IMG/VR virus record: IMGVR_UViG_3300017963_000188
Coordinates: 186,001 to 250,000 of that record
Length of the DNA: 64,000 bases
Origin: a virus
Strand: one strand, 5' to 3'
Positions 1 to 64,000 of the stretch are shown piece by piece. The notes under the pieces are model-generated. The model was not told the origin of the DNA. It saw only the letters and a list, made by a program, of their open reading frames with translations, and searched no databases. Position 1 is the first letter of the stretch. Each line of letters opens with the position of its first letter. The position numbers and the translations under genes are program-made.

Positions 1-74
1 TATGAATACGTACCCTGTGATGTCACAGTCTCAAAATGAAATTTTTGAGTTTGTAGTCGTTCACTGACACTCAT
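1..74 (-). CDS. Partial hypothetical protein, runs off the left edge
   Basis: An open frame starts with ATG at 74-72 and continues to the window edge with 24 codons visible and no stop. Its ATG shares one base with the TAA of the upstream double-HTH gene (TAATG), the same coupling used by several other genes in this operon, which is the main support for it being real. The visible N-terminus begins MSVSERLQTQKF and shows no recognisable motif. Product unknown. Confidence 0.55.
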   Translation of the reverse strand, partial: MSVSERLQTQKFHFETVTSQGTYS

Positions 75-676
75 TAATTGGCCTCTGCCGACATGAGGAC
101 ATATCCCTTATTATGATTCCATTGAGGTAATATGACCTCTTTCAAAATGTTAAAATTTTTACTTATCTCATCGAATATATAGAAGTAAGGATCTTTATGG
201 CTTGGTTTTTTCTTGAGCAAATTGAGATTCTTAAAAAATCTATGACGAACTAATCCTTGAGAGAGCCCTAATTGCTCAGCAACCCATGATTGACATGTTG
301 TTTGGTACATACCCACCAATATGTCTACATCTAAGTCACTCATAATCTTACTTAGATCTTGTTGCATTTGTTTTTCTGATATAGCTGGGAGGGAAAGGAG
401 GAATTGAATTCTCTTGACAGCTTTCTTCAATCGATAACTAACTGCTGCCTGGGTACACCCAAAGATTTCAGCAATGTCTGATTGCTTTTTATTCACGTCA
501 AAATATAGAAAAACAAAATCAGCCTCTAGATCAGGCAATTTATCCATCAGAGGTTTCACAGTATCCATAGATAAATTATGAAAAAAAGATGCAGTCCTGG
601 TCTGTAATGCATCCTCAGTAGAAAAGCGGCTTTCTATTTCCGCTGGATCTAAAGATATTACCTGTGAAGATCTCAT
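74..676 (-). CDS. Double helix-turn-helix, sigma region-4-like regulator (copy 1)
   Basis: 200 residues. Two HTH-like segments are visible: one around residues 62-92 (DIAEIFGCTQAAVSYRLKK), resembling region 4 of sigma factors, and a second around 130-150 (VAEQLGLSQGLVRHRFFK). About half of the aligned residues match the neighbouring gene at 758-1504, so the pair is a tandem duplication. This copy lacks the neighbour's C-terminal extension. The start is supported by GAGGAGG upstream of ATG 676. Lying beside a NusG-like gene, it probably redirects transcription, as a sigma-like factor or DNA-binding regulator. No sigma region 2 was recognised, so a true sigma role is inference. Confidence 0.6.
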   Translation of the reverse strand: MRSSQVISLDPAEIESRFSTEDALQTRTASFFHNLSMDTVKPLMDKLPDLEADFVFLYFDVNKKQSDIAEIFGCTQAAVSYRLKKAVKRIQFLLSLPAISEKQMQQDLSKIMSDLDVDILVGMYQTTCQSWVAEQLGLSQGLVRHRFFKNLNLLKKKPSHKDPYFYIFDEISKNFNILKEVILPQWNHNKGYVLMSAEAN

Positions 677-702
677 CCTCTGCCTCCTCGTATAGCTCTT
701 TC

Positions 703-732
703 AAAAAAAGTTCTATACTTATATAAGTAGAA
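703..732 (-). terminator. Candidate intrinsic terminator between the two HTH paralogues
   Basis: On the minus strand an inverted repeat (711-732, with TTCTA and TAGAA arms around an ACTTATATAAGT palindrome at 717-728) is followed directly by a run of seven T (plus-strand A run at 703-709). This is the layout of an intrinsic terminator, although the stem is A/T-rich. The 12-bp palindrome could instead be an operator controlling the downstream gene. Confidence 0.45.
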
Positions 733-757
733 AACAAATAAAAAATCAAGCTATATT

Positions 758-1504
758 TCAGGAGACGTGGAAACTTGAGAAAGACATATAGAATAATATA
801 GATATTGATCGAAGTTTCATCATGAGAGATACTGAATCATGCTCTTCTACCGACAAAATACTGACCGGCAAGCCAACATAACTAGCATCGTTCCCATCCT
901 CCAATATCACCATCTGGTCTTCCACCTCCTTGATATTAAATATTTTACCAGAAGGTACGTTTACCAGCAAGTGGTTCTTACGAGTCCATTGAGGTAGGGA
1001 AACTTCTTTCAATATATTGAAGTTTTTACTTAGAGAATTGAAGATGTAAAGATATGGGTCCCTCAGATTCTTTTCAGTATCCAAGGTACGAAGACCTTTA
1101 AAGAACCTATGCCGTACCAAACCTTGGGATATATATAGACTATCAGCTACAGAGGTCTGGCATGTGGTTTGGTAAAGCCGTACAAATATCTCTACATCCA
1201 AAGGGTCCAAAACAGAAGCTAGGACCTCTCTCATTTGTGGCTCTGGTACATCAGGTATACTCAAAAGAAACTCAATACGTTTCAAAGACTTTTTGATGCG
1301 GTAACTAATCGCTGCTTGAGTACATCCAAATATATGTGCTATGTCTTTTTGTTTTTTGTTTTTAACGAAGTACAAATAAAGAATATCAGCTTCAAAATCT
1401 GGTAATCTAGTAAGACATTTATTTAGGAAATCATCTGACAATTTATCACAATCCAAATTCAATTGGCTTATTATTATGTTCTGTAGATCTGATTCATCTA
1501 TCAT
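758..1504 (-). CDS. Double helix-turn-helix, sigma region-4-like regulator (copy 2)
   Basis: Start taken at ATG 1504, because AAGGTG lies six bases upstream; a GTG three codons earlier is less well placed. 248 residues. The same two HTH segments as copy 1 are present (DIAHIFGCTQAAISYRIKK and VADSLYISQGLVRHRFFK), plus a shared tail motif SKNFNILKEV-LPQW. A C-terminal extension of about 60 residues is unique to this copy. It follows the NusG-like gene closely and precedes a candidate terminator. Likely a transcription regulator; whether it contacts host RNA polymerase is unknown. Confidence 0.6.
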   Translation of the reverse strand: MIDESDLQNIIISQLNLDCDKLSDDFLNKCLTRLPDFEADILYLYFVKNKKQKDIAHIFGCTQAAISYRIKKSLKRIEFLLSIPDVPEPQMREVLASVLDPLDVEIFVRLYQTTCQTSVADSLYISQGLVRHRFFKGLRTLDTEKNLRDPYLYIFNSLSKNFNILKEVSLPQWTRKNHLLVNVPSGKIFNIKEVEDQMVILEDGNDASYVGLPVSILSVEEHDSVSLMMKLRSISILFYMSFSSFHVS

Positions 1505-1509
1505 CACAT

Positions 1510-2010
1510 TCACCTTTTTGATAAATTAAAGGTCGGGATGTCAATCAGTATCTTCAGAGACTTCAATTCAATTAACACTGAAGCTATAGATTTATCTATG
1601 TCAATAATAGTCCCAGGAAGGTCTTTATACAAACCACTTCGTATTGTCACCCTATCCTTTTTCTTGAAATTTGAAGTTAAAACAGACCTAAATTGTGTCT
1701 TCAGATCCTTCACGTAAGAGTCGTCCACTGGAGACACTCTTCTTTGGGTATTACCCTTTATCTGCTGGTCTTCAGTCAGCAACCGCTTGATGTACTTTGT
1801 GCCTTCTAATTGAAACAACTTATGAGGTGGGGTGTTGCTAATATCTATAAATATGTAGCCCTTAACTAATGATAAGTCTAGACCTTTTTCATTTTTTAGA
1901 AATGGAATGAAGATATCTACTTCACCAAGGGAAGATTGGATTTCTTTTTTCAGGCGGTCTGTATCCTCCTTTTCACCCCAACTTGTTAATTCAAATACAG
2001 CCCATGCCAT
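1510..2010 (-). CDS. NusG/RfaH-like transcription elongation factor
   Basis: 166 residues from ATG 2010 (GGGGAAG upstream). An upstream in-frame start would overlap the clamp-loader gene. The N-terminal half looks like a NusG NGN domain: MAWAVFELTSW start and LVKGYIFIDI matching the family GYVFVEM strand. The C-terminal part carries a KOW motif (DRVTIRSGLYKDLPGTIIDI). Family members bind RNA polymerase and modulate pausing and termination. Beside two HTH regulators it suggests a phage module that reprograms host RNA polymerase. The NGN is divergent, so the partner and the pro- or anti-termination role are inferred. Confidence 0.75.
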   Translation of the reverse strand: MAWAVFELTSWGEKEDTDRLKKEIQSSLGEVDIFIPFLKNEKGLDLSLVKGYIFIDISNTPPHKLFQLEGTKYIKRLLTEDQQIKGNTQRRVSPVDDSYVKDLKTQFRSVLTSNFKKKDRVTIRSGLYKDLPGTIIDIDKSIASVLIELKSLKILIDIPTFNLSKR

Positions 2011-2014
2011 GTTT

Positions 2015-3328
2015 TTATCTTCCCCATGTACTAGCAAATCTCTTCTTGAAGGCTGAAGCACTCATATTTACGGCTGTAGTGCTAACTTCAATCTTCTTTG
2101 GAGTGTTCTTACGTGTCGGTTTATAACCATCGTTTCGTTTTTCAGGATTTATCCCAGCATGATCCACAGGGGTAAGATATTCAGGGTCATTATCCCCCAC
2201 GTCTTTTGGTAGAGGTTTGGATTTGGCTGTTGATGTAGCTTTAGAGGCTGGACGTATGTCAGTAGACATACTCTGAGCTTCTGTAGTGTAACCACGATGT
2301 AGCTTCTCTATAGTCAACAGAACCTCACATATTAACATGGAACGATCTAGAAACCTTAAAGATCTATTAAATGAAACCATGAATCTCTGAACCAATTCTA
2401 TATCAAACTGTCCCAAGATTGCAACTCCTTGGTTTAGATCAAAATAGTTGGGTACGATCAATCTTTGATGGAGATATTGTAGATGAACAAGATTCTCAAG
2501 GATGTTAGAGTATATGTCTTGAGGAGATAATTTGAACAACATCTCCTGGATCAAGGTGAGTGTTTTAGCCTTATCATCAGACAGTATAGATTCAATGAGA
2601 CCCAATATCTCAGTGGACCACCCAATACCTAGATAGTCCTTTACGTTCTGAGTCGAAATACCACCTATCTTACTCACTTGCTCCAAAGAACTGATAGCGT
2701 CCCTAACATGACCTTTACTATGGCTCACAATCCATTCTAAGGCTTCATGCTCGTACTCAAATTCTTCCTGCTTACAAATCAACTCCAATCGATCCGTAAT
2801 GACCTGTGAAGGTATCCTCTCTAACTGTAACAGCTCACATCTGGACCTTATAGCAGGACGCATTTTTCTGAGTTCTGTAGTACAGAAGATACCAATTAGT
2901 TTCCTATCCTCAAGAGGCTTTAGTAGAACATCTTGACTATCTTTACTCATACGGTGAGATTCATCAAACAGAATGATTTTCTTCCCACCAAAAAGATTGT
3001 AGGATAGATTATCGACCGTAGCACGAACCCAATCAATGGTACCATGACCAGCAGCATCTCTTTCTTCGAAATTGAGGTGGTCTTCATTCATGAAGTTTTT
3101 ACATGAATCACAGGTATTGCAAGGTTCATTTCCCTGACGGTTCTGACAAAGCATAGCTCTAGCAAAGATTCGAGCTAATGTTGTCTTACCACTCCCATGT
3201 GGTCCAGAAAAGACATATGATGTTTCCTGGTCTGTACCACCTTCCAACCTGGACTGTAGCACATTACGGATCTTTTCCTGGCCCAGCACATCACTGAACT
3301 GCAACGGACGATATTTTAGGTCAAGCAT
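2015..3328 (-). CDS. dnaX: Clamp-loader ATPase, DnaX (gamma/tau)-like
   Basis: 437 residues. AAA+ clamp loader: Walker A GPHGSGKT at 42-49, a four-cysteine zinc module (C61, C70, C73, C76) typical of bacterial gamma/tau, Walker B LFDESH at 120-125, sensor-1 region IGIFCTTE, and the SRC motif at 162-164. A lid/collar region follows, then a low-complexity Lys/Pro/Thr-rich tail after about residue 360. Its ATG overlaps the upstream stop (TAATG). It would load the clamp at 6322-7485 together with delta and delta-prime at 19035-20770. Most characterised phage clamp loaders are T4 gp44/62-like, so a DnaX-type subunit with zinc module is notable. Confidence 0.88.
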   Translation of the reverse strand: MLDLKYRPLQFSDVLGQEKIRNVLQSRLEGGTDQETSYVFSGPHGSGKTTLARIFARAMLCQNRQGNEPCNTCDSCKNFMNEDHLNFEERDAAGHGTIDWVRATVDNLSYNLFGGKKIILFDESHRMSKDSQDVLLKPLEDRKLIGIFCTTELRKMRPAIRSRCELLQLERIPSQVITDRLELICKQEEFEYEHEALEWIVSHSKGHVRDAISSLEQVSKIGGISTQNVKDYLGIGWSTEILGLIESILSDDKAKTLTLIQEMLFKLSPQDIYSNILENLVHLQYLHQRLIVPNYFDLNQGVAILGQFDIELVQRFMVSFNRSLRFLDRSMLICEVLLTIEKLHRGYTTEAQSMSTDIRPASKATSTAKSKPLPKDVGDNDPEYLTPVDHAGINPEKRNDGYKPTRKNTPKKIEVSTTAVNMSASAFKKRFASTWGR

Positions 3329-3846
3329 TATGCACTAGCCTCTACTAACTGAGGGGATGTGTTATTCCCTTTCTCTTTCTTGATATCAACACTTTGGTCT
3401 CCATCAACCTCATCAAGATCAAGAACTTTGACATTACGACCAAACTTCTTCAAGTCTTCATGCCAGAATCCATAGGTGCTGATCACCTCTGAGAATTCTT
3501 GGATGTCAGGATCTCTCATTTTGTAGATATACTCATTGGTTTCTTCATCAACATCTACAAAACAATAGCAAAGATAGTGATACAATGCTGCTTCTCTTTG
3601 ACGTGGATTCAGCTCTTGCCAACCATCAGCACCTAACTCAATGATGTAATGACAACCATCCAAAAAGAAATTCTGCATAGGAGAAGCTTTCTTTGTCTTA
3701 CCAAGAACCAACTTCCCTGCCTTCTTAGAGCATTTCTCTTTCATGACGTAGACAATCTTGGCATCAACTAACTCAGGGGCTCTCTTGGCAATGATCCCCT
3801 CTGCCATTTCCTTCACTTCCTCTGAGTACCAATACTCTGTAGCCAT
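3328..3846 (-). CDS. Phage metallopeptidase-like protein with degenerate active site
   Basis: 172 residues, preceded by AAAGGAG. Overall layout resembles the putative phage metallopeptidase family, in which a QR-AL-HELxH helix is followed by an EF-V---G-W segment; here PRQREAALYHYLCYCF (81-96) and EFSEVISTYGFWHEDLKKF occur in that order. The expected HExxH is HYLCY (H90, Y91, Y94), so catalytic Glu and the second His are missing. Zinc peptidase activity is therefore doubtful and a structural or binding role is likelier. The tail is acidic. Family assignment is from memory of the pattern, not a search. Confidence 0.5.
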   Translation of the reverse strand: MATEYWYSEEVKEMAEGIIAKRAPELVDAKIVYVMKEKCSKKAGKLVLGKTKKASPMQNFFLDGCHYIIELGADGWQELNPRQREAALYHYLCYCFVDVDEETNEYIYKMRDPDIQEFSEVISTYGFWHEDLKKFGRNVKVLDLDEVDGDQSVDIKKEKGNNTSPQLVEASA

Positions 3847-3885
3847 AACTTATCTCCTTTGGTAAAAGGGTTTCCAGTCCCTCCA

Positions 3886-4572
3886 TTAAATATCATGGTA
3901 TGCTACCTGGTCAAGGATATAATTCTTCAGTTTTGTATCACCCCACTCATACCATGCCTCACCAATATCCTTGAACTTCGAGCTTAAAACTATACATTTG
4001 AAAGGTGATGACTTTGTACTAAAGTAGTTCCATGCTTTTTTCCTTATACTATCTGAAGATTTTTGTCCAGTTTTATCAGAATCAAAATATAGAAATACTT
4101 TATCAACAAACCTCTCTAAAAATCTATATTGTTGTGATGATAGATTTGCTGTGCTGACACACAAAGTATTAGCATAAATCCTTTGAAGAGGGAAAAAGTC
4201 AAAAGCTCCTTCAACTAAGAAGACACTTTTGGTTCTCCAAATCTCCTCAAGGCATCCTCTGGTTGTCCCAAAAAACCAAGGTCCTGGTGACTTAGCAACC
4301 CATTTGTAGTATTCTTTCTCTGCTACAGCTCTGGTGATAAATCCTGTTGGTGATTGGTCGAGACGTGTTAAAGGAAATAGCACATATCCAGTATTGACTC
4401 GTGGACCATCATAAAACACATTCCCATCTTTGGATATCTTCACAACCCTGGAACTCCAACCGACACGGAACTGTCTTATCTGCTCTTCAGACACTCCACG
4501 AGAAAGTAGAAAATCCACAGCCTCTGGATGCCTTTGCAGATTGGCTTGCCATATCTTTATAAATTTCTCCAT
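3886..4572 (-). CDS. DnaG-type primase catalytic core without zinc-binding domain
   Basis: 228 residues. The N-terminus matches the segment that follows the zinc domain in DnaG (AVDFLLSRGVSEEQIRQFRVGW), then VLFPLTRLD--PTGFITRA. A TOPRIM domain follows: VFLVEGAFD (E121) and LYFDSDKTGQ (D164, D166), with KDIGEAW near the C-terminus. It would synthesise RNA primers. DnaG normally has an N-terminal zinc-ribbon and a C-terminal helicase-binding domain (about 600 residues in all); both are missing, and no neighbour supplies an obvious zinc ribbon. Template recognition may come from another protein. Confidence 0.72.
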   Translation of the reverse strand: MEKFIKIWQANLQRHPEAVDFLLSRGVSEEQIRQFRVGWSSRVVKISKDGNVFYDGPRVNTGYVLFPLTRLDQSPTGFITRAVAEKEYYKWVAKSPGPWFFGTTRGCLEEIWRTKSVFLVEGAFDFFPLQRIYANTLCVSTANLSSQQYRFLERFVDKVFLYFDSDKTGQKSSDSIRKKAWNYFSTKSSPFKCIVLSSKFKDIGEAWYEWGDTKLKNYILDQVAYHDI

Positions 4573-5090
4573 TTCACAAGCCTTATCTGTTCCAATGGGT
4601 TTCGAAGCATATATGTAGCATATGCTTTATCCAGGTCCTTTCGAGAAATAATAGTGAAAAAACCTAACTCTACCGTTCCAGGCACGATCATTATACAATC
4701 ATTCAATTTATAATTGATTATCCCCACTCCTTCTAGAGCTAATTCTTCAAAGATTTGGTTTTTTCTGCTAAAGAACTGACCTATTATCCATCGAGGTTGT
4801 ATACCTATTTCAACATAATATTCCAATACATCTTCTAGATCATTATGGATTTCTAGAGTATCTATAAGGGAATCACTCACACGACTGAAAATATCTTCAT
4901 TAGGTTCTACTGGAAAAATACCGGTACGAAACTTATAAGGAGGTTCATTTGAAATTTTAGGTACACCAGTGCTTTTTGAGACAGCTATTGAAGATAAATC
5001 GAACCCTTCCCATTCCATCATTAATGGGACATGATCAGCAGCTCCCAATTCATAGTAGCTATCAACAAGGATTTTACTTAGAATTTTCAT
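4557..5090 (-). CDS. Hypothetical protein in primase operon
   Basis: 177 residues from ATG 5090 (AGAAGAG upstream). A longer in-frame start would lie far inside the upstream gene. It overlaps the primase start by 16 bp and the previous gene's end by 17 bp, so it is translationally coupled to both. No cysteines suggest a missing primase zinc domain; the sequence is mixed alpha/beta with a DLEDVLEYYVEIGIQP stretch. No family recognised. Confidence 0.6.
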   Translation of the reverse strand: MKILSKILVDSYYELGAADHVPLMMEWEGFDLSSIAVSKSTGVPKISNEPPYKFRTGIFPVEPNEDIFSRVSDSLIDTLEIHNDLEDVLEYYVEIGIQPRWIIGQFFSRKNQIFEELALEGVGIINYKLNDCIMIVPGTVELGFFTIISRKDLDKAYATYMLRNPLEQIRLVKWRNL

Positions 5091-5703
5091 TCTTAGATCT
5101 CTTCTTAAACGAGAAAAATGCCTTGACTCGACCCCAAAACGGCAGTTTTCCTTTTTCATTAAGAATAGACCTTAAAAGAGATAGGTCATGATGATGTTTT
5201 TCAACATGTTTCCAAAACTGGTCTTCTATCTCTCCTTTAGAATACTTATTGAGAAAGGCAGGGCAATGGTCAGCATCACTGCTAATATCACAGATAGTGA
5301 TTTCATTCTTCTCAAATGATAACTTACAAAGCCCTGTGTATTTGATGAACCCATGTAAATCATACTTCTCTGCATGAGACAGGACTAGGTAAAATATATT
5401 GGAATCACTTTCTTCAAAATCAATGAGATGCTTTTTCCGTATCCAAATCCTACTATCATTGATCAGGAATTGAACCCTATCTTTATCTTCGTCTACCACA
5501 CATTGGTATTCAATTCTGACTCGATTGATTCTATTGTAGTTTGGATTAGGCTCACCATCAATGATGGGTTCAATATCAAGTGGATGCTGTAGATTGAACC
5601 TACAATTCCAAGGTTCTTGAGTAGATTTCTCCTTGATATAAGCATAGAAGTACCTTTTTAAAAGATTCTGATACATCTCATATATTTCTTCTTTTGTTTT
5701 CAC
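5074..5703 (-). CDS. Hypothetical protein in replication operon
   Basis: 209 residues. The start is GTG 5703, preceded by AAAGGA at good spacing; no better ATG exists. The sequence is charged, with a His-rich segment near residue 170 (EKHHHDL) and a basic C-terminus (FFSFKKRSKNENSK). It lies between the SbcC C-terminal half and a second unknown gene, within two bases of the former. No domain recognised. Confidence 0.6.
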   Translation of the reverse strand: MKTKEEIYEMYQNLLKRYFYAYIKEKSTQEPWNCRFNLQHPLDIEPIIDGEPNPNYNRINRVRIEYQCVVDEDKDRVQFLINDSRIWIRKKHLIDFEESDSNIFYLVLSHAEKYDLHGFIKYTGLCKLSFEKNEITICDISSDADHCPAFLNKYSKGEIEDQFWKHVEKHHHDLSLLRSILNEKGKLPFWGRVKAFFSFKKRSKNENSK

Positions 5704-5704
5704 A

Positions 5705-6325
5705 TCATGGTCCTTTTATCTCTTTCAAAACTAGTTTTGAGCCATCCAAATCTCCAGCATAAGCTGTGTCTGCAAAGCTCAGGAACTTTGGTTGATGAGT
5801 TACAAGCAATACATCAAATTGAGTCTTTTTACATAATGACTTCAGGAAAGATCCTGCATTATCAATGTATTCTTCCGAAACATTCCCTAAAGATTCATCG
5901 AGAGCTAGGAAGGGATATAGCTTCAGCTTCATTGAAGCTATGAACCGGAAAAGAAGAGACACTATATTGGCTACACCACCCCCAAAAGAATCAAGGACAT
6001 CTCCTTCGATCCCCTTCATCCCATCAGTAAGTAAAAAATCGATGTTGACCTTCCCACGTTTGATGCTTGAATCAATTTTTAAGGAAAGGTCTTGGTCCTC
6101 GAAAATGGCCTGTAAGCCCTCTGTGATGATAGCCCTGATACTTTCCTTGTCTTCGTGGATTAAAGCTTGCAGAATGGTTTTTATGGCCTCTGAAGCCTGT
6201 TCTAGGACAGACATCTGGTGCTCTATCTTCTTAATCTCATCTTCCAATGAAGATTCGTCTCGAAGATACTTGGATCGCACCCCTTCTAGTCGGGATATTT
6301 TGTCTCCAAGATCACCTAACATCAT
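5705..6325 (-). CDS. SbcC/Rad50-type ATPase, C-terminal half
   Basis: 206 residues. A short coiled coil (about 5-58) leads into an ABC/SMC-type C-terminal lobe: signature-like SFGGGVAN at 113-120 (in place of LSGGE), Walker B PFLALDES at 138-145 and H-loop LLVTHQ at 173-178. There is no Walker A and no zinc hook; both are in the gene at 9609-10775. The two polypeptides together make one SbcC/gp46-like ATPase, which with SbcD would process DNA ends. Its ATG overlaps the clamp gene's TGA. Being encoded apart from its other half, across four genes, is unusual. Confidence 0.78.
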   Translation of the reverse strand: MMLGDLGDKISRLEGVRSKYLRDESSLEDEIKKIEHQMSVLEQASEAIKTILQALIHEDKESIRAIITEGLQAIFEDQDLSLKIDSSIKRGKVNIDFLLTDGMKGIEGDVLDSFGGGVANIVSLLFRFIASMKLKLYPFLALDESLGNVSEEYIDNAGSFLKSLCKKTQFDVLLVTHQPKFLSFADTAYAGDLDGSKLVLKEIKGP

Positions 6326-7485
6326 TCATTCCAATAGGACAGTATATTCATGACTCGACAGGAAACCTTTTCCTCTTCTTCTCCCTCTTCTGGTTCCCCA
6401 AGGGAGATGTCCAAAGATCCAATGATCTTAAACTTCTTATCCTCAGGGTTGATGCCCATTAGGATTGTATCTTTAGGGAAAGCTCTCAACACACTGATGA
6501 GGTTTGAAAACTGAACCTTGACTGTCAATGCTTCTTCAGGCATGTCTTGGGGAGAAACAGACAAACGAGACTGGAAATTTGGAGGTCGAACCATCTCCAA
6601 AAATCCTTCAGGATGGATGGTGATATCCATCTCGTCAAACAGTTGTGAACCTTTTGTCTTCAGTAGCTGTAGGATATTTGAAAACTTCTTGTTCTCGATG
6701 TTGAATGTGATGGGAGGTTCATCTTCAAGTGAAAGCTCTTCTTCCAATTCCTTTTGAGCCTTCACATTGAAAGCATAGACAAGCACAGATCCGTTTTCAC
6801 TCTCCAGGGCATAACCATTGCCAAATTGAAGAGCCTTGATCTTCTGACCCTTGTATTGGGTCAGGAAAGAAAGGATAGGAGCCATATCATCCATACCAAA
6901 ACTAAGAGCTGGAAATCCCTGAGATGATTCAAAGACCCCAATCTTGATCTCATCCATATAAATGAGCTTATCTCCTGAAACAAGAACTCTAGGAGAGAAA
7001 ATTTCCTTGTTAGAAAAACTCTTGATGTACTTAACCCCTTCAACAAGGACATCAGCATGAATCTCTCCGAGGTCTTGAGTGTCCTTCAAGAGTTTTTCAA
7101 TTGCTGGGACTTTGACTGTCAAGAATGGGTATTTCTGGTCTGTGAAATTCTCTTTCCCAGAATCAAGCCACATACCTCTGATTCGAAGGTTCTTTTCAAG
7201 GTACTGAATCTTGAGTTCCTCAGAAGGAAGAGTGCTGACAAAGTTCTCAACACCTGTCCCAAGTATAATGACAGCATTCTCTTCTGGTATTTCACCATCT
7301 GTGGATTTTATGCTGAAATATGCTCTGGTAGCAAAACGTCCTGAACAAGAGTACAGAACACCTTTAGTAGGGTTGAGCACTTCTAACCTAATAGACTGTG
7401 ATGCTGTATTGTAGCTGGAAAATTCCAGTGTCGAAAGAGCACGTAGAAATTCTTGCCTGTCTACTGTAAGTTCCATTGAAGCCAT
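6322..7485 (-). CDS. Beta-type sliding clamp (DnaN-like)
   Basis: 387 residues, close to the roughly 370 of bacterial beta clamps, rather than the 220-260 of T4 gp45/PCNA. The N-terminus MELTVDRQEFLRALSTLE matches the DnaN start pattern, and three repeated mixed alpha/beta regions follow, with an acidic insert (EEGEEEE) near the C-terminus. AAGGAG lies seven bases before ATG 7485. As processivity factor it would be loaded by the DnaX/delta/delta-prime proteins in this same operon. The sequence is divergent, so the call rests on the start motif, length and context. Confidence 0.68.
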   Translation of the reverse strand: MASMELTVDRQEFLRALSTLEFSSYNTASQSIRLEVLNPTKGVLYSCSGRFATRAYFSIKSTDGEIPEENAVIILGTGVENFVSTLPSEELKIQYLEKNLRIRGMWLDSGKENFTDQKYPFLTVKVPAIEKLLKDTQDLGEIHADVLVEGVKYIKSFSNKEIFSPRVLVSGDKLIYMDEIKIGVFESSQGFPALSFGMDDMAPILSFLTQYKGQKIKALQFGNGYALESENGSVLVYAFNVKAQKELEEELSLEDEPPITFNIENKKFSNILQLLKTKGSQLFDEMDITIHPEGFLEMVRPPNFQSRLSVSPQDMPEEALTVKVQFSNLISVLRAFPKDTILMGINPEDKKFKIIGSLDISLGEPEEGEEEEKVSCRVMNILSYWNE

Positions 7486-7497
7486 TTGTATCTCCTT

Positions 7498-7791
7498 TTA
7501 TAGACCTAGATCATCAAACTGATCATCGAATTGAGATAAGCTCTCTTCAAGAGCTTTCATTTTCTCTTCAAAAGCATTGACCTGATCTTCTAGCTCTTGT
7601 TTCTTTTCATCCAGAGTAGAGCTTAGCTTTTTAGGGTCAAGACCTTTAGCTTTTATCTCTTCAACAATTTCTTTTAACTGTTGTTTCTCTGCATCTAAAC
7701 GACCCTTAATCTTGTCCCGTTTTGAGACAAGTTCGGCTCGTTTCTCTTTCAATTTTGACCATCTTCGGGCCAACGCTTCTACATCGGACAT
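7498..7791 (-). CDS. Small acidic coiled-coil protein
   Basis: 97 residues, nearly all predicted helix with heptad-like spacing (LARRWSKLKEKRAELVSKRD and EEKMKALEESLSQ), ending in the acidic tip FDDQFDDLGL. A strong GGAGG precedes ATG 7791. It sits between the clamp and the Cas4-like nuclease, inside the split SbcC locus. It could be a clamp-binding or SbcC-associated coil, but nothing in the sequence proves either. No family recognised. Confidence 0.6.
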   Translation of the reverse strand: MSDVEALARRWSKLKEKRAELVSKRDKIKGRLDAEKQQLKEIVEEIKAKGLDPKKLSSTLDEKKQELEDQVNAFEEKMKALEESLSQFDDQFDDLGL

Positions 7792-7826
7792 GATTTCCTC
7801 CAGGTCATATTACCAAGAGTGTATTT

Positions 7827-8666
7827 TTATTCGTCATCATCAAGACCTAACTCCACAAATCCTGAAGTACCTTCTGGAAGGATAGATTTGTTCTTGTTGG
7901 TCTTATCTGCTTTAAATTTGCATTCCCCAACATAAGGGCAAAACTTACAAGCCTTACTACTTGGGGTTGCCTTGAATTGACGCTTCTTTATCTTCTGCAT
8001 TACATCGATAATTTCTGCTTTCAATTCCTTCAGAGTATCGATAGTGAATTCTACTTCCAATAGAGGATCTTCTGGAAATCTATAGAACCAATACCATAAA
8101 GAGTTTGGCATTTTTCTATGCAAGAGGTAATAAGACAAAGCATACCAAAAGAGCTGTCTATGATCTAGATACCTGTCTTTATACTTGCTCCCTTTACCAT
8201 CAAATATCCTGATCTCACCATCACCTTTAAACACGAAATCAATTCGACCACCAATTTGATCAGCTTTGGTAATGTATGCATAGGTATTGACTTCAGATTT
8301 TGCATATGGAGCTAACAGTTTATAGTCTCTTACCGTATCGATACCATGATCTACAGCTACAATACATTCATCTATAATTAGCTGTTTCCCACCCTCATGT
8401 TCACCCCAAAAGATGTTCTTTTTAGCTACGATTTCGGCAAATACTTTGGGGACTTTATCTTTCAGGATAGTTCTGGCTTCTTTCCCTTTCCTCCAAATCT
8501 GGTCATTGTAAAACATTTCAAACATCTTCTGAACTACTGTACCATAAACAGTATTATACTCATCTTGCATGGTAATAGGTTTGTCCCTATTTATATTCTG
8601 TCTCAGATGCTTCAAAGGGCATTCAACATAATTTTTGAATGCATAAAATGTAAGGGCTCTAGGCAT
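7827..8666 (-). CDS. Cas4/RecB-family PD-(D/E)XK nuclease with Fe-S cysteines
   Basis: 279 residues. Nuclease motifs run in order: GTVVQKMFE near 42, GGRIDFVFKGDGEIRIFDGKGS (about 139-160, with the catalytic D-x(n)-DxK pattern) and a QLFWYAL motif. Cysteines C16 and C240/C243/C249 match the iron-sulphur clamp of Cas4, AddB and related exonucleases. It overlaps sbcD by 8 bp and probably resects DNA ends with SbcCD, the RecD-like helicase and RecA. No CRISPR array or Cas1/2 is present, so a role in recombination is far likelier than adaptation. Confidence 0.78.
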   Translation of the reverse strand: MPRALTFYAFKNYVECPLKHLRQNINRDKPITMQDEYNTVYGTVVQKMFEMFYNDQIWRKGKEARTILKDKVPKVFAEIVAKKNIFWGEHEGGKQLIIDECIVAVDHGIDTVRDYKLLAPYAKSEVNTYAYITKADQIGGRIDFVFKGDGEIRIFDGKGSKYKDRYLDHRQLFWYALSYYLLHRKMPNSLWYWFYRFPEDPLLEVEFTIDTLKELKAEIIDVMQKIKKRQFKATPSSKACKFCPYVGECKFKADKTNKNKSILPEGTSGFVELGLDDDE

Positions 8667-9612
8667 TTTCAGCAGCCTCCAAGTAATGGTATATAGTGTC
8701 TTTCACCTCTTGAGCCAGCCCTAAAGATGAAATACTCTGTGTCAGTTTATCTTTTGGGTCCTCTGTAGATACTTTGATGAGATTCTCAATGAAATCTTCA
8801 ATCTTACGAGTCTCTTGTTGGACCTTTTCTTTACGTTCAAAATCAAAAATTTCTTTTGCTTCTCTCACCAATAAATCAATAGGAGTAACTTGGACATTCA
8901 CATCACCATCATCCACAGTGATCTCTATGAAACCTACACGAGGGGTGCGAGTAATGTCATCATATGTCAAAGCCCCCCTAGAGATAGCCCCAAGATTTAT
9001 GAAATGCTTACCTTCAACTTCTTGGATACCCTGGTCTTTATGTATATGACCGAGAACCCAAATGTCAGGGTCTAGTTCAGCAAGTTTCTTATAACTATAG
9101 AACTTCTCTCCTGGATATAATGGGAGATCCGCAACTGAACCATGGAACACTGCGATGAGTATCTTCTCATCACCTTTCTTGCATCTACTGAGCAATTCTT
9201 CATCCACATCTACACGATAATCAATACCAATTATACGAACATCACCAATTGTGATATCTTGCAGCCTATTGAATGTCTTGGTCTTGAACAAAACCCCTAG
9301 TGGTTGCTTATCAATAGTATCAACATTGCTATACATCACATCATGATTGCCAATAATAGCATACACTGGAACCTTGTACTGATTATGTAAAAGAGCCACA
9401 TCACCAGTCAGTTCATGACTGTTCTTTGTAGGTGCTTTCACATGATAGAAATCACCAGCATCAAGAATAGCATCACATTCATGGTCTACTGCTAATTTGT
9501 AAATCTGATCTAACTTATTAAGTATTGCTTCTTTGTAGTCATCGATCCTAGAGACAGGAGGTCTGTCAGAAAGATGGCAATCAGATCTAGTGATGAACCG
9601 ATATTTCTTCAT
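8659..9612 (-). CDS. sbcD: SbcD/Mre11-type nuclease (T4 gp47-like)
   Basis: 317 residues. Calcineurin-like metallophosphoesterase motifs are complete and ordered: D11-x-H13 (SDCHL), DAGDFYH at 51-57, GNHD at 88-91, FHGS near 155 and GHIH near 190. A C-terminal helical region would bind the SbcC coil base. Its ATG overlaps the TGA of the SbcC N-terminal half. With the two SbcC pieces it forms the Mre11-Rad50-type complex that opens hairpin or blocked ends and prepares them for recombination. Confidence 0.88.
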   Translation of the reverse strand: MKKYRFITRSDCHLSDRPPVSRIDDYKEAILNKLDQIYKLAVDHECDAILDAGDFYHVKAPTKNSHELTGDVALLHNQYKVPVYAIIGNHDVMYSNVDTIDKQPLGVLFKTKTFNRLQDITIGDVRIIGIDYRVDVDEELLSRCKKGDEKILIAVFHGSVADLPLYPGEKFYSYKKLAELDPDIWVLGHIHKDQGIQEVEGKHFINLGAISRGALTYDDITRTPRVGFIEITVDDGDVNVQVTPIDLLVREAKEIFDFERKEKVQQETRKIEDFIENLIKVSTEDPKDKLTQSISSLGLAQEVKDTIYHYLEAAENA

Positions 9613-10775
9613 GCTAACGAAGTCTCACACAAGGGGCAGACCTTAAGCTGAGCTTTCACGTCTGCTATTTCATTATCTAACTCTCTCAATTCAGATTCTA
9701 TCTCTGAAGACTCCTTCTCCAAAGCCACAAATTGACGTTTGATAGTCTTTAAAGACTCAATCTTGCCCTGCATCCAAACCACAGAGTCAAAATCTAGTTC
9801 TAAGACTTTGGGTATTTGGATAGACTCTACTCCTTCAAGTCTCGACACTGAATCCAAAGCTGGAATTAGTTGTCGAGACAGGCTTTCAAGTTCACGAGCT
9901 TCTTCCAAATCAGCATCTAAGTTTTCAGTTGGTATCTCGATTTGTGCTAAGTCACTCTCCATCATTGATCTGATTTCAGGTTGAAATTTCTTACACCTAT
10001 CATGAAAATCCTGTATTTCATAGATTTCCACAATGAGTGAATTCAAATCTTCTTCTGGGACAACTATGGTATCAATTTTGGTCAGAGACTTCACCCTAAT
10101 ACCACATCTTTTTAGCTTACTTTCGAGTCCCAAAATCCTTGTCAGTTCTACCTTCAATTCCTCTAGATCAGCTCCCTCAGATCTCAACACATCATATCGA
10201 GCCCTTATGTCAGGGACTTCTTTGAGAGTCTCAATACCTTCTTGGACCCTTTGGAGGTCAGCTTTCCGAGTCTTAAGGGTACTCTTCAGATTACGTTGAT
10301 CTTTTTCGATCAATCTTTGAGCACCATTCAAAATATTAATCCGAGAGATATCAAATAGGATATCAGCACAGGCTCCACCCGTTTCATTCACCAGAAACAA
10401 TGGGTTGAATTGATCAGCTATTTGTGGGGAGAGATCTTTGTTACCTGTAGTGATGACTCGGAATCCAGCATCTGCCAATTCAGATGGCACTTCAAATCCA
10501 ACATTATTGTAGGATTCATTACCTATGGTATATTGGTTCCCTTTCCCTTTTTCCCAGGAAAGAAAGAAACCATTGGGATCTTGAAGAGTGACAGTACAAG
10601 TTTTTTCACCCTCTCGAATATAGTAGCTTCCCTTTGAGTTCCTCAACGCACCTTTGATAGCACGTATTATAGCACTCTTACCAATATTTGTTTTCCCAAC
10701 AATTACTGTGAATCCTTTAATCCTAAAGGATACATCTTTAATTGATTGGAAATTCTTGATCCCAATATCTATCAT
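9609..10775 (-). CDS. SbcC/Rad50-type ATPase, N-terminal half ending at zinc hook
   Basis: 388 residues. N-terminal ATPase lobe with IKNFQSIKDVSF and Walker A GKTNIGKS (27-34), Q-loop region around residues 110-125, then about 220 residues of coiled coil, finishing in CPLC (C380-C383) five residues from the end. CxxC is the Rad50 zinc hook, normally at mid-protein. Signature, Walker B and H-loop are missing and are found in 5705-6325. ATGA overlaps link it to recA upstream and sbcD downstream. The gene stops cleanly with no sign of a frameshift or decay, so the split looks functional. Confidence 0.82.
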   Translation of the reverse strand: MIDIGIKNFQSIKDVSFRIKGFTVIVGKTNIGKSAIIRAIKGALRNSKGSYYIREGEKTCTVTLQDPNGFFLSWEKGKGNQYTIGNESYNNVGFEVPSELADAGFRVITTGNKDLSPQIADQFNPLFLVNETGGACADILFDISRINILNGAQRLIEKDQRNLKSTLKTRKADLQRVQEGIETLKEVPDIRARYDVLRSEGADLEELKVELTRILGLESKLKRCGIRVKSLTKIDTIVVPEEDLNSLIVEIYEIQDFHDRCKKFQPEIRSMMESDLAQIEIPTENLDADLEEARELESLSRQLIPALDSVSRLEGVESIQIPKVLELDFDSVVWMQGKIESLKTIKRQFVALEKESSEIESELRELDNEIADVKAQLKVCPLCETSLA

Positions 10776-12013
10776 AGAGTCTCTTCTTTCACCTCACCAT
10801 CTTCATCAACAACAATTTCTTCAGTATCAACATTTTCCACTTGCTCTTCTTCTTCAAGAATTATATCCCCTTCGTCACTCTCTACGGCACCCTCAGTTTC
10901 AACATTACTCTCAAAGGATATTTTTTCAAGCACATCACTCTTAATAGCTTCATACACCACAGGATTTTCTCTGAACAGAGTTTGTACCTTCTCTTTTCCC
11001 TGTACCTTGAACCCAACCTTTTTATCATCTTCTTTATATGACAACCAGGAACTATTTTTTGTGATGACTTTACGGAAAATGGCAATATCCAAAATAGTCC
11101 TGATATTGTCAATACCCTTGCCAAACCTGATGAAGATTTCACCAGTATCCCCTTGTTTACTATCCAATTTATTTTTGACACAGGTAACTTTGGTATATGT
11201 ACCAATAGGTTTTTTCTTTTTCTGGCCTGTCAATGAATCTTTGATTTCCAAAACTTCCTGTGCCCGTTTCTGTAGTTTTAACCTGATAGTAGAATAGAAC
11301 TTCAAAGCATTTCCACCACTGGTTGTTTCATCAGGTCTAGTATCATATTTGGAGGTTTTGATCACAGATCGTATCTGATTCACAAAGATCACAGATGTAT
11401 CTTTCCCTCGTAACCAATTAACCAGTTTACCAAGGAACTGAGACATCTTTATGGCACGAAGACCAATTTGCTCATCCTTGCTAGCCTCTCCCTCCAGCAC
11501 CTTTCTAGGCACCATAGCAGAAACAGAGTCTATGATTATGGCATCAAGATTATGCTCTACCCATGTATTGATAATTTCAAAACCCTCTTCCATACAGAAT
11601 GGTACCCAGATATCAATCAGATCATTATCATAATCAACACCAAGGGCTTGAGCATAACCATCATGTAAAGCATTCTCAAAATCAAGGAACCCTACTACAC
11701 CACCAGCCTGTTGTGCTTGTGCTGCAACAGCTAATGCCAATGTTGTCTTACCACTTGATTCAGGACCGTATACCTCAATGATACGACCACGAGGAACACC
11801 AGGGCATATGGATAGTCCAGATGAAGGAATGATCGTACCTCCAATCAGATGGTTGACTATGATGGACCCTGTTGATACATGGGGGAATTGTTCAGTTGGA
11901 TTAGGGTCTTTTCTATTCTTGAAATCCACCTCTTTATGTTTTCTCAATGCTTTTCTAGCTTCTATCAGAGCATTAGTTTTTTCACTTTTTGTTTTTGCTT
12001 TTGCTTTTGGCAT
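10772..12013 (-). CDS. recA: RecA recombinase
   Basis: 413 residues. RecA core with Walker A GPESSGKTT (83-91), Walker B region AIIIDSVSAM, VIFVNQIR and the DNA-binding loop TSGGNALKFYSTIRLKL. An extra N-terminal Lys-rich stretch and a long acidic C-terminal tail (from about residue 365) flank the core; an acidic tail is known to restrain RecA loading. Its sequence is closer to bacterial RecA than to T4 UvsX. It is followed by SbcC, SbcD and a nuclease and preceded by RuvC, forming a full strand-exchange module. Confidence 0.93.
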   Translation of the reverse strand: MPKAKAKTKSEKTNALIEARKALRKHKEVDFKNRKDPNPTEQFPHVSTGSIIVNHLIGGTIIPSSGLSICPGVPRGRIIEVYGPESSGKTTLALAVAAQAQQAGGVVGFLDFENALHDGYAQALGVDYDNDLIDIWVPFCMEEGFEIINTWVEHNLDAIIIDSVSAMVPRKVLEGEASKDEQIGLRAIKMSQFLGKLVNWLRGKDTSVIFVNQIRSVIKTSKYDTRPDETTSGGNALKFYSTIRLKLQKRAQEVLEIKDSLTGQKKKKPIGTYTKVTCVKNKLDSKQGDTGEIFIRFGKGIDNIRTILDIAIFRKVITKNSSWLSYKEDDKKVGFKVQGKEKVQTLFRENPVVYEAIKSDVLEKISFESNVETEGAVESDEGDIILEEEEQVENVDTEEIVVDEDGEVKEETL

Positions 12014-12634
12014 TCAATTTTCTCCAAACAGAAAAAATCTGTCATTCTCACGGTAAGCCATCCCACGTTTTTTCAACTTCCCTTTTACCTTCTTCACACC
12101 AAGAAATATCCACTTTTCCTTTGGGGTAAGTTCTTCCTCAGGGGTGGTCCCATTAAAATAAAGAATGAATCTATAGGTAAGATAGGCTACATTAAAAGCA
12201 TCAGCAGTGTCAGAGTTCCAACCCCCTTTTACATCAGAAGCTTTTTTTGCAGCATCTATCATATCTACTTTGAACATCTTGCCCTTCTCTCTACCCAATA
12301 TTTCTTTGGCTCTACTTTTCACTGTCAACGGGTCCCAAAAGTATACGTTCTTTTTTGCTTTGTGAAGGGCTTCCATAGCAAATAAAAACAATCCATATAG
12401 ACCTTCTGACCAAAGCTCTCCAAATGGAGGACTTTCAATACCTACTGCGGTTAGATCTTCAGTATTGATGCAGAGATCATAGATTGACTCACGAAGATAG
12501 ACGTAGCGATCTATGAACAACATCTTCGAGTCGGTCTGGAATTTTCCTCGATTCACAACTATAGGTGATGCCTGGTCATCTATCAAACACCACCCATAGT
12601 TGGTCATCGAGGGGTCAAGACCAAGGACCCTCAT
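12014..12634 (-). CDS. RuvC-like Holliday junction resolvase
   Basis: 206 residues, RNase H fold: GLDPSMTNYGW at the N-terminus with D7, VGIESPPFG with E67, and SDTADAFNVAY with D142 and D145, the four acidic residues expected for RuvC-type resolvases. The C-terminus is basic (KKVKGKLKKRG). It lies directly before recA (TGA adjacent to recA ATG). It would cut Holliday junctions or branched replicative DNA before packaging. Confidence 0.82.
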   Translation of the reverse strand: MRVLGLDPSMTNYGWCLIDDQASPIVVNRGKFQTDSKMLFIDRYVYLRESIYDLCINTEDLTAVGIESPPFGELWSEGLYGLFLFAMEALHKAKKNVYFWDPLTVKSRAKEILGREKGKMFKVDMIDAAKKASDVKGGWNSDTADAFNVAYLTYRFILYFNGTTPEEELTPKEKWIFLGVKKVKGKLKKRGMAYRENDRFFLFGEN

Positions 12635-12638
12635 GTCA

Positions 12639-13319
12639 TTAAAGGTCCGCTAGAAGATCAGAATAGTCCGAAGAATCGGCACCACCTTCTTCAACCCCAT
12701 CAACGTCGTCACCCAAAGCCTCTTTGAGTTCTTCTGTGGTCATCTTCCGACCCAAAAGATTTGGCAGGGACTCTTCCAGCTTCTTAACCTTAGCAAGTAT
12801 GTCATCTCTGATCTCATCCTTCTTCATCCACAGAGCTTCACCTGCTGGTACAATATCCAACTTCTGATACTGTGTGTCCTTACAAGTCACTTCCAGATCC
12901 GTTTGATGGAGAGGGTTGGACTTATTACGACGCTTCAGGTCGTTATACTTGTCCCCATTGATGACCCAGGGCCATACCTGATACTTACGGAAATTGGTCT
13001 TGTCGATATTACCATCTCGATCAGTAATATACTGAACAATGATAGTAGCAATTCGACTTTTTGGTGCTCCCATACGTTCGCAGCAGAACCCATTAGTACA
13101 GATCACGTAGCCTACCGAGGGATGGTAGTGAGCATTCACGACAAGAAAGGAAATCTTGTCCATCAAATACTTCCCTTCCTCGTCTTTTCTACGCAGAGCA
13201 ATTGCAATGCGATCTGTAGCATTTTTGATCGTACCTTTATAGGTATCGATACGACTGGTCTTGACAACATCATCACCGTCATCAAAACTAACTTCATTGA
13301 TCCAACTTGGCTGTGACAT
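12639..13319 (-). CDS. Putative single-stranded DNA-binding protein
   Basis: 226 residues, GGAGG before ATG 13319. The central region is beta-rich with aromatic and basic residues (KYQVWPWVINGDKYNDLKRR) and four cysteines (CTNGFCC, TCKD), then a helical linker and an acidic tail ending SSDYSDLLADL. The acidic tip and position among recombination genes are typical of phage SSB proteins, although no OB-fold motif can be proven by eye. The next gene ends in a similar DILKDL tip. An alternative is another ssDNA or recombination accessory factor. Confidence 0.5.
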   Translation of the reverse strand: MSQPSWINEVSFDDGDDVVKTSRIDTYKGTIKNATDRIAIALRRKDEEGKYLMDKISFLVVNAHYHPSVGYVICTNGFCCERMGAPKSRIATIIVQYITDRDGNIDKTNFRKYQVWPWVINGDKYNDLKRRNKSNPLHQTDLEVTCKDTQYQKLDIVPAGEALWMKKDEIRDDILAKVKKLEESLPNLLGRKMTTEELKEALGDDVDGVEEGGADSSDYSDLLADL

Positions 13320-13331
13320 GGCTTACCTCCA

Positions 13332-14129
13332 TTATAGGTCTTTTAAAATGTCCATCAAATCTTGGTCTTCACCTTTGACTTCTGGCTCTTTTGTTTCTGG
13401 TTCTTCTACTTCAATGGTCTTCAAGTCATTTTCTTTCTTCCCTTCTTCCTCAGAGTTTTCTCCCGTGTCAGGAGAAGAGTTATCAGACTCTGCATCAAAG
13501 TCATCTAAAAAACTGATGTCCTCAGATGCTGACTTTTCCTCATCGTCATCGGTCTCTATAGAAGGTGGATCGTCAGGTATACCATCTAATAAAATTGAAG
13601 GGTCTTTGTTGACATCTTCTTTTTCTTTTTTTTCTTTCCCACCTTCTGAACCAAGATACCCTTCCAAAGAAATCTCTGTAGTCATTAACTGCTTAGCAGT
13701 GCGGATATCGGCATTGGCATCTTTCAGATCCCGAATCTTGACCTTTACAACTTCTTCCAAGGCTTTAAGGTCTCTTTCTTGTTCTTCAAGGTCTGCAATT
13801 TCTTTGAGATTGTCTATTAACTGTTGGTTAGCTGAAGCTACTCTATCTTTGTACGAAGTACCTCTACGTACAACTTCATCAGTAGCTATGAGCTGATCAA
13901 GATCAATTTTATATTCAGCACGAGAGGCTTCTAATTTCCTGGTCACTTCCCAAAGTGACCGCTTTATAGACTGAAGATAACCACTGACTTCATTCAAGTA
14001 GGTACGACACTCGACAAGCTTCTCACGAAGATAAACAGGACCAAGAACAGTGATATCACCATCCTCTAAAGTAATGACCATCTTAGGTATACGGTCAAAT
14101 ACTTGTTTTATCCAAGCCTCATTTATCAT
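13332..14129 (-). CDS. Coiled-coil protein with long acidic tail
   Basis: 265 residues from ATG 14129 (AGAGG upstream); the longer TTG-started form is less likely. The N-terminal two thirds is helical/coiled coil (about 30-150), followed by a low-complexity Asp/Glu/Ser tail of some 90 residues that ends DLMDILKDL. The final residues match the tip of the neighbouring SSB-like protein. It lies between the SSB candidate and a gene it overlaps by 11 bp. Function unknown; perhaps a recombination mediator or loader. Confidence 0.6.
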   Translation of the reverse strand: MINEAWIKQVFDRIPKMVITLEDGDITVLGPVYLREKLVECRTYLNEVSGYLQSIKRSLWEVTRKLEASRAEYKIDLDQLIATDEVVRRGTSYKDRVASANQQLIDNLKEIADLEEQERDLKALEEVVKVKIRDLKDANADIRTAKQLMTTEISLEGYLGSEGGKEKKEKEDVNKDPSILLDGIPDDPPSIETDDDEEKSASEDISFLDDFDAESDNSSPDTGENSEEEGKKENDLKTIEVEEPETKEPEVKGEDQDLMDILKDL

Positions 14130-14436
14130 CTTCCCTCTTGTCCTCCTCTTCAAGTTTCTTACTCAACTGTTCAATCAACATGTCGAACACACCTGAAGTA
14201 CGATCTTTCTTGAGAGTGTAAGAATCACTTGTGATCATGTTACGGGAAAGTAAGGTAGCAAAGCTCATAACAGAGAGCCTCTTGCACAACTTCATGTACT
14301 CAACTTCAGCTTCTTCAAGCGACCAGTCTTGACCTTCAGGCACAGCGGTAAAAGATAAAAAGATATCTTTACCCCAGGATCTTTTCTCTTGGTCCCCAAA
14401 TGAGGTCATAGCTGCTGTTATTGACTTTATCTTCAT
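14119..14436 (-). CDS. Small hypothetical protein
   Basis: 105 residues from ATG 14436, with GAGAGGTGA upstream; a GTG two codons earlier is too close to the ribosome site. Sequence contains FLSFTAVPEGQDWSLEEAEVEYMKLCKRL and a charged helical C-terminus (KKLEEEDKREDDK). It overlaps the coiled-coil gene, suggesting co-expression. No family recognised. Confidence 0.6.
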   Translation of the reverse strand: MKIKSITAAMTSFGDQEKRSWGKDIFLSFTAVPEGQDWSLEEAEVEYMKLCKRLSVMSFATLLSRNMITSDSYTLKKDRTSGVFDMLIEQLSKKLEEEDKREDDK

Positions 14437-14467
14437 TTTCACCTCTCAACAAAACCACTATACGAAC

Positions 14468-16408
14468 TCAATTATTTTTTTGTATCTCACCATTTTGGTA
14501 TAGAATTTCTATAATTCTCTTACCTAATAATGAATTTCTTTGAATAGGTTTATTGTTCTGAATGGCTTTCCCGATAGCTTTTTTCTCCCCTAACAGAATA
14601 AGTTTTTTCCTAGCTCTCGTGATCCCTGTATATAGAAGATTTCGTTGTAACAATGGGAAGAAACTCATCACCAATGGAAGGATGATATAGTCAAATTCAA
14701 GACCTTGTATTTTGTGTACCGTAATAGCATAGGCCAGTTTCATACCCATTGTGTGGAGAGCATCGTCATTTGTTTTCAAATGAAGATATCTGAATGGCTT
14801 GAAAATCTTGATTACAATTTCTTTTGTCTTGAAATCTATAGACCTTATCTTACCAATATCTCCATTGTAGACCTGTAACTTATACATATTTTTAGTGATA
14901 ATTATACGATCCCCCACTCGAAATCGAATACCACCAATAGTCATTTCCTTTTTGTCTTTTGAAGCTGGATTTAGAGAATCTCTCAGATGTTCATTTAGAG
15001 AGTCTACACCAACATCACCACGATACATTGGAGCTATGACTTGAAAATCTTTTTCATCTTTAAATAGCTTTTGAGAAGCTTTTATGATGAAATCTCTAAG
15101 CTCAACCTGATCTGATCCACTGATATACATGAAATCAGCAGGCTTCTTATCTGTGATAGTGATGCTCTGACCTTTATTGATTCTATGAGCATTCAAAACA
15201 ATATCAGAAGCCTCTTCTTGACGGAAAATCTCAGTTAAAGATACTGTGGGGATTTGTTTGGACCCTATTAATTCTCTCAACACGTTTCCTGGGCCAACAC
15301 TAGGTAGCTGAGCTGTATCCCCAATCAATATAAGACGGGTGTTGGTATCAATAGCTGCTAATAAGTGGTAGAACACAACTTGATCTACCATTGACACCTC
15401 GTCAACAATGACAACTTTTGTACTATACTTTCGGTGCTCATTATACTCCCAATGACCACCTCGGTATTCCAAAGCTCTATGTATAGTGAACGCATCTAAT
15501 TGAGTCATTTCCTGGAGATTTTTTGCAGCCACTCCAGTAGGAGTAAGTAGTAAAGGGTCCTCACCAAGAATATTTTTGAACATGCTACACAAGCATTTAG
15601 TGAGGGTTGTCTTTCCAGTACCAGGTAGTCCAGTAAGAATAAATGAATTGTTTTCTAAAGCCATATGCACAGCTTGATTTTGATTCTCAGAAAATTGAAT
15701 ACCCTCTCTTTTTTGGAAATTATCTATAAATTGTGTGATGTCTAGATCTTCAGTTCTTTTATAGATCAAATCACACATCATCTCTGAGGATCGCTTTTCA
15801 ACATTGTAAGCCCATCCGCTGTAAACCATATTATGGTCTAGCACCACAGTTTCTAGAGAATCATTTTTGATCATCTTCATTAGGTCATCTAGAGAGAATT
15901 TGAGATTCAAATTATCACAGACTTTTGACAACACACTTTCTTGAGATAAATATAGATGCCCTGATGATGAGGCTTGAGACAAGATATGTTTGACATATCC
16001 AAGAATACGAACCGGAGAATCTTCTTTCAGACCAATTTCATTTAAAGCAATATGGTCAATCTTTTTGAATTGCACCCTACCAAACCCAATCAAAATATAT
16101 GGGTTCTCGAACAGGTTATTGAGAGAGGGAAGTTTCTGATGCTTGTCATGAAAAGCATAGAGAGCATTCTTAGCTACTTTGTAGGAGAACCCCCATCCCA
16201 TGATAAGGAAAATCTCAGGACTAAATGATTCAATGTAACTCCAATATTGGAGTACACTTCTTGGTCCTCTAAGAGTTTTATGGTTCTGAGTGATAAGTTC
16301 GTAAGGACCTCGATACTTACCAAAATTGATTTGATTGAAAGATGATGGAGGTATCTTTACGATCTCCTCCATCCAGGTCTTCAGACCATTTGCTATCTCA
16401 AGTTCCAT
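14468..16408 (-). CDS. RecD-like SF1 DNA helicase
   Basis: 646 residues from ATG 16408, which overlaps the reductase TAA (TAATG). An N-terminal helical region of about 230 residues precedes the helicase core: Walker A GLPGTGKT (260-267), Walker B VIVDEVSM (333-340), motif III GDTAQLPSVGPG (363-374), LTEIFRQ (391-397) and, near the C-terminus, ITVHKIQG and LLYTGITRARKKL. This layout matches RecD2-type 5'-3' helicases, which act without RecBC. It may unwind ends for the Cas4-like nuclease or serve replication. Confidence 0.82.
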   Translation of the reverse strand: MELEIANGLKTWMEEIVKIPPSSFNQINFGKYRGPYELITQNHKTLRGPRSVLQYWSYIESFSPEIFLIMGWGFSYKVAKNALYAFHDKHQKLPSLNNLFENPYILIGFGRVQFKKIDHIALNEIGLKEDSPVRILGYVKHILSQASSSGHLYLSQESVLSKVCDNLNLKFSLDDLMKMIKNDSLETVVLDHNMVYSGWAYNVEKRSSEMMCDLIYKRTEDLDITQFIDNFQKREGIQFSENQNQAVHMALENNSFILTGLPGTGKTTLTKCLCSMFKNILGEDPLLLTPTGVAAKNLQEMTQLDAFTIHRALEYRGGHWEYNEHRKYSTKVVIVDEVSMVDQVVFYHLLAAIDTNTRLILIGDTAQLPSVGPGNVLRELIGSKQIPTVSLTEIFRQEEASDIVLNAHRINKGQSITITDKKPADFMYISGSDQVELRDFIIKASQKLFKDEKDFQVIAPMYRGDVGVDSLNEHLRDSLNPASKDKKEMTIGGIRFRVGDRIIITKNMYKLQVYNGDIGKIRSIDFKTKEIVIKIFKPFRYLHLKTNDDALHTMGMKLAYAITVHKIQGLEFDYIILPLVMSFFPLLQRNLLYTGITRARKKLILLGEKKAIGKAIQNNKPIQRNSLLGKRIIEILYQNGEIQKNN

Positions 16409-19038
16409 TATGAACATCCTAATGAGTTACCACAATTTGGACACCGATAACAAGTTCCGTTTGGAGTAGTGAGGAACCCACAATTAGGACAAGGAGGCCC
16501 ATCAGAAATGGTACTTGTCTGCAAGGCTGGTAATTCCTCTACTGGCTCATCCTTCAGTTCTGCTTCAACATGAGTATGGTCATCAGAATAGAAGTATGAC
16601 TTCAACCATCTGAAAATGTAATCAAGAATGGATTTTGCAAACTGTATATCTGAGTTTTTGGTCCAACCTTGAGGCTCAAATCTGGTGTTCTCAAACTTGG
16701 TTATAAATGCATCTAAGGGGACTCCATACTGAAGACCAAGACTCACGGCAATCCCAAAATTGTCCATGAGACCATTTATAGTAGACCCTGCCTTTGCCAT
16801 ACGGATAAATAACTCCCCTGGTGATCCATCTTCAAAAAGACCTACGTGAATATACCCTTTGTGTCCGATTATATCGAATTTGTGTCGAATAGTTTTGATC
16901 TCATCTGGCAAGTTTCGTCTAAGGGGCTTCAAGGCAGCTCTTTTCTTACCTTTTGTCTTGGACATCAAGGGCTGGAAAATTTTGGAACCTTGTCTATAAA
17001 CAGCTATAGATTTCAGACCCATTTTCCAAGCGTCTAGATATATATCCTTGATCTCTTCTATTGTGACGTTTTCAGGCAAGTTGACAGTCTTGCTGATAGC
17101 ACCACTAAGGAATGGTTGGACGGCTGCCATCATCCTGATATGACCCATAGGCTCTATGCATCTATTATTGAGAGGGATAGCACAATCAAATATTGGCAGG
17201 TGTTTCTCAAGAAGCCCAGGTGCTCCTTCTATGTATCCATTCTCAAGAACGTAGTCTTGGATTTTCTTGATCTCATCATTTTTATAATGGAGAGTCTTCA
17301 GAGCTAATGGAATAACAGGATTCACTAATTGCATAGCCCCACCACCAACAAGAACCTTACTTTTCACCAAAGCAATGTCAGGTTCTACTCCTGTGGTTGC
17401 CACATCCATCATGAATCCAATAGTTCCTGTAGGAGCAAGCAGAGTGACTTGACTGTTACGAATCCCATGCTTGTTACACTTTGACACTACCGAATTCCAA
17501 GTATCAAGACTGATCTCTAACAAGTCTTCAATAGGATCTTCTCCTATGATTTTCTTATGGGCTCTTATGTGCTTGTTCATCACTTTGATGAAAGGTTGTT
17601 TGTTGAGTTCCCATTCCTGAAATGGTTCTTTTAGAACGGCAATATCAGCACTGAAATCATATGCCGTTGAAGTCATGAGACTAGTAATTGCAGCAGCAAT
17701 GCTTCGAGAAAAATCTGAGTCATAAGGATGACCCAAAGCCATAAGAGCACCACCAAGATTGGCATACCCCAAACCCAATTGACGATATTTCCTGGCTCCC
17801 TCAGTTATTTTTGGTGTGGGATAAGAAGCCCGGTCAATTAAAATCTCTTGAGCTAGAATAGTCACCTGTACTGCATGTCGGAAAGCTTCAATGTCAAAAA
17901 ATTTCTCTTTATCCAAAGAGACAAACTTCATAAGATTCAATGAAGCAAGATTACAAGCACTATCATTAAGAGACATAAATTCACTACAAGGATTGGAAGC
18001 TACAATCTCACCAGAATTGGCTAGTGTATTCCAATCATTGATAGTGGTATGGTACTGAACACCAGGGTCACCACAAATATGTGCTGCTTTCGCTATGTCC
18101 CCTAGAATCTCAGAAGCTTTGTACTTAGGACCTTTCTTCCCACTGACTACCTCTTTTGTATACCAATTACCATCATTCTTGACAGCTCGGAAAAACTCAT
18201 TTGGGATACGTACTGAGTTGTTACCATTCTGGAAGTAAGTATGATTATAGACGTGTTCAAAATTGGCTTCACCATCTCGGATCAATTCTTGGAGACGTTT
18301 TTCTTCAAGAGCTTTGCACCAAATGAATTCCTCAACATCTGGATGCCCTACATCCAAAATGATCATCTTGGCAGCACGACGTAATCTCCCACCACTTTTG
18401 ATGACACCAGCAAAAGCATCAAAACCTTTCATGAAAGATACAGGACCAGAAGCTATACCTCCTTTTGATAGAGGCTCCGTTGAAGACCTGAGGACAGAAA
18501 AATTGGTCCCTGTCCCACCCCCGTTTTGAAAGATACGAGCCTCGTTGGAGACAAGTTCCATAATAGAACCCATTGAATCTTCCAAACCTTGAATGAAGCA
18601 AGCAGAGATCATAGGCTCTTCATCTAGCCCTATGTTGAAGAACACTGGGCTATTAAAAGCCATGACTTGATTGTAGATCATATACATAAGTTCATTACAA
18701 AATACATCTGCCTCATCTTCATCTAGATATTCACCTTCAATAGCCCATTTACGAATCGTACCACAAACTCGTTCAGCTAGTTCTTTTAGGCTTTTCTCTT
18801 CATTTTTAGCTCTGCTTGTTTTTGCAAAGTATTTCTCAGAAACTATGTTGATAGCTTGCTGACTCCAAAACTGAGGATAGGAAACCCCTTTCTGTTGGAA
18901 TATTGCATTGCCATCTTTGTCTTTTACTTCTGCATTTTTCTTTTCCCATTTTATGCCTGCATCTGGTTTCCCACCTTTACAGAAAAAAGACTCCACTTTC
19001 ATTTTCGTAGTATCACCAGATACCTCTAAACTTATCAT
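16408..19038 (-). CDS. nrdJ: Class II (B12-dependent) ribonucleotide reductase
   Basis: 876 residues from ATG 19038 (GGAGG seven bases upstream, ATG overlapping the delta gene TGA). It converts ribonucleotides to deoxyribonucleotides using adenosylcobalamin. Seen: ACFIQGLEDSMGSI, FQNGGGTGTNFS, SNPCSEFMSLNDSACNLASLNL and VTLLAPTGTIGFMMD, all characteristic of NrdJ, plus a C-terminal cysteine cluster with two CPNCG motifs and a final Cys, the redox relay end. No small subunit gene is present or needed. It supplies dNTPs for phage replication and implies that the host makes or imports B12. Confidence 0.92.
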   Translation of the reverse strand: MISLEVSGDTTKMKVESFFCKGGKPDAGIKWEKKNAEVKDKDGNAIFQQKGVSYPQFWSQQAINIVSEKYFAKTSRAKNEEKSLKELAERVCGTIRKWAIEGEYLDEDEADVFCNELMYMIYNQVMAFNSPVFFNIGLDEEPMISACFIQGLEDSMGSIMELVSNEARIFQNGGGTGTNFSVLRSSTEPLSKGGIASGPVSFMKGFDAFAGVIKSGGRLRRAAKMIILDVGHPDVEEFIWCKALEEKRLQELIRDGEANFEHVYNHTYFQNGNNSVRIPNEFFRAVKNDGNWYTKEVVSGKKGPKYKASEILGDIAKAAHICGDPGVQYHTTINDWNTLANSGEIVASNPCSEFMSLNDSACNLASLNLMKFVSLDKEKFFDIEAFRHAVQVTILAQEILIDRASYPTPKITEGARKYRQLGLGYANLGGALMALGHPYDSDFSRSIAAAITSLMTSTAYDFSADIAVLKEPFQEWELNKQPFIKVMNKHIRAHKKIIGEDPIEDLLEISLDTWNSVVSKCNKHGIRNSQVTLLAPTGTIGFMMDVATTGVEPDIALVKSKVLVGGGAMQLVNPVIPLALKTLHYKNDEIKKIQDYVLENGYIEGAPGLLEKHLPIFDCAIPLNNRCIEPMGHIRMMAAVQPFLSGAISKTVNLPENVTIEEIKDIYLDAWKMGLKSIAVYRQGSKIFQPLMSKTKGKKRAALKPLRRNLPDEIKTIRHKFDIIGHKGYIHVGLFEDGSPGELFIRMAKAGSTINGLMDNFGIAVSLGLQYGVPLDAFITKFENTRFEPQGWTKNSDIQFAKSILDYIFRWLKSYFYSDDHTHVEAELKDEPVEELPALQTSTISDGPPCPNCGFLTTPNGTCYRCPNCGNSLGCS

Positions 19039-19916
19039 GCTAGTTCCTCCAATAAAAACGACCGTAATAATATATAGCCATCTAATCCTGTATATTTCAT
19101 ACCTATATCTAATTGGCACAACCTTTTATGCCAACTCAGTAACTTAGGCAAGGTTATTTTTGAAGATAGCTCTTGTAGTTTTGTTAGGAAATACGGATGG
19201 GCATTTAACTGACCTGCAAGTTCTTTGATTTCCCCTCCACGAGCCATGAATGATTTTATATATATAACTTTCTCAACAGCTTCCAAAAAGAAAGCCAAGA
19301 TTTGCAATGGAGGTATTTCTTGATGTTCTAGATTAAGAAAAGTCTTGAGTGTGGTTTCTCTTTTTCTGAGGAAATCATTAAATAAATCTAGAGTTGTCTT
19401 TTTCTTTGGGTTGCCAATCCACTTGAGATCCTTTTGTAGAATCTTACCAGCAGTTTTGAAATGATTCCCCAACTTGACTAATTCAGAGTGTGTTTGATAG
19501 AGATCTCCCCTATCCAGACGTTCTGCTAAATACATATATTCATCTTCAGATAACGAGATACCAAATTCCTTCAAGACACCTCTAATGAATACTACAAATC
19601 TTTCTTCATTGAGGTCATTGCATTTGAATGTATTTTCTTGAGGTACTTTTTCTGGTATGTGTTCGAGATACCCCCTGTTAGTCACAGCCCAAACAATGTG
19701 ATGATTTTCCAACTTTATTTTCTTGAGCACGTCGTAACTTATCTTACGGACATCACAAAAAATTATGATCTTCTTGAGAGGACTGCTTTTGATTAGGAAA
19801 TAGATCTCATTAGGGTCCTCTTTTTGGATAACTGTGTCAATACCGGTACGATCTTGGATCATCTCCAAGATTTTCATTCTCAAGAATTCGTTTGTACCTA
19901 TCAGACACCAATGCAT
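19035..19916 (-). CDS. holA: Clamp-loader delta subunit (HolA-like)
   Basis: 293 residues from ATG 19916 (TAATG with the delta-prime stop). An N-terminal region with TGIDTVIQ and IIIFCDVRK resembles the degenerate AAA+ fold of delta. The C-terminal collar is most convincing: LNAHPYFLTKLQELSSKI followed by LDIGMKYTGLDGYILLRSFLLEELA, matching the HolA pattern in which a D/K-x-G helix ends the protein. Delta opens the clamp. The adjacent delta-prime gene strengthens the call. Confidence 0.72.
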   Translation of the reverse strand: MHWCLIGTNEFLRMKILEMIQDRTGIDTVIQKEDPNEIYFLIKSSPLKKIIIFCDVRKISYDVLKKIKLENHHIVWAVTNRGYLEHIPEKVPQENTFKCNDLNEERFVVFIRGVLKEFGISLSEDEYMYLAERLDRGDLYQTHSELVKLGNHFKTAGKILQKDLKWIGNPKKKTTLDLFNDFLRKRETTLKTFLNLEHQEIPPLQILAFFLEAVEKVIYIKSFMARGGEIKELAGQLNAHPYFLTKLQELSSKITLPKLLSWHKRLCQLDIGMKYTGLDGYILLRSFLLEELA

Positions 19917-20770
19917 TATTTTCTCAGCTCTATCTTTGCATCTACCACAGCTTGAAAGAAATGATGCCAAGCTCTAACACTAGGGTATCTCTTCATAGTC
20001 TGGTAGAATTGATTTAAATGGTTATAGATAACGAGTAGGTCTTGACTACCTCTTTTCTCTTCTATCAATGAAAGTCTTTCTTGGACATATGGAGAGGATT
20101 CTGTGAAATGAAGATGCAGTACAAACAACACCCAATGGATTAAATCTCCAAGATCTGTCTCTCGTACTTTAAGAAGATTCAGTAACGTCTCTTTTTCAAA
20201 AAAACTCTCTATGAACAATATAGCTCTTTCCTGTTCCACACGACTTTTGTTAAGTTGGAACAGTGGTATTCCACCATACTCTGCTTCTGATGTTGGTGGT
20301 ATATAAATTTCCCAGCATCGAGATCGAAGAGTGGGGATAACTTCTGTGTGGTAAGGAGTGAGGAAAAGAAACAGATTGTAAGGCTTTACATCCTCTACTA
20401 TTTTCAAAAAAACATCGCTTCCCTCAGGGGTGATTTTATCAGCTTGGTCTATGACAATAGCTCTGACTTTAGAGGCTAGTGGTGGCTTACTGACAGCAGC
20501 AGAAATCTCTCGAATATCATTTACACCCCAAGACTTCTTTTCTAATTCATAGAGAATGTAATCTTCTCTAGGTATTGATATGCAAGAAGCACATTCACAT
20601 TTTGAACTTTGATTACCTTCACAATTGGCATATTTGAATATGAGCCTGGAGAAAAGTTGCTTCCCCATGCCTTCTTCACCAGTGAGAATAAGAGGATGAA
20701 AGGTGCCTTCTCTGACATAACTTGTCAGAAATGCTCGGACACCATCTCTTTCCCAAATCTCACCAAACAT
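19916..20770 (-). CDS. holB: Clamp-loader delta-prime subunit (HolB-like)
   Basis: 284 residues; strong GAGGAGG before ATG 20770. AAA+ protein with a degenerate P-loop GEEGMGKQ (31-38, no Ser/Thr after Lys), a four-cysteine zinc module (C50, C58, C60, C63), a weakened Walker B VIDQAD (106-111), and an intact arginine-finger SRC motif (150-152). Lost ATPase residues with retained SRC are the hallmark of delta-prime, which stimulates ATP hydrolysis in the neighbouring gamma/tau subunit. It pairs with the DnaX-like gene at 2015-3328. Confidence 0.8.
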   Translation of the reverse strand: MFGEIWERDGVRAFLTSYVREGTFHPLILTGEEGMGKQLFSRLIFKYANCEGNQSSKCECASCISIPREDYILYELEKKSWGVNDIREISAAVSKPPLASKVRAIVIDQADKITPEGSDVFLKIVEDVKPYNLFLFLTPYHTEVIPTLRSRCWEIYIPPTSEAEYGGIPLFQLNKSRVEQERAILFIESFFEKETLLNLLKVRETDLGDLIHWVLFVLHLHFTESSPYVQERLSLIEEKRGSQDLLVIYNHLNQFYQTMKRYPSVRAWHHFFQAVVDAKIELRK

Positions 20771-20813
20771 ATATACCTCCTCTTCACTGTATGAAGAGAC
20801 TCTACCAATGAGC

Positions 20814-21398
20814 TTAAATTATTTCTAAACGCTCAGCTAAATTCTTTGTCTTTGGAGCAAAATAGTTGAAGAATCGTTTCTTTTCGGCAGGATTCCTCAA
20901 GACATAGGAAGGATGATACATAATGAAGACATGAAATCTCCCAGCTCTATAAATTTTGCCAGCTATATGTGTAATTTTTTGTTTCTCTTTAAATTGCATC
21001 AAAGTCTGGACTACATCTGATCCCATAAGGATCAGAATCTTTGCCTTGTCAAAAAATTCCAGTTCTTTTCGGAGATGTACTTTACAGGACTCAATCTCTG
21101 TCTGAGTAGGAGGTCGATTTCCAGGAGTGAAACATTTTACCATATTCACTATCCCAACTTGGTTTCTTTTGTAACCAACCTTCCCCATCCACTCATTCAG
21201 AAGCTGCCCAGAACGTCCCACAAAGGGCCTGGTGAAACGATCTTCATCGTTACCAGGGTTACGACCCACAAAAATGATTTTGGCATCCTGAGGGCCTTCT
21301 CCTCGAACAGGACTAACCACGTCTTGATAAAGTGGACAGAGCTGACAAGAAGCTATCTCTGTGGCAATAGAACTATCTTGGATCAGAGGTGTGTCCAT
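20814..21398 (-). CDS. Family 4-type uracil-DNA glycosylase with Fe-S cluster
   Basis: 194 residues from ATG 21398 (GGGAG upstream). Four cysteines C18, C21, C89 and C105 match the 4Fe-4S ligands of family-4 UDGs. Motif 1 reads VGRNPGNDED--TRPFVGRSGQLL, where the usual GEAPG is GRNPG; the second active-site motif is MYHPSYVLR. It would remove uracil from DNA; a relaxed or altered activity is possible given the GRNPG change. It overlaps the next upstream gene by 16 bp. Confidence 0.8.
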   Translation of the reverse strand: MDTPLIQDSSIATEIASCQLCPLYQDVVSPVRGEGPQDAKIIFVGRNPGNDEDRFTRPFVGRSGQLLNEWMGKVGYKRNQVGIVNMVKCFTPGNRPPTQTEIESCKVHLRKELEFFDKAKILILMGSDVVQTLMQFKEKQKITHIAGKIYRAGRFHVFIMYHPSYVLRNPAEKKRFFNYFAPKTKNLAERLEII

Positions 21399-21655
21399 GC
21401 ACACTCCCATCCTTTAGGTTTCAGAGTAGCTCTCTGCACGAATCCTTTTTGACTGATTTCATTTGAAATCTTCTCAACATAGAATGGACCTTTAACTTCT
21501 GCTATTCGATGTCTAGGTGGGGAACCATCATCTGGCTGATATTGTGATTTGAAAGAAAACCCATCTTCAAAATGAATCAACCATTTGGGTCTAAGAGAAT
21601 CTGTCTTTGTTTCTACTTCTAAATTCAGGTCAGGTATCACATAAATTGTCTTCAA
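21383..21655 (-). CDS. Small hypothetical protein, first gene of the leftward operon
   Basis: 90 residues, starting at TTG 21655 with GGGAG about nine bases upstream; no in-frame ATG exists. Content is mostly beta-strand-like (MKTIYVIPDLNLEVETKT, FEDGFSFKSQYQPDDG). It is the most promoter-proximal gene of the leftward block, directly downstream of the hairpin-rich leader. No family recognised. Confidence 0.5.
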   Translation of the reverse strand: MKTIYVIPDLNLEVETKTDSLRPKWLIHFEDGFSFKSQYQPDDGSPPRHRIAEVKGPFYVEKISNEISQKGFVQRATLKPKGWECAWTHL

Positions 21656-21675
21656 GATACATCTCTCCCTTTAGG

Positions 21676-21710
21676 AACGGGAGGAATTCTTGAAGAATTT
21701 GAGAGATCTC
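21676..21710. other. Hairpin containing a 15-base palindromic core
   Basis: The segment contains AATTCTTGAAGAATT, an inverted repeat, nested between GAACGGGAG-like and CTCTC/CGTTC-like arms (about 21676-21714). It lies in the leader just upstream of the first leftward gene and could act as an mRNA structure or operator. Confidence 0.4.
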
Positions 21711-21739
21711 GTTCCCCTCAACCCCTTCCTAAATGTCAT

Positions 21740-21783
21740 GCTAGCTGAAGTTATCCAGCTAGACGAACACTCATAAGTGTTCG
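21740..21783. other. Two adjacent hairpins in the leader
   Basis: CTAGCTG-AAGTTATC-CAGCTAG (7-bp stem) is followed within two bases by CGAACACT-CATA-AGTGTTCG (8-bp perfect stem). On the plus strand the second is followed by GGTTTC and, further on, a T run near 21795-21800, so it might be a weak terminator of rightward RNA; on the minus strand it would be a leader structure. Confidence 0.45.
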
Positions 21784-21814
21784 GGTTTCATATTGTTTTT
21801 TATACCATCGTCGT

Positions 21815-21839
21815 TATATATGCTCTCTTTTCTGTTCCT
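21815..21839. repeat. 25-bp direct repeat, copy 1 (TATATAT + pyrimidine tract)
   Basis: Begins TATATATGCTCTCTTTTCT; the other copy is at 22419-22443, with 23 of 25 positions equal. TATATA plus TTGTTT 16 bases upstream looks like a rightward promoter whose first transcribed bases would be the pyrimidine tract. Confidence 0.5.
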
Positions 21840-21879
21840 TCCAGTGGTGTTTTTGTTTTCAAGGCTTCTGTTGTTGTTG

Positions 21880-22135
21880 GCTGCCCAAATTTCTGCTCGG
21901 ATGTGCCTCTCATGAACTTATAAGAGGGAAGAGACATACTTGGCCCGACTCCAACCAGCGAAATGCTGGGGCTAGTAAGGGCTGAGAGCCCACCGGTAGG
22001 CCGGTGGCAGCAAACAGCAGGGCATCTCCCAGACCATCGGGACGTAAATCTAACCTTCCCTGGTACTAGTAGGCCAGTAGTCAGGGCATTTTTACGTTGA
22101 TGGCAGATAAACTGGAAGTTTGGACATGAAACTCT
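21880..22135. ncRNA. Candidate structured RNA, unidentified class
   Basis: This segment is visibly richer in G/C than its surroundings and packed with complementary stretches: CCAGC-GAAAT-GCTGG (21955-21969), GGGCT-GAG-AGCCC (21979-21991), CCACCGG-TAGG-CCGGTGG (21990-22007), and nested long-range pairs CCATC/GATGG (22034-22038 with 22098-22102), ACGTAAA/TTTACGT (22042-22048 with 22090-22096) and CCCTG/CAGGG inside. I checked by eye for tmRNA, RNase P, group I intron, and cobalamin riboswitch signatures and found none. The strand is undecided. Confidence 0.45.
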
Positions 22136-22418
22136 TGACTTGCTAGAAGACTGTTTACCCTCAGCGGTAAGATTCAAACGACCTTTTTTCACTTTTTGAA
22201 TCCCCTCCTAATCAAGCCAATTAAGGGCATTATACGGATTCAAACTCCTTTGTCTACAAAAAAGATCTCATACAATTCCAGTAACTTACAACACTGGGTC
22301 TCATAACTCCCTGAACATACAACTAAAAAATTTCCCGCTTCCTACCCATTTTTTTTCATTTCTTCTCCTCACCATATGTTGCCATACAGATCTTTTCGTG
22401 TACTCCCCCTTCTTCATT

Positions 22419-22443
22419 TATATATACTCTCTTTTCTTTTCCT
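22419..22443. repeat. 25-bp direct repeat, copy 2
   Basis: Begins TATATATACTCTCTTTTCT; matches 21815-21839. Lies about 240 bases before the first rightward gene. No good -35 box is visible upstream of this copy, so promoter function would need a phage-specific factor. Confidence 0.5.
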
Positions 22444-22489
22444 CTTGTAGGTAGAAGTTAAGATCAGATCTATTTATATATATTATTAT

Positions 22490-22605
22490 GGAGATCCAAA
22501 AATTGGAGGTAAGGAAAGTTACCTGTGTTGCAGGTAGGGAGATTTTGGGATCTGAAAAGTTACCATACATGTATTGTAAGTGTAGAGATGAGATCCAAAA
22601 AATTG
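22490..22605. repeat. Short direct repeats (GAGATCCAAAAATTG, GRAAAGTTACC)
   Basis: GAGATCCAAAAATTG occurs at 22491-22505 and, with one extra A, at 22590-22605. Between them GGAAAGTTACC (near 22513) and GAAAAGTTACC (near 22554) repeat. The arrangement resembles protein-binding sites or iterons near the start of the rightward genes. Confidence 0.4.
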
Positions 22606-22685
22606 AGACCTGGATTTGTGGGTGGGGGGATGTTGATTGATCTGTTTGTATTGTTAGTGTATATATGAGTGAAGAGGAGGATGAT

Positions 22686-23039
22686 ATGTCGCTTAGTGGT
22701 AATTTCCCGGAAAATGGTACCAGTGTCTCAACTGAAGAGGTGGAGATTTGGAGGGAGGATATCCCTGAAGGCAATTATTGGATTCAGGAGGGGAGGAATT
22801 ATCTGAGGACTCTGACCAAGGATGATGTTATATGGATGTTGCAGAGGATTCCAAAAGCTAGGAAAGATTATTTGGAAGCTGTGAATCCAGAAAGGGAGGA
22901 TTATGTACGTCTTGCTAATGTGCCTCTGGTCAACCACTATGATCCTGACAAAATGAATAAGGGTCTTAACAGGACTCCACAGTCTATTGAATTCCTCTGG
23001 AAGGAGTGCAAAGGTGTATGGCCCAGACACAGACATTGA
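22686..23039 (+). CDS. Hypothetical protein, first rightward gene
   Basis: 117 residues from ATG 22686, five bases after GAGGAGG. An ATG seven codons earlier has no ribosome site, so that AGGAGG, lying inside the longer frame, decides the start. Sequence contains WREDIPEGNYWIQEGRNYLRTL and a basic end (WPRHRH). No family recognised. Confidence 0.6.
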   Translation: MSLSGNFPENGTSVSTEEVEIWREDIPEGNYWIQEGRNYLRTLTKDDVIWMLQRIPKARKDYLEAVNPEREDYVRLANVPLVNHYDPDKMNKGLNRTPQSIEFLWKECKGVWPRHRH

Positions 23040-23404
23040 TTCTTATATGTGTGGGTGGGATTTTGTTTTTTTGTCTTGCCTGTATAGTTGTATTCGTATA
23101 TGGGTTTAAGAGAGGATTTCGATATTTTTATCGGTGTGTGAATGAAGAGAAGGACATAAAGATATATCTCTCGTTGTCAGAGATACTTGGAGATGTTATG
23201 AGGATAAAAAACCGTAAAGAGCCAGATAAGGTGAAGCAACAAAGGTTTTGGAAGGATTTGTGGGGGAAAGCATGTGACCGTGCTAGAACAGTAGAAGATT
23301 CAAGATTAGCTGTGTTGGAACGTTATAGTAAGGAGCCAGAGAAAATCCTACGGAAATTTAATATCATCTCTCAGGCCGATATAGATAGGGAATTTGGTCA
23401 ATGA
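23018..23404 (+). CDS. Small single-pass membrane protein
   Basis: 128 residues from ATG 23018, overlapping the previous gene by 22 bp. A strongly hydrophobic N-terminal segment (about 6-28, LILICVGGILFFCLACIVVF) is a transmembrane helix or uncleaved signal anchor, followed by KRGFRYFYR and a charged cytoplasm-type region of about 95 residues. Its function is unknown. Confidence 0.6.
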   Translation: MAQTQTLILICVGGILFFCLACIVVFVYGFKRGFRYFYRCVNEEKDIKIYLSLSEILGDVMRIKNRKEPDKVKQQRFWKDLWGKACDRARTVEDSRLAVLERYSKEPEKILRKFNIISQADIDREFGQ

Positions 23405-23880
23405 AAATTGTACGTTATTACCAGCGTCGAATGTCTTTTGATGTCTCTCCCATTGAAGTTGAAGACCCTCTCCAGGTCACTTGGCTCACAGCTCCAGGCA
23501 TTCTCGATTCTGAAATTAAAAATCTTGTAGAGGCAATTGATTTGGAAGGAAAGGTATGGGCTCATACCAGTGACATCGATTTTGTGGCTATGGAGAATGG
23601 TGATTTGTTCTATATGGTGCAGGTCCCAGGTCTTTATGGGTCTGTGAATGTAGAGTCTCTGAAAATACCTTTTTTCCTTTTCCCAATACGATCTCAAGAG
23701 AGTTCTTTTTTCATTCATGTTTACACTGAACAAGACATGGCTTCATTGGAGCCATTTTTTAACGATGGGTTCTTTATCACTTCCAGAAAAGGTCTTCAGG
23801 TCTGTTATCTAGAACCAGTCCCTGAATCGTTGAAGGAATTGACTTTGAAACATTATTGTGGCCCATCACAGGAGGAGTAA
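23401..23880 (+). CDS. Hypothetical protein
   Basis: 159 residues; ATGA overlap with the membrane-protein gene. Mixed alpha/beta composition, with IPFFLFPIRSQESSFFIHVYTEQD and a Cys/His-containing end (LKHYCGPSQEE). Part of a run of six tightly linked small genes. No domain recognised. Confidence 0.6.
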   Translation: MKIVRYYQRRMSFDVSPIEVEDPLQVTWLTAPGILDSEIKNLVEAIDLEGKVWAHTSDIDFVAMENGDLFYMVQVPGLYGSVNVESLKIPFFLFPIRSQESSFFIHVYTEQDMASLEPFFNDGFFITSRKGLQVCYLEPVPESLKELTLKHYCGPSQEE

Positions 23881-24173
23881 TGCGTCCAGCACCTACTAAT
23901 CTAAGGCTATACCCTAAAGTGAAGGATGTGAACATAGCTCTACATGCTTATTGTACCGGATGTGAAGTGGGTGTGGCATATCAGGATAGAGAAAATCAAT
24001 TAAAGGACATGAAGCACCCAACAGGTGCAGTTCTTCTTGGTGAAGATGGAGACAATATCTTAAATGATCCTACCTTGAACGAATTGAAAATGGTTTGCGA
24101 CCGTTGTCTTAAATCACATTACCCTGAATTGCTGATTGCTATCCAAAACCAAATCAGTCCTTGGGAACGATGA
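23880..24173 (+). CDS. Small zinc-ribbon-like protein
   Basis: 97 residues from ATG 23880, immediately after CAGGAGGAG and overlapping the previous TAA. Two CxxC pairs (YCTGCEVG near 25 and VCDRCLKSH near 77) could bind zinc. Overlaps the next gene by four bases. Function unknown. Confidence 0.6.
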   Translation: MRPAPTNLRLYPKVKDVNIALHAYCTGCEVGVAYQDRENQLKDMKHPTGAVLLGEDGDNILNDPTLNELKMVCDRCLKSHYPELLIAIQNQISPWER

Positions 24174-24349
24174 AGATCTTTGAAGTCAAAATTAATGAAG
24201 ATTCCTTCCAGGTCAAGGCTAAGGAAATTTTCACAGCCACCAAAAGAGCTGTTGATCTCTATCATGACCAAAGGAAGAAGTTGGGTCGTAGGAAAAGAAT
24301 ACCCAAACATATAGAACTATTCATTTCAGTCAGACATACTATCTCATAG
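24170..24349 (+). CDS. Small basic hypothetical protein
   Basis: 59 residues from ATG 24170 (ATGA overlap). The C-terminal half is basic (DQRKKLGRRKRIPKH). Short but well placed in the gene run; no family recognised. Confidence 0.5.
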   Translation: MKIFEVKINEDSFQVKAKEIFTATKRAVDLYHDQRKKLGRRKRIPKHIELFISVRHTIS

Positions 24350-24411
24350 TCTCACTAAACTATTTATTAAAATCTAAAAGTGGATATTGTTGTTTGTTCA
24401 CGGAGACACTT

Positions 24412-24903
24412 ATGCCTAGAACTAAGGATAGATACAAATCTGAAGAGAAAGAGACAGAGAGGTTGGTACGGAAGGCTCCTAAGAAGCGTCCTCCTCGTAA
24501 AGATCGTAGACGAGAGCGTGTGAATGAGTCAGATCCCGATTTGAGTAGTTCTGATCCTGACATGTCAATGAATTACAAGCAAATTGGTGGTTCTCTTCAC
24601 AAGCTATCAGAAGATATGAGTCATTTATCTAGAAAAATCTCCAGCCTTTTCCCAGAATTTTCAGATGATTTGTCTGAGATTACTTACCGTATCGAGAGAC
24701 TAGCAAAAGAAGATTGTTCTCTGGTGCAGGCTGGGATGTTTAGAGGACTTCCCAAACAAGAGGCTCGTAAAGTTGCAAGCAACATGTTGGGTAGGCTGAG
24801 TGCTATCTCACATTATGCTGAAGTGAAAAGAGAAGCTATTGATTTGAAAAAAACTATAGAGAGGGACCTTGAGTTTGCTTCTCCCTCAACCAGAGAACTT
24901 TAA
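24412..24903 (+). CDS. Hypothetical protein with basic N-terminus and helical C-terminus
   Basis: 163 residues from ATG 24412 (CGGAGA upstream). Residues 1-45 are Arg/Lys-rich (APKKRPPRKDRRRERV), then a Ser/Asp linker, then helices (HKLSEDMSHLSRKISSLF). May bind nucleic acid or act in head assembly. Stop overlaps the next ATG (TAATG). Not recognised. Confidence 0.6.
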   Translation: MPRTKDRYKSEEKETERLVRKAPKKRPPRKDRRRERVNESDPDLSSSDPDMSMNYKQIGGSLHKLSEDMSHLSRKISSLFPEFSDDLSEITYRIERLAKEDCSLVQAGMFRGLPKQEARKVASNMLGRLSAISHYAEVKREAIDLKKTIERDLEFASPSTREL

Positions 24904-25493
24904 TGACTTCTATCTCGACAATAGTCTATACCTGCTTGTGTGAAGGTTGTGGTGTGGATGACATCCAGGGAGAACTGTATGATAAGATAGGTCATCTCTA
25001 TCATAGAGATGATGTGATCAAGATTTCGAAACGAATTCTTGGCTTAGATAATGAATCTAGACTTATAGAGTTCAGAGATGAGCTTATTTCTGAGGGTGTT
25101 ACATTTTTTGATGTTGTGTTTTCTGGTCTTGCTCGTATCGAGAACATAAAGAAATTTGATCCTGAAGTGACACCTGATGCAACAGGTTTTGTAGACCGTT
25201 TAATTCAAGGCCCAAGACTAGATGCTTTACACCATATCTTAGATGTTCTGAAACGCTATAAGTATGACCTATACTTGAAATACACCAAAGATTCAGTCAA
25301 TGCTATGGTGTCCATTGTGGAGTCATATATATCTTGGCTTACAGACATTCATGTACTGATACAGCATCTCTTCATCCAGTATTTGGATGAGGAAATTGAT
25401 CTAGATAACCTTGAGGAAGATTTGAATGGCTTTTTCAAAACATTAGAGGAAAAGTGGTTCGATAGTCTCGGTTCAAGTTTTAACCTCATATAG
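24903..25493 (+). CDS. Hypothetical protein upstream of head genes
   Basis: 196 residues, mostly alpha-helical, with CLCEGCGVDD near the N-terminus and acidic helices toward the end (DEEIDLDNLEEDLNGFF). Directly precedes the protease-like gene. In many phages the portal lies here, but this protein is far too small and has no portal features. Function unknown. Confidence 0.6.
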   Translation: MTSISTIVYTCLCEGCGVDDIQGELYDKIGHLYHRDDVIKISKRILGLDNESRLIEFRDELISEGVTFFDVVFSGLARIENIKKFDPEVTPDATGFVDRLIQGPRLDALHHILDVLKRYKYDLYLKYTKDSVNAMVSIVESYISWLTDIHVLIQHLFIQYLDEEIDLDNLEEDLNGFFKTLEEKWFDSLGSSFNLI

Positions 25494-25502
25494 GATAGGA
25501 AG

Positions 25503-27008
25503 ATGGGTTTTTTAAAATATGCTGATGCTACAGTTTTAGTCCCTTCCATTGATATCGAGGACTGGTTTAGGGCAAAGAATCCTAAGTTCTCAGCTCGTAC
25601 AGCTAATAAAGCAGAGAGTATCCTGGAAGAGTTTGATCCCAAAGAATACTTATTGTCTCATTGCACAATTATTGCTTCTGTAGATACTGAGGCACCTGCC
25701 AATAGCAAGCTAGGTAAAATCAAGGTTGATGGTTTTGTTGTGGATCGTCAATATCCAGATTTCTATGTCACTGCTGATACATCAGTCTATATAAATGGTA
25801 ATGCCGATTGTTGGGAACGTAATCTGCTTGTAGCTTCTTACCCTACTTTTGTTGGTGGTGAGAATTATGTAGAACATGTTCAGATCCCAAGTTTGAGCAA
25901 AGGGAAGGTTATTGATGCTGTAGCTCGTGACCTTGGTGATACCATATATATAGACATCTTGGTTGCTACTCATAAGAAACATAAAGACTTGATCCAGGAT
26001 ATTCTCCGTAAAAAGATTACAACATTATCTATGGGCTGTGAGGTAGTCTTTACTATATGTACCAAATGTGGGAATGTGGCATTTGATGAAACGCAGCTTT
26101 GCCCTCATATTAAATACGAGAAGGGTTCTACATTTATAGATCCTGATGGAAGAGAGCGTATCGTAGCAGAACTGTGTGGGCATAAAGATGTGCCTGATTC
26201 AGTTATATTTATAGAAGCTAGTTGGGTGAAAGATCCTGCATTTACGGGAGCAGTGCTTCATTCTATATTGAACCCTAATATCATAGATCTAGAGAAAATC
26301 TCAGGTCTACTCAAGAATGCTTATGAGTCAAGACGTGAATCTGTTGAAAATGATAATCTTCGACGGGTAGCTTCTAGGATTGTTTTAGCCCAACCCCCAG
26401 AAGATGAAGAACCTGCTGAAGATGAAGCTGAGGATGCTCCTGAGGAGGGTGGAGAAGAAGGAGGAGAGGGAGACTGGCCAGATGATAGTGAGGGTTGGGA
26501 TGTTGAGATGGACCCTGTTGATGAAGGTCTGGAAATCCCTGGTGAGGGTGAATTAACAAGTTATACTGACCTCATGGAAGAGGTCAGGTTGAAGCTACTT
26601 CAAGATGTTTGGGATACTGTTCTTGAAGAAGCTCTAGAAGAGCCAGAACCCGAGATCACTCAATTTACAGAATTTGAAGATGATACTCTTCTAGAATCAA
26701 GAAAAAAGAGACTCTCTAAGAATGTCAACTCAGGTCTAGAAAACTATAGAAAATTTGGATGGCAATCTTTGAAAGATAAATTTTCTAGACTAGAACTTCT
26801 TTTGGTGGCTAAGAAGGCTGGAATTGATTTCTCATTTGATGAAGTAAAAACCTTGTTAAAAGTGGGTTCTATATCATCATATGGTGACGATCCTAAAGTT
26901 TTCCTGAAAAAATGCCAATATATTTTTAATAAATCTATCTCTAATAGAGAGATCAAGAGATTTATCCTTGGTGGATATATTTTGAGTCTGGCAAAATCTC
27001 GTAGTTAA
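25503..27008 (+). CDS. Putative prohead maturation protease with zinc-finger insert
   Basis: 501 residues. Residues about 60-190 look like the prohead-protease core: VDGFVVDRQYPD, DILVATHKKHKD (candidate His) and ITTLSMGCEV (candidate Ser in the S-x-G-F/C motif). Immediately after comes a cysteine-rich segment (ICTKCGNVAFDETQLCPHIKYEKG). From about residue 295 a low-complexity Glu/Pro stretch leads to a helical tail, like a scaffold part. Position before the scaffold-like and capsid genes agrees. Assignment rests on motif pattern and context. Confidence 0.58.
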   Translation: MGFLKYADATVLVPSIDIEDWFRAKNPKFSARTANKAESILEEFDPKEYLLSHCTIIASVDTEAPANSKLGKIKVDGFVVDRQYPDFYVTADTSVYINGNADCWERNLLVASYPTFVGGENYVEHVQIPSLSKGKVIDAVARDLGDTIYIDILVATHKKHKDLIQDILRKKITTLSMGCEVVFTICTKCGNVAFDETQLCPHIKYEKGSTFIDPDGRERIVAELCGHKDVPDSVIFIEASWVKDPAFTGAVLHSILNPNIIDLEKISGLLKNAYESRRESVENDNLRRVASRIVLAQPPEDEEPAEDEAEDAPEEGGEEGGEGDWPDDSEGWDVEMDPVDEGLEIPGEGELTSYTDLMEEVRLKLLQDVWDTVLEEALEEPEPEITQFTEFEDDTLLESRKKRLSKNVNSGLENYRKFGWQSLKDKFSRLELLLVAKKAGIDFSFDEVKTLLKVGSISSYGDDPKVFLKKCQYIFNKSISNREIKRFILGGYILSLAKSRS

Positions 27009-27018
27009 GGAGGCTATT

Positions 27019-28116
27019 ATGGCTAGAAGAAACAATATGAATCGTAGACCTACGTCACGTCGTCGTCGTAGGGCGGATGCGTATGAGATGAATTCGGATC
27101 ATAGGCAGCCTCCCTATGATGCATACGCTAAGGGTGACCCTGAAGCTTGGGCAGAGGGAAAACACCCTTCAGACCTTTGGTTAGGTGAAGAGCCCAGAGA
27201 TGAAATCGGTATGGGTCAACCCAAGCCTGATTGGGGACATCATTCTGACGAGAGATGGAATGAGGGTACCTATGACAATCAGAAAAGTGAGCCTGCTATG
27301 GAACCCATGATGATGGCAAGAAGGAATAGGAAGTCAAAGGCTGATATCCGAAAGAAGGCTTTCCGTTGTGTGAAGATTGCTAAGCATATGCTTGCTGGTG
27401 CTTCTGAGGAAGCAATTGAGGATCAGGCTGTTGAGCTGATGACTCTAAGCAGCAAGGCTATCCTTGCTACTCTTTCCAGGATTCGTAAGAGTTCTGTAGA
27501 TACTAAGGTTGAGGATACCAAAGAAGCCAAGACCGAGGAATCTAAGGAAAAGAAGGTCAAAGCTGCTCTGACTCCTGATGAAGTCACTACTCTGAAAAGT
27601 CTTATGGCTAAGTTAGAGGCATGTGACACCGTGAAGGGTGAGGAAGGTTTGGAGAAAGAAGGTCAGGAAGAGGAAGATGAAGAAGAGGAAGGTGGGGAAG
27701 AAATGGAGATGGGGGAAGTGGGAGAAGAGGGAGAAGAGCTTCTAGATGAAGGTGAAGCTGCTCCAGCTCCTATGCCTGAAGGTGAAGCTGCTCCAGCTCC
27801 TATGCCTGAAGGTGAAGCTGCTCCAGCTCTTGAAGATGAAATGCTAGAGGACCTCATGGGTGAGCCTGGTCTTGACGTAGAAATGATGGCTCCTCCAATG
27901 ATGGAAGAAGAAGTCCTCCCAGAAAAACAGTATGACCAAGTGTTGCAAGGACTCTTTGATGAAGAGACCGGTGAAGTCAAAGCCAAAAAGTCTTCTCGTA
28001 AACCAGTCAAGAAGTTGGGTGGTTCTGTGAAGGTGGCTTCTAAGGATAAAGGTGGATCTGATCTATCGACTCTTTGGCACTCTGATCCTGATGTATCAGA
28101 TGTTTTCAAAGATTAA
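27019..28116 (+). CDS. Acidic scaffold/prohead-core-like protein
   Basis: 365 residues; AAGGAGG before ATG. The N-terminal 100 residues are Arg/His/Asp-rich and probably disordered; residues 110-155 are helical; residues 200-290 are extremely Glu-rich, with tandem EGEAAPAPMP repeats; the C-terminus is basic (KKSSRKPVKKLGGSVKVASKD). Between protease and capsid genes, this composition fits an internal scaffold that the protease could degrade. A minor virion protein is the alternative. Confidence 0.55.
   Translation: MARRNNMNRRPTSRRRRRADAYEMNSDHRQPPYDAYAKGDPEAWAEGKHPSDLWLGEEPRDEIGMGQPKPDWGHHSDERWNEGTYDNQKSEPAMEPMMMARRNRKSKADIRKKAFRCVKIAKHMLAGASEEAIEDQAVELMTLSSKAILATLSRIRKSSVDTKVEDTKEAKTEESKEKKVKAALTPDEVTTLKSLMAKLEACDTVKGEEGLEKEGQEEEDEEEEGGEEMEMGEVGEEGEELLDEGEAAPAPMPEGEAAPAPMPEGEAAPALEDEMLEDLMGEPGLDVEMMAPPMMEEEVLPEKQYDQVLQGLFDEETGEVKAKKSSRKPVKKLGGSVKVASKDKGGSDLSTLWHSDPDVSDVFKD
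27748..27828 (+). repeat. 30-bp in-frame tandem repeat, 2.7 copies
   Basis: Unit begins GAAGGTGAAGCTGCTCCAGC; copies at 27748-27777 and 27778-27807, and a partial copy to 27828. They encode EGEAAPAPMP units in the scaffold-like protein. Near-identity at DNA level suggests recent expansion by slippage. Confidence 0.85.
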
Positions 28117-28172
28117 TGTGATGTAATTGACGAAGAAGATGAAGAAACGTCAACCCTAAAGGAGGTATGAAC

Positions 28173-28787
28173 ATGCCAGCAGGATTGCAGGGACAAAGCT
28201 CCCAGGATTTCGTGGCAGGCCCCTCAGCTCTGAGGATCTTGCATCTCGGAATCCGAAACAATGTTGGTGAGCTATGTGCAGATGCCTTCACTCAAAACAA
28301 CCCGTCTGTGGAAACCGGAGATCCGTCAACGACTCTGACCGGTAACACTAAACGGGGTGTCCTGGGTGGGAGTGTGTGTGTAGCTCGTGGTGATGCCGGT
28401 AATGGCCAAGTTGGTGGACCCCCGGCTGTCCCAGATGCTGATAACAAGCCACTGGGTATTTTCATTAACGATGCAGAAGGCAATGCTTTCGAGAATGCCC
28501 CTGCACCGGCTAGTGGAAAGGGTCCATATGTAAGTGGCCAGGGTAGTTATGGGGTTCGTATTTACGAAACTTCCCAGCAAACTACTACTGGTGGCGGGGC
28601 CGTTGGTGATGCATTGACAGCCTACAAGACAGGTCAATCCCTGTATTGTGGTATCAATGGATTGCTGACCAACCGTGCTAACGACTCGATTGAAGTTGCA
28701 GCTTCTGGAACGGCTAAGGAAGTGGGTACTGTTATTGTAGCACCCGATTCCTCCTTCCCGGAACTCGTCTTCAATCTGTTACTGTGA
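28173..28787 (+). CDS. Gly-rich small capsid-associated (decoration-like) protein
   Basis: 204 residues from ATG 28173, seven bases after AAAGGAGG; the ATG two codons earlier is too close to that site. Gly/Ala/Asn-rich beta-type sequence (GQGSYGVRIYETSQQTTTGGG) without charged helices. In head modules, the gene just before the major capsid protein often encodes a head-decoration or stabilising protein, which is the best guess. Ends GTGATGGAGGTG, overlapping the ribosome site of the capsid gene. Confidence 0.5.
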   Translation: MPAGLQGQSSQDFVAGPSALRILHLGIRNNVGELCADAFTQNNPSVETGDPSTTLTGNTKRGVLGGSVCVARGDAGNGQVGGPPAVPDADNKPLGIFINDAEGNAFENAPAPASGKGPYVSGQGSYGVRIYETSQQTTTGGGAVGDALTAYKTGQSLYCGINGLLTNRANDSIEVAASGTAKEVGTVIVAPDSSFPELVFNLLL

Positions 28788-28800
28788 TGGAGGTGCTGAG

Positions 28801-29676
28801 ATGGCTCAAGTATCAAATGCTATGAAGCAAAAAATCATCTCTGAGTTCATCCGCACCGCTGCTGGTAGGCAAAAGCTGGCTGCTTCCATGATTCAGCCAC
28901 TGCGTACACGCAGAGATTACAGTGCGGTAGGACGTAAGACTTTCCTCGTTGAATATTTGCCGGATGGAGCTTTGGCTGTATATGATAAAGACCCAGACGT
29001 ACCGGCTTATGTCGTTGGTGAGGAAGGTGAGAACATTTTGGCTATTGTCAAGACCAGAAGGGTACAGTTCCCTCTGTTTGAAGTAGCCAGTAACCCCGAA
29101 ATTCCGTTGACCCAGGTCAAGGAGAGACGTTTCGATCTGATCGAACGTGCTCAGGATCTTGCCAAGGCTCAGATTCAGGCTGCTGAAGATGAGCGTGTCT
29201 TTGCCATTCTTGATAGCATTGCTGTCAATGGCTATGACAACATTCCTGGTCAGACCAATCCTGATCTGTTGGTGATCGCTCCCATCAACCCAGGCATTCT
29301 TGCCGATGCTTTTGGACAGGTTGAAGAGCATGATCTCCGTGTTGCTCGTATCTATATGAACGCTCGTGACTATGCGGATATCCGTAAGTTCGGTCGTGAC
29401 ATCTTGGATATCGAGTCTCAGGGAACTCTGCTCAAAACCGGTATGATGGCTACGTTGTGGGGAGCCAAGATCATCGTCTCCAGGCTTGTTCCTCGTGGTT
29501 TCGTGTATATCTGTTGTGAACCCGAACAATTTGGACGTATCCCTGTCCGTACAGAACTGACTGTTCTGTCTGCTGATGATCCAAAGGCTAGGACCATTGG
29601 ATTCTCAGTATTCGAGAATCTCGGTATCGGTGCGTACAATCCTTGGGGTCTCCAGAGGCTCGTGGTCCAGCGGTAA
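28801..29676 (+). CDS. Major capsid protein
   Basis: 291 residues. N-terminal helical region (MKQKIISEFIRTAAGRQKL), then RRDYSAVGRKTFLVEYLPDG, a long spine-type helix (RRFDLIERAQDLAKAQIQAAEDERVFAIL), and the HK97-fold ending IGFSVFENLGIGAYNPWGLQRLVVQ. Position after protease and scaffold, codon use visibly different in style (more C-ending codons, such as CGT/ATC) and a strong hairpin immediately downstream suggest high expression. Confidence 0.8.
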   Translation: MAQVSNAMKQKIISEFIRTAAGRQKLAASMIQPLRTRRDYSAVGRKTFLVEYLPDGALAVYDKDPDVPAYVVGEEGENILAIVKTRRVQFPLFEVASNPEIPLTQVKERRFDLIERAQDLAKAQIQAAEDERVFAILDSIAVNGYDNIPGQTNPDLLVIAPINPGILADAFGQVEEHDLRVARIYMNARDYADIRKFGRDILDIESQGTLLKTGMMATLWGAKIIVSRLVPRGFVYICCEPEQFGRIPVRTELTVLSADDPKARTIGFSVFENLGIGAYNPWGLQRLVVQR

Positions 29677-29683
29677 CGGTTTA

Positions 29684-29750
29684 CCCCTAAGAATCCCTTC
29701 CTAATTCTTGGGTGAAGAGATGGGTGGGGGGTCGAAAGATCCCCCACCCA
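29684..29750 (+). terminator. Two hairpins after the capsid gene, likely terminator/stabiliser
   Basis: An AAGAAT/ATTCTT hairpin (about 29686-29713) precedes a very stable one: TGGGTGGGGG (29721-29730) pairs perfectly with CCCCCACCCA (29741-29750), extended to a GAAA-type tetraloop. A T run occurs only about 25 bases later (29772-29778), so it may block transcription or protect the 3' end of the capsid mRNA. Confidence 0.65.
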
Positions 29751-29850
29751 GATCTGCTACTCTATATCTATATATTTTTTTCTTGATCTAATACAAATTT
29801 TCTGTAATATTGTCTGAGAGTGCTTAATACTTCCATGGAGGATCTAGAAA

Positions 29851-30822
29851 ATGTCAAGAGAAGCGAAATGTTATGTAGCTAAGGTGGGTTTCACTATTGG
29901 TGATACTGAACAGAAAATTGAAGCTGGGACTCGAATTGTTTTTGATGGTTATAGAGCTGAGATTGAAGGGGAACCTGCTGTAGTTCTTCCTAGACTCAAG
30001 ACTGTCATTAAAGCAGGATGGTTAGCTCCAGAAGGTGGTTCAGAACCTAGTTATCATCCACAGTCTGCTGATATGCAAGTTTCAGCAGCCACCCCTAATA
30101 AAAAAGATTCTAAGTTTCAAACTGTAGTTTCTGCGGTTGATGAACAAATTGTTGGTTCATTTAGAAACCGACAAGCATTACATGACAGAGCTAAAGAGCA
30201 AGCTACTGGTAGAGATCCTGTTGGTATAGAAGTTGATGAAGAAATGGGTGAGATTGCTCAGGTACGTACTATTGGCAAGAGAAATGTGGGTCGTGAAGGA
30301 GAGGTAACAGGTCGTACCTTGGTAGCTAAAGAGACTTTATCTGCTGTCAATAGAGAGATCAAGGACATTGAAGATGTTCAAGGTGAAGCCAAGACAACTT
30401 CAGTGATGCAGGAAGGGATCGTTTTTAAGCAAGAAAACATATCACCAAAAGCTGCTGGGGCACGAGAGACTGATGGTAAACAGAGTCAAATGATTGCCAC
30501 TTCTGAAGATGCTATTGAGGTAGGTAGTGTTCATGACCGTAACCGTGAAGTCAATGTTGAAGTAGAAGTTGATTCAGATGATTCTGATGATACCCCTCGT
30601 CGAGGGAGAAAGCCCAAGATAGATGATATGCTTGTGGCCACAGTCAAAAAGATGTGTCCTGAATTCCCAGAATCTTGGGATTTTTATGCATCTACAAAAG
30701 ATAAGACCGAAAGTATCAAAGAATTCTCAGAGAAACCTGATATCATCAGGGCTATCTTTTTGGCTGAGACTGATACTTTCAAGCGTGTAATTCGACAGTC
30801 TTATCCAGAAGCACTCAGTTGA
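29851..30822 (+). CDS. Virion-module hypothetical protein with AT-hook-like motif
   Basis: 323 residues; GGAGGATCTAGAAA before ATG. N-terminal 60 residues form a small beta domain (GTRIVFDGYRAEIEGEPAVVLPRLKTVIKAGWL); the middle is Glu/Lys/Gln-rich and low in structure; residues about 250-258 read PRRGRKPKI, similar to an AT-hook; a helical C-terminal domain follows. First gene after the capsid terminator. Function unknown. Confidence 0.6.
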   Translation: MSREAKCYVAKVGFTIGDTEQKIEAGTRIVFDGYRAEIEGEPAVVLPRLKTVIKAGWLAPEGGSEPSYHPQSADMQVSAATPNKKDSKFQTVVSAVDEQIVGSFRNRQALHDRAKEQATGRDPVGIEVDEEMGEIAQVRTIGKRNVGREGEVTGRTLVAKETLSAVNREIKDIEDVQGEAKTTSVMQEGIVFKQENISPKAAGARETDGKQSQMIATSEDAIEVGSVHDRNREVNVEVEVDSDDSDDTPRRGRKPKIDDMLVATVKKMCPEFPESWDFYASTKDKTESIKEFSEKPDIIRAIFLAETDTFKRVIRQSYPEALS

Positions 30823-30878
30823 TCCTCTCCTTGTTTTCCTTTTATTTTATTCTATAACAGAACTGTGATGAGGTTTCC

Positions 30879-31610
30879 ATGTGGGAATATGATTACGAGT
30901 ATCCTTCTGGTTATAGAACATTAGTAGCCCCTCCTGATTCTGACAGATCTAATGGGGGTGAAGGTGATATACTAGACATAGAGGATATGTATCGTAAACC
31001 AAAGCATTTTGATACTGTTGTGGAAAAAGATATGAGAGGTGAATTAAGTTTTTACCCAGGGCAAGGAGCGTATGAAGACCCTGTTATTATAGAACTTGAT
31101 TCAGAGGAATATCGTGATCATCTCATAGCAAATGCTGTAGTATCTAGATTTTTGTGTGAGACCTCTCCTTTAATATTGAGTCCTAAATATCATTCAAGTA
31201 GAATTGCTGTGACCATGAAAGATATTGAGGGGCGGTTGTCTAGGGATGTGAAAAACAAGGCTAGGAGTTGTCGTACCAGATTACGCAGATCTATGCCTAA
31301 AAACAATAGATATACTTTTGAGGTACAATCAAGAGGTGGTCAGGGTACTCATGTAGTGACTGTGAAGGCTGAAGCAAAAGATAGAAGGATCAAAAATCTA
31401 GATAAAGCTGACCTTAAATTGTCTTGTTCTTGTCCATTTTGGATCTATTATGGGCCAGAGTACCATGCTCGAAGAGGTGGTTATTTAGATGGCAATTCAA
31501 AAGGAACTGCAACACCTCCTCGTATCAGAGATCCAAAGGGTAACAATTTGGTGTGTAAGCATGTTTATGCTGTGTTTGACTTAGTGAAAAATTATTCATA
31601 TAGGTGGTGA
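30879..31610 (+). CDS. SWIM-type zinc-finger protein
   Basis: 243 residues. The C-terminal part carries CSCPFWIYYGPEYHARRGG, then a loop of about 20 residues, then VCKHVYAVFDLV: the CxC...CxH pattern of SWIM zinc fingers, with the extended insertion seen in phage versions. The N-terminal half is acidic and unstructured, then helical and basic (CRTRLRRSMPKNNRYTF). SWIM domains bind DNA or protein; in a virion module a head-associated role is possible. Confidence 0.65.
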   Translation: MWEYDYEYPSGYRTLVAPPDSDRSNGGEGDILDIEDMYRKPKHFDTVVEKDMRGELSFYPGQGAYEDPVIIELDSEEYRDHLIANAVVSRFLCETSPLILSPKYHSSRIAVTMKDIEGRLSRDVKNKARSCRTRLRRSMPKNNRYTFEVQSRGGQGTHVVTVKAEAKDRRIKNLDKADLKLSCSCPFWIYYGPEYHARRGGYLDGNSKGTATPPRIRDPKGNNLVCKHVYAVFDLVKNYSYRW

Positions 31611-31613
31611 CCT

Positions 31614-32042
31614 ATGATCTATACTTTTGAATGTGAATGTGGGGAAATGACAAAGAAGAATCTTTCCGTTGAAGAAAGAGATTCTGAAATATTATGTAGC
31701 TGTGGGAATCAGATGGATCGAGTCTTTAACCCTGGCTCAGTGAATTTTTCGTTGAAAGGTTGGGGTTGGACCGGCAGGGATTGGAAAGAGAAAAGGGCAC
31801 GGGAGCAACGATCTGTGGATATGGCTCTCAAACAAAATGAGAGGTATGGAGAAGGGGCAAAGTTGGTTCCTAATTATAAAGGGCAAAAGGCTGATTCTTG
31901 GGAACAGGTGAGAGATCAAGCAGTCATGGAGAAGGGTTCTCAGGTTGCAGCTCAGTATCAACCTTTGATTGAAAAAGAACGGTCTGGTCCAAGATCAAAA
32001 AATGAGGTTATTGACAAGACCGTTAAAGACATGAGGAGTTAG
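31614..32042 (+). CDS. FmdB-like zinc-ribbon protein
   Basis: 142 residues. N-terminal zinc ribbon with C-x-C-G (ECECGEM) and C-x-C-G (LCSCGNQMDRVFNPG), the pattern of FmdB/CxxC regulatory-type proteins, followed by a basic helical region (DWKEKRAREQRSVDMALK) and charged tail. A second protein with the same kind of N-terminus is at 49879-50295. Role unknown. Confidence 0.6.
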   Translation: MIYTFECECGEMTKKNLSVEERDSEILCSCGNQMDRVFNPGSVNFSLKGWGWTGRDWKEKRAREQRSVDMALKQNERYGEGAKLVPNYKGQKADSWEQVRDQAVMEKGSQVAAQYQPLIEKERSGPRSKNEVIDKTVKDMRS

Positions 32043-32044
32043 AA

Positions 32045-32683
32045 ATGCCATTCCGACATATGATTAGCATAAGGAAAAGAGCGAAAGACCTTGTTGATAT
32101 ATTGATTGATAATCAAGAAGGGAATCCTTCTTTTACTTTAGAATTTTGTCAAGAGCTTCAAGGATCGTATGGGGATACTATCCAAATACCACAGTTTACT
32201 GGTGGAAAGTCAGATTCAATTACTCATGCAGTGGCTTATACTGGTCATGGTCTTCCAAAAAATGTAACACGTTTTATTTTCAATCCTGCTGATGTTTCAA
32301 TGGATGATGAATCAGTATTTTGGATTGAGTTGACTGTAGATGGTGGTCCTGCCGCTGGTACTCAGCTTCCATTTCCAATCATTTCCCCTATTTATAGAGA
32401 TCGGTCAAATTTCATTGTGGAAGGTACCGCTCCTACTGGTGGTATAGAAGTTTTATTGCCATGTGTTTCTGATGAGATCTTCATCCAAAACACAGGTCTC
32501 ACACCACAAATGTTTGTGAAATATGAAGAAAATGGTGGTGAATTTGTTGTTCCAGCTCTAGGTGCAAATGAGCCCCCAGCTTATCCTGAGAAAAATATTT
32601 CTAGAGTTTTCATGCGTGGTGATGGTGCTACAGCTAGTTTTACATTAAAAGCTAATCTGAATCACGCTCCTTCATATTGGTAA
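32045..32683 (+). CDS. Virion-module hypothetical protein
   Basis: 212 residues; AGGAG five bases upstream and two bases after the previous stop. Beta-rich after a short basic helix (HMISIRKRAKDLVDILIDN), with VTRFIFNPADVSMDDESVFWIELTVDGG and FTLKANLNHAPSYW at the end. Likely structural; no family recognised. Confidence 0.55.
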   Translation: MPFRHMISIRKRAKDLVDILIDNQEGNPSFTLEFCQELQGSYGDTIQIPQFTGGKSDSITHAVAYTGHGLPKNVTRFIFNPADVSMDDESVFWIELTVDGGPAAGTQLPFPIISPIYRDRSNFIVEGTAPTGGIEVLLPCVSDEIFIQNTGLTPQMFVKYEENGGEFVVPALGANEPPAYPEKNISRVFMRGDGATASFTLKANLNHAPSYW

Positions 32684-32720
32684 TCTACTTTTTCCATTAT
32701 GCTTTTATAACATCCCTATT

Positions 32721-32746
32721 TAGAGTGGATTTGTGTGTCCACTCTA
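32721..32746 (+). promoter_or_regulatory. Perfect hairpin directly upstream of a ribosome site
   Basis: TAGAGTGGA (32721-32729) pairs with TCCACTCTA (32738-32746), a 9-bp perfect stem with an 8-base loop; GGAGG starts at the next base. It could be an intergenic processing or stabilising element, or tune translation of the following gene. Confidence 0.55.
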
Positions 32747-32762
32747 GGAGGAAAGAAATGTT

Positions 32763-33050
32763 ATGCCTCTTTGTCGAGTCGGATCTGCCCTTAATACGGA
32801 TAGGTTCAAATATGGCATTCCATTAATTGGTGATGTGAATGGAGTTAATGTGATGTATCTAACACCAGATGTATTTGAGCCAACTTCATTAAGGGTACAC
32901 TATAATGGTCAAAAACTTCATGAAGGAGCTGTTGAAGATTACACTATCTCTGAAAGTGGTGGGGTAGGTACAGGTTATGATACTGTGACTTTGAACTTTG
33001 CTCCTTTTGGAGATGACAGAGTAACTGCAAATTATATAACTGCTATTTAG
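32763..33050 (+). CDS. Small beta-rich virion protein
   Basis: 95 residues. Pattern LTPDVFEPTSLRVHYNGQKLHEG--DYTISESGG---VTLNFAPFGDDRVTANY is typical of small Ig-like domains found in phage fibres and baseplates, where a named NGQ turn precedes a Y-T strand. The ribosome site (AGGAGG) is better spaced for an out-of-frame ATG at 32758 that opens only 22 codons; this frame is preferred for its content. Confidence 0.6.
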   Translation: MPLCRVGSALNTDRFKYGIPLIGDVNGVNVMYLTPDVFEPTSLRVHYNGQKLHEGAVEDYTISESGGVGTGYDTVTLNFAPFGDDRVTANYITAI

Positions 33051-33084
33051 CGTTGGTTAAAAAACTTTTTTTGGAGGTTTAGAA

Positions 33085-35022
33085 ATGGGTAGAACATATA
33101 TCAGGCAAGTCACTCAGATCAATCCATCTGATACCTATGATGATACTATTGCTCCAGGATCAACTTTGGAGACAAACCCAAGTAACATTGAGGATGATCT
33201 GAATGGTCTTCGTTCTATGCTCAAGAGAGTCTTGTATTACACAGAGAGTGGTAATTGGTATGATGAAGTGCCAACAATAAATACCAAGACCAGAGGTATA
33301 TACCAAATTGCCACACATCTTGATGCTTTAGAGGAACACAAGTTCCTCTTTAGAGCACAGGTGCTTACTGACATTACTGTCCCTGCAAGTGTTGTTCCTA
33401 CAGGTTCTATTACTACAGTAGCAAAAGCTAATCTTTCTGATGGTGAAACTTTTGTTATTAGTGATGGTACTAATCCTGCTGTGACATTCTACTTTGATGT
33501 TACTGGCACATACACTCCAGGAAGTGGTTATGATGCAACTAACATTCGAGTAAATGTAAGTGGTGACACTACAGCAGATGATGTTCGAGATACTTGCATT
33601 GCAGCTATTGATGGTGTTGGTGCTGGACTCTTGGTAGATGCTTCAAATGGTGGTGCTGCTACTGTAACCCTTACACATGATCAGGGTGGTAGTGCTGGTA
33701 ACCAGACAGTTACTGAAACAGTTTCAGATGCTGGTTTTGCAGTTTCAGGGCTTACTGGTGGTGCTGGTGATCATGTTACTTTGAGCCAGGCTAGTAGTGA
33801 AACACCTACTGAGACAGCGGCTGTCAATGCAGGAACTGCAAATGGTTGTGTTGTTGCTACATTATCTGGTGATGTTGGAAGCCATGACCTTGCTGAAGTC
33901 TCTGGTGTTAATACTATCAACCCCAAAAACTTAGTAGTTATCAGGGACGCTACTACTGGAGACCCAATTCTTTCTAATCAAAAAGAAATTCTTGGGTTGT
34001 TGCAAACTGAAACTGGGGTTACAGATGGTACTGCCTTTAATGACAGTACAGCACAGGTACAGATTTCATTTGTAGTTGAGAATGGTACTGCTGATGATCT
34101 TATCCCTTGTGATGCTGCTGATATTGGTGGTAAATCTGTTAATTACAGTTATGTACGTCGATTGAATCTTGATTCTTTGCCAGAACAAGCATTCTTAACA
34201 GGTGTGTTTACAGATGTAAGTGCCTCTGTTGATGTTACTCTTGATAATGCTATTGACAATCAAGCTGGACCAGCAACACAGATTCAGAATATTGATTGGC
34301 GTATCTCTGATACTTATACTCTTGATTTCCAAACCAGTGACGGTGGTGTAGACCTTTTGAGTATTAAGCCTAATGCTGCTGGTGATGAAATTGAGTTAAA
34401 TGTAGATGACCTTGATATAAACAATGTCAACACAGCCGACTTTGCACAAGGAGCTGCATTTGACACTGGTGGCACCACTATCAATGTAGGTGATACCGCT
34501 GGTCAGATTGATTCTGCTGCTGGTCTGACTCTGGCTTCAGGTGGTGCTGGAGATGTCAAACTTGATTCTGTGAATGAGATCCTTTTTGATGATGGGTATC
34601 GTTCAGGATCTACATTCAGTGTGGATCTTAAATTGGCTGCAAATTCTACTGAATGGGATAATTACGAAACAGCTTTTGGTGAAGTGTCATTGCTGAATGC
34701 TATTGTTCAAGCTTCTACAGCAGCAGATACTGAGAAGACTGTTGCAGTAGTTACAGCAGCTACGATTGCTGCTAATACAAATGTGACAGGAGCTGGTGGA
34801 TCACCAAATATTGATGCTCAACTTTCTGATTATTCAACCTATACATTTGTAACCGATGTTGATATATATTTGAATGGTGTGCTGATGCGTAATGGTGCTG
34901 ATGCAGCAGCAAATCATGATGTATACCCAGGTGATGCACCAGCTAATGGGGATCTGAAATTTGAGTTTGCATTGACAGGTTCTCCTGGTAATCCTGATGT
35001 TATCACAATGATTATCAGGTAG
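33085..35022 (+). CDS. Fibre-like virion protein
   Basis: 645 residues, Gly/Thr/Ala/Asp-rich and beta-repetitive. N-terminal about 85 residues have a short attachment-type region (TNPSNIEDDLNGLRSMLKRVL). Residues about 105-235 form a domain starting SDGETFVISDGTNPAVTFYFD. The C-terminus (DIYLNGVLMRNGADAAANHD, LKFEFALTGSPGNPD) is a common ending of phage structural proteins. No lyase triad was seen. It is probably a head or tail fibre. Confidence 0.6.
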   Translation: MGRTYIRQVTQINPSDTYDDTIAPGSTLETNPSNIEDDLNGLRSMLKRVLYYTESGNWYDEVPTINTKTRGIYQIATHLDALEEHKFLFRAQVLTDITVPASVVPTGSITTVAKANLSDGETFVISDGTNPAVTFYFDVTGTYTPGSGYDATNIRVNVSGDTTADDVRDTCIAAIDGVGAGLLVDASNGGAATVTLTHDQGGSAGNQTVTETVSDAGFAVSGLTGGAGDHVTLSQASSETPTETAAVNAGTANGCVVATLSGDVGSHDLAEVSGVNTINPKNLVVIRDATTGDPILSNQKEILGLLQTETGVTDGTAFNDSTAQVQISFVVENGTADDLIPCDAADIGGKSVNYSYVRRLNLDSLPEQAFLTGVFTDVSASVDVTLDNAIDNQAGPATQIQNIDWRISDTYTLDFQTSDGGVDLLSIKPNAAGDEIELNVDDLDINNVNTADFAQGAAFDTGGTTINVGDTAGQIDSAAGLTLASGGAGDVKLDSVNEILFDDGYRSGSTFSVDLKLAANSTEWDNYETAFGEVSLLNAIVQASTAADTEKTVAVVTAATIAANTNVTGAGGSPNIDAQLSDYSTYTFVTDVDIYLNGVLMRNGADAAANHDVYPGDAPANGDLKFEFALTGSPGNPDVITMIIR

Positions 35023-35068
35023 TATCAACTAATATATATGTAGCTAAAAACAACTAGAGGAGATGTAG

Positions 35069-35671
35069 ATGAATGTAGAAAAGTCAGAACTGAAGATGTT
35101 GATTACCAAAGAGGTTGGTAAGAGACTAAGTGCTCAGGAGGAAGCTGCAAAACAAGAGCTGTATCGTAATGACGGTGCTATTGGTGCTTTGAAGCAAGGT
35201 ATAGAAAAGTTAGAAAATCATAAGGGATACTATAAGAAGAAGTTAATGGGTGAAGAAATGTCACCTGAAGAGCATACTATGGTGGTGACAGCTATAGATC
35301 AGTGTAAAGGTATCCTTACCAATTTGTCAGATGCAGCTTTTATCAATAAACAGATTAAACAGGGAGAAGTGTTAGCCTTTGGTAAAAGTGAGAATATTCT
35401 TTCTTCAATGCATGAAGAAGAACGGGCAAAATTAGAAACTCTCTATAAAGCCATCGAAGATGGTACTATAACTCCAGATAGTGATGGTTCTGTGCGTCCT
35501 TCTTTACAAGCTGCACGAGGGAAATCAGTGGTGGCTGACCTCAATGAGCGTAGAGCCAAAGCAGCAAAAGAAAAAGCTGAAAAGAAAGAAGGTGCTGCCA
35601 AGAAAGCAACTAAAGCAGCTACTAAGAAAACCGAGGCTTCAAAGAAGCGAGGGAGACCTAAAAAGTCTTAG
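35069..35671 (+). CDS. Coiled-coil protein with histone H1-like AT-hook tail
   Basis: 200 residues. N-terminal 140 residues are helical/coiled coil; from about 155 the chain becomes Lys/Ala-rich in H1 style (GAAKKATKAATKKTEASKK) and ends RGRPKKS, a canonical AT-hook core. Such tails bind the DNA minor groove. In a virion module it may bind packaged DNA or tether it to a virion protein. Function inferred from composition only. Confidence 0.6.
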   Translation: MNVEKSELKMLITKEVGKRLSAQEEAAKQELYRNDGAIGALKQGIEKLENHKGYYKKKLMGEEMSPEEHTMVVTAIDQCKGILTNLSDAAFINKQIKQGEVLAFGKSENILSSMHEEERAKLETLYKAIEDGTITPDSDGSVRPSLQAARGKSVVADLNERRAKAAKEKAEKKEGAAKKATKAATKKTEASKKRGRPKKS

Positions 35672-35691
35672 ATAGAATAGGATGAAGGGAT

Positions 35692-36180
35692 ATGCCTCGA
35701 ACTCCAGATAGAGTGTACGGACCTTCACTGGAGGAAGAGACTCGATACGATGAGCAAACTGAAGATCCTACAGAAGAAGGTGCTGTACGATATGTAAGTG
35801 GAGCCTTTAAGCTCAAAGACAGCCTGGGTATATACAATCCTCGTACTGGTGGGAGTGGTATAACTGAGGCAGAACATAAAGTTCTAAGGCAGTTAATCCA
35901 CTTTATAGACAATGGTCCTGCTGAGGGTTTTGTGTCAGGGGCATATAGAGAAATCCTTCCCTCTGCCGATCCTTTTCCCACCTCAGAGATATGGTGGGAA
36001 TCCTCCTCAAAAACTAAGAAGATAGTTGAACTTACCATTACTCGAAATGCTAATAAAATACCAACTGCTGAGGAGTGGAAAGTATATGATACTGATGGTT
36101 CTACAGTATTGGCTACTGTAACAGATACTATATCGTATACTGGTATTTTTGAGACTTCCAGAACGAGGGCAATAACATGA
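35692..36180 (+). CDS. Virion-module hypothetical protein
   Basis: 162 residues. An acidic N-terminus (EEETRYDEQTEDPTEEG) leads to a helical segment (AEHKVLRQLIHFIDNGPAEGF), a motif often seen in phage tail accessory proteins, then a beta-rich end (IVELTITRNANKIPTAEEWKVYD). Overlaps the next gene by four bases (ATGA). No firm family. Confidence 0.55.
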   Translation: MPRTPDRVYGPSLEEETRYDEQTEDPTEEGAVRYVSGAFKLKDSLGIYNPRTGGSGITEAEHKVLRQLIHFIDNGPAEGFVSGAYREILPSADPFPTSEIWWESSSKTKKIVELTITRNANKIPTAEEWKVYDTDGSTVLATVTDTISYTGIFETSRTRAIT

Positions 36181-37166
36181 GTCGTAGCCCTGCTGTGATA
36201 TTATATGATAGTGCTGCTCATCCAGTAGGGGTTGAGTTGGATGGTTCAATTTATCGCCTTCAGACCCAAACCAAATTAGCTACAGGTCATGGTTTAGCGA
36301 CAGAAGCTAAACAAGATGTTTTGGAAGCCTCTCTCACGTCAATTGAAGGGGATACCGATAATCTTGACGTAGCTCTTTCATCTCGTGCCTCAGAATCAAC
36401 TGCTGACCTGATTCGAGCAAAGACAGATAATCTTGATGTAGCATTATCTACACGTACAAAGCCGAGTGACCTCCAAAAAACAGTGTTGCATGATGGGTCC
36501 GGTAATCCTGTCGGTATCATTCTTGATGGTGCTGTATATCGTTTGCAATCAGAATCAAAAATAGCAAAAGGATCTTCTGATTTAGTGTCTCTAGATGCCA
36601 TTGACACAATCAGTGGGCAGGGTAGGCTGAAAGCAACATTGTATTCACTCGGAGGTGAGCCCATAGCGTTCACTTCTGCACCACCAGACCCATCCTCAAT
36701 CAGAAATTCATATGTGCTTAACGGAAGCAATGATTCGTTGCTAGTGGATGGGAGTGTTACACCTGTTGAATTTACATATGAAGCAGATTCAACATATGAT
36801 ATTTCTCTGCAAGAGATGAAACTCACCATAGCATCAAATTCTATTACCTTCGGCAATGGTTACTTTGGTGCTGTATCAGGACCATTGACCAATGGTGTAT
36901 TGGTTCAAATAACAGCAGGTGGTAATACTGGGACAGTGATCAATATACAGCAGAATGAGGGTTTTGTGAATTTTGCATCCCCCGGTGGTTTTCAATGGGT
37001 CGTGAGCAGTAAAGATTTGCTGTCTACAACCTGGTTAATTGGTGGGGGGTTGAGGTTATATGCAGGAACATCGGATAGAGTTTCTGTTACGGTAAGAGAT
37101 GATATTGATTCTGCTGGGGTGTATTTTAGATGTTTTGTTAAGGGTAATTTACTTCCATCAGTGTGA
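36177..37166 (+). CDS. Virion structural protein with internal duplication
   Basis: 329 residues. The segment AHPVGVELDGSIYRLQTQTK (about 13-32) recurs as GNPVGIILDGAVYRLQSESK (about 106-125), and TDNLDVALSSR recurs as TDNLDVALSTR, so the N-terminal half is duplicated. The C-terminal about 120 residues share a layout with the next protein (LxNGVLI--, VRDD---AGVYFRCFVKG). Likely an adhesin-like virion protein. Confidence 0.55.
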   Translation: MSRSPAVILYDSAAHPVGVELDGSIYRLQTQTKLATGHGLATEAKQDVLEASLTSIEGDTDNLDVALSSRASESTADLIRAKTDNLDVALSTRTKPSDLQKTVLHDGSGNPVGIILDGAVYRLQSESKIAKGSSDLVSLDAIDTISGQGRLKATLYSLGGEPIAFTSAPPDPSSIRNSYVLNGSNDSLLVDGSVTPVEFTYEADSTYDISLQEMKLTIASNSITFGNGYFGAVSGPLTNGVLVQITAGGNTGTVINIQQNEGFVNFASPGGFQWVVSSKDLLSTTWLIGGGLRLYAGTSDRVSVTVRDDIDSAGVYFRCFVKGNLLPSV

Positions 37167-37173
37167 GATAGTA

Positions 37174-38160
37174 ATGCCGATTAATACTGTTGTGATTAAC
37201 AATTTGAATCTTGAGCGTTCTAAGTTCAAACGTCTCGATAATGGCTCCGAAGAGATGGCTATTAATGGTGCTGCTCAAGGTACACCTACAGTAATTTGGA
37301 ATGGAACTGGTGCTGGAGATACTGGTGGTGATTGGGATCACGAGGCACAAGGAACAGAAACAGCAGAGTCAAAATATTCTGGGACAAATGGTCTTGATAG
37401 TGGTGAAAGGTCAGCCGGACAAGAGACAAGATTTGATTATGGGGAGAATCAAGACATAGCTGGGACATATGATACCTTGACTTTCTGGATGCAGCCCAAA
37501 GCCTATCCTGTAGGTTCAAATTTCAAGATTCTATTTAGAACCAGTGGGGGTTCTAATCCTGGTAATGTCCTTTATGTTGCTGATTATATTGATAACTTTG
37601 ATCTGGATATTTGGCAGCAAGTTAATATTCCAATAGCAGATTTTGATCTCGTAAATGATGTTGCTAAGTTAGTTTTCATTTATGCCTCTCAAGGTGGTCA
37701 GCATTTCTGGTTTGATGATATTGAGCTGAATAGTAGTGGTGGGGGAGGTCCTTATACGTTCAGAATCTCAGCACCTAGCACAGAAATATATCATGTAGAT
37801 TCAATGAAACTTATCGTGGTTTCTGGTACTTCTGGCTGGAATTCAAATTCTTTTGCAGATATTACAAGTGGTTTAGCAAATGGTGTTTTGATTCGACATC
37901 TAGATACTGAACCAGAAGAAGACCAAACTTTGTGGTCTTTCACTATGAAGACGAATGTAGACCTTTTTGGGTATCTACGTCCAGTAGATGATATGGTATT
38001 TTCGGATAATACTCAGATGTTTGTTTTTCTGCTAAAACCCGAGATAGCTACAGTGCATATAACTGATAAAAAAGTTCTTGATATTGTGATTCGAGACAAT
38101 CTTTCAAGTTTAACTAAGATGAGAGCTTTTCTTCATTATGGTGTGGAGGTGATTGAATGA
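37174..38160 (+). CDS. Virion protein with carbohydrate-binding-like jelly-roll domain
   Basis: 328 residues from ATG 37174; an earlier in-frame ATG at 37099 lies inside the previous gene. Residues about 40-195 show a jelly-roll pattern (YDTLTFWMQPKAYPVGSNFK, WQQVNIPIADFDL, FWFDDIELN) typical of carbohydrate-binding modules. The C-terminal domain resembles that of the preceding gene (LANGVLIRHL, DIVIRDNLSSLTKMRAFLHYG). A host-surface glycan-binding role is plausible. Confidence 0.55.
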   Translation: MPINTVVINNLNLERSKFKRLDNGSEEMAINGAAQGTPTVIWNGTGAGDTGGDWDHEAQGTETAESKYSGTNGLDSGERSAGQETRFDYGENQDIAGTYDTLTFWMQPKAYPVGSNFKILFRTSGGSNPGNVLYVADYIDNFDLDIWQQVNIPIADFDLVNDVAKLVFIYASQGGQHFWFDDIELNSSGGGGPYTFRISAPSTEIYHVDSMKLIVVSGTSGWNSNSFADITSGLANGVLIRHLDTEPEEDQTLWSFTMKTNVDLFGYLRPVDDMVFSDNTQMFVFLLKPEIATVHITDKKVLDIVIRDNLSSLTKMRAFLHYGVEVIE

Positions 38161-38888
38161 TAGATCTCAGAAATCCTCCACGGTTTTCAGATGGGAAACC
38201 ACATTACGTCCCAGATATCTTTCCGTCTGGGATGGTAAGTAATTATACTGGTGTAAGTGATGATGTGTCTAATGGAGTGAAATTTGCTGGTACTGAATTC
38301 TCAAAAGCATATGTTATGGGTGGTAGTGACAGCATTGAGTTTCAATTCATTGAATGGTCTTACCTAGCTGGTGGTATGGTTTTCTATGATGGTGGTAAGC
38401 CAGGTGATAAGGTCTCATTTAGTATTTATGCTCCAGCTACTGTAGGGACTTCTAATCCAGGAGCCGGTAATTATTTGAAATATGAGATAGCTCCAAATAC
38501 ACATGTTTATATACCATATCCCAATGGTGGTTGGGATTTGGATCTGTCTGAAAAATTAAATGGTAATGTAACTTTTACTAAAGTGGTTCCAGTACCAGCT
38601 CCTGGTAATAATACAGGATGGTTTGATTGGGACCCAGATACAGAAACAGTATCAATTAATGTAACTGGAAAAGGAGGGTATAATCTGATTGATCAGCCTA
38701 TATCATTAGCTACTTTTGTATCAAAAATACCTTTAATTGGAAATGGTGAAGTGCCTCTTGTTATTCCGGCTGTTAAGCCTATGCGGGTACTTGCTCATTG
38801 GATACATAAAGTTGTGATAGTCAATAATTCAGATAAGGCTCTTGATGTAGGTTGGATTTTGTATCTGGGTAAGAAAAATGCCGTATAG
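38157..38888 (+). CDS. Virion-module hypothetical protein, beta-rich
   Basis: 243 residues, ATGA overlap with the carbohydrate-binding-like gene, so probably made together. Beta-rich with FSDGKPHYVPDIFPSG, a SIEFQFIEWSYLAGGMVFYDGG core and a closing strand pair (KVVIVNNSDKALDVGWILYLG). Possibly the last part of the same adhesion assembly. No family recognised. Confidence 0.55.
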   Translation: MIDLRNPPRFSDGKPHYVPDIFPSGMVSNYTGVSDDVSNGVKFAGTEFSKAYVMGGSDSIEFQFIEWSYLAGGMVFYDGGKPGDKVSFSIYAPATVGTSNPGAGNYLKYEIAPNTHVYIPYPNGGWDLDLSEKLNGNVTFTKVVPVPAPGNNTGWFDWDPDTETVSINVTGKGGYNLIDQPISLATFVSKIPLIGNGEVPLVIPAVKPMRVLAHWIHKVVIVNNSDKALDVGWILYLGKKNAV

Positions 38889-38897
38889 GAGTTTGGT

Positions 38898-39425
38898 ATG
38901 GAACAACATGTTGATATCTTTTTTACGTGTAGTAGTGCCTGGTATAGTCGTCTTTTAAGATGGGCTGAAAAGAGTAAGGTAAGTCACACCGGGTTGGAGT
39001 ATAACAATCTTTCATTTGAAGGTGATAGCTGGACCTTAGAGTCAAGTGCTGGTGGTGTTGAGACGTTTCCTACAAAGAAAAGACCCCAAAATGTAACTCA
39101 CCGTTTTCGATGTCAATCATCTAACATTTCATCAGCTTTGAAGGAGATTTCTGAACTTGTTACATCTCCTTATGATTGGAAAAGTGCCTTTTTCATTGGG
39201 CTGGTGTTCATTGTTTGGAAGTTGTTAAAAGTGAAAATCAAACGACCTTTCAATAATTCTAGAGGTCAGGTTTGTTCAGAAATGGTCTCTAGATTTCTGA
39301 AAGTTTTGGGAAGTCCTGGTATTGATAATTTCGATTTTGAATCTGTGACACCTCAAATGCTTCTTAGTTATTGTCGAAATCGACCAGAGCTTTTTGTTGA
39401 AGTCGATATAGGAGGTGCATTATGA
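38898..39425 (+). CDS. Permuted papain-like (YiiX/NlpC-P60-type) enzyme
   Basis: 175 residues. VDIFFTCSSAWYSRLLRWAE, then KVSHTGL with H30, WTLESS with E48, and GQVCSEMVSRFL with C126. His early and Cys late, with CSE-x-V-S, is the pattern of circularly permuted NlpC/P60 or YiiX-like enzymes, which act on peptide or acyl bonds. A hydrophobic stretch (FFIGLVFIVWKLL) may dip into membrane. Overlaps a VanZ-like membrane protein by four bases. Cell-wall or lipid target is possible. Confidence 0.62.
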   Translation: MEQHVDIFFTCSSAWYSRLLRWAEKSKVSHTGLEYNNLSFEGDSWTLESSAGGVETFPTKKRPQNVTHRFRCQSSNISSALKEISELVTSPYDWKSAFFIGLVFIVWKLLKVKIKRPFNNSRGQVCSEMVSRFLKVLGSPGIDNFDFESVTPQMLLSYCRNRPELFVEVDIGGAL

Positions 39426-39802
39426 GTATAATACAATGGTGGGTGTCTAGATTTAAGTGGGAGCCAGATAATTGGTGGTGGGAACAGATCAATATGAAAG
39501 AGGCTTGGGGTTGGGTAGGTCTTGAAGATAAGTTACCAGCTTGGACTTTTGTTATACCTGACAAATTGTCCCATTTTTTAACATGTTTTCTATTGACATG
39601 GCTATTTTTTAGGTTAGGATTAAATAGACATTGGGCAGCCTTTTTGGGTTGGTTCATAATGATGGGACCATGGGAAATTCTTCTTGATGGTTGTTTTAGG
39701 CATGGTGCTTCTTGGAAAGATATGATAGCTAATACGTTAGGTACAATTTTGTGCTGGTGGTGGTTAGCTAGTTATGGTAATGTAGGTCAGTCCCAGTTGT
39801 GA
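39422..39802 (+). CDS. VanZ-like small membrane protein
   Basis: 126 residues, Trp-rich, with about three hydrophobic segments: DKLSHFLTCFLLTWLFFRLG, HWAAFLGWFIMMGPWEILLD and DMIANTLGTILCWWWLASYG. The D-K-x-x-H, central W/E and D-x-x-A-N-x-x-G pattern matches VanZ-like and related small integral-membrane folds. In a phage it could affect host membrane or lysis. It is coupled by ATGA to the permuted papain-like enzyme. Confidence 0.6.
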   Translation: MSIIQWWVSRFKWEPDNWWWEQINMKEAWGWVGLEDKLPAWTFVIPDKLSHFLTCFLLTWLFFRLGLNRHWAAFLGWFIMMGPWEILLDGCFRHGASWKDMIANTLGTILCWWWLASYGNVGQSQL

Positions 39803-39828
39803 TTTTATGTAACTAATAGGAGGAAGAT

Positions 39829-40341
39829 ATGAAAGTTGAGATGACAAGAAAGGAGTTGATTTCTTTCAATGATACTCTGAAGGCTTTAGCTAGGATCAGA
39901 GAAACTAGATTTGCTTATGTCATTGCAAAGAATAAACGTACCATCAAGGATGAACTTGACGCTCTAGAAGAAGCAAGACAAGCTCCAGATGGCTATGAAG
40001 AATACGAAAAGCAACGAGTTAGATTGGTCACAAAACATGCAGTGAAAGATCCAGATGGTAATCCAATCTTCCTTCCTAATGGTGCTACTAGAATCAGAAA
40101 TGAAATTGAGTTCGAAGCTGAATTCAATAAGCTCCGAGAAGAACATCGTGAGGCAGTTGAGTTAGGTGAAGCTAAAGAAAAGGAACTTCAAGAATTTCTG
40201 AAAGAGAAGATTTCATTCGATTTACATGCTGTTGATGTTAAGTATCTTCCAAAAGATCTAAGTTCTGATGAGATGGAAACATTGATGCCCATCATTGATG
40301 GGAATCTAGATGATTTGTTTTTAGACCCTGACCCATCTTAA
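39829..40341 (+). CDS. Charged helical hypothetical protein
   Basis: 170 residues; AGGAGGAAGAT before ATG. Mostly alpha-helical with a charged middle (EEYEKQRVRLVTKHAVKDPD, EFNKLREEHREAVELGEAKE) and an acidic tail (DGNLDDLFLDPDPS). Similar short charged proteins occur in many phages near tail or lysis genes, but no family can be named safely. Confidence 0.5.
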   Translation: MKVEMTRKELISFNDTLKALARIRETRFAYVIAKNKRTIKDELDALEEARQAPDGYEEYEKQRVRLVTKHAVKDPDGNPIFLPNGATRIRNEIEFEAEFNKLREEHREAVELGEAKEKELQEFLKEKISFDLHAVDVKYLPKDLSSDEMETLMPIIDGNLDDLFLDPDPS

Positions 40342-40357
40342 ACATAGATATCTCTAT

Positions 40358-40388
40358 AAATAAATCTTCAAATTATATATTTATTTTT
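40358..40388 (+). terminator. A/T-rich terminator-like hairpin
   Basis: AAATAAAT (40358-40365) pairs perfectly with ATTTATTT (40379-40386), followed by TT. It separates the charged-protein gene from the following membrane-protein gene. Stem is A/T only, so strength is uncertain. Confidence 0.35.
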
Positions 40389-40396
40389 CCTGTCTA

Positions 40397-40420
40397 TTGA
40401 TGGTCATGTTGCGCTATAAT
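40397..40420 (+). promoter_or_regulatory. Candidate promoter (-10 TATAAT)
   Basis: A perfect TATAAT lies at 40415-40420, 25 bases before ATG 40445; the nearest TTGATG (40397-40402) is only 12 bases upstream, too close for a normal sigma-70 -35. A ribosome site GAGGAGGG follows. Could need a phage factor. Confidence 0.35.
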
Positions 40421-40444
40421 TGACAGAGGAGGGTTGTATAGTCT

Positions 40445-40828
40445 ATGCCCGTTGAAACAATTAAACAATTTGCTCAATACGGTGGTTATATTGGTTTATT
40501 GACTGCTGTGATGGTCGTAGGTCTTGGTTTTGCTGTGATGTATCTTTGGAGGTATATACAAAAATTGATGGTTCAGATCAATACTACCCAAGAAGAACAT
40601 CAAAAGACATTAACATCTCTTCAAGAGGAGTATCAGAAAACCATCACATCTATACAAGAGAAATACCAGGTAACATTGACTGATCTACAAGATAAGCGTG
40701 TAGAAGAATCCAAAGAAGTGAGAGAACTTTTGATGGATTTCTCTAATGAGAATAACACTGTCATCAGGGGTCTCACTGAAGCTATGAATGCTTGGAAAGA
40801 GGCTATGGTAGCCAGGAGAAACACTTGA
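40445..40828 (+). CDS. Holin-like or anchor membrane/coiled-coil protein
   Basis: 127 residues. One transmembrane helix (about 12-34, GGYIGLLTAVMVVGLGFAVM) is followed by a coiled coil with three 10/11-residue repeats of the type QEEYQKTITSI, then a helical charged end. Single-span membrane proteins with a coiled coil occur among holins and spanin-like proteins, but also anchors. Gene order with two more small proteins (40828-41593) suggests one unit. Confidence 0.55.
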   Translation: MPVETIKQFAQYGGYIGLLTAVMVVGLGFAVMYLWRYIQKLMVQINTTQEEHQKTLTSLQEEYQKTITSIQEKYQVTLTDLQDKRVEESKEVRELLMDFSNENNTVIRGLTEAMNAWKEAMVARRNT

Positions 40829-41076
40829 TGTGGCCATTCAAGCCAAAAGAGATTGAAGATGATACCAAAGATGGGGAAGTCTCTGTTGAATTTGAATTTG
40901 ATCTAGAAGAACTTTTTAAAGTTCCAGAAAGCGATGGAGAATCTCATAAGACTGTGACTACATTGATAAAATCACAGAGAGACCGATATCAAGACTTGAA
41001 ATCTCAACTTCAAGATTTTAAAACTCAGGCCATTAACTTAATGGATGTTCCTGTGAAAGGTGGTAGCAATGAGTGA
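40828..41076 (+). CDS. Small acidic hypothetical protein
   Basis: 82 residues from ATG 40828, sharing a base with the previous TGA (TGATG), with AGGAG upstream. Acidic N-terminal half (KPKEIEDDTKDGEVSVEFEF) and helical C-terminal half (LIKSQRDRYQDLKSQLQDFK). Overlaps the next gene by eight bases. Function unknown. Confidence 0.55.
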   Translation: MWPFKPKEIEDDTKDGEVSVEFEFDLEELFKVPESDGESHKTVTTLIKSQRDRYQDLKSQLQDFKTQAINLMDVPVKGGSNE

Positions 41077-41593
41077 ACCCACAATAAAGGATGTAGCAGA
41101 CAAATTAGATAGAATCCTTGAATTGATTACTAAGTTAATTGACCCAATGACTAAAACTTTGGATGAAGCTGAGAAAAGTACCAGAGAAATCAATAGATCT
41201 ACTTTAAGTCGTTACATAGTTCTTGGTGGTATGGCTTTGACAGTCATCGTGATGTGTGGGGCTATGGGCTATGTCTTATGGGAAATGCGGGATGTAGTCA
41301 AAAAGCTAGAAGAGCAGCATCTGAAAGTGGGAGTCACTGAAGTACAGGTAGATACTCTTGTGGATCTTGCAAAGAAAAATGCTTCTACACCTGAAATCAG
41401 GAAGAAATTAGAGAAAATAACTAGAATTAAAGATGATCCTAGTCCTGAGCAGGTGAAGATGGTGATTAAAGCGGCATCTAGGAAGCCATCTTCTTCTATA
41501 CAAATAAAAGTGGATAAAGATAAGAATCTTAGTAAGAAACCGTTGGAAAAAGCAGCCTCATCAGAAAAAGAAGATGAGGATGACACGGATTGA
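41069..41593 (+). CDS. Membrane protein with amphipathic N-terminus and charged tail
   Basis: 174 residues from ATG 41069 (AAAGGTGG upstream). N-terminal about 45 residues are amphipathic helix (DKLDRILELITKLIDPMTKTL); one transmembrane helix (about 50-72, YIVLGGMALTVIVMCGAMGY); then a coiled-coil segment and a Lys/Asp/Glu tail. Together with 40445-40828 it makes a pair of single-span proteins. A lysis or anchoring role is inference. Confidence 0.55.
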   Translation: MSEPTIKDVADKLDRILELITKLIDPMTKTLDEAEKSTREINRSTLSRYIVLGGMALTVIVMCGAMGYVLWEMRDVVKKLEEQHLKVGVTEVQVDTLVDLAKKNASTPEIRKKLEKITRIKDDPSPEQVKMVIKAASRKPSSSIQIKVDKDKNLSKKPLEKAASSEKEDEDDTD

Positions 41594-41620
41594 TTTTATA
41601 GAGGATACAGAATAACGATT

Positions 41621-41631
41621 ATCTTTTTATG
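41621..41631 (+). promoter_or_regulatory. Recurring CTTTTTAT box
   Basis: ATCTTTTTATG lies 27 bases past a stop codon. Similar boxes are at 43855-43865, 47244-47254 and 49824-49833, each after a stop codon before the next gene. Possible phage late-promoter element. Confidence 0.3.
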
Positions 41632-41669
41632 ATTACCTAGAATAGGTCATGATTTAAGAGGAGATGACA

Positions 41670-42239
41670 ATGCTAAGAGTTATTCATAGCCAATCTGAAG
41701 AAGGAACCATTATTCTCAGTGATATCGAGGATGGAGTTAGGTTCAATTCTAGACATATCCTTGATGCTTCAAAGAGGGCTTTATTGAAGCAACAGGTTCT
41801 GGTTCCATACGAGAATCCAGACGATGCAGCTCAACCTGGATTTGTTGACCTTCAAGAGACTGATAATGTGCTCTTGTCGGCTGACCATGGTTGCATCAAG
41901 GGTCTCCAGGACAATGGTTTAGCTACGGTGCAGATTTTCTCAGCCGCTGATCTGACTGCTCCTGCTATTACCACAGCCGATTTGGACAACCCTGGGGCTG
42001 GAGACCTTACTGTAACAGGTACTGATTTTCTGAGTATCCCACCAGATGTTTCCAAACTGGTTTTAACTGGCACTGGAGCCGTAGAATTGACTCAGGCTCA
42101 AGTAACTGGTGGTGGTGGTACTTGGTCAGATACTTCTATCGTTGTCCCAGCAGCATTGGTTCCAGGCGTTGCTACGGGCACTACTTCAGCTACTGTAAGA
42201 GCTGATGGTCAGGATTCGAACACGGTGGCTTTATCATAA
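41670..42239 (+). CDS. Virion protein with IPT/TIG-like domain (paralogue pair A)
   Basis: 189 residues from ATG 41670, six bases after AAGAGGAG. Residues about 65-80 hold VLLSADHGCIKGLQDNGL, matched by the protein at 42595-43125 (FLLSFDHGVIHGYRDSGF). C-terminal about 90 residues look like an IPT/TIG immunoglobulin-type domain (DLTVTGTDFLSIPPDVSKLV, WSDTSIVVPAALVPG). Likely a displayed virion protein. Confidence 0.55.
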   Translation: MLRVIHSQSEEGTIILSDIEDGVRFNSRHILDASKRALLKQQVLVPYENPDDAAQPGFVDLQETDNVLLSADHGCIKGLQDNGLATVQIFSAADLTAPAITTADLDNPGAGDLTVTGTDFLSIPPDVSKLVLTGTGAVELTQAQVTGGGGTWSDTSIVVPAALVPGVATGTTSATVRADGQDSNTVALS

Positions 42240-42250
42240 GATGATTTGGT

Positions 42251-42592
42251 ATGGACAAAGAATCAATAGGAGAATTTCTAGACCAACATCTGGTGAACTT
42301 TCGTGGCAACCAGTGGAGGCCACATTTTATTTTCCCTCAGAATTACTTGAAGTTTCTTCTGAAGGAAATGGAAGCTCATTTCAAGACTATAGATGGACTT
42401 GATATTGAGGGCATCACTTGGCAAGCTAAGTTTAGGAAGAAGAAACACGAGATGAAGGTATATTTAGATAAGGCAAAGAGGGCAAGATACTTTGACCATA
42501 TCGATTTTATGGAAAATATGGACATGTTTTACAGGGAAGCAAGATCATTCATCGAAGCTCTCTGGAAACTTCGTTTGAAAAAGGAGATATAA
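42251..42592 (+). CDS. Small basic helical hypothetical protein
   Basis: 113 residues. Rich in aromatic and basic residues (HFIFPQNYLKFLLKEMEAHFK, WQAKFRKKKHEMKVYLDKAK). Lies between two paralogous virion genes, three bases before the second. No family recognised; an assembly factor or chaperone is possible. Confidence 0.5.
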   Translation: MDKESIGEFLDQHLVNFRGNQWRPHFIFPQNYLKFLLKEMEAHFKTIDGLDIEGITWQAKFRKKKHEMKVYLDKAKRARYFDHIDFMENMDMFYREARSFIEALWKLRLKKEI

Positions 42593-42594
42593 AG

Positions 42595-43125
42595 ATGGCA
42601 CGTATTGGAGTTATCAGAACAGATGTGGCACAAGTTCACGTTAGCGATCTTGAGCCAGTTTCCCAGTGGGCTCCCTCAGTAGAACCTTTGGGTCAGGAAA
42701 GAGCCATTGCCAGGCCAGTTCCAGGTACTGCTAGCAATTCTCATCAGAGTGTTGAAGAGATCCTAGCCGCAGATTCCAATGGGTTGACTGCTGCTGAAAT
42801 CACTGCTACAGCTCCCCTTATCATTGCTAGGGGTCTTCCCAGTGGTGGCCCTATCAATGTCAGCAAAACCAATCTTGACTTTGACTATTCAGGCATTGAC
42901 GCTGCTGCATTCGATTTTGCAGGTGCTAATATGGATGCTGACACAGCAACAGCTTTGGCTGAAGAGCTTGCTCCATCTTTTGTTGAAACCGGTGTGTTCC
43001 TTCTTTCTTTTGACCATGGTGTGATTCATGGTTATAGGGACAGTGGTTTCGAGTATGGTGGTACTGCTGGTGCAGCCGTTGGTGTCGTTGATGACGATGG
43101 ATCTACTGCATTTTCATTACCATAA
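42595..43125 (+). CDS. Virion protein (paralogue pair B)
   Basis: 176 residues; AAGGAGATATAAAG before ATG. Ala/Gly/Ser-rich; shares the LLS-DHG-I-G--D-G motif with 41670-42239 but lacks that protein's Ig-like domain. Pair B's N-terminus contains PVSQWAPSVEPLGQERAIARP. Probably a structural or decoration protein. Confidence 0.5.
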   Translation: MARIGVIRTDVAQVHVSDLEPVSQWAPSVEPLGQERAIARPVPGTASNSHQSVEEILAADSNGLTAAEITATAPLIIARGLPSGGPINVSKTNLDFDYSGIDAAAFDFAGANMDADTATALAEELAPSFVETGVFLLSFDHGVIHGYRDSGFEYGGTAGAAVGVVDDDGSTAFSLP

Positions 43126-43140
43126 TAGGTAATTTGTAGT

Positions 43141-43162
43141 TTGGTGTTGTTTACAGCACCAA
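43141..43162 (+). other. Intergenic hairpin
   Basis: TTGGTGTTG pairs with CAGCACCAA (one G-T pair) around a TTTA loop. Lies after the paralogue B stop; no T run follows, so it may be a 3'-end stabiliser rather than a terminator. Confidence 0.45.
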
Positions 43163-43197
43163 TGTAATGTAACGATCTGTTAGCTTATGGTAATGTG

Positions 43198-43449
43198 ATG
43201 AATCATGACAAATCCTCAAATACCCGTGCGGTAAGTGATATATATTTTGCTGCTTTTCTTAGGACATGTGGGTGTATGTTGGAACGTCATGAGAGAAGGG
43301 GTAATAGAACCTTGTTTATTTTTGAGGAATCACCTCGATTAGAGGAACTCAAATTGGCTTACTACAATAAGTCAGACGGAACAAAGGTCATTCCATTAGA
43401 TTTTGCTAACAGCGTAAAGGACCTTAAATCCCTATGTTATATGAGTTGA
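43198..43449 (+). CDS. Small DUF5659-like protein
   Basis: 83 residues from ATG 43198. Pattern VSDIYFAAFLRTCGCMLE, then RGNRTLFIFEE, then DFANSVKDLKSLCYM matches the DUF5659 type, small proteins of unknown function common in phages and mobile DNA. Ribosome site weak, so the exact start is uncertain. Close to the next gene (three bases). Confidence 0.55.
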   Translation: MNHDKSSNTRAVSDIYFAAFLRTCGCMLERHERRGNRTLFIFEESPRLEELKLAYYNKSDGTKVIPLDFANSVKDLKSLCYMS

Positions 43450-43452
43450 TGA

Positions 43453-43845
43453 ATGTCATATGCTGTGAGGGGAAAGCGTCGTACCTTCTATGTCCTGTTT
43501 CTTAGAGAGGAAACAGGAGATCCTTTTGATCCCACCAATCCAGTTATAGAAATATTCCATTACGATGACCTAGATGGAGCTACTGGAACCAATAAGATAG
43601 TAGATGTGCCAGCAACTGCTTTGATTTCAGATCCTGAAGTTGGTCATTTTCATTTTGTATGGGCTGTCCCCTATACCAAACCTTTAAGGCAAGTACATTA
43701 TGCCCTATCAACAGGGGATGATCCTATTACGGGACGTACCGGACATTGCGAGGAAATTTTCTCTATAATTGATGATACAGACCCCTCTTCTACACCATCT
43801 CCTTGTGGGGGTGGAGGGATGACTTGTTCTTTCGTCAAAAATTGA
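43453..43845 (+). CDS. Virion-module beta-sandwich protein
   Basis: 130 residues. Beta-rich with FYVLFLREETGDPFDPTNPV and VGHFHFVWAVPYTKPLRQVHY, the pattern of a small Ig-type domain also visible in the N-terminal third of the next gene. Ends with a Cys/Gly-rich tail (CGGGGMTCSF). Likely structural or a connector accessory. Confidence 0.5.
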   Translation: MSYAVRGKRRTFYVLFLREETGDPFDPTNPVIEIFHYDDLDGATGTNKIVDVPATALISDPEVGHFHFVWAVPYTKPLRQVHYALSTGDDPITGRTGHCEEIFSIIDDTDPSSTPSPCGGGGMTCSFVKN

Positions 43846-43854
43846 TTCCCACTT

Positions 43855-43865
43855 GTCTTTTTATT
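43855..43865 (+). promoter_or_regulatory. Recurring CTTTTTAT box
   Basis: GTCTTTTTATT lies just after a stop codon, 36 bases before ATG 43901. See the box at 41621-41631. Confidence 0.3.
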
Positions 43866-43900
43866 TCTATAAGTAGTAGAATAGTTTTGCGAGGTTCACT

Positions 43901-44791
43901 ATGAGTGTAGCTTTTGTAAGAGGTCAAACTCTTGGTAGAGATGACCTAAATATCTATCTTCGTAATTCAGCCGGATTACCAGCTAATGCGGCTGTGATTA
44001 CGTATGCTATCTATGATTATACGACAGGGGTTGAAGTTCTTATTGGTGATGCCGATAGAGTACCTGTTAATCCTGCTGTTGGGGAATACTACGCAGCATT
44101 TCAAATACCATTTGATGCTAATATTGGTGATTTCCGTATCAGATGGACTTTCAAAGAAACTTTCTCATCAGCTCCTGTTCAGTGTGTTCAAGAGTTCAAT
44201 GTTGTAGAAGGGGGCCTAGCAGCACAGACATTAAGCTATGGTGCAGTTATGGATGATCTGATAGATCGTCTTAGAATCTATTTGAGAGATAATAATCCTG
44301 ATCGTAACTATCATTTCCGACCTCCTACAGGTGAAGGTATCATCAATAGTTACAACAGAGTTTTTGGGTATATTTGGGAAAATCTAGAGTTAAATGAGTA
44401 TATTGAAGGTAGTGCAAACCTTATTATGATGTATCCTCCCAGGACTGTATATAATAATGTTTCTGGCATGCTGCAAAGTCGTCCTGAATGGAGAACTTTG
44501 ACTTTGACTGGGGCTATGATTCTTGCCCTTCAAGCATTGATGATCAACTGGATAGAGGAAGAATTCGACTACTCGATTGGTGGTATTTCTCTTAGCATTG
44601 AGAAATCCAGCAAATATGAAGCTGCTAAGCGAAATGCTGAAGAGCAATTTGATAAATATGTTGAGGCTGCAAAACGTGGTGTGAAAATTACAAAGGGACT
44701 ACAACAGCCTAAATATGGTGTTGGTATTCGTAGTTCTTTTGGGCCTCATGTTGGTAGAGGGGTTCTGACCCCTAGAAAATTTATAGGATGA
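43901..44791 (+). CDS. Putative neck/connector protein
   Basis: 296 residues. N-terminal about 100 residues form an Ig-like domain (DDLNIYLRNSAGLPANAAVITYAIYD, GEYYAAFQIPFDANIGDFRI). The C-terminal 180 residues are helical, with VMDDLIDRLRIYLRDNNPDRNYHF and ISLSIEKSSKYEAAKRNAEEQF, a layout common in phage connector or neck genes that precede tail completion genes. Four bases before the next gene. Confidence 0.5.
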   Translation: MSVAFVRGQTLGRDDLNIYLRNSAGLPANAAVITYAIYDYTTGVEVLIGDADRVPVNPAVGEYYAAFQIPFDANIGDFRIRWTFKETFSSAPVQCVQEFNVVEGGLAAQTLSYGAVMDDLIDRLRIYLRDNNPDRNYHFRPPTGEGIINSYNRVFGYIWENLELNEYIEGSANLIMMYPPRTVYNNVSGMLQSRPEWRTLTLTGAMILALQALMINWIEEEFDYSIGGISLSIEKSSKYEAAKRNAEEQFDKYVEAAKRGVKITKGLQQPKYGVGIRSSFGPHVGRGVLTPRKFIG

Positions 44792-44794
44792 TAC

Positions 44795-46072
44795 ATGGCA
44801 TTTCCAGAAGCCCCACATAATTTGAATGTGGTATCACCATATATCCCAAATGCATTGGATCTTAGATGGGATAATCCTGGTATTCTACCAGGGAATTCTC
44901 AGTTCAAGGTGCTTGGAGTCAATATTTATCGAGCCTTTGACAGTGAATTTGGTCCATTTCGTAAACTCAATGAAATACCTATTGGAGCTACGTTTTATCG
45001 TGATCAGGTACAGTTGAAAGTTGAGATTGATGAAGATGTATCAGATAATTACATCTCTAAAGGTACTCGTGAAGATGATAAATGGATATTCAGGGTGAAA
45101 CGATACCCTATCATGAAACCAGCTACTGATACTAATTTGAAAATAGCTGATCATGCCAAAGATGTTACAGTAAAGATTGATGGTGTAGAAGTAGTACCAT
45201 TTAAAGTGAAGGGGGATCTTGGTATTGTAGAGTTGGTGAATGGGCCTATTTTCAATCCGACTACTCAACGATTAGAACCACCAGTGCTCCCAACAGACAG
45301 TTCAGTAACGACTTGTACGTATAGATATCTATCCAATTCTTTATCTACAGCTATGAGTCAGAGGATTTTTTATCGTATCACAACGGTAGTAGAGGGCACA
45401 GGTTCAGGTGATGATGGGTACATTGAAACTCCAATGGAGAATACGTATCCTGTTTCAGCTCATGAAATTGAGAAGTTGGATTATATTTGGACAGAAGCTA
45501 TTAGACGTAATCGATGGATACTAGAGCAGGGTGGGGAAAGAGTTAAAGTGTTCTTAAAACGTCACATAGGAATTCAATGTCCTTGCTGGAGATCGCATAA
45601 GAACCAGCCCAAGAGTGATTGTAAGAGATGTTTTGGATCTGGTGTTTTGGGTGGGTATGACGGTCCTTATGATATGATTATAGCTCCAGATGAATCTTCA
45701 AAGAAAAAAGCTCAATCAGATATGGGTCGAAAGTTAGAGCATAGTTGGGAGGCATGGACAGGTCCTAGCCCTCTCCTTTCTCATCGTGATTTTATTGTAC
45801 GTCAGAATGGTGACCGATATACTATTGGAGCACCTTCAATCCCTTCAGCAAGAGGTTCTATACTACAACAACATTTTACAATGAACTACATTGATTCAGG
45901 AGATATTAGGTATTATGTCCCAGTCACTGGTACAGCATCTCTTGTATTCCCAGAGACTCGACTTCAAAGTGATGGGTCTAATGTGTATCCTCAGATTACT
46001 GAGAAATCCACTATTCCAGATGAAAGGGAACAACGAGGTCGTACCGTAGTTTGGGAAAATATTACCTACTAG
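44795..46072 (+). CDS. Virion protein with CxC/CxxC zinc motif, connector/neck region
   Basis: 425 residues. Opens like a fibronectin-III domain (APHNLNVVSPYIPNALDLRW). A zinc-finger segment CPCWRSHKNQPKSDCKRCFG lies around residues 268-287, reminiscent of DnaJ-type CxxCxG; phage neck proteins with this signature are common. C-terminal half is beta-rich. Probably a minor virion or neck protein. Confidence 0.55.
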   Translation: MAFPEAPHNLNVVSPYIPNALDLRWDNPGILPGNSQFKVLGVNIYRAFDSEFGPFRKLNEIPIGATFYRDQVQLKVEIDEDVSDNYISKGTREDDKWIFRVKRYPIMKPATDTNLKIADHAKDVTVKIDGVEVVPFKVKGDLGIVELVNGPIFNPTTQRLEPPVLPTDSSVTTCTYRYLSNSLSTAMSQRIFYRITTVVEGTGSGDDGYIETPMENTYPVSAHEIEKLDYIWTEAIRRNRWILEQGGERVKVFLKRHIGIQCPCWRSHKNQPKSDCKRCFGSGVLGGYDGPYDMIIAPDESSKKKAQSDMGRKLEHSWEAWTGPSPLLSHRDFIVRQNGDRYTIGAPSIPSARGSILQQHFTMNYIDSGDIRYYVPVTGTASLVFPETRLQSDGSNVYPQITEKSTIPDEREQRGRTVVWENITY

Positions 46073-46079
46073 AATGTAA

Positions 46080-46589
46080 ATGAAATTTAGAATTCAACCA
46101 AATATTTTCACACCTGATCCGAAAGAACCAAAATTAAACCGTTTCTTTTTGGACCGTTTAGCACGAGATATGGTGAGGATTCTGAAGACAGAAATCAAAA
46201 AAGAATCCTTCAAAGCTCCAGCAACGGATTTAATTCGTTCTTGGAAATACTCTGTTAAGGGGCAAGACATAGTAATATGGTCTGACCATCCAGCTTTGAC
46301 AGGGGAGAAAGTTGAAGAAGAGGTAGAAGAAGAAAAGTTGGATCTTGATAATATTGACCTGCCTGATGATCCAAGAGAGGCTATGAAAGTATTACGTGCA
46401 ATACCAAATGTAGCTGTGATACAAGATGATGGTAAGATTGAAGTGAGGAAAGTGACAGCAAAAAAGATGGGGGATGAATGGGTATTCCCACCTCATAAAA
46501 GAACTGCATTTTTGGAACGAGCTAAAAGGTCAATTATGAAAATGATACGTAACAGGATTCAATCTAAGATACGAGAAGCAATAGGGTGA
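46080..46589 (+). CDS. Putative tail-completion/neck protein
   Basis: 169 residues. Helix LNRFFLDRLARDMVRILKTEIKKESFKAP, then a strand pair around SWKYSVKGQDIVIWSDHP, an acidic insert, and a C-terminal amphipathic helix (ERAKRSIMKMIRNRIQSKI). This helix-sheet-helix layout resembles HK97 gp10-type tail-completion proteins. Weak ribosome site. Confidence 0.45.
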   Translation: MKFRIQPNIFTPDPKEPKLNRFFLDRLARDMVRILKTEIKKESFKAPATDLIRSWKYSVKGQDIVIWSDHPALTGEKVEEEVEEEKLDLDNIDLPDDPREAMKVLRAIPNVAVIQDDGKIEVRKVTAKKMGDEWVFPPHKRTAFLERAKRSIMKMIRNRIQSKIREAIG

Positions 46590-46593
46590 TGTT

Positions 46594-47244
46594 ATGGCAA
46601 AGATAGACTTAGACCGTGACCTTGTAGTCATAGGGAACATTGTGGGAGACCATAGAATAGATGATTTGGGAGTGACTGTGGGATATGATGAAGCGGTGCG
46701 TCTCACAGCAAAACAAGTATCAAAATCAAAAGATTTGTTCAGAGACATTAAAGATAAGAAACTTAGAGTAGATCGTAGGTTGTATGCTTCTTCAACAAAA
46801 GTTCCTGAGAAACCTGTGAAACCAAAAGAAGAATCATTACCATCTTTGCCTAAGCCTGTAGCTAAGAGAGTAACTCAAAACACAAGCTCTCCAGATCTTG
46901 AAGCTGTGAAATTTTTGGCTGCTGGGAATGCTAGGACTTTGGAGAATCTTACCCAGCTCTTAGGTGAGGTTGTATCAGAACTGAAAGATATGAAGAGTTC
47001 AGTAGGGAATGGTGTTGATAAAGATACTCTTCGTGAATTGTTACGAAGCATACAGATCCAATCAGGATCTGGGCAGGATATAATAGATACAGAAGCACCT
47101 CGATATATACCTTCAGACCTTTTAGGTGCTGAAAATGTAGTTTCTACAAAGGTCGATGTCAAATCAGAGAAGAAGAAGACTGGTAAGCTAGATAGCAATT
47201 TGAAGGCTTTGAAGGAACTAAGGGCTAAAAAAGAGAATGGTTAA
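46594..47244 (+). CDS. Hypothetical virion-module protein
   Basis: 216 residues. N-terminus (DLVVIGNIVGDHRIDDLGVTVGY) followed by a Pro/Lys-rich linker, helical middle and a Lys-rich tail (LKALKELRAKKENG). May bridge other neck proteins. No family recognised. Confidence 0.5.
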   Translation: MAKIDLDRDLVVIGNIVGDHRIDDLGVTVGYDEAVRLTAKQVSKSKDLFRDIKDKKLRVDRRLYASSTKVPEKPVKPKEESLPSLPKPVAKRVTQNTSSPDLEAVKFLAAGNARTLENLTQLLGEVVSELKDMKSSVGNGVDKDTLRELLRSIQIQSGSGQDIIDTEAPRYIPSDLLGAENVVSTKVDVKSEKKKTGKLDSNLKALKELRAKKENG

Positions 47245-47254
47245 TCTTTTTATA
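47244..47254 (+). promoter_or_regulatory. Recurring CTTTTTAT box
   Basis: ATCTTTTTATA begins at the last base of the stop codon. The following 180 bases to the actin-like gene are noncoding and contain two hairpins. Confidence 0.3.
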
Positions 47255-47300
47255 TATATCTGAATGTGATGGGCTTTCAGGGATGATGTTGCTCAAACTC

Positions 47301-47393
47301 TAGAATCTATAAGATTCTATGTTTATTATGTGGCAAATATTTACTAGACGGAGCCGATCATAAGATGTTATATATAGACCTTGGGAGAAGGTC
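47301..47393 (+). other. Two hairpins in the leader of the actin-like gene
   Basis: TAGAATCT-ATA-AGATTCTA (47301-47319) is a perfect 8-bp stem; GACCTT-GGGAG-AAGGTC (47377-47393) is a 6-bp stem with GGGAG in its loop. They occupy the 190-base gap before the actin-like gene and could be regulatory. Confidence 0.4.
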
Positions 47394-47434
47394 GCAATTT
47401 ATGTTATGTAGCTAACGTCAAAGGAGAACACGAG

Positions 47435-48427
47435 ATGAGTAACTCAGGAGTTGGTCTAGATATAGGGACCATGAACATCATTTCTGCTCGTAAGAATGAC
47501 GAGGATGAACTAGTAGTCAAGAGGCTTAGAGATGCTTTTTTGGATCTTGAGCCTGATGCTAAGAAGATGCTCAAGCTTTCTGGAGTGAGTTATATAGAAT
47601 ACAAGGATAAGATTGTTATTGTTGGGGATACAGCTTTACATACTGCAAATATCTTCAAAAGAGATGCTCGTAGACCTCTATCAAAGGGTATCATTTCACC
47701 AGAAGAGGTTGATGCTGTTGAAATTTTGTCCATCATCATTAAGCAGGTGCTTGGTAAACCATCTGTTAAGAATGAGATTTGTTACTTCTCTGTGCCAGCC
47801 GAACCAATTGATGATGTTTCAAAAGATGTAATCTACCATACCGATGTATTCAAGAGAATTCTTAAAGAACTAGGGTATGAGCCTCAAGAATCAAATGAAG
47901 CCCTTTCAGTGATTTTGTCTGAATGTGCTCAGGAGAATTTTTCGGGTATTGCCTTGAGTTTTGGTAGTGGTATGGTCAATGTTGCTATGGCCTATCATAG
48001 CATGCTTTCGTTGGCATTTTCTATGTCTCGTGCTGGAGATTGGATTGATACTCAGGCAGGGAAAGCTCTAGGTCAAACTTCTTCTAGGATGTGTACCATC
48101 AAGGAAAAAGGTATTGATCTGAAAAACCCTAAAGATCGTAATGAAGAGGCAATAACCATTTATTATAAATCCTTGATTGAGGATGCTGTTAAGTATCTGG
48201 TGAAGAAGGTTGGTGAAATGGGAGAGTTGGATTTCCCAGAACCAATCCCTATTGTGTTGGCAGGTGGTACCTCGAAGATAGGCGGTTTTTTGGACGTGTT
48301 CAAAGAGATATTTGAACCCTATAAGGTCAAAATGAAAGTGGAAATCAGTGAAGTCCGAATGGCTGTGAATGTATTAACAAGTGTTTCAGAAGGGCTTCTA
48401 TTACAAGCTCTTCAAGAATATGAATAA
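47435..48427 (+). CDS. Actin-like ATPase (ParM/MreB/Hsp70 fold)
   Basis: 330 residues from ATG 47435 (AAAGGAG upstream). Phosphate-1 motif GVGLDIGTMNI (5-15), YFSVPAEP near 117-124, phosphate-2 motif GIALSFGSGMVNVA (171-184) and adenosine motif PIVLAGGTSKIGGF near 280 define an actin/Hsp70-type ATPase of ParM/StbA size. It could form filaments that position phage DNA or virions in the cell, or act in assembly. Its location within the tail module, with its own leader, is unexpected. Confidence 0.78.
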   Translation: MSNSGVGLDIGTMNIISARKNDEDELVVKRLRDAFLDLEPDAKKMLKLSGVSYIEYKDKIVIVGDTALHTANIFKRDARRPLSKGIISPEEVDAVEILSIIIKQVLGKPSVKNEICYFSVPAEPIDDVSKDVIYHTDVFKRILKELGYEPQESNEALSVILSECAQENFSGIALSFGSGMVNVAMAYHSMLSLAFSMSRAGDWIDTQAGKALGQTSSRMCTIKEKGIDLKNPKDRNEEAITIYYKSLIEDAVKYLVKKVGEMGELDFPEPIPIVLAGGTSKIGGFLDVFKEIFEPYKVKMKVEISEVRMAVNVLTSVSEGLLLQALQEYE

Positions 48428-48438
48428 GGAGGATAGAT

Positions 48439-48702
48439 ATGGCACGTCGTTACAAAGGTATACTGTTTCCTGACACTTCTTTTGAGACTCCAGAGCATGG
48501 TATCCCAGGACAAGAAGGTAAGGCAAAGAAGAAGGCAAAGAAGCCTGCGGCAAAGCCTATTGAAGAAACCGAAACTCTCAGCTCTTCTGATTTGAGCAAG
48601 ATGAAGAAAGCTCAGGTAGAAGAAGAAGCAGAGAAGTTAGGGATTGACATAACTGATAAGACCAAAAAAGAATTGGTTGAAGAAATCTTGAATACCCAAT
48701 AA
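48439..48702 (+). CDS. Small SAP/HeH-like domain protein
   Basis: 87 residues; AAGGAGG before ATG. Basic Lys/Ala linker (KAKKKAKKPAAKP) and a C-terminal helix-extension-helix unit (SDLSKMKKAQVEEEAEKLGI, TKKELVEEIL), as in SAP/HeH or Rho-N-like domains that bind nucleic acid. Stop overlaps the next ATG (TAATG). Directly follows the actin-like gene; could be its DNA adaptor. Confidence 0.55.
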   Translation: MARRYKGILFPDTSFETPEHGIPGQEGKAKKKAKKPAAKPIEETETLSSSDLSKMKKAQVEEEAEKLGIDITDKTKKELVEEILNTQ

Positions 48703-49823
48703 TGTACTATTGGCTCACAAATGCAACCAAAAAGTTCCTAATTAGTGAACTTAGAGAGTCGTTCGCTGATCATCCGTATTTCTCTAAGATTCAGGTCCAA
48801 GATCGGTTTTCTTTCAAAGAACGTCCTCAATTTGCTTTGATTATAAAGGGATCTAGTGGTGATAGGATAGTGTTATCACCACAGAATTTTGTAGGTATGG
48901 TGCATAGTTATTGTATGCTTGCATCTATTGATGGACATAAAGGACAGTTCTTAGAATGGATACGAGAAGATACTCAGGCTCTATATGATAATGATAATGT
49001 GTTCCCTACCGAGCCTGGGATATATGTTCTTGAACTTCTTGATGTTGATGATGAGAAAGAAGGTGGTACTGTAATTGTGGATGTTTTCCGGTCTATATTT
49101 GATGAGAATCTCATAACATTTGAGACTGGGTTAGAAACTGAAGCCTATCTTGATAATGAACCTATCACAAAAAGTCTTCGTCTTCGAGTAGATAATAATG
49201 ATTATGTCTATATTTTAGAGGAAGGTGTTGATTATGACCAGGATGGTAATAAAATCACTTTTCTCAGTCCTTTTGTGGAGAAAACTACTATCCTAGCAGA
49301 TTACAAAGTTTTGACTGGGAGTAATGGTCCACATACTTTCAATTCTTTTGGTTCGAATAATTCTATACTTCCAGGAGTAGTTCTAGCTTTCGGACATAAA
49401 TTGCTAAAAGGTGACAAGTGTGCTGTAGTTATAACGGATCGTAGAGGGCCAGCATTCAATGAATATGGTGGTCATTATACAATGAGCTTTGACATAGATG
49501 CCATTGCAGTAAAGGATTCTGAACAAGCAGAGCAAGTAGCTGACGATGCTGTGATGACTTTTCTGAAGAAAAAATCTCAATTTGAGGATGTTGGCCTGAC
49601 AATGGTAGATGGTCCTTCTTTGGGTGGTGAGTCTGAAGAAGTCTATGATGAAGAAGGGGATGAATATTATTTCTCAAATAGTTTTTCTATATCTTTCCAA
49701 ACAGATTGGTCTTATTATGAGCCTCTGCCACTGCAAGTCTCTCAAGTAGTGGTTTCTACGGTCTATGAACAGATCGTCACGAGATCTGAAAGACGTGAGT
49801 TAGATATAGAAAAGTTTTTTTAA
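48702..49823 (+). CDS. Putative neck/tail-terminator region protein
   Basis: 373 residues. N-terminal half beta-rich; middle has IYVLELLDVDDEKEGGTVIV and an Ig-like strand set; C-terminal region contains DIDAIAVKDSEQAEQVADDAVMTFLKKK, then acidic loop, then FSISFQTDWSYYEPLPLQV, a layout like tail-terminator proteins. It lies two genes before the sheath, where such a protein is usual. Confidence 0.45.
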   Translation: MYYWLTNATKKFLISELRESFADHPYFSKIQVQDRFSFKERPQFALIIKGSSGDRIVLSPQNFVGMVHSYCMLASIDGHKGQFLEWIREDTQALYDNDNVFPTEPGIYVLELLDVDDEKEGGTVIVDVFRSIFDENLITFETGLETEAYLDNEPITKSLRLRVDNNDYVYILEEGVDYDQDGNKITFLSPFVEKTTILADYKVLTGSNGPHTFNSFGSNNSILPGVVLAFGHKLLKGDKCAVVITDRRGPAFNEYGGHYTMSFDIDAIAVKDSEQAEQVADDAVMTFLKKKSQFEDVGLTMVDGPSLGGESEEVYDEEGDEYYFSNSFSISFQTDWSYYEPLPLQVSQVVVSTVYEQIVTRSERRELDIEKFF

Positions 49824-49833
49824 CCTTTTTATG
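49824..49833 (+). promoter_or_regulatory. Recurring CTTTTTAT box
   Basis: CCTTTTTATG lies directly after the stop codon at 49821-49823, about 46 bases before the next start. See 41621-41631. Confidence 0.3.
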
Positions 49834-49878
49834 TCATCTCTATTTGTAGATGATGGATTCGTAGCAGCGAGGGAAACC

Positions 49879-50295
49879 ATGCCAGTATATAAATATGAAT
49901 GTAGCGGATGTGGTCTAGAATTTGACCGGCTTGTGTCTAGTTCCGAGGGGAGTGAGAAGACTTCCTGTGTGAATTGTGAAGAAGAAGCCACTAAAATTGT
50001 GGCTAAGGCTAGTTTTAATTTTTCATCTTCTCGTGCCCAAGGTGAAACTGGGGTGCATGATATTGACTATCCTGTTGTGGATAAGGCAGTGGGTCGTTCT
50101 GCTGAGAAGAGATGGATCAAGTTTGAAGAGCGTCGTAAAGCTGAAGACCATGCTAGGAGCGATTATGATAGTCCCTATCTAGGCAAAGTGCCTATTGGGG
50201 ATCATACTGACGGATATTATCGAGTACCTCAAGAAAGACTTGAGGTACGTCGTGAAGCAGCCAAAGAATTACATGAGGCTTTGGTTGGAAATTAA
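49879..50295 (+). CDS. FmdB-type zinc-ribbon protein
   Basis: 138 residues from ATG 49879 (GAGGG upstream). N-terminal MPVYKYECSGCGLEFDRLVS with a second pair SCVNCEEEATKI is the classic FmdB/CxxC zinc ribbon, followed by a charged tail (EKRWIKFEERRKAEDHARSD). Second zinc-ribbon gene of this type in the virion region. Lies directly before the sheath gene. Role unknown. Confidence 0.7.
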   Translation: MPVYKYECSGCGLEFDRLVSSSEGSEKTSCVNCEEEATKIVAKASFNFSSSRAQGETGVHDIDYPVVDKAVGRSAEKRWIKFEERRKAEDHARSDYDSPYLGKVPIGDHTDGYYRVPQERLEVRREAAKELHEALVGN

Positions 50296-50342
50296 TTATC
50301 TTTTATTAGAAAAGTTAGTTAGGCTTTTTTTAGGAGGATAAA

Positions 50343-53300
50343 ATGACACCATTAGGTATGGGACCTTTCGAGTCACACGTTTTCCCTGGGGTCTATACTA
50401 GAACTGTCCGTGAACGAGGTGGTGGACCTCCTGCGGGCATCAGACCCTTAGTAATCATAGGTGTAGGACAGGAATACCTTGAAGTAACCGATTTGGAACT
50501 GGTTCGAGGTTCGTCTGCTACTGTAGATCAGCGTATCGTCAATGAGGATGTGAGTGAAAGATTTGTTTTGGATGAAACAAATCCTGATAATCCTGTCCTT
50601 GGTGCTGCTGATGGGGTGCATTCTAAGTTCAAGGTACGTAACCTTCCTATCGTGACTGGAGAAGGTAGAGGTGAAACCTCTACTAGTCCTACCCATGTGG
50701 AGGTTACTGTAGACGGTACTCTAGTAGCAGTAGCTCAAGTGAATGGTACTAAGGGTGAGGTTACTCTTCAGTCCATTCCAGCAGAAGGATCTACAGTTCT
50801 TTGTACCTACTACTATAATCGCACCGATACTCAGGTCACTGAAGATGTGTCTGATCAGGTTAGTGAAGAATATGCCCTGTTGTATTCTAGCCCAGAGACA
50901 TTTGAAGTTACTGAAGGTATCAATGACACCTTCAAGTTGTCTGTGAATGGTGGTTCAGAGAAGACTGTCACTTTAACGGCAGGGGCTGGTAGAACAGCTC
51001 TTCAGATCATTGCTGATATCAATGCAGCTCAAGTAACAGGTCTGACAGTTTCAGTGGATCTTGATGAACAAGGTCAAAACAGAATCGAACTGAAAGCTGC
51101 TAGTGAGATTGAGATTGGAAATGGTAATGCTAATGCTCTCTTGGGATTTGCAGCAGGTCAGACTTCTGGGAGGAATAAATCTTTCAGAACATTCCAGAGA
51201 CCAATCGTAGATGGATCTAATGGTGGTATCACATCAACAGATCCTACCGATGTGACAGTGGCAGTTAATGGTACAGACCAAACTCCAGTGTCAATTGATG
51301 GTACGAATGGTTGGGTGACGTTATCAGTACCACCTCCAGTAGGAGCTACTGTTGCAGTCACATACTATTTCAATACATATCAAGATACTTTCGATTATCT
51401 ACCAAATGATGACATTACTGAAGTGGGTAATTGTGGGTATGCTCCAGGACGTAGGGATTACTTAAATCTTTCTGATTTTGTGGTCAGTGATGGGAAGATT
51501 TATTGGGGTACTTCTGTATCTGTTACAGGTGGTGACCGTTCTGCTGGAGCAGAGCCATTTGATGATACTCAGATTTCAACTCTGTTGATTGATAATCGTA
51601 TCTACATGGCTGAATGTGAACGATATGTTGATACATCAGTCACTCCTTCAGTGGTTTCTGATAATGAGTTTGTTCTTCCAATGCCTCCAACAACGGGCAA
51701 TGGTAGGAATTCTCCATTAGGTTCAAGTCTATATGAGACTGTTTCAGAAGGTCGTATTGATCTCCCTACAAATCGTCCCGATCTTGTCATTGCATATCGT
51801 GGACGTGATGTTGTAGATGCTCTCAATAATGGTCCTATAGATGTTCTAGAAGTTGACTCTTCTACTCGTAGAGTCAAGTTAGGTGGAACGGTACCTCCTG
51901 GGGACTTGGTATTCTGTACGTTCTGGTACAATCGTATCACAGATGACACTTTCACTCTTGAATGTCTGAATGAAGGTGTTTCAGGTACTGGTAAGTATAG
52001 TGTCTTGTCATCTTTGACAGGTACTAATCAGTATGCTGTTCTCTTTGCTGGGAAGAGTGGTGGGTTGGCTGAGACAGTTCAATGGCCTTCAGGTGTTGAG
52101 ACTGTACCAGATGCAATTCATGTTGGTGGTGACCCTGTTTTAGAGATTGTTACAGTTACGTTCCATGATTCTACTGGAACCCCTGCAATTTTCACAAACA
52201 CTGAACCTGGACCATATTCTTGCTACGATGGTGCTTCCGACTTGTTCTATTATAATGTAGACAATATTGGGATGACCAATGTAGACCTAAGCAATAGTGG
52301 TGCAGCTTCAATAGTAAGTGGTGCTTGTGGGACTACTATTGATTGTAGTGGTGGGAATAATCTCGTTGAATTTACAGTTGATGGTGTGTCGGTACCAGTT
52401 ACTCTCGGAACATCAGCTACTGAAGCAATTGCTGATATCGTGACAGCTATTAACTTAGCTTCAAATGGTACAGCTCTTAGTGCAGATATTGCTGAGACCA
52501 TTGGTACGGGGGCTCTTACCAGACTTCGGATCTTCTCCCCCACTGCTCCTACTGGTCCAGATGATGTTTCTACTGTAGTTGTAGAATCTGGCACCGCAAA
52601 CACACCTCTTCTTCTCACAGAAGGTGACGAGAGCACTGGTATTGAAGGTGCTGTGGCATTGCCAGCTACTTTACTCAGCTCTAATGCTGAAAGTTATGCT
52701 ATCACTGCTGGTGTGAACGATATTTTCCGTCTCACCATTGATGGTGTTCCTTATGAGGTCAGCCTCACAGCCGGTACTCGTACTGCTGCCCAGATTGCTA
52801 CAGACATCAATACGGAAACAGGTGCTTCCAATGCTGGATCTGTGACCGTAGGTGCTAGCAATTATCTCAGGCTTTATTCCAATATCTCTAGTCCAGATAG
52901 TAAGATCATCATTGGTGATGGTACTGCAAATACTACTCTTGGGTTCACTAGTAATCAGACTGGGGATCAAAGACTGCCTGGAGCTGAAGAAATTTCAGTG
53001 GTCTTGAATGATGATACTACATTTAAGACTCGGGCTAGAGCAAGCACCGTAACTCAAGCTGGTGTTGGAGTGTTCTTGAGGATTGAGTCTCTGACCATTG
53101 GTACTACATCATCTATCGCTTTTGGTACAGGTACTGACAGTGCCTTCAATGATACTGGACTTGGGATTGTACCAGGGACATCTGGAGATGTTGGTGAAGG
53201 TGCTGGATCTTACTTTGATGTGACTTCTTCACATTCAGAAGGTTCTGGTACTGGTACAAGCAACATTGGTTATCCGGGACAAACCTATACAGATGAGGTC

Positions 53301-54566
53301 ACGGGTCTTAGATTTACAGTTCTAGAATCTACAACAGGATCATATACTGATGGGGAATCTTTCGGGATGTCTGTAGTTGATGAGATCCCAACTAATGCAA
53401 ATACTCCTGTCAGGACTATCCCTGGTGTTGAAATGACAGTAGCAAATACTGTAAATGTCAGTGTTGGTGATACTTCTATTGTCCGTACTTTCGATAAGTC
53501 CGGTAATGAACCATCTATCGGTGACTTCTATTACATCAGTTATAGTTATACCAAAGATAGTTGGGACACAGAACTGTTCACTTCTGATGAGATGCCTGTC
53601 ATTAAGTCCCTATATGGTGAAGTCTCAGTCGAAAACAGATTGTCTCTGGCTGCCGACATTGCCTTCAAGAATGGTATCCCATATCTTGGCTTGAAGCAGG
53701 TTCCAAAGGTTGAAGATTCAAGTCAGGCTTCTGTATCTAGTTTCATTGAAGCTATCAAAGAACTTGAGCAGCCTCTCCCAGGGGATGTGAAGCCTTACGT
53801 TATCGTTCCATTGACGACAGAAGCTGAAGTTATTAGCTATCTTGAGCAGCATTGTGCTATCCAGTCCAGTCCACGATATGGTAACAGAAGGATTGGTTTC
53901 TTCGGCTTTGCAAGTGGTACTAAGCCTACAGATGCTCAGGCTACAGCTAAGGCTATTGGTTCTCATCGTATGAGGACAGTATATCCTGATTCAGCTATCG
54001 TTGGAATCGAGAACGAGATTGGGGAAGAGACTGAACAGATTGTTGATGGTACTTACTTGGCAGTAGCTCTGGCAGCTTCTTGTCTCAATCCTATCAATGA
54101 CTTTGCTCAGCCTTATACCAATAGGACTCTGCAAGGATTTAAACGTCTTGGTCGTCAGATCAATACTGTTGAACAGAGTCAGACAGCTATTTCAGGTATC
54201 AATGTTCTCCAGGATACTGCTACTGCAATTGAAGTTATGCAGGGCTTCACTACTGATATGTCTGATCTGCTCACTCAGATTCCGACCATTACTCAGATTG
54301 ATGACCAGATGCATGTCAACATGACTAAGCGTCTGAAGAAGTTTACTGGTGTGAAGTTCTTACCTTCACTTCCTGCTGAGGTTCAGTCTGAGGCCAATGG
54401 TGTGTTGAGAGCAATGAAGGAAGCTAATCTAATAGCAGATTATGAGCCTGCGGTTGCTACGGCACATCCTGATGATCCAACATTGATCTTGGTTGAAGCA
54501 TATTATGCTCCAATCTTCCCGAACCTCTACATTCTTGTGACACAGCATGTAAGGATTCGCATCTAA
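50343..54566 (+). CDS. Giant contractile tail sheath protein
   Basis: 1407 residues; AGGAGG before ATG. N-terminus FPGVYTRTVRERGGGPPAGIRPLVIIGVG and C-terminus (about 1080-1407, ending YYAPIFPNLYILVTQHVRIRI) match tail sheath proteins. Typical sheaths are 400-700 residues; the excess is inserted repeats: type A modules (about 92-165 and 277-352, each ending V-YYYN/YYFN) and type B modules (about 182-275 and 778-875, with TAG--RTA-QI--DIN). These presumably decorate the tail exterior. The next tail gene, a tube, is 5 kb away. Confidence 0.8.
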   Translation: MTPLGMGPFESHVFPGVYTRTVRERGGGPPAGIRPLVIIGVGQEYLEVTDLELVRGSSATVDQRIVNEDVSERFVLDETNPDNPVLGAADGVHSKFKVRNLPIVTGEGRGETSTSPTHVEVTVDGTLVAVAQVNGTKGEVTLQSIPAEGSTVLCTYYYNRTDTQVTEDVSDQVSEEYALLYSSPETFEVTEGINDTFKLSVNGGSEKTVTLTAGAGRTALQIIADINAAQVTGLTVSVDLDEQGQNRIELKAASEIEIGNGNANALLGFAAGQTSGRNKSFRTFQRPIVDGSNGGITSTDPTDVTVAVNGTDQTPVSIDGTNGWVTLSVPPPVGATVAVTYYFNTYQDTFDYLPNDDITEVGNCGYAPGRRDYLNLSDFVVSDGKIYWGTSVSVTGGDRSAGAEPFDDTQISTLLIDNRIYMAECERYVDTSVTPSVVSDNEFVLPMPPTTGNGRNSPLGSSLYETVSEGRIDLPTNRPDLVIAYRGRDVVDALNNGPIDVLEVDSSTRRVKLGGTVPPGDLVFCTFWYNRITDDTFTLECLNEGVSGTGKYSVLSSLTGTNQYAVLFAGKSGGLAETVQWPSGVETVPDAIHVGGDPVLEIVTVTFHDSTGTPAIFTNTEPGPYSCYDGASDLFYYNVDNIGMTNVDLSNSGAASIVSGACGTTIDCSGGNNLVEFTVDGVSVPVTLGTSATEAIADIVTAINLASNGTALSADIAETIGTGALTRLRIFSPTAPTGPDDVSTVVVESGTANTPLLLTEGDESTGIEGAVALPATLLSSNAESYAITAGVNDIFRLTIDGVPYEVSLTAGTRTAAQIATDINTETGASNAGSVTVGASNYLRLYSNISSPDSKIIIGDGTANTTLGFTSNQTGDQRLPGAEEISVVLNDDTTFKTRARASTVTQAGVGVFLRIESLTIGTTSSIAFGTGTDSAFNDTGLGIVPGTSGDVGEGAGSYFDVTSSHSEGSGTGTSNIGYPGQTYTDEVTGLRFTVLESTTGSYTDGESFGMSVVDEIPTNANTPVRTIPGVEMTVANTVNVSVGDTSIVRTFDKSGNEPSIGDFYYISYSYTKDSWDTELFTSDEMPVIKSLYGEVSVENRLSLAADIAFKNGIPYLGLKQVPKVEDSSQASVSSFIEAIKELEQPLPGDVKPYVIVPLTTEAEVISYLEQHCAIQSSPRYGNRRIGFFGFASGTKPTDAQATAKAIGSHRMRTVYPDSAIVGIENEIGEETEQIVDGTYLAVALAASCLNPINDFAQPYTNRTLQGFKRLGRQINTVEQSQTAISGINVLQDTATAIEVMQGFTTDMSDLLTQIPTITQIDDQMHVNMTKRLKKFTGVKFLPSLPAEVQSEANGVLRAMKEANLIADYEPAVATAHPDDPTLILVEAYYAPIFPNLYILVTQHVRIRI

Positions 54567-54748
54567 TTTAGTCGATATTTATCCTTCATACGCTTTGTTC
54601 TGAAATCTTCAAAAATCTTCACTGTGCTCTGAGTCTTTTTAGACTCAGGCATTTGATCTAGAAGATAATTGATGTTTTTGATGGCTTTCTCTACATTCCC
54701 TCTTTTTAGGTAAGCCAATACTTCAATTAGGACTCTTGCTTCATCCAT
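54563..54748 (-). CDS. Small helical protein on the opposite strand
   Basis: 61 residues; TAGGAGGTG lies five bases before ATG 54748, the best evidence that it is real. All-helical (VLIEVLAYLKRGNVEKAIKNINYLLDQM), like one TPR-type hairpin. Its stop overlaps the sheath stop by four bases, convergently. Oriented against the late genes, so it may be expressed at another time. Confidence 0.6.
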   Translation of the reverse strand: MDEARVLIEVLAYLKRGNVEKAIKNINYLLDQMPESKKTQSTVKIFEDFRTKRMKDKYRLN

Positions 54749-54842
54749 GACAACACCTCCTAACCTTATATACTGGTTAATTTTCTATTTTTAAAGTAGG
54801 ATTATGAGATTAGCTATATCTCAATGATAAGGAGAGAAAATC

Positions 54843-55196
54843 ATGTCTGATGCAACTATTCAGAGTACCTTACAATATCCTCCAGAAAGTGGTGTAAGCC
54901 CAGTTCAAATACCCAAGTCTGTCACAATAAGTAGTTTCACTGAGAAAGTAGACTCTACCTATCTGTTGGATACTGGTGTTGGGCAAGACCTTGATTTGGG
55001 GTCTGTAGCTTCTGCAAAAGCTCTTTATATGAGTTCAGATCAGGATATTGTGGTTTATATCAATGGAGCAGTTACTGGATTCAACATTGTAGCAAATGGT
55101 TACTTCATTTTGGCTGGTGGGGCTTCTGATATCACTTCGATTTCTGTTGATGTTTCTGTGGACAATACTTCGATTCGACTTTGGGCCGTTGAATGA
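54843..55196 (+). CDS. Small virion-module protein
   Basis: 117 residues; AAGGAGAGAAAATC before ATG. Beta-rich and Ser/Val/Asp-heavy (AKALYMSSDQDIVVYINGAV, ILAGGASDITSISVDV), fitting a small fibre or structural domain. ATGA overlap with the next gene. No family recognised. Confidence 0.5.
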   Translation: MSDATIQSTLQYPPESGVSPVQIPKSVTISSFTEKVDSTYLLDTGVGQDLDLGSVASAKALYMSSDQDIVVYINGAVTGFNIVANGYFILAGGASDITSISVDVSVDNTSIRLWAVE

Positions 55197-55468
55197 GATA
55201 TTCGATCCAAAAAGGTCAGATTCGAAACCAGGTTTTGAAGCAAATCAGTGTGTTGAAGGAATCTGTGTCTGTTTTAGAGGAAGCATCTGGTTTGAAATCA
55301 GATGAAATTAAAGAATATGAAGAGAATGATCCTGGGAAAGCTTCAAAGTTGAAGCGTCAAGTGAGGATTATCCAGGAAGCTATCAGTTCTATAAGAAAGT
55401 CTGTAAAAGTTCTAGAAAAGTATAGAAATACCAAAGTGACTTATCAATATCCTAACCCAAAGGAATGA
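55193..55468 (+). CDS. Small coiled-coil protein
   Basis: 91 residues, ATGA start. Two helices with heptad spacing (VLKQISVLKESVSVLEEA, VRIIQEAISSIRKSVKVLEKY). Ends 17 bp inside the convergent HTH gene at 55452-55700. Unknown role. Confidence 0.5.
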   Translation: MRYSIQKGQIRNQVLKQISVLKESVSVLEEASGLKSDEIKEYEENDPGKASKLKRQVRIIQEAISSIRKSVKVLEKYRNTKVTYQYPNPKE

Positions 55469-55700
55469 TTTTCGAGGGAAGAATCACTTTACCTTCCGTG
55501 ACCCCATATCTTTGACGTAATGATTTCTTACGATCTCTTTGAGCTGCCCACCGATCCAGTTCTGATTTTGAGAACATATAAGGTTTTTCTGAGGGGTTGA
55601 CAGGGGAAATCTCTCTACGGCTTAGGCAGTTATAGAATGACTTTTTCTTCAATCCAAGATACTGACAAGCATCATCGGTGCAAAAATACTTTTCTTCCAT
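55452..55700 (-). CDS. HTH_17/excisionase-like DNA-binding protein
   Basis: 82 residues from ATG 55700, which shares a base with the upstream TGA (TGATG). KYFCTDDACQYLGLKKKSFYN, then RREISPVNPSEKPYMFSKSELDRWA is the MerR/excisionase-type winged HTH that often regulates or acts as a recombination directionality factor. No integrase is present. Basic C-terminus. Coupled to the sigma-like gene. Confidence 0.65.
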   Translation of the reverse strand: MEEKYFCTDDACQYLGLKKKSFYNCLSRREISPVNPSEKPYMFSKSELDRWAAQRDRKKSLRQRYGVTEGKVILPSKIIPLG

Positions 55701-56500
55701 CACATAACCAGATTTTCTACGATTTCTTTGACAACCTTAACCTTTTGGTATCCGCTAAGGAATCTAATGAAATCTTTTGATAGCCCTACGAGTTGGAATT
55801 TTATTGAAGCTGGCTCTACAGGGCTTCCTAATTGTTCTCCAACTTCTTCAGCCAGTTCAGTTAGACTATACTGTTCAAGATAATATTTTCTGAACATATC
55901 GGCAAGAGGAAACTTTGAACGCTGAGTTTTGGAATCATCTTCAAGGAATTTCACGAAATCTTTGAAGATGATCTGCCACTCAAGGTCATTCATTTCTTGT
56001 TCAAATAATCGCATTGTAGATTCAGGTGACCCTTGAAGACGTTCTTCCAAAGTGTCTATAACATCAGTTCCTGCTGGGCCATAGTATTCTTGGCCTTTAT
56101 CTCTGATCCACTTCTTTTTCTTTAGAACAGATAATTCTTGAACCGTCTTATTTACTAGCAGTTTTGTGATATCTGTGACCGTCTTATCTTCATCTAGTTT
56201 TTCGAACCAGTTATTTCGAATCAAAAACTCAATCACATCTTCCATAGCATCATTTGCATCGGCAGGGTTTGGGAAGAAGCTTTTTACCTTGTTGAACATA
56301 TAGTTCTTGATCTTCAAGGCTTCAGCCTTGTCAATTGGTTTACCTATTTTCTCAAACATTTGCATGAGATATAGAACCCATGTCTCAGAGTAACTTGCGA
56401 TAACTCTTCGTAATACAACAATAAATTGTTCTGGGAAGCTGAGAGCAGAAAATACCTTTTTACGTAATGCTCTAAGCTGTCGGGTCGCTATGCGTGTCAT
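55700..56500 (-). CDS. Possible divergent sigma-like factor
   Basis: 266 residues; AGGAGAACTAA before ATG 56500. All-helical. ADANDAMEDVIEFLIRNNW (about 100) faintly recalls sigma region 2, and FRKYYLEQYSLTELAEEVGE (about 205-225) followed by SIKFQLVGLSKDFIRFL looks like a region 4-type HTH. With its coupled HTH partner on the minus strand inside late genes, it is a candidate regulator of late transcription. The match is weak. Confidence 0.45.
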   Translation of the reverse strand: MTRIATRQLRALRKKVFSALSFPEQFIVVLRRVIASYSETWVLYLMQMFEKIGKPIDKAEALKIKNYMFNKVKSFFPNPADANDAMEDVIEFLIRNNWFEKLDEDKTVTDITKLLVNKTVQELSVLKKKKWIRDKGQEYYGPAGTDVIDTLEERLQGSPESTMRLFEQEMNDLEWQIIFKDFVKFLEDDSKTQRSKFPLADMFRKYYLEQYSLTELAEEVGEQLGSPVEPASIKFQLVGLSKDFIRFLSGYQKVKVVKEIVENLVM

Positions 56501-56644
56501 TTAGTTCTCCTGTCTCTATCAGTAGATAACTCTCACTAAGAAGATAAATAAAAAAATTATAGAAATTTTCACTATAAAAATTTAGAGAATTGTAGTATAG
56601 AACTATAGGGCATGGATAATCTATGCTCGTAACAGGAGGTGGCT

Positions 56645-58201
56645 ATGAACTTTAAATTCAATATTCCAGAGCTTGATGGCATTATAGAGGCTGTATATGA
56701 GTCTCTAGAAATGAATCGTCAAATCCTGGAGAATCAAAGGGTTGGTCTAGAGAATCAGAAGATTCTCCAGGAAAATCTGAAATCTGTGGCTAATGCTTTG
56801 GGTGGTTCTGGTGTTCGACCTGAACTTAAAGAGTTGCAGAGTGTCGAAACACCGGAGAGAAAACCAAAACCTAAGTCCAAACCAAAAGCCCTAAAGCCAA
56901 AGTCAGCATCTGCTGAGGTTTCATGTTCAGAACCTCAACATGACCATGACCATGACCATGACCATGATGAGGAACAATGTATTGTGCCAGACTGTTCAGA
57001 GCCTTTCTATTCAAAAGGTTTATGTATAAGGCACTACCAATCACATCGATTAGCCCAGAAAAAGAGCCCTGAGTCTGAGCAAAGGTGGCTCAAGAAGTAT
57101 AAGGTCACTTCTGAGGATATTGAGAAGGGTAAAGCTCGAAGGAAAAGGGGGTCACGTAAGTCTGCTGTGAAAACCCCAGCAAAGAATGAAGCTAAGAGTG
57201 CTGACACAGGAGGTCAAGAAAAAGGGGAGGGAAACTACCCAAAAGCACGTAGGGAGACATCTGAGGCAGCGGTGTCTCCCAGTGCAGATATCTGCCTCAT
57301 AAATGATTGTGGTAGGAAAGCTCATTCAAGAGGGCTTTGTTCAGCTCATTATCAGCAGTATCGAGAAGCTACAAAGAAAGGTGGGGAGTCAGAGTTCTTT
57401 GATGAGCATGACATTGAAGTTCTCCCAAGAGGGAAGAAAGGGAGGCGTACAAAAGAAGATGTAGATCCAACTCCCAATGTCGATATGAGTAGGGTTCTTG
57501 AAGATAAGAAATCTTACAAGGAGGTGAAAGAGCTGAAATTGACCTCTGTGTCCATTTCAGAGATCACTAAAGAGCTTGACTCAAGTTTGGATAGGAAGTT
57601 CCCTGAGCTTGAATACTGGGTCTGGAGGGACAGTTTAAATGGTGTTCGTAGTGATGGACGTGTTCTTCTAGATCTAGAAAAGAATAGCCTTCTCTTCTTT
57701 TCCAAAAAGGATATGGCTTGGGAAGGTCAAGTGTGGGAACGAGAACTCATCGTGAGTTTGGCTGATAAATTCCAGGTCAGGTATATCAGGATAGATGATG
57801 ATTTGAAGGTTCTGACCTCGAATTTCAGGAATTATTATGCTCTGCCAGAAGAATCTGATGGGAGGTTTTTACTGAGGGCAAAGCTTCGTATGGATCGTCC
57901 AGATGTGTTCTGGGAGGTAGGTGACTTGTTTTATATCCACAGCTTCAGGATCGATGGTTCCGTGATTGATGCTGTGTATGCATGGCTAGTGAAGCCTCCA
58001 TGCTTTGATGCCCCATCAGAGGATGATCCTTTGTGGGAAGAATGGAACAATGCTACTAAGAACATCTGTGCCTTTGCAGGAGCTGATAAGATTGAGAAGT
58101 GGTTCGAGCTTCTTTTCAACGGGGTAATTCCTGTTGGAGCACATGATAAGTTGCGGGAAATTAGTTCTTCCCAGATTGAATCGGCTCTAGAGAAAGATTG
58201 A
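56645..58201 (+). CDS. Protein with two GLC-HY zinc-finger motifs and His-Asp repeat
   Basis: 518 residues from ATG 56645 (AGGAGG upstream). N-terminal coiled coil with NQRVGLENQKILQENLKS repeats; then a His-Asp repeat (56939-56968); zinc motifs CIVPDCSEPFYSKGLCIRHY (about 99-118) and CLINDCGRKAHSRGLCSAHY (about 218-237), separated by basic linkers; C-terminal about 240 residues are an unrecognised mixed domain with many aromatic residues (WVWRDSLNGVRSDGRVLLDL). The C-x4-C-x8-C-x2-H type finger recurs in phage DNA-binding proteins. Confidence 0.6.
   Translation: MNFKFNIPELDGIIEAVYESLEMNRQILENQRVGLENQKILQENLKSVANALGGSGVRPELKELQSVETPERKPKPKSKPKALKPKSASAEVSCSEPQHDHDHDHDHDEEQCIVPDCSEPFYSKGLCIRHYQSHRLAQKKSPESEQRWLKKYKVTSEDIEKGKARRKRGSRKSAVKTPAKNEAKSADTGGQEKGEGNYPKARRETSEAAVSPSADICLINDCGRKAHSRGLCSAHYQQYREATKKGGESEFFDEHDIEVLPRGKKGRRTKEDVDPTPNVDMSRVLEDKKSYKEVKELKLTSVSISEITKELDSSLDRKFPELEYWVWRDSLNGVRSDGRVLLDLEKNSLLFFSKKDMAWEGQVWERELIVSLADKFQVRYIRIDDDLKVLTSNFRNYYALPEESDGRFLLRAKLRMDRPDVFWEVGDLFYIHSFRIDGSVIDAVYAWLVKPPCFDAPSEDDPLWEEWNNATKNICAFAGADKIEKWFELLFNGVIPVGAHDKLREISSSQIESALEKD
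56939..56968 (+). repeat. Hexanucleotide repeat CATGAC, 5 units
   Basis: Five in-frame CATGAC-type units (last CATGAT) encode a His-Asp run just before the first zinc motif. Could bind metal and may vary in length by slippage. Confidence 0.85.
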
Positions 58202-58235
58202 TCTTCATCAATATCTTCGATATACTCTAGAAGTT

Positions 58236-59039
58236 ATGAAGAAGATATTGATTCAAAAAACTTGTGCTGGTGTTTCTCCTGAAGTAGTGACCTTTGAAAC
58301 GGGGGCTTCCCCAGATCAAGTCTCTACTTTAGAATGTAACACATTTAATCATCATGGTGATGGTTATTCTCCGTTTTTCCCATCATCTTTGCATTTATTC
58401 TATGAGAGTCTATTGCTTGGTCGATCATTGCCTAATACAATGGTTATGAATCATATTCGTCATTATTCAAATGCTTTGGCTCCATGCTTTTTTCTATATG
58501 ATCTTGATATTTATTCAGAGAGAGCACCTGAATTGGTATCAGTTGTGGATCGTATTGAGCGTTGGGGAAGCGTTGGTTTTATCAATATACCACCTAGAAT
58601 AGATGCTCTACTATACAGTATATTTTCATTACTGCCTGATAAGGAACATGAAGAGAATCTTTCAGAAGATAGTTTGGGTGAAATACTACGTGTAGCTATC
58701 GATACTTTCCATTGGTATCTCTCAAATAACATCGTACCTAACACACATAGATCTCAATTGTCAGAACCTAATATTCTAGAACAGAGAGGGTCTTATGTGA
58801 TAGCTGAAATTGAAGACCTAAAAGACATTGACTCTCTATATCGTAAGGGTATAGAGTATGGTTTATGCTTTATGGGTGATGAGGCAGTGTTGTTCAAAAA
58901 GTCTATATTTATAGAAGTTCCTATGGAGAAGATCGCATCCAAGATGGGTGACTACAGAAAATTGGATAATTTTTTAATAATCTCTATTAAGAGAGAAAGA
59001 AGTTTTGTAATTTCTTTATGCCGTAGGTTTTTTGGTTAG
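58236..59039 (+). CDS. Hypothetical protein with HHGDG motif
   Basis: 267 residues. FNHHGDGYSPFFPSSLHLFY (about 38-57) then NHIRHYSNALAPCFFLYDLD and VDRIERWGSVGFINIP: conserved-looking His and Asp clusters suggest a metal-dependent hydrolase, faintly like DHH phosphoesterases, but with N instead of the first D. C-terminal half unlike anything recognised. Weak ribosome site; preceded by a 34-base gap. Confidence 0.5.
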   Translation: MKKILIQKTCAGVSPEVVTFETGASPDQVSTLECNTFNHHGDGYSPFFPSSLHLFYESLLLGRSLPNTMVMNHIRHYSNALAPCFFLYDLDIYSERAPELVSVVDRIERWGSVGFINIPPRIDALLYSIFSLLPDKEHEENLSEDSLGEILRVAIDTFHWYLSNNIVPNTHRSQLSEPNILEQRGSYVIAEIEDLKDIDSLYRKGIEYGLCFMGDEAVLFKKSIFIEVPMEKIASKMGDYRKLDNFLIISIKRERSFVISLCRRFFG

Positions 59040-59069
59040 TTATAGTGTAAACCACTAGGAGGTAATCGA

Positions 59070-59453
59070 ATGAGACGCCAAAATGCAGAATCAGCAATTA
59101 GCAGACTAGAGAGAAGGGTTCGTCGGAGAAAGTCCGCTTCGAGAGCTACCAATGTCGAACGTCCTAGTCGTAGAAGTGCAAGGTCTAAAAGACCCCGTAT
59201 GACCAGAGAGGCAGCATCTAGAACTGCTCGTATCAGATTAGCAAATATCTTGAATACCGCAGCAGATTGTTTGGATTGCTTGGAAGCTGCTGAGCAGGAA
59301 AGAGTGACTCGTGATACAAGGGCTGCTCGTAAGGATCTTGCTGGTATCATCACCAGGCTTGCTGACCTCACTGAAAATAAGGCTCCTTTTGATCCAGTAG
59401 CGATCCGTGAGCTAAAAGCAATTGAAAGGGATCTGGAACTGTTCCCTCGGTAA
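59070..59453 (+). CDS. Arg-rich hypothetical protein before the tube gene
   Basis: 127 residues; CTAGGAGG before ATG. N-terminal 60 residues are very Arg/Ser-rich (LERRVRRRKSASRATN, RPSRRSARSKRPRM), followed by a helical C-terminus with CLDCLEAAEQERV. Could bind nucleic acid or act as a virion component. No family recognised. Confidence 0.5.
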   Translation: MRRQNAESAISRLERRVRRRKSASRATNVERPSRRSARSKRPRMTREAASRTARIRLANILNTAADCLDCLEAAEQERVTRDTRAARKDLAGIITRLADLTENKAPFDPVAIRELKAIERDLELFPR

Positions 59454-59517
59454 TTGCTGTTTGAGCATACAATATCTATGGGACTTGACCTGTAGATGTC
59501 ATAGATTGAGGTAGGCA

Positions 59518-60171
59518 ATGTCAAACGACAATTATATTTACCGTAAGGGAGCCACCCCTAATACTCGGACTGCTATCAGTCAGAAGAATAGGATCTTTGC
59601 TTTTGCAACAGGTGGAGATAGCAATCTGACTCAGATCGGAAATGTTGCTTCATTTGATCTTTCAGAGAGCAGAACCATTGATCCGGTTCGGGGTATTGGG
59701 TATGGTGATCAAGTAGCAGAACTCGTTCCTTCAGTCACTGACCCTATGAGCATCAGTGCTTCTAGGGCTATGTTGTATCTCCAGAACTTCTATCAGGCCC
59801 TGGGATACTATGGTGGTGCAGAAGGTCTTGTACGCTCCCTTAAACATCATAGATGGCCTTTTGATATAAAGCAGGAACTTGTCTTGTCACATCTTGTGAA
59901 TCAAGAGTTGAAATGGACTAGGGTTACACCTGCTGTTGAAGACAGTTCACGGGCCATTGTCACATATTTCGAGGCATGTTGGATCAATAGCTATTCAGCT
60001 TCTTACCCAGCAGATTCAGCTATTGTGAATGAAGACCTCGATATTACTGTCTCAGATGTTCTAGATAATGTGACTCCAAATCAAAGCCAGTATGCTAGGT
60101 TGACTTTGGATAATACATATTCTAGCTTGGATTCAGGTGGAGATATCAAACGCTCTGTAAGATTTGCGTAA
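59518..60171 (+). CDS. Tail tube protein
   Basis: 217 residues; GAGGTAGGCA before ATG. NRIFAFATGGDSNLTQIGNV, then SRTIDPVRGIGYGDQVAELVP, a pattern shared by myovirus tube proteins, then YFEACWINSYSASYPADSA and a beta-rich end. Location between the sheath and the chaperone/tape-measure genes fits. Sheath and tube are usually adjacent; here about 5 kb and seven genes lie between them. Confidence 0.68.
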   Translation: MSNDNYIYRKGATPNTRTAISQKNRIFAFATGGDSNLTQIGNVASFDLSESRTIDPVRGIGYGDQVAELVPSVTDPMSISASRAMLYLQNFYQALGYYGGAEGLVRSLKHHRWPFDIKQELVLSHLVNQELKWTRVTPAVEDSSRAIVTYFEACWINSYSASYPADSAIVNEDLDITVSDVLDNVTPNQSQYARLTLDNTYSSLDSGGDIKRSVRFA

Positions 60172-60211
60172 TCCATCTTATCCCTTTATGTTATGTTATG
60201 TGGAGTAAATC

Positions 60212-60859
60212 ATGCCTTCAGCATTCCTACTTGATGGACTAGAGCAACTAAAAGATGTTGGTCTTCTAGAAATATCTTTTGAGGTTTCTGGTCTCAAAAT
60301 TGTACTTCGTTCCCTTAAAGCAGAAGATGATATCTTAATAGCCCGTAAGATGGCAGAACTCGATTCTGAGGGGCTAGAGTATGTCCAGACCTATAAGATG
60401 TGGATGGTAGCTTATTCTATTGCACAGCTCAATGACATGGACTTGAGAGGTATCAAAGCTATACCCCTAAAACCAGAAAAAGAAGGTGATAAACCAAAGA
60501 CGAAGACTAAGGAAGAGTATTTGTTCGAGTTGCTTTCTACATGGTCACGATCAGTGGTTTCTGTATGCTTTAAGAAGTATGGTGAACTTCTGGTTAAGAC
60601 TGAGAATAGTGCTGAAGAAGGGGTTGAATACGAAGTCTTTGATGTTGATGCTGAGATTAAGAGGTTGCAGGACAAAATAGAATCTTTGAAATCTCAGAAA
60701 GAGACTCCTTCTAGTGAAGCTTCTGATATAGAGAGTAATTTGTTTGAGAATGAAAAGTTGGAGGCTGAAGCAAAATTGTCTAAGGAGGAACCTTCTACAG
60801 ATACATCACCTCCTGAAGTAGATAACGATTCAAATGCTGAATCTCCATCTAATCCATAA
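60212..60859 (+). CDS. Putative tail assembly chaperone 1
   Basis: 215 residues; GTGGAG before ATG. N-terminal region GLLEISFEVSGLKIVLRSLKAED, then helical segments, an acidic tail after about residue 145. The position between tube and tape measure genes, and the short N-terminal beta plus helix pattern, match tail assembly chaperones that coat the tape measure protein during assembly. Confidence 0.5.
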   Translation: MPSAFLLDGLEQLKDVGLLEISFEVSGLKIVLRSLKAEDDILIARKMAELDSEGLEYVQTYKMWMVAYSIAQLNDMDLRGIKAIPLKPEKEGDKPKTKTKEEYLFELLSTWSRSVVSVCFKKYGELLVKTENSAEEGVEYEVFDVDAEIKRLQDKIESLKSQKETPSSEASDIESNLFENEKLEAEAKLSKEEPSTDTSPPEVDNDSNAESPSNP

Positions 60860-60870
60860 GGTGCTTTGAT

Positions 60871-62055
60871 GTGGTCTCAGATACTCGTACAGCCCTATTG
60901 GATAGGGATCAACATAATCCTGATCTAAGTGTAGAACGCTACAGGTCTCAAAGAGAAAAGGAAAAACAACGAGAAGAAAAGTGGCTGCTTCGATATAAGA
61001 ATCTGGAACAACTTATCTTCCAGGGTTTTTTGACTCTTCCTGTTTGCATCCAAGATACACGATTTGTTTTAAAGACAATCAATACTGTAGAGTTTGAAAA
61101 AGCACGTTTGTATCTAGGTCTTCGTCAATCAGATCATATTATACACCAATTGTATTTTATAGCTCATTCCATACTTATGGTAAATGATGTGAATGTTCTT
61201 CAGAGCAGATCTGAGTCATTACCATATATCATAAAATCTTTGCAAACCTTGCCTGTATCATACTTAACACGTATGGTTACATTGTTGACTGATCTTAATA
61301 ATTTATCTGTGAAAAGTGGGCCTCTTATTGAAGCCTATTGTTATGAGGATGTATCACGGCAGAATTGGATGTCTTTGAAAGGCTACAAATTGAATGATCC
61401 TATGGTTTCAGGTGTCGAAGGTACTCAGTATATTGGGTTGAATACCTACCAGAAATTATGGGTTTCTTTGAATAATTTGGAAGACATCAAGATAGCTCGT
61501 GAAGTTGATTGGGATTATGCTAAGTTTGTAGGATCTTGTTTTAATCCCAAAGGAGTTAGAAACATAGAGGCTCATGATAAAGGTCGTCGAGCTAGAGAAC
61601 GTGAAGAAAGAGAAATGATCCGTAAAGGTGTTGTTGAAGATGACACTATTAAAATACAAGCCAATACTGTTGAAGAATTGATGGATGAGTTGGAACGTAG
61701 TCTGAAGGGTGAGAAAGATTGGCATGACAAAGTTATAGAAGAATACGAAAGGAAAACAACAGAAGATTATAGAAAACAAAAAGAAAGTTATCTTGAAATA
61801 ATGGAAGAATCCCCTCTATCTCTAGAAGAATTGCAAAATCTTCAAGATGAGAATCCTGGTAAAAGAGTGTTTTCTCTAGATCAAGCTAAGGAATCTCTTG
61901 AGAAGAGGCGTCAAGGGGTTATCAATTCTCCTGCTATGCAACGGATGTATGAAATGTCGAGATCTTCCAAATACATCAACCGTCTTAATCCTTCTATAAA
62001 TTCAGATATTGTAGAGGGTTTTGAGGTAGAGACCCCGAACATAGGGAGAAAATAA
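60871..62055 (+). CDS. Putative tail assembly chaperone 2
   Basis: 394 residues starting at GTG 60871 (AAGGTG upstream; no ATG in frame nearby). Helical throughout; LIFQGFLTLPVCIQDTRFVLKTINTVEFEKARLYLGL resembles gene-product-G-type chaperone cores. C-terminal half is highly charged coiled coil. It begins 11 bases after the previous stop with an in-frame stop at 60850, so no frameshift fusion is evident. TAATG joins it to the tape measure gene. Confidence 0.5.
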   Translation: MVSDTRTALLDRDQHNPDLSVERYRSQREKEKQREEKWLLRYKNLEQLIFQGFLTLPVCIQDTRFVLKTINTVEFEKARLYLGLRQSDHIIHQLYFIAHSILMVNDVNVLQSRSESLPYIIKSLQTLPVSYLTRMVTLLTDLNNLSVKSGPLIEAYCYEDVSRQNWMSLKGYKLNDPMVSGVEGTQYIGLNTYQKLWVSLNNLEDIKIAREVDWDYAKFVGSCFNPKGVRNIEAHDKGRRAREREEREMIRKGVVEDDTIKIQANTVEELMDELERSLKGEKDWHDKVIEEYERKTTEDYRKQKESYLEIMEESPLSLEELQNLQDENPGKRVFSLDQAKESLEKRRQGVINSPAMQRMYEMSRSSKYINRLNPSINSDIVEGFEVETPNIGRK

Positions 62056-64000
62056 TGCCTGCGGTTGAAAAAGAGATTTATGAACAGATATATAAGCTGT
62101 CTACTGAAGGTCATGATAAGGTTCTCAATAATCTTGGTGATATTCATAAGGCAGTTTTGGGTATTGCTGAAGATGTAGCTTTTAAACCATTAGGTTTCAA
62201 AACTCTCATATCAGAAGCAAAGAAAGCTAAAGCTAGTGTTGATGGCATTTCCAAGTCATTGCAACAGATTCCGAAAAATATTGCAGGTACTATCAAGAAA
62301 GATTTCGCTGAAGGTTTTCGTGGGTTACGTAAGGATATAGCAAAAGAAGCTAAAGCAGCAAGTTCGTTTTGGGGTGAAGCTTTTTCAGGAAAATCAGTGG
62401 GGAAAATAAGCCCTGCTGTTCAAGCTGCTATTCAAGATGCTACAGAAAAAGGTTTAAAAGAAGGTGTTGATGATAGTGCTGCTTCTATAAGTAAGGCTCT
62501 TGAGACTCTCTTAAAACATGCTCCTACTATAAAGCCTGAGTTTGACCCTAAAGCTATGGGTCTTCCTTCTATTGAAGTGCAACCAGATATAGAGACTGCT
62601 ACGATGATTGAGCAGTTTGAAGTTTTTAAGGATATGGCAGCTACTGGAGGAAAGGAATTCCAAGAAAATTTAGAGGATGCTTTTCAAAGAGGTGAAGACC
62701 TTATCGAAGATATGAAGAATGCAACTGTTAATGATAAGAACCTAGTTGGCTTACAGAGATCTTTTAGGGATACTGTAAAAGGCATTCAAAAATCATTCGA
62801 AAAGGGTTCTGAAGGAACCACTAAGGATTTGAAAGATGAAGTGCCTAAGATTATGAAGGGTGGTTCTGATTTCATATATGATGCCTTCCATGCCTTAGAA
62901 AGTCCAGAAGCTTTTTTCCAAGGTATTGGTAAAGCTGGTGAATTTTTACAGAAGAAAGTTCCTGCTGGACTTGAAAAATGGTCTCGTTCTCTTGACAAGA
63001 AAGGTGGTTTGTTAGGTAAAGGAGCAAAAAAAGCTGCTGGTAAGGGTGCAGGAGCCGCAGCAGGTGGTGGTGGTGCTGGAGGTGCAGCTTTATCTGGTCT
63101 TGGTAAAGTAGCCATGGTTGCAGGTGCTGCATTAGCAGCAGTGGCAGCTATTGGAGCCCTAGTGAAGCTCTTGTTAGAAGCTGATTCTGCTATCAAAGAT
63201 TTTAACAAGTCTATGTTAAGTAATGTTGGTGCTGGTAATTTGATGGCAGCTACATTTTTGGAGGGTAAAGATGCAGCCAGTGCTTTTCACGATGGGTTAG
63301 ATACTCTTTATAAAGCAGGTAACGATTTTGGTTTCTTTTTAAGAACTGGGATTAAGCATGAAGAATTTGCAGCAGCTTTAGGTGCTATGTCAAAAGCTGG
63401 TTGGACATTTGCAGATGTTACAGGCCAGGCTGGAGATGATGCTAAAAACTTACAAGATGCTGTGAATTTAGCTAATGTGGCAAGTAAGAATTTTGGTATT
63501 GGTCTTACTGAAGGAGCTGAGACAATCGGTGATTGGAGAAAAAATCTTGGGATGTCTACTGAAGCAATTGCTATGACATTTGCTCAGATACAACAGGATG
63601 CTCTTGAAGCTAATATGGATGTTGGTAAATTTTTCAATACCGTGAAAAATGTGTCTTCTGATTTTGTTTTGTTTGGTGTTCGAGCCCATGAAGTTTCTGG
63701 TATGCTGGAACTTCTCGGTAAATCTGTTGGCCCAAAAAAAGCTGCTGAGATGATAGGTGGGCTCGTTGGTCAGATGAAAAATATGGGTGAGCAAGACCGT
63801 ATCCGTATTGTTGCTCTAGCTGGTCATAAGAAAACGTTAGATGCTTTACGTGGATCTCAAATGAGAGGTTTGAAGTCATTAAAGGATCAAAATGGTGCTT
63901 TCTTTGCCAGTGCTGGTAACCAAGACTTATATAATAAGGCTTTGCAAGGGAATGTTGGTGCTATAGAAGAACTTCAAAAGAAAGCTGCTGGCACAAAAGG
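62055..64000 (+). CDS. Tape measure protein (partial, runs off the right edge)
   Basis: ATG 62055 shares a base with the previous TAA (TAATG); the frame stays open for 648 codons to the window end. Helical, Ala/Lys/Gly-rich; a hydrophobic segment at about residues 340-378 (MVAGAALAAVAAIGALVKLL) follows a Gly-rich linker; then repeated helical phases typical of tape measure proteins (GDWRKNLGMSTEAIAMTFAQ). It sets tail length and is ejected into the host. The missing part lies beyond 64000. Confidence 0.72.
   Translation, partial: MPAVEKEIYEQIYKLSTEGHDKVLNNLGDIHKAVLGIAEDVAFKPLGFKTLISEAKKAKASVDGISKSLQQIPKNIAGTIKKDFAEGFRGLRKDIAKEAKAASSFWGEAFSGKSVGKISPAVQAAIQDATEKGLKEGVDDSAASISKALETLLKHAPTIKPEFDPKAMGLPSIEVQPDIETATMIEQFEVFKDMAATGGKEFQENLEDAFQRGEDLIEDMKNATVNDKNLVGLQRSFRDTVKGIQKSFEKGSEGTTKDLKDEVPKIMKGGSDFIYDAFHALESPEAFFQGIGKAGEFLQKKVPAGLEKWSRSLDKKGGLLGKGAKKAAGKGAGAAAGGGGAGGAALSGLGKVAMVAGAALAAVAAIGALVKLLLEADSAIKDFNKSMLSNVGAGNLMAATFLEGKDAASAFHDGLDTLYKAGNDFGFFLRTGIKHEEFAAALGAMSKAGWTFADVTGQAGDDAKNLQDAVNLANVASKNFGIGLTEGAETIGDWRKNLGMSTEAIAMTFAQIQQDALEANMDVGKFFNTVKNVSSDFVLFGVRAHEVSGMLELLGKSVGPKKAAEMIGGLVGQMKNMGEQDRIRIVALAGHKKTLDALRGSQMRGLKSLKDQNGAFFASAGNQDLYNKALQGNVGAIEELQKKAAGTK

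Follow-up and report, generated by a model that had tools for sequence, protein, structure and literature searches.

How bacterial-type replication accessory proteins are deployed in a phage, and which polymerase they would serve, is the question raised by the 64,000-nucleotide stretch of DNA analysed here (the window; positions 186,001 to 250,000 of IMG/VR record IMGVR_UViG_3300017963_000188, a 358-kb phage sequence). A preliminary description, made from the letters alone, had reported a DnaX-like protein, delta, delta-prime and a beta-size sliding clamp on one strand together with a primase core. The observation is real: all four genes are found as claimed on the minus strand, and the primase core belongs to the same tightly packed run, which extends from 21410 down to 74 with intergenic gaps of -86 to +81 bp. 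The E-values of DnaX, delta and delta-prime rule out a chance resemblance, as do, in the case of the clamp, its profile, its fold and the constancy of its position across 20 other phages.

The loader subunits are the most readily recognized. DnaX, the gamma/tau-type clamp-loader motor (2015..3328, minus strand, 437 aa), scores 90.4 bits with PF13177 (cut-off 27), 30.6 bits with DNAX_ATPase_lid (above cut-off) and 236.8 bits with TIGR02397 (E=4e-70), slightly below the equivalog cut-off of 250, which is reached by no relative's DnaX. Its Walker A (GPHGSGKT) and Walker B (DESH) motifs, the zinc cysteines already noticed in the preliminary description (C61/C70/C73/C76) and the SRC motif are invariant in an alignment of 13 phage DnaX proteins, and its C-terminal part consists of a Pro-rich linker followed by a short conserved tail. 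Delta-prime (HolB; 19916..20770, minus strand, 284 aa) scores 85 bits with PF13177 (cut-off 27) and 97.8 bits with TIGR00678 (E=5.8e-28), below the cut-off of 180.6; the alignment of relatives bears out the degenerate P-loop (GEEGMGKQ, with no S/T) and intact SRC ascribed to it, and reveals zinc cysteines as well. Judged by their sequence scores under the cut-off rule, DnaX and delta-prime are thus homologous to, but not equivalogs of, the NCBI families. Delta (HolA; 19035..19916, minus strand, 293 aa), whose ATG overlaps the delta-prime stop in the junction TAATG, was proposed to be a delta-type collar protein and is one, since it exceeds the TIGR01128 holA cut-off (90.7 bits against 80), as do 17 homologues among the relatives, and contains the delta C-terminal collar domain (PF21694, 49.1 bits, cut-off 27); Walker A was not found in the alignment of relatives.

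The clamp (6322..7485, minus strand, 387 aa, three clamp domains) is far more diverged. Searched singly, it matches nothing in Pfam or NCBIfam, and a tblastn search of phage records with the clamp and with two deltas gave no matches. As single-sequence searches missed it, homologues were sought through synteny and iterated profiles, and 18 were assembled, of which just two match PF00712. PHROG 947 (‘DNA polymerase processivity factor’) is matched by the window clamp with E=0.0014 and by 17 of the 18 family members, and when the profile of the 18 homologues is searched against the PDB all 31 matches are Pol III beta (best 3.4e-9), with a full-length alignment to 8dt6. The AF2 model (pLDDT 64) displays three strand-helix-led repeats, and the top 50 Foldseek hits are all beta clamps (E 2e-13), with a TM of about 0.5 and an rmsd of about 10 A for the single chain, values too moderate to fix the placement of the domains or the closure of a ring. 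Identity to known beta clamps is at most about 12-15%, and the broad clamp alignment holds no stretch conserved enough for scanning. In agreement with the size-based suggestion of the preliminary description, the predicted structure is that of a three-domain beta-type protein; on profile and model evidence, the window protein is to be regarded as a beta-type clamp, too diverged for a single Pfam search.

Single-protein scans of IMG/VR retrieved only two contigs, both 100% identical; the lineage was reached through a capsid protein search, which led to 19 related IMG/VR records. DnaX and the clamp are present in all 19, within a gene set of fixed order, and clamps of 14-18% identity to that of the window retain the gene position. 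Delta is found in 17 of the 19, that is, in every one of the 17 that include the region; the other two contigs stop short of it. A syntenic module is also carried by LR745208.1, an unannotated public record of a 485-kb huge phage, in which the clamp was located where synteny predicted. It comprises a class II RNR-like gene, delta, delta-prime, recombination genes, clamp, primase, DnaX, NusG-like and sigma-like genes, and differs from the window by an intein at the DnaX Walker B, inteins in the polymerase frame and a delta-prime shortened to 205 aa. Co-conservation and fixed order in the 19 related records back the reading that the parts act together, as the preliminary description had supposed.

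The genes interspersed with the replication set are conserved as well. An SMC/Rad50-like ATPase C-terminal half (5705..6325, minus strand; PHROG 15167 ATPase, E=4.6e-21) has 4 bases in common with the clamp gene and adjoins it in all 19 relatives and in LR745208. The interval from clamp to delta (7827..16417, minus strand) is a recombination block encoding Cas4-like nuclease, SbcD-like, SbcC-like N-half, RecA-like and RuvC-like proteins, two unknowns and a RecD-like helicase, the names resting on a reading of the sequences and on synteny with LR745208; its order is kept in the 19 relatives, the RecD-like gene being missing from L182 only, whose contig ends there. At the other side, a NusG-like frame (1510..2061, minus strand; KOW E=0.0014, below cut-off; PHROG 6386 antiterminator, E=0.0019) shares 47 bases with the end of dnaX, is conserved as a neighbour in LR745208 and has a relative in L025.

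Which polymerase such a clamp would hold is indicated by the rest of the record, which encodes a family A polymerase (PF00476, E=5e-71) with a 3'-5' exonuclease domain, and also DnaB. The polymerase is found in 10 of the 19 relatives, and every record long enough for the region has one with the exonuclease domain. A Pol III alpha was considered as the partner and rejected, as PF07733 finds none in the record or in any of the 19 relatives (control detection, 10 of 14). The DnaG-type primase is split: the Toprim core (3886..4572, minus strand, 228 aa; PHROG 47 primase, E=8e-24; Toprim_2 32 bits, cut-off 22) and the zinc-ribbon half (record 312941-313540, outside the window; CHC2 zinc ribbon PF01807, E=5.5e-11) are encoded 120 kb apart. 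The family A partner, the split primase and a precedent for the full set in Streptococcus phage Dp-1 go beyond the preliminary description. In E. coli, the beta clamp is reported to act on a family A enzyme, Pol I (PMC6010275).

Most likely, the locus specifies a self-contained phage replicase, in which a beta-type clamp and a DnaX/delta/delta-prime loader hold the phage's own family A polymerase on DNA. The identities of the components, their motifs, gene order and co-conservation, and the absence of Pol III alpha, are matters of observation. Complex formation, stoichiometry, ATP use and polymerase-clamp contact are what we infer, along the following lines. The DnaX/delta/delta-prime ATPase would open a dimeric three-domain clamp and set it on primed sites; within this ATPase DnaX, as the sole subunit with an intact P-loop, would hydrolyse ATP, delta-prime would contribute its SRC finger and delta would open the clamp. 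The loaded clamp would keep the proofreading polymerase on DNA, with the phage DnaB and the split phage primase at the fork, and the polymerase would probably touch the clamp or DnaX via a conserved, Pro-rich C-terminal linker and a 75-aa domain.

The 75-aa domain is present in all 39 lineage polymerases examined, and nearly all have a PxWL motif in the linker. The polymerase shows no recognisable QLxLF peptide for clamp binding, and its terminal ...LADLFGL, considered as a peptide of this type, was dropped as it is not common to relatives. The domain has no sequence match in the PDB or Pfam, and its Foldseek E-values are not significant, the highest query TM values being those of Pol III alpha chains (0.39-0.45 for most). 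By hhalign it aligns to the last 65 columns of DnaE, a segment ranking 1st of 135 decoys, but a dnaX segment scores nearly the same (21.8 vs 21.5). A faint resemblance to the end of Pol III alpha is suggested; that the domain derives from, or is built like, the tau-contacting terminal domain of Pol III alpha and is bound by the phage DnaX tail is a tentative and rather doubtful idea.

The surroundings of the genes lend themselves to another reading, namely that recombination, repair or late transcription, and not processivity at the fork, is what the clamp and its loader are for, with the family A polymerase working clamp-free. Indeed, the T4 clamp also activates late promoters, and clamp-dependent late transcription is established there; here dnaX is tightly packed with the NusG-like gene and a pair of small sigma-like genes (a sigma-like relative is similarly placed in LR745208), and in every relative the clamp is surrounded by SbcCD-, RecA-, RuvC- and Cas4-like genes. 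However, a full three-subunit loader would be costly for such a role, the primase core is part of the same gene run and the lineage-specific polymerase tail suits tethering, so that an accessory function appears unlikely.

Since clamp and loader both belong to Pol III-type families, they could also be used by the host Pol III alpha once it is brought to the phage DNA, but this is very improbable: every sufficiently long record encodes a family A polymerase that includes an exonuclease domain, and binding of host alpha would need a conserved groove, none of which is evident in a clamp so distant from known beta clamps. That the genes are recent host captures and not a working phage module agrees with the bacterial origin of the families, but hardly deserves credence, because clamps of such low identity still occupy the same gene position and, in the DnaX tree, which gives host capture no support, the huge-phage proteins cluster together (SH-aLRT 88), apart from the sampled bacteria.

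Seen against known systems, the proposed self-contained replicase combines familiar parts. In T4 the clamp is a trimer of the two-domain PCNA type, there is no separate delta or delta-prime, and the polymerase belongs to family B. The window set shares with gp44/gp62 and gp45 an AAA+ loader and a clamp serving a phage polymerase, but has a three-domain, beta-size clamp and both delta and delta-prime. With the bacterial Pol III clamp and clamp loader it has in common all four families, their motifs and the subunit logic, but the polymerase is of family A, with no alpha, and the phage DnaX tail is short, unlike that of bacterial tau. Jumbo-phage subgroup 3.1 of Iyer et al. (2021; PMC7824862) has a T7-type (family A) polymerase and an RFC-like clamp loader, with no detectable clamp in that survey; compared with the subgroup as described there, a likeness by gene content, a clamp, visible to profiles only, is present here, and delta and delta-prime can be named too.

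The closest precedent is Dp-1 (HQ268735 / NC_015274; genome paper Sabri et al. 2011, as cited in PMC4342423), which encodes DnaN, DnaX, a delta-prime-like gp18, HolA gp19 (88.5 bits, above the cut-off of 80; reached by the delta profile with E=1.8e-11), a family A polymerase, DnaB and DnaG; genes for RecA and a Cas4-type nuclease separate its clamp from its loader. However, it is a 56-kb phage, its primase is far from the loader genes and its polymerase stops directly behind the catalytic domain and lacks a C-terminal one; the huge-phage clamp profile does not find its clamp. The DnaX tree, a quick one with long branches, separates Dp-1 from the huge phages (SH-aLRT 87-90) and places its DnaX inside the bacteria, which suggests a separate capture; the two lineages may have reached the same gene combination independently. 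The parts list is thus not new; what is new is a diverged, lineage-wide version of the set, a clamp for family A jumbo phages, described as having a loader but none of their own, and a conserved polymerase C-terminal domain absent from Dp-1.

As a clamp is present here that single-sequence searches missed, ‘no clamp’ in such phages may often reflect a detection limit. If the polymerase domain were indeed of the Pol III alpha kind, a Pol III-style polymerase-to-loader tether would have been transferred onto a Pol I-type enzyme. The combination is shared by at least two phage groups, Dp-1 and the huge-phage lineage, and the module is a natural case in which to test how borrowed Pol III accessory parts may make a processive replicase of a Pol I-type polymerase.

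The window covers bases 186001-250000 of a virus record 358,038 bases long. In it, a run of minus-strand genes, closely packed or overlapping (gaps of -86 to +81 bases), extends from position 21410 down to 74, so that ‘operon’, as it was termed in the preliminary description, is a fair word for what appears from the sequence. DnaX (2015-3328, minus strand) matches PF13177 with 90.4 bits and the DnaX equivalog with E=4e-70 (236.8 bits, below the cut-off of 250), and its Walker A, Walker B and SRC motifs are, together with four zinc cysteines, invariant in an alignment of 13 phage DnaX sequences. The delta-type nature of the product of 19035-19916 (minus strand), on which the preliminary description hinged, holds: it scores 90.7 bits against holA (cut-off 80) and carries the delta C-terminal domain. 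Its start codon overlaps the stop codon of delta-prime (19916-20770, minus strand). Delta-prime is clearly homologous by its 85 bits to PF13177, though it does not reach the equivalog cut-off; its P-loop is devoid of S/T and its SRC is intact. Profile scores and motifs thus confirm the earlier assignment of a DnaX with zinc cysteines, a delta and a degenerate delta-prime; the pattern is that of the bacterial loader, in which a single subunit keeps its P-loop intact, another is dead but has an SRC finger, and the third lacks ATPase motifs. In LR745208, an unannotated public huge-phage record of 485 kb with a syntenic module, delta-prime (L025:5873-6490) has only 205 aa, the P-loop region being missing and SRC kept. 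Delta is adjoined by a ribonucleotide-reductase-like gene (16408-19119) that codes for a zinc-ribbon-like CPNC motif at the C-terminus; as the GTG listed as its start falls inside delta, where this gene truly begins is uncertain.

The clamp (6322-7485, minus strand) taken alone gave no match in Pfam and NCBIfam searches and only a weak one in PHROG, and its assignment comes from a family profile and from the fold. At the position predicted from synteny, a 377-aa open frame was found in LR745208, and iterated profiles grouped 21 clamps, i.e. those of the window and LR745208 and one from each of 19 related IMG/VR records. At a limit of E=1, every one of the 31 PDB sequences retrieved with a profile of 18 clamps was a Pol III beta (best 3.4e-9), with a full-length match to 8dt6, and 17 of the 18 profile members matched the PHROG ‘processivity factor’. 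In Foldseek searches with an AlphaFold model built from ten sequences (pLDDT 64, pTM 0.63), the top 50 PDB matches, with E of about 1e-11 to 2e-13, consisted entirely of beta clamps, and phage clamps ranked first in a viral library; the TM of only about 0.5, with an rmsd of 10 A, makes domain placement uncertain. The beta-size clamp proposed earlier is, therefore, confirmed by the 18-member profile and a moderate fold match.

Pol III alpha (PF07733) is absent from the record of the window phage, which encodes a family A polymerase of 801 aa with a 3'-5' exonuclease domain (record 313925-316330; L016:9925-12330, outside the window). Adjoining it are the genes for DnaB and for a separate CHC2 zinc-ribbon protein (record 312941-313540; L016:8941-9540), so that the window's 228-aa Toprim core of the primase (3886-4572, minus strand) is the other half of a split DnaG, about 120 kb distant. 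All 39 lineage polymerases examined end, after a Pro-rich linker, in a domain of about 75 aa that is absent from the Dp-1 polymerase, and nearly all of the 39, drawn from L016:9925-12330 and L222-L264, carry a conserved PxWL motif in the linker. Sequence searches with this domain gave no match; its predicted layout resembles the end of Pol III alpha, the AlphaFold model (pLDDT 70.6) gave no significant Foldseek match, with the highest query TM values for Pol III alpha chains, and hhalign aligned it to the DnaE extreme C-terminus, ranked first of 135 windows while barely outscoring a dnaX window. A short conserved tail, roughly SPxEWRxxFExL and less clear in the window's own protein, ends the DnaX proteins of the lineage. 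The weak likeness of the polymerase domain to the end of Pol III alpha offers a tentative lead towards a tether. The LR745208 polymerase frame (L035:39690-44966, 1758 aa) contains at least two intein-like inserts. Elsewhere, the phage encodes a TROVE/Ro60-type RNA-binding protein (L017:4941-6623, PF05731, E=2.6e-16), and GroEL-like (record 176183-177751) and RtcB-like (record 332853-334166) frames were identified solely by visual reading.

A search with the capsid protein gave at least 387 IMG/VR contigs, of which those with >=80% identity were kept, and 19 long ones were taken for gene searches. DnaX and the clamp are present in 19/19, delta exceeds the cut-off in 17 (the other two contigs end before its region), family A polymerase was found in 10 and Pol III alpha in none. 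From the primase to the RecD-like helicase, the genes follow one and the same order throughout, the helicase missing only where one contig (L182) stops, and the clamp gene keeps its position even at 14-18% identity to that of the window. Such co-conservation of DnaX, clamp and delta in a fixed order argues for a working module rather than chance capture. Divergence within the lineage is strongly uneven, the major-capsid-like protein (28801-29676) being about 80% identical over hundreds of IMG/VR contigs and the clamp under 20%. IMGVR 3300017971_000194 and 3300028840_004170, with delta, delta-prime, DnaX and clamp all at 100% protein identity to those of the window, are the same virus in other assemblies. 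In the DnaX frames of four relatives (L154, L155, L156 and L157, about 700-920 aa), an insert beginning with Cys follows the GK of Walker A and, in three of them, visibly closes with HN before TTLARIL, which are intein hallmarks; LR745208 DnaX (L025:19995-21881) has an intein at Walker B.

Streptococcus phage Dp-1 likewise has DnaN, DnaX, a delta-prime-like gp18, HolA (gp19, 88.5 bits) and a family A polymerase, so the parts list was already known. In a quick DnaX tree, the huge-phage proteins cluster together (SH-aLRT 88) and fall outside the bacteria sampled, whereas Dp-1 DnaX is placed among bacteria, which points to probable separate captures, long branches calling for caution. Iyer et al. 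(PMC7824862) describe jumbo phages that combine a T7-type polymerase with a loader and have no detectable clamp; the window phage, in contrast, has one, though hard to detect.

Directly behind dnaX lie a NusG-like gene (1510-2061) and two tandem genes for small sigma-like proteins (74-676 and 758-1513) with region 4-like helix-turn-helix repeats seen by eye; LR745208 also has one sigma-like and one NusG-like gene there. Two separate genes apparently encode the parts of one SbcC/Rad50-like protein: the N-terminal part (9609-10775), which ends in a CPLC motif, adjoins an SbcD-like gene, and the half with the signature and Walker B (5705-6325) adjoins the clamp. Both genes are kept in 19/19 relatives and LR745208. 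The main rival explanation, that the clamp serves chiefly in recombination or late transcription, draws on this neighbourhood of sigma-like, NusG-like and recombination genes, and clamp-linked late transcription is possible. Such a role and one at the fork are not mutually exclusive.

The subunit identities, motifs, gene order and co-conservation support and extend the earlier reading of a phage carrying the cellular three-subunit loader logic; that the parts act together, like the complex formation, stoichiometry and contacts of the replicase, is what we infer. DnaX, delta and delta-prime would open the beta-type clamp using ATP and load it onto primed DNA; the family A polymerase would be kept at the fork by this clamp, with DnaX perhaps taking part, and the fork itself would be driven by the phage's own DnaB and split primase.
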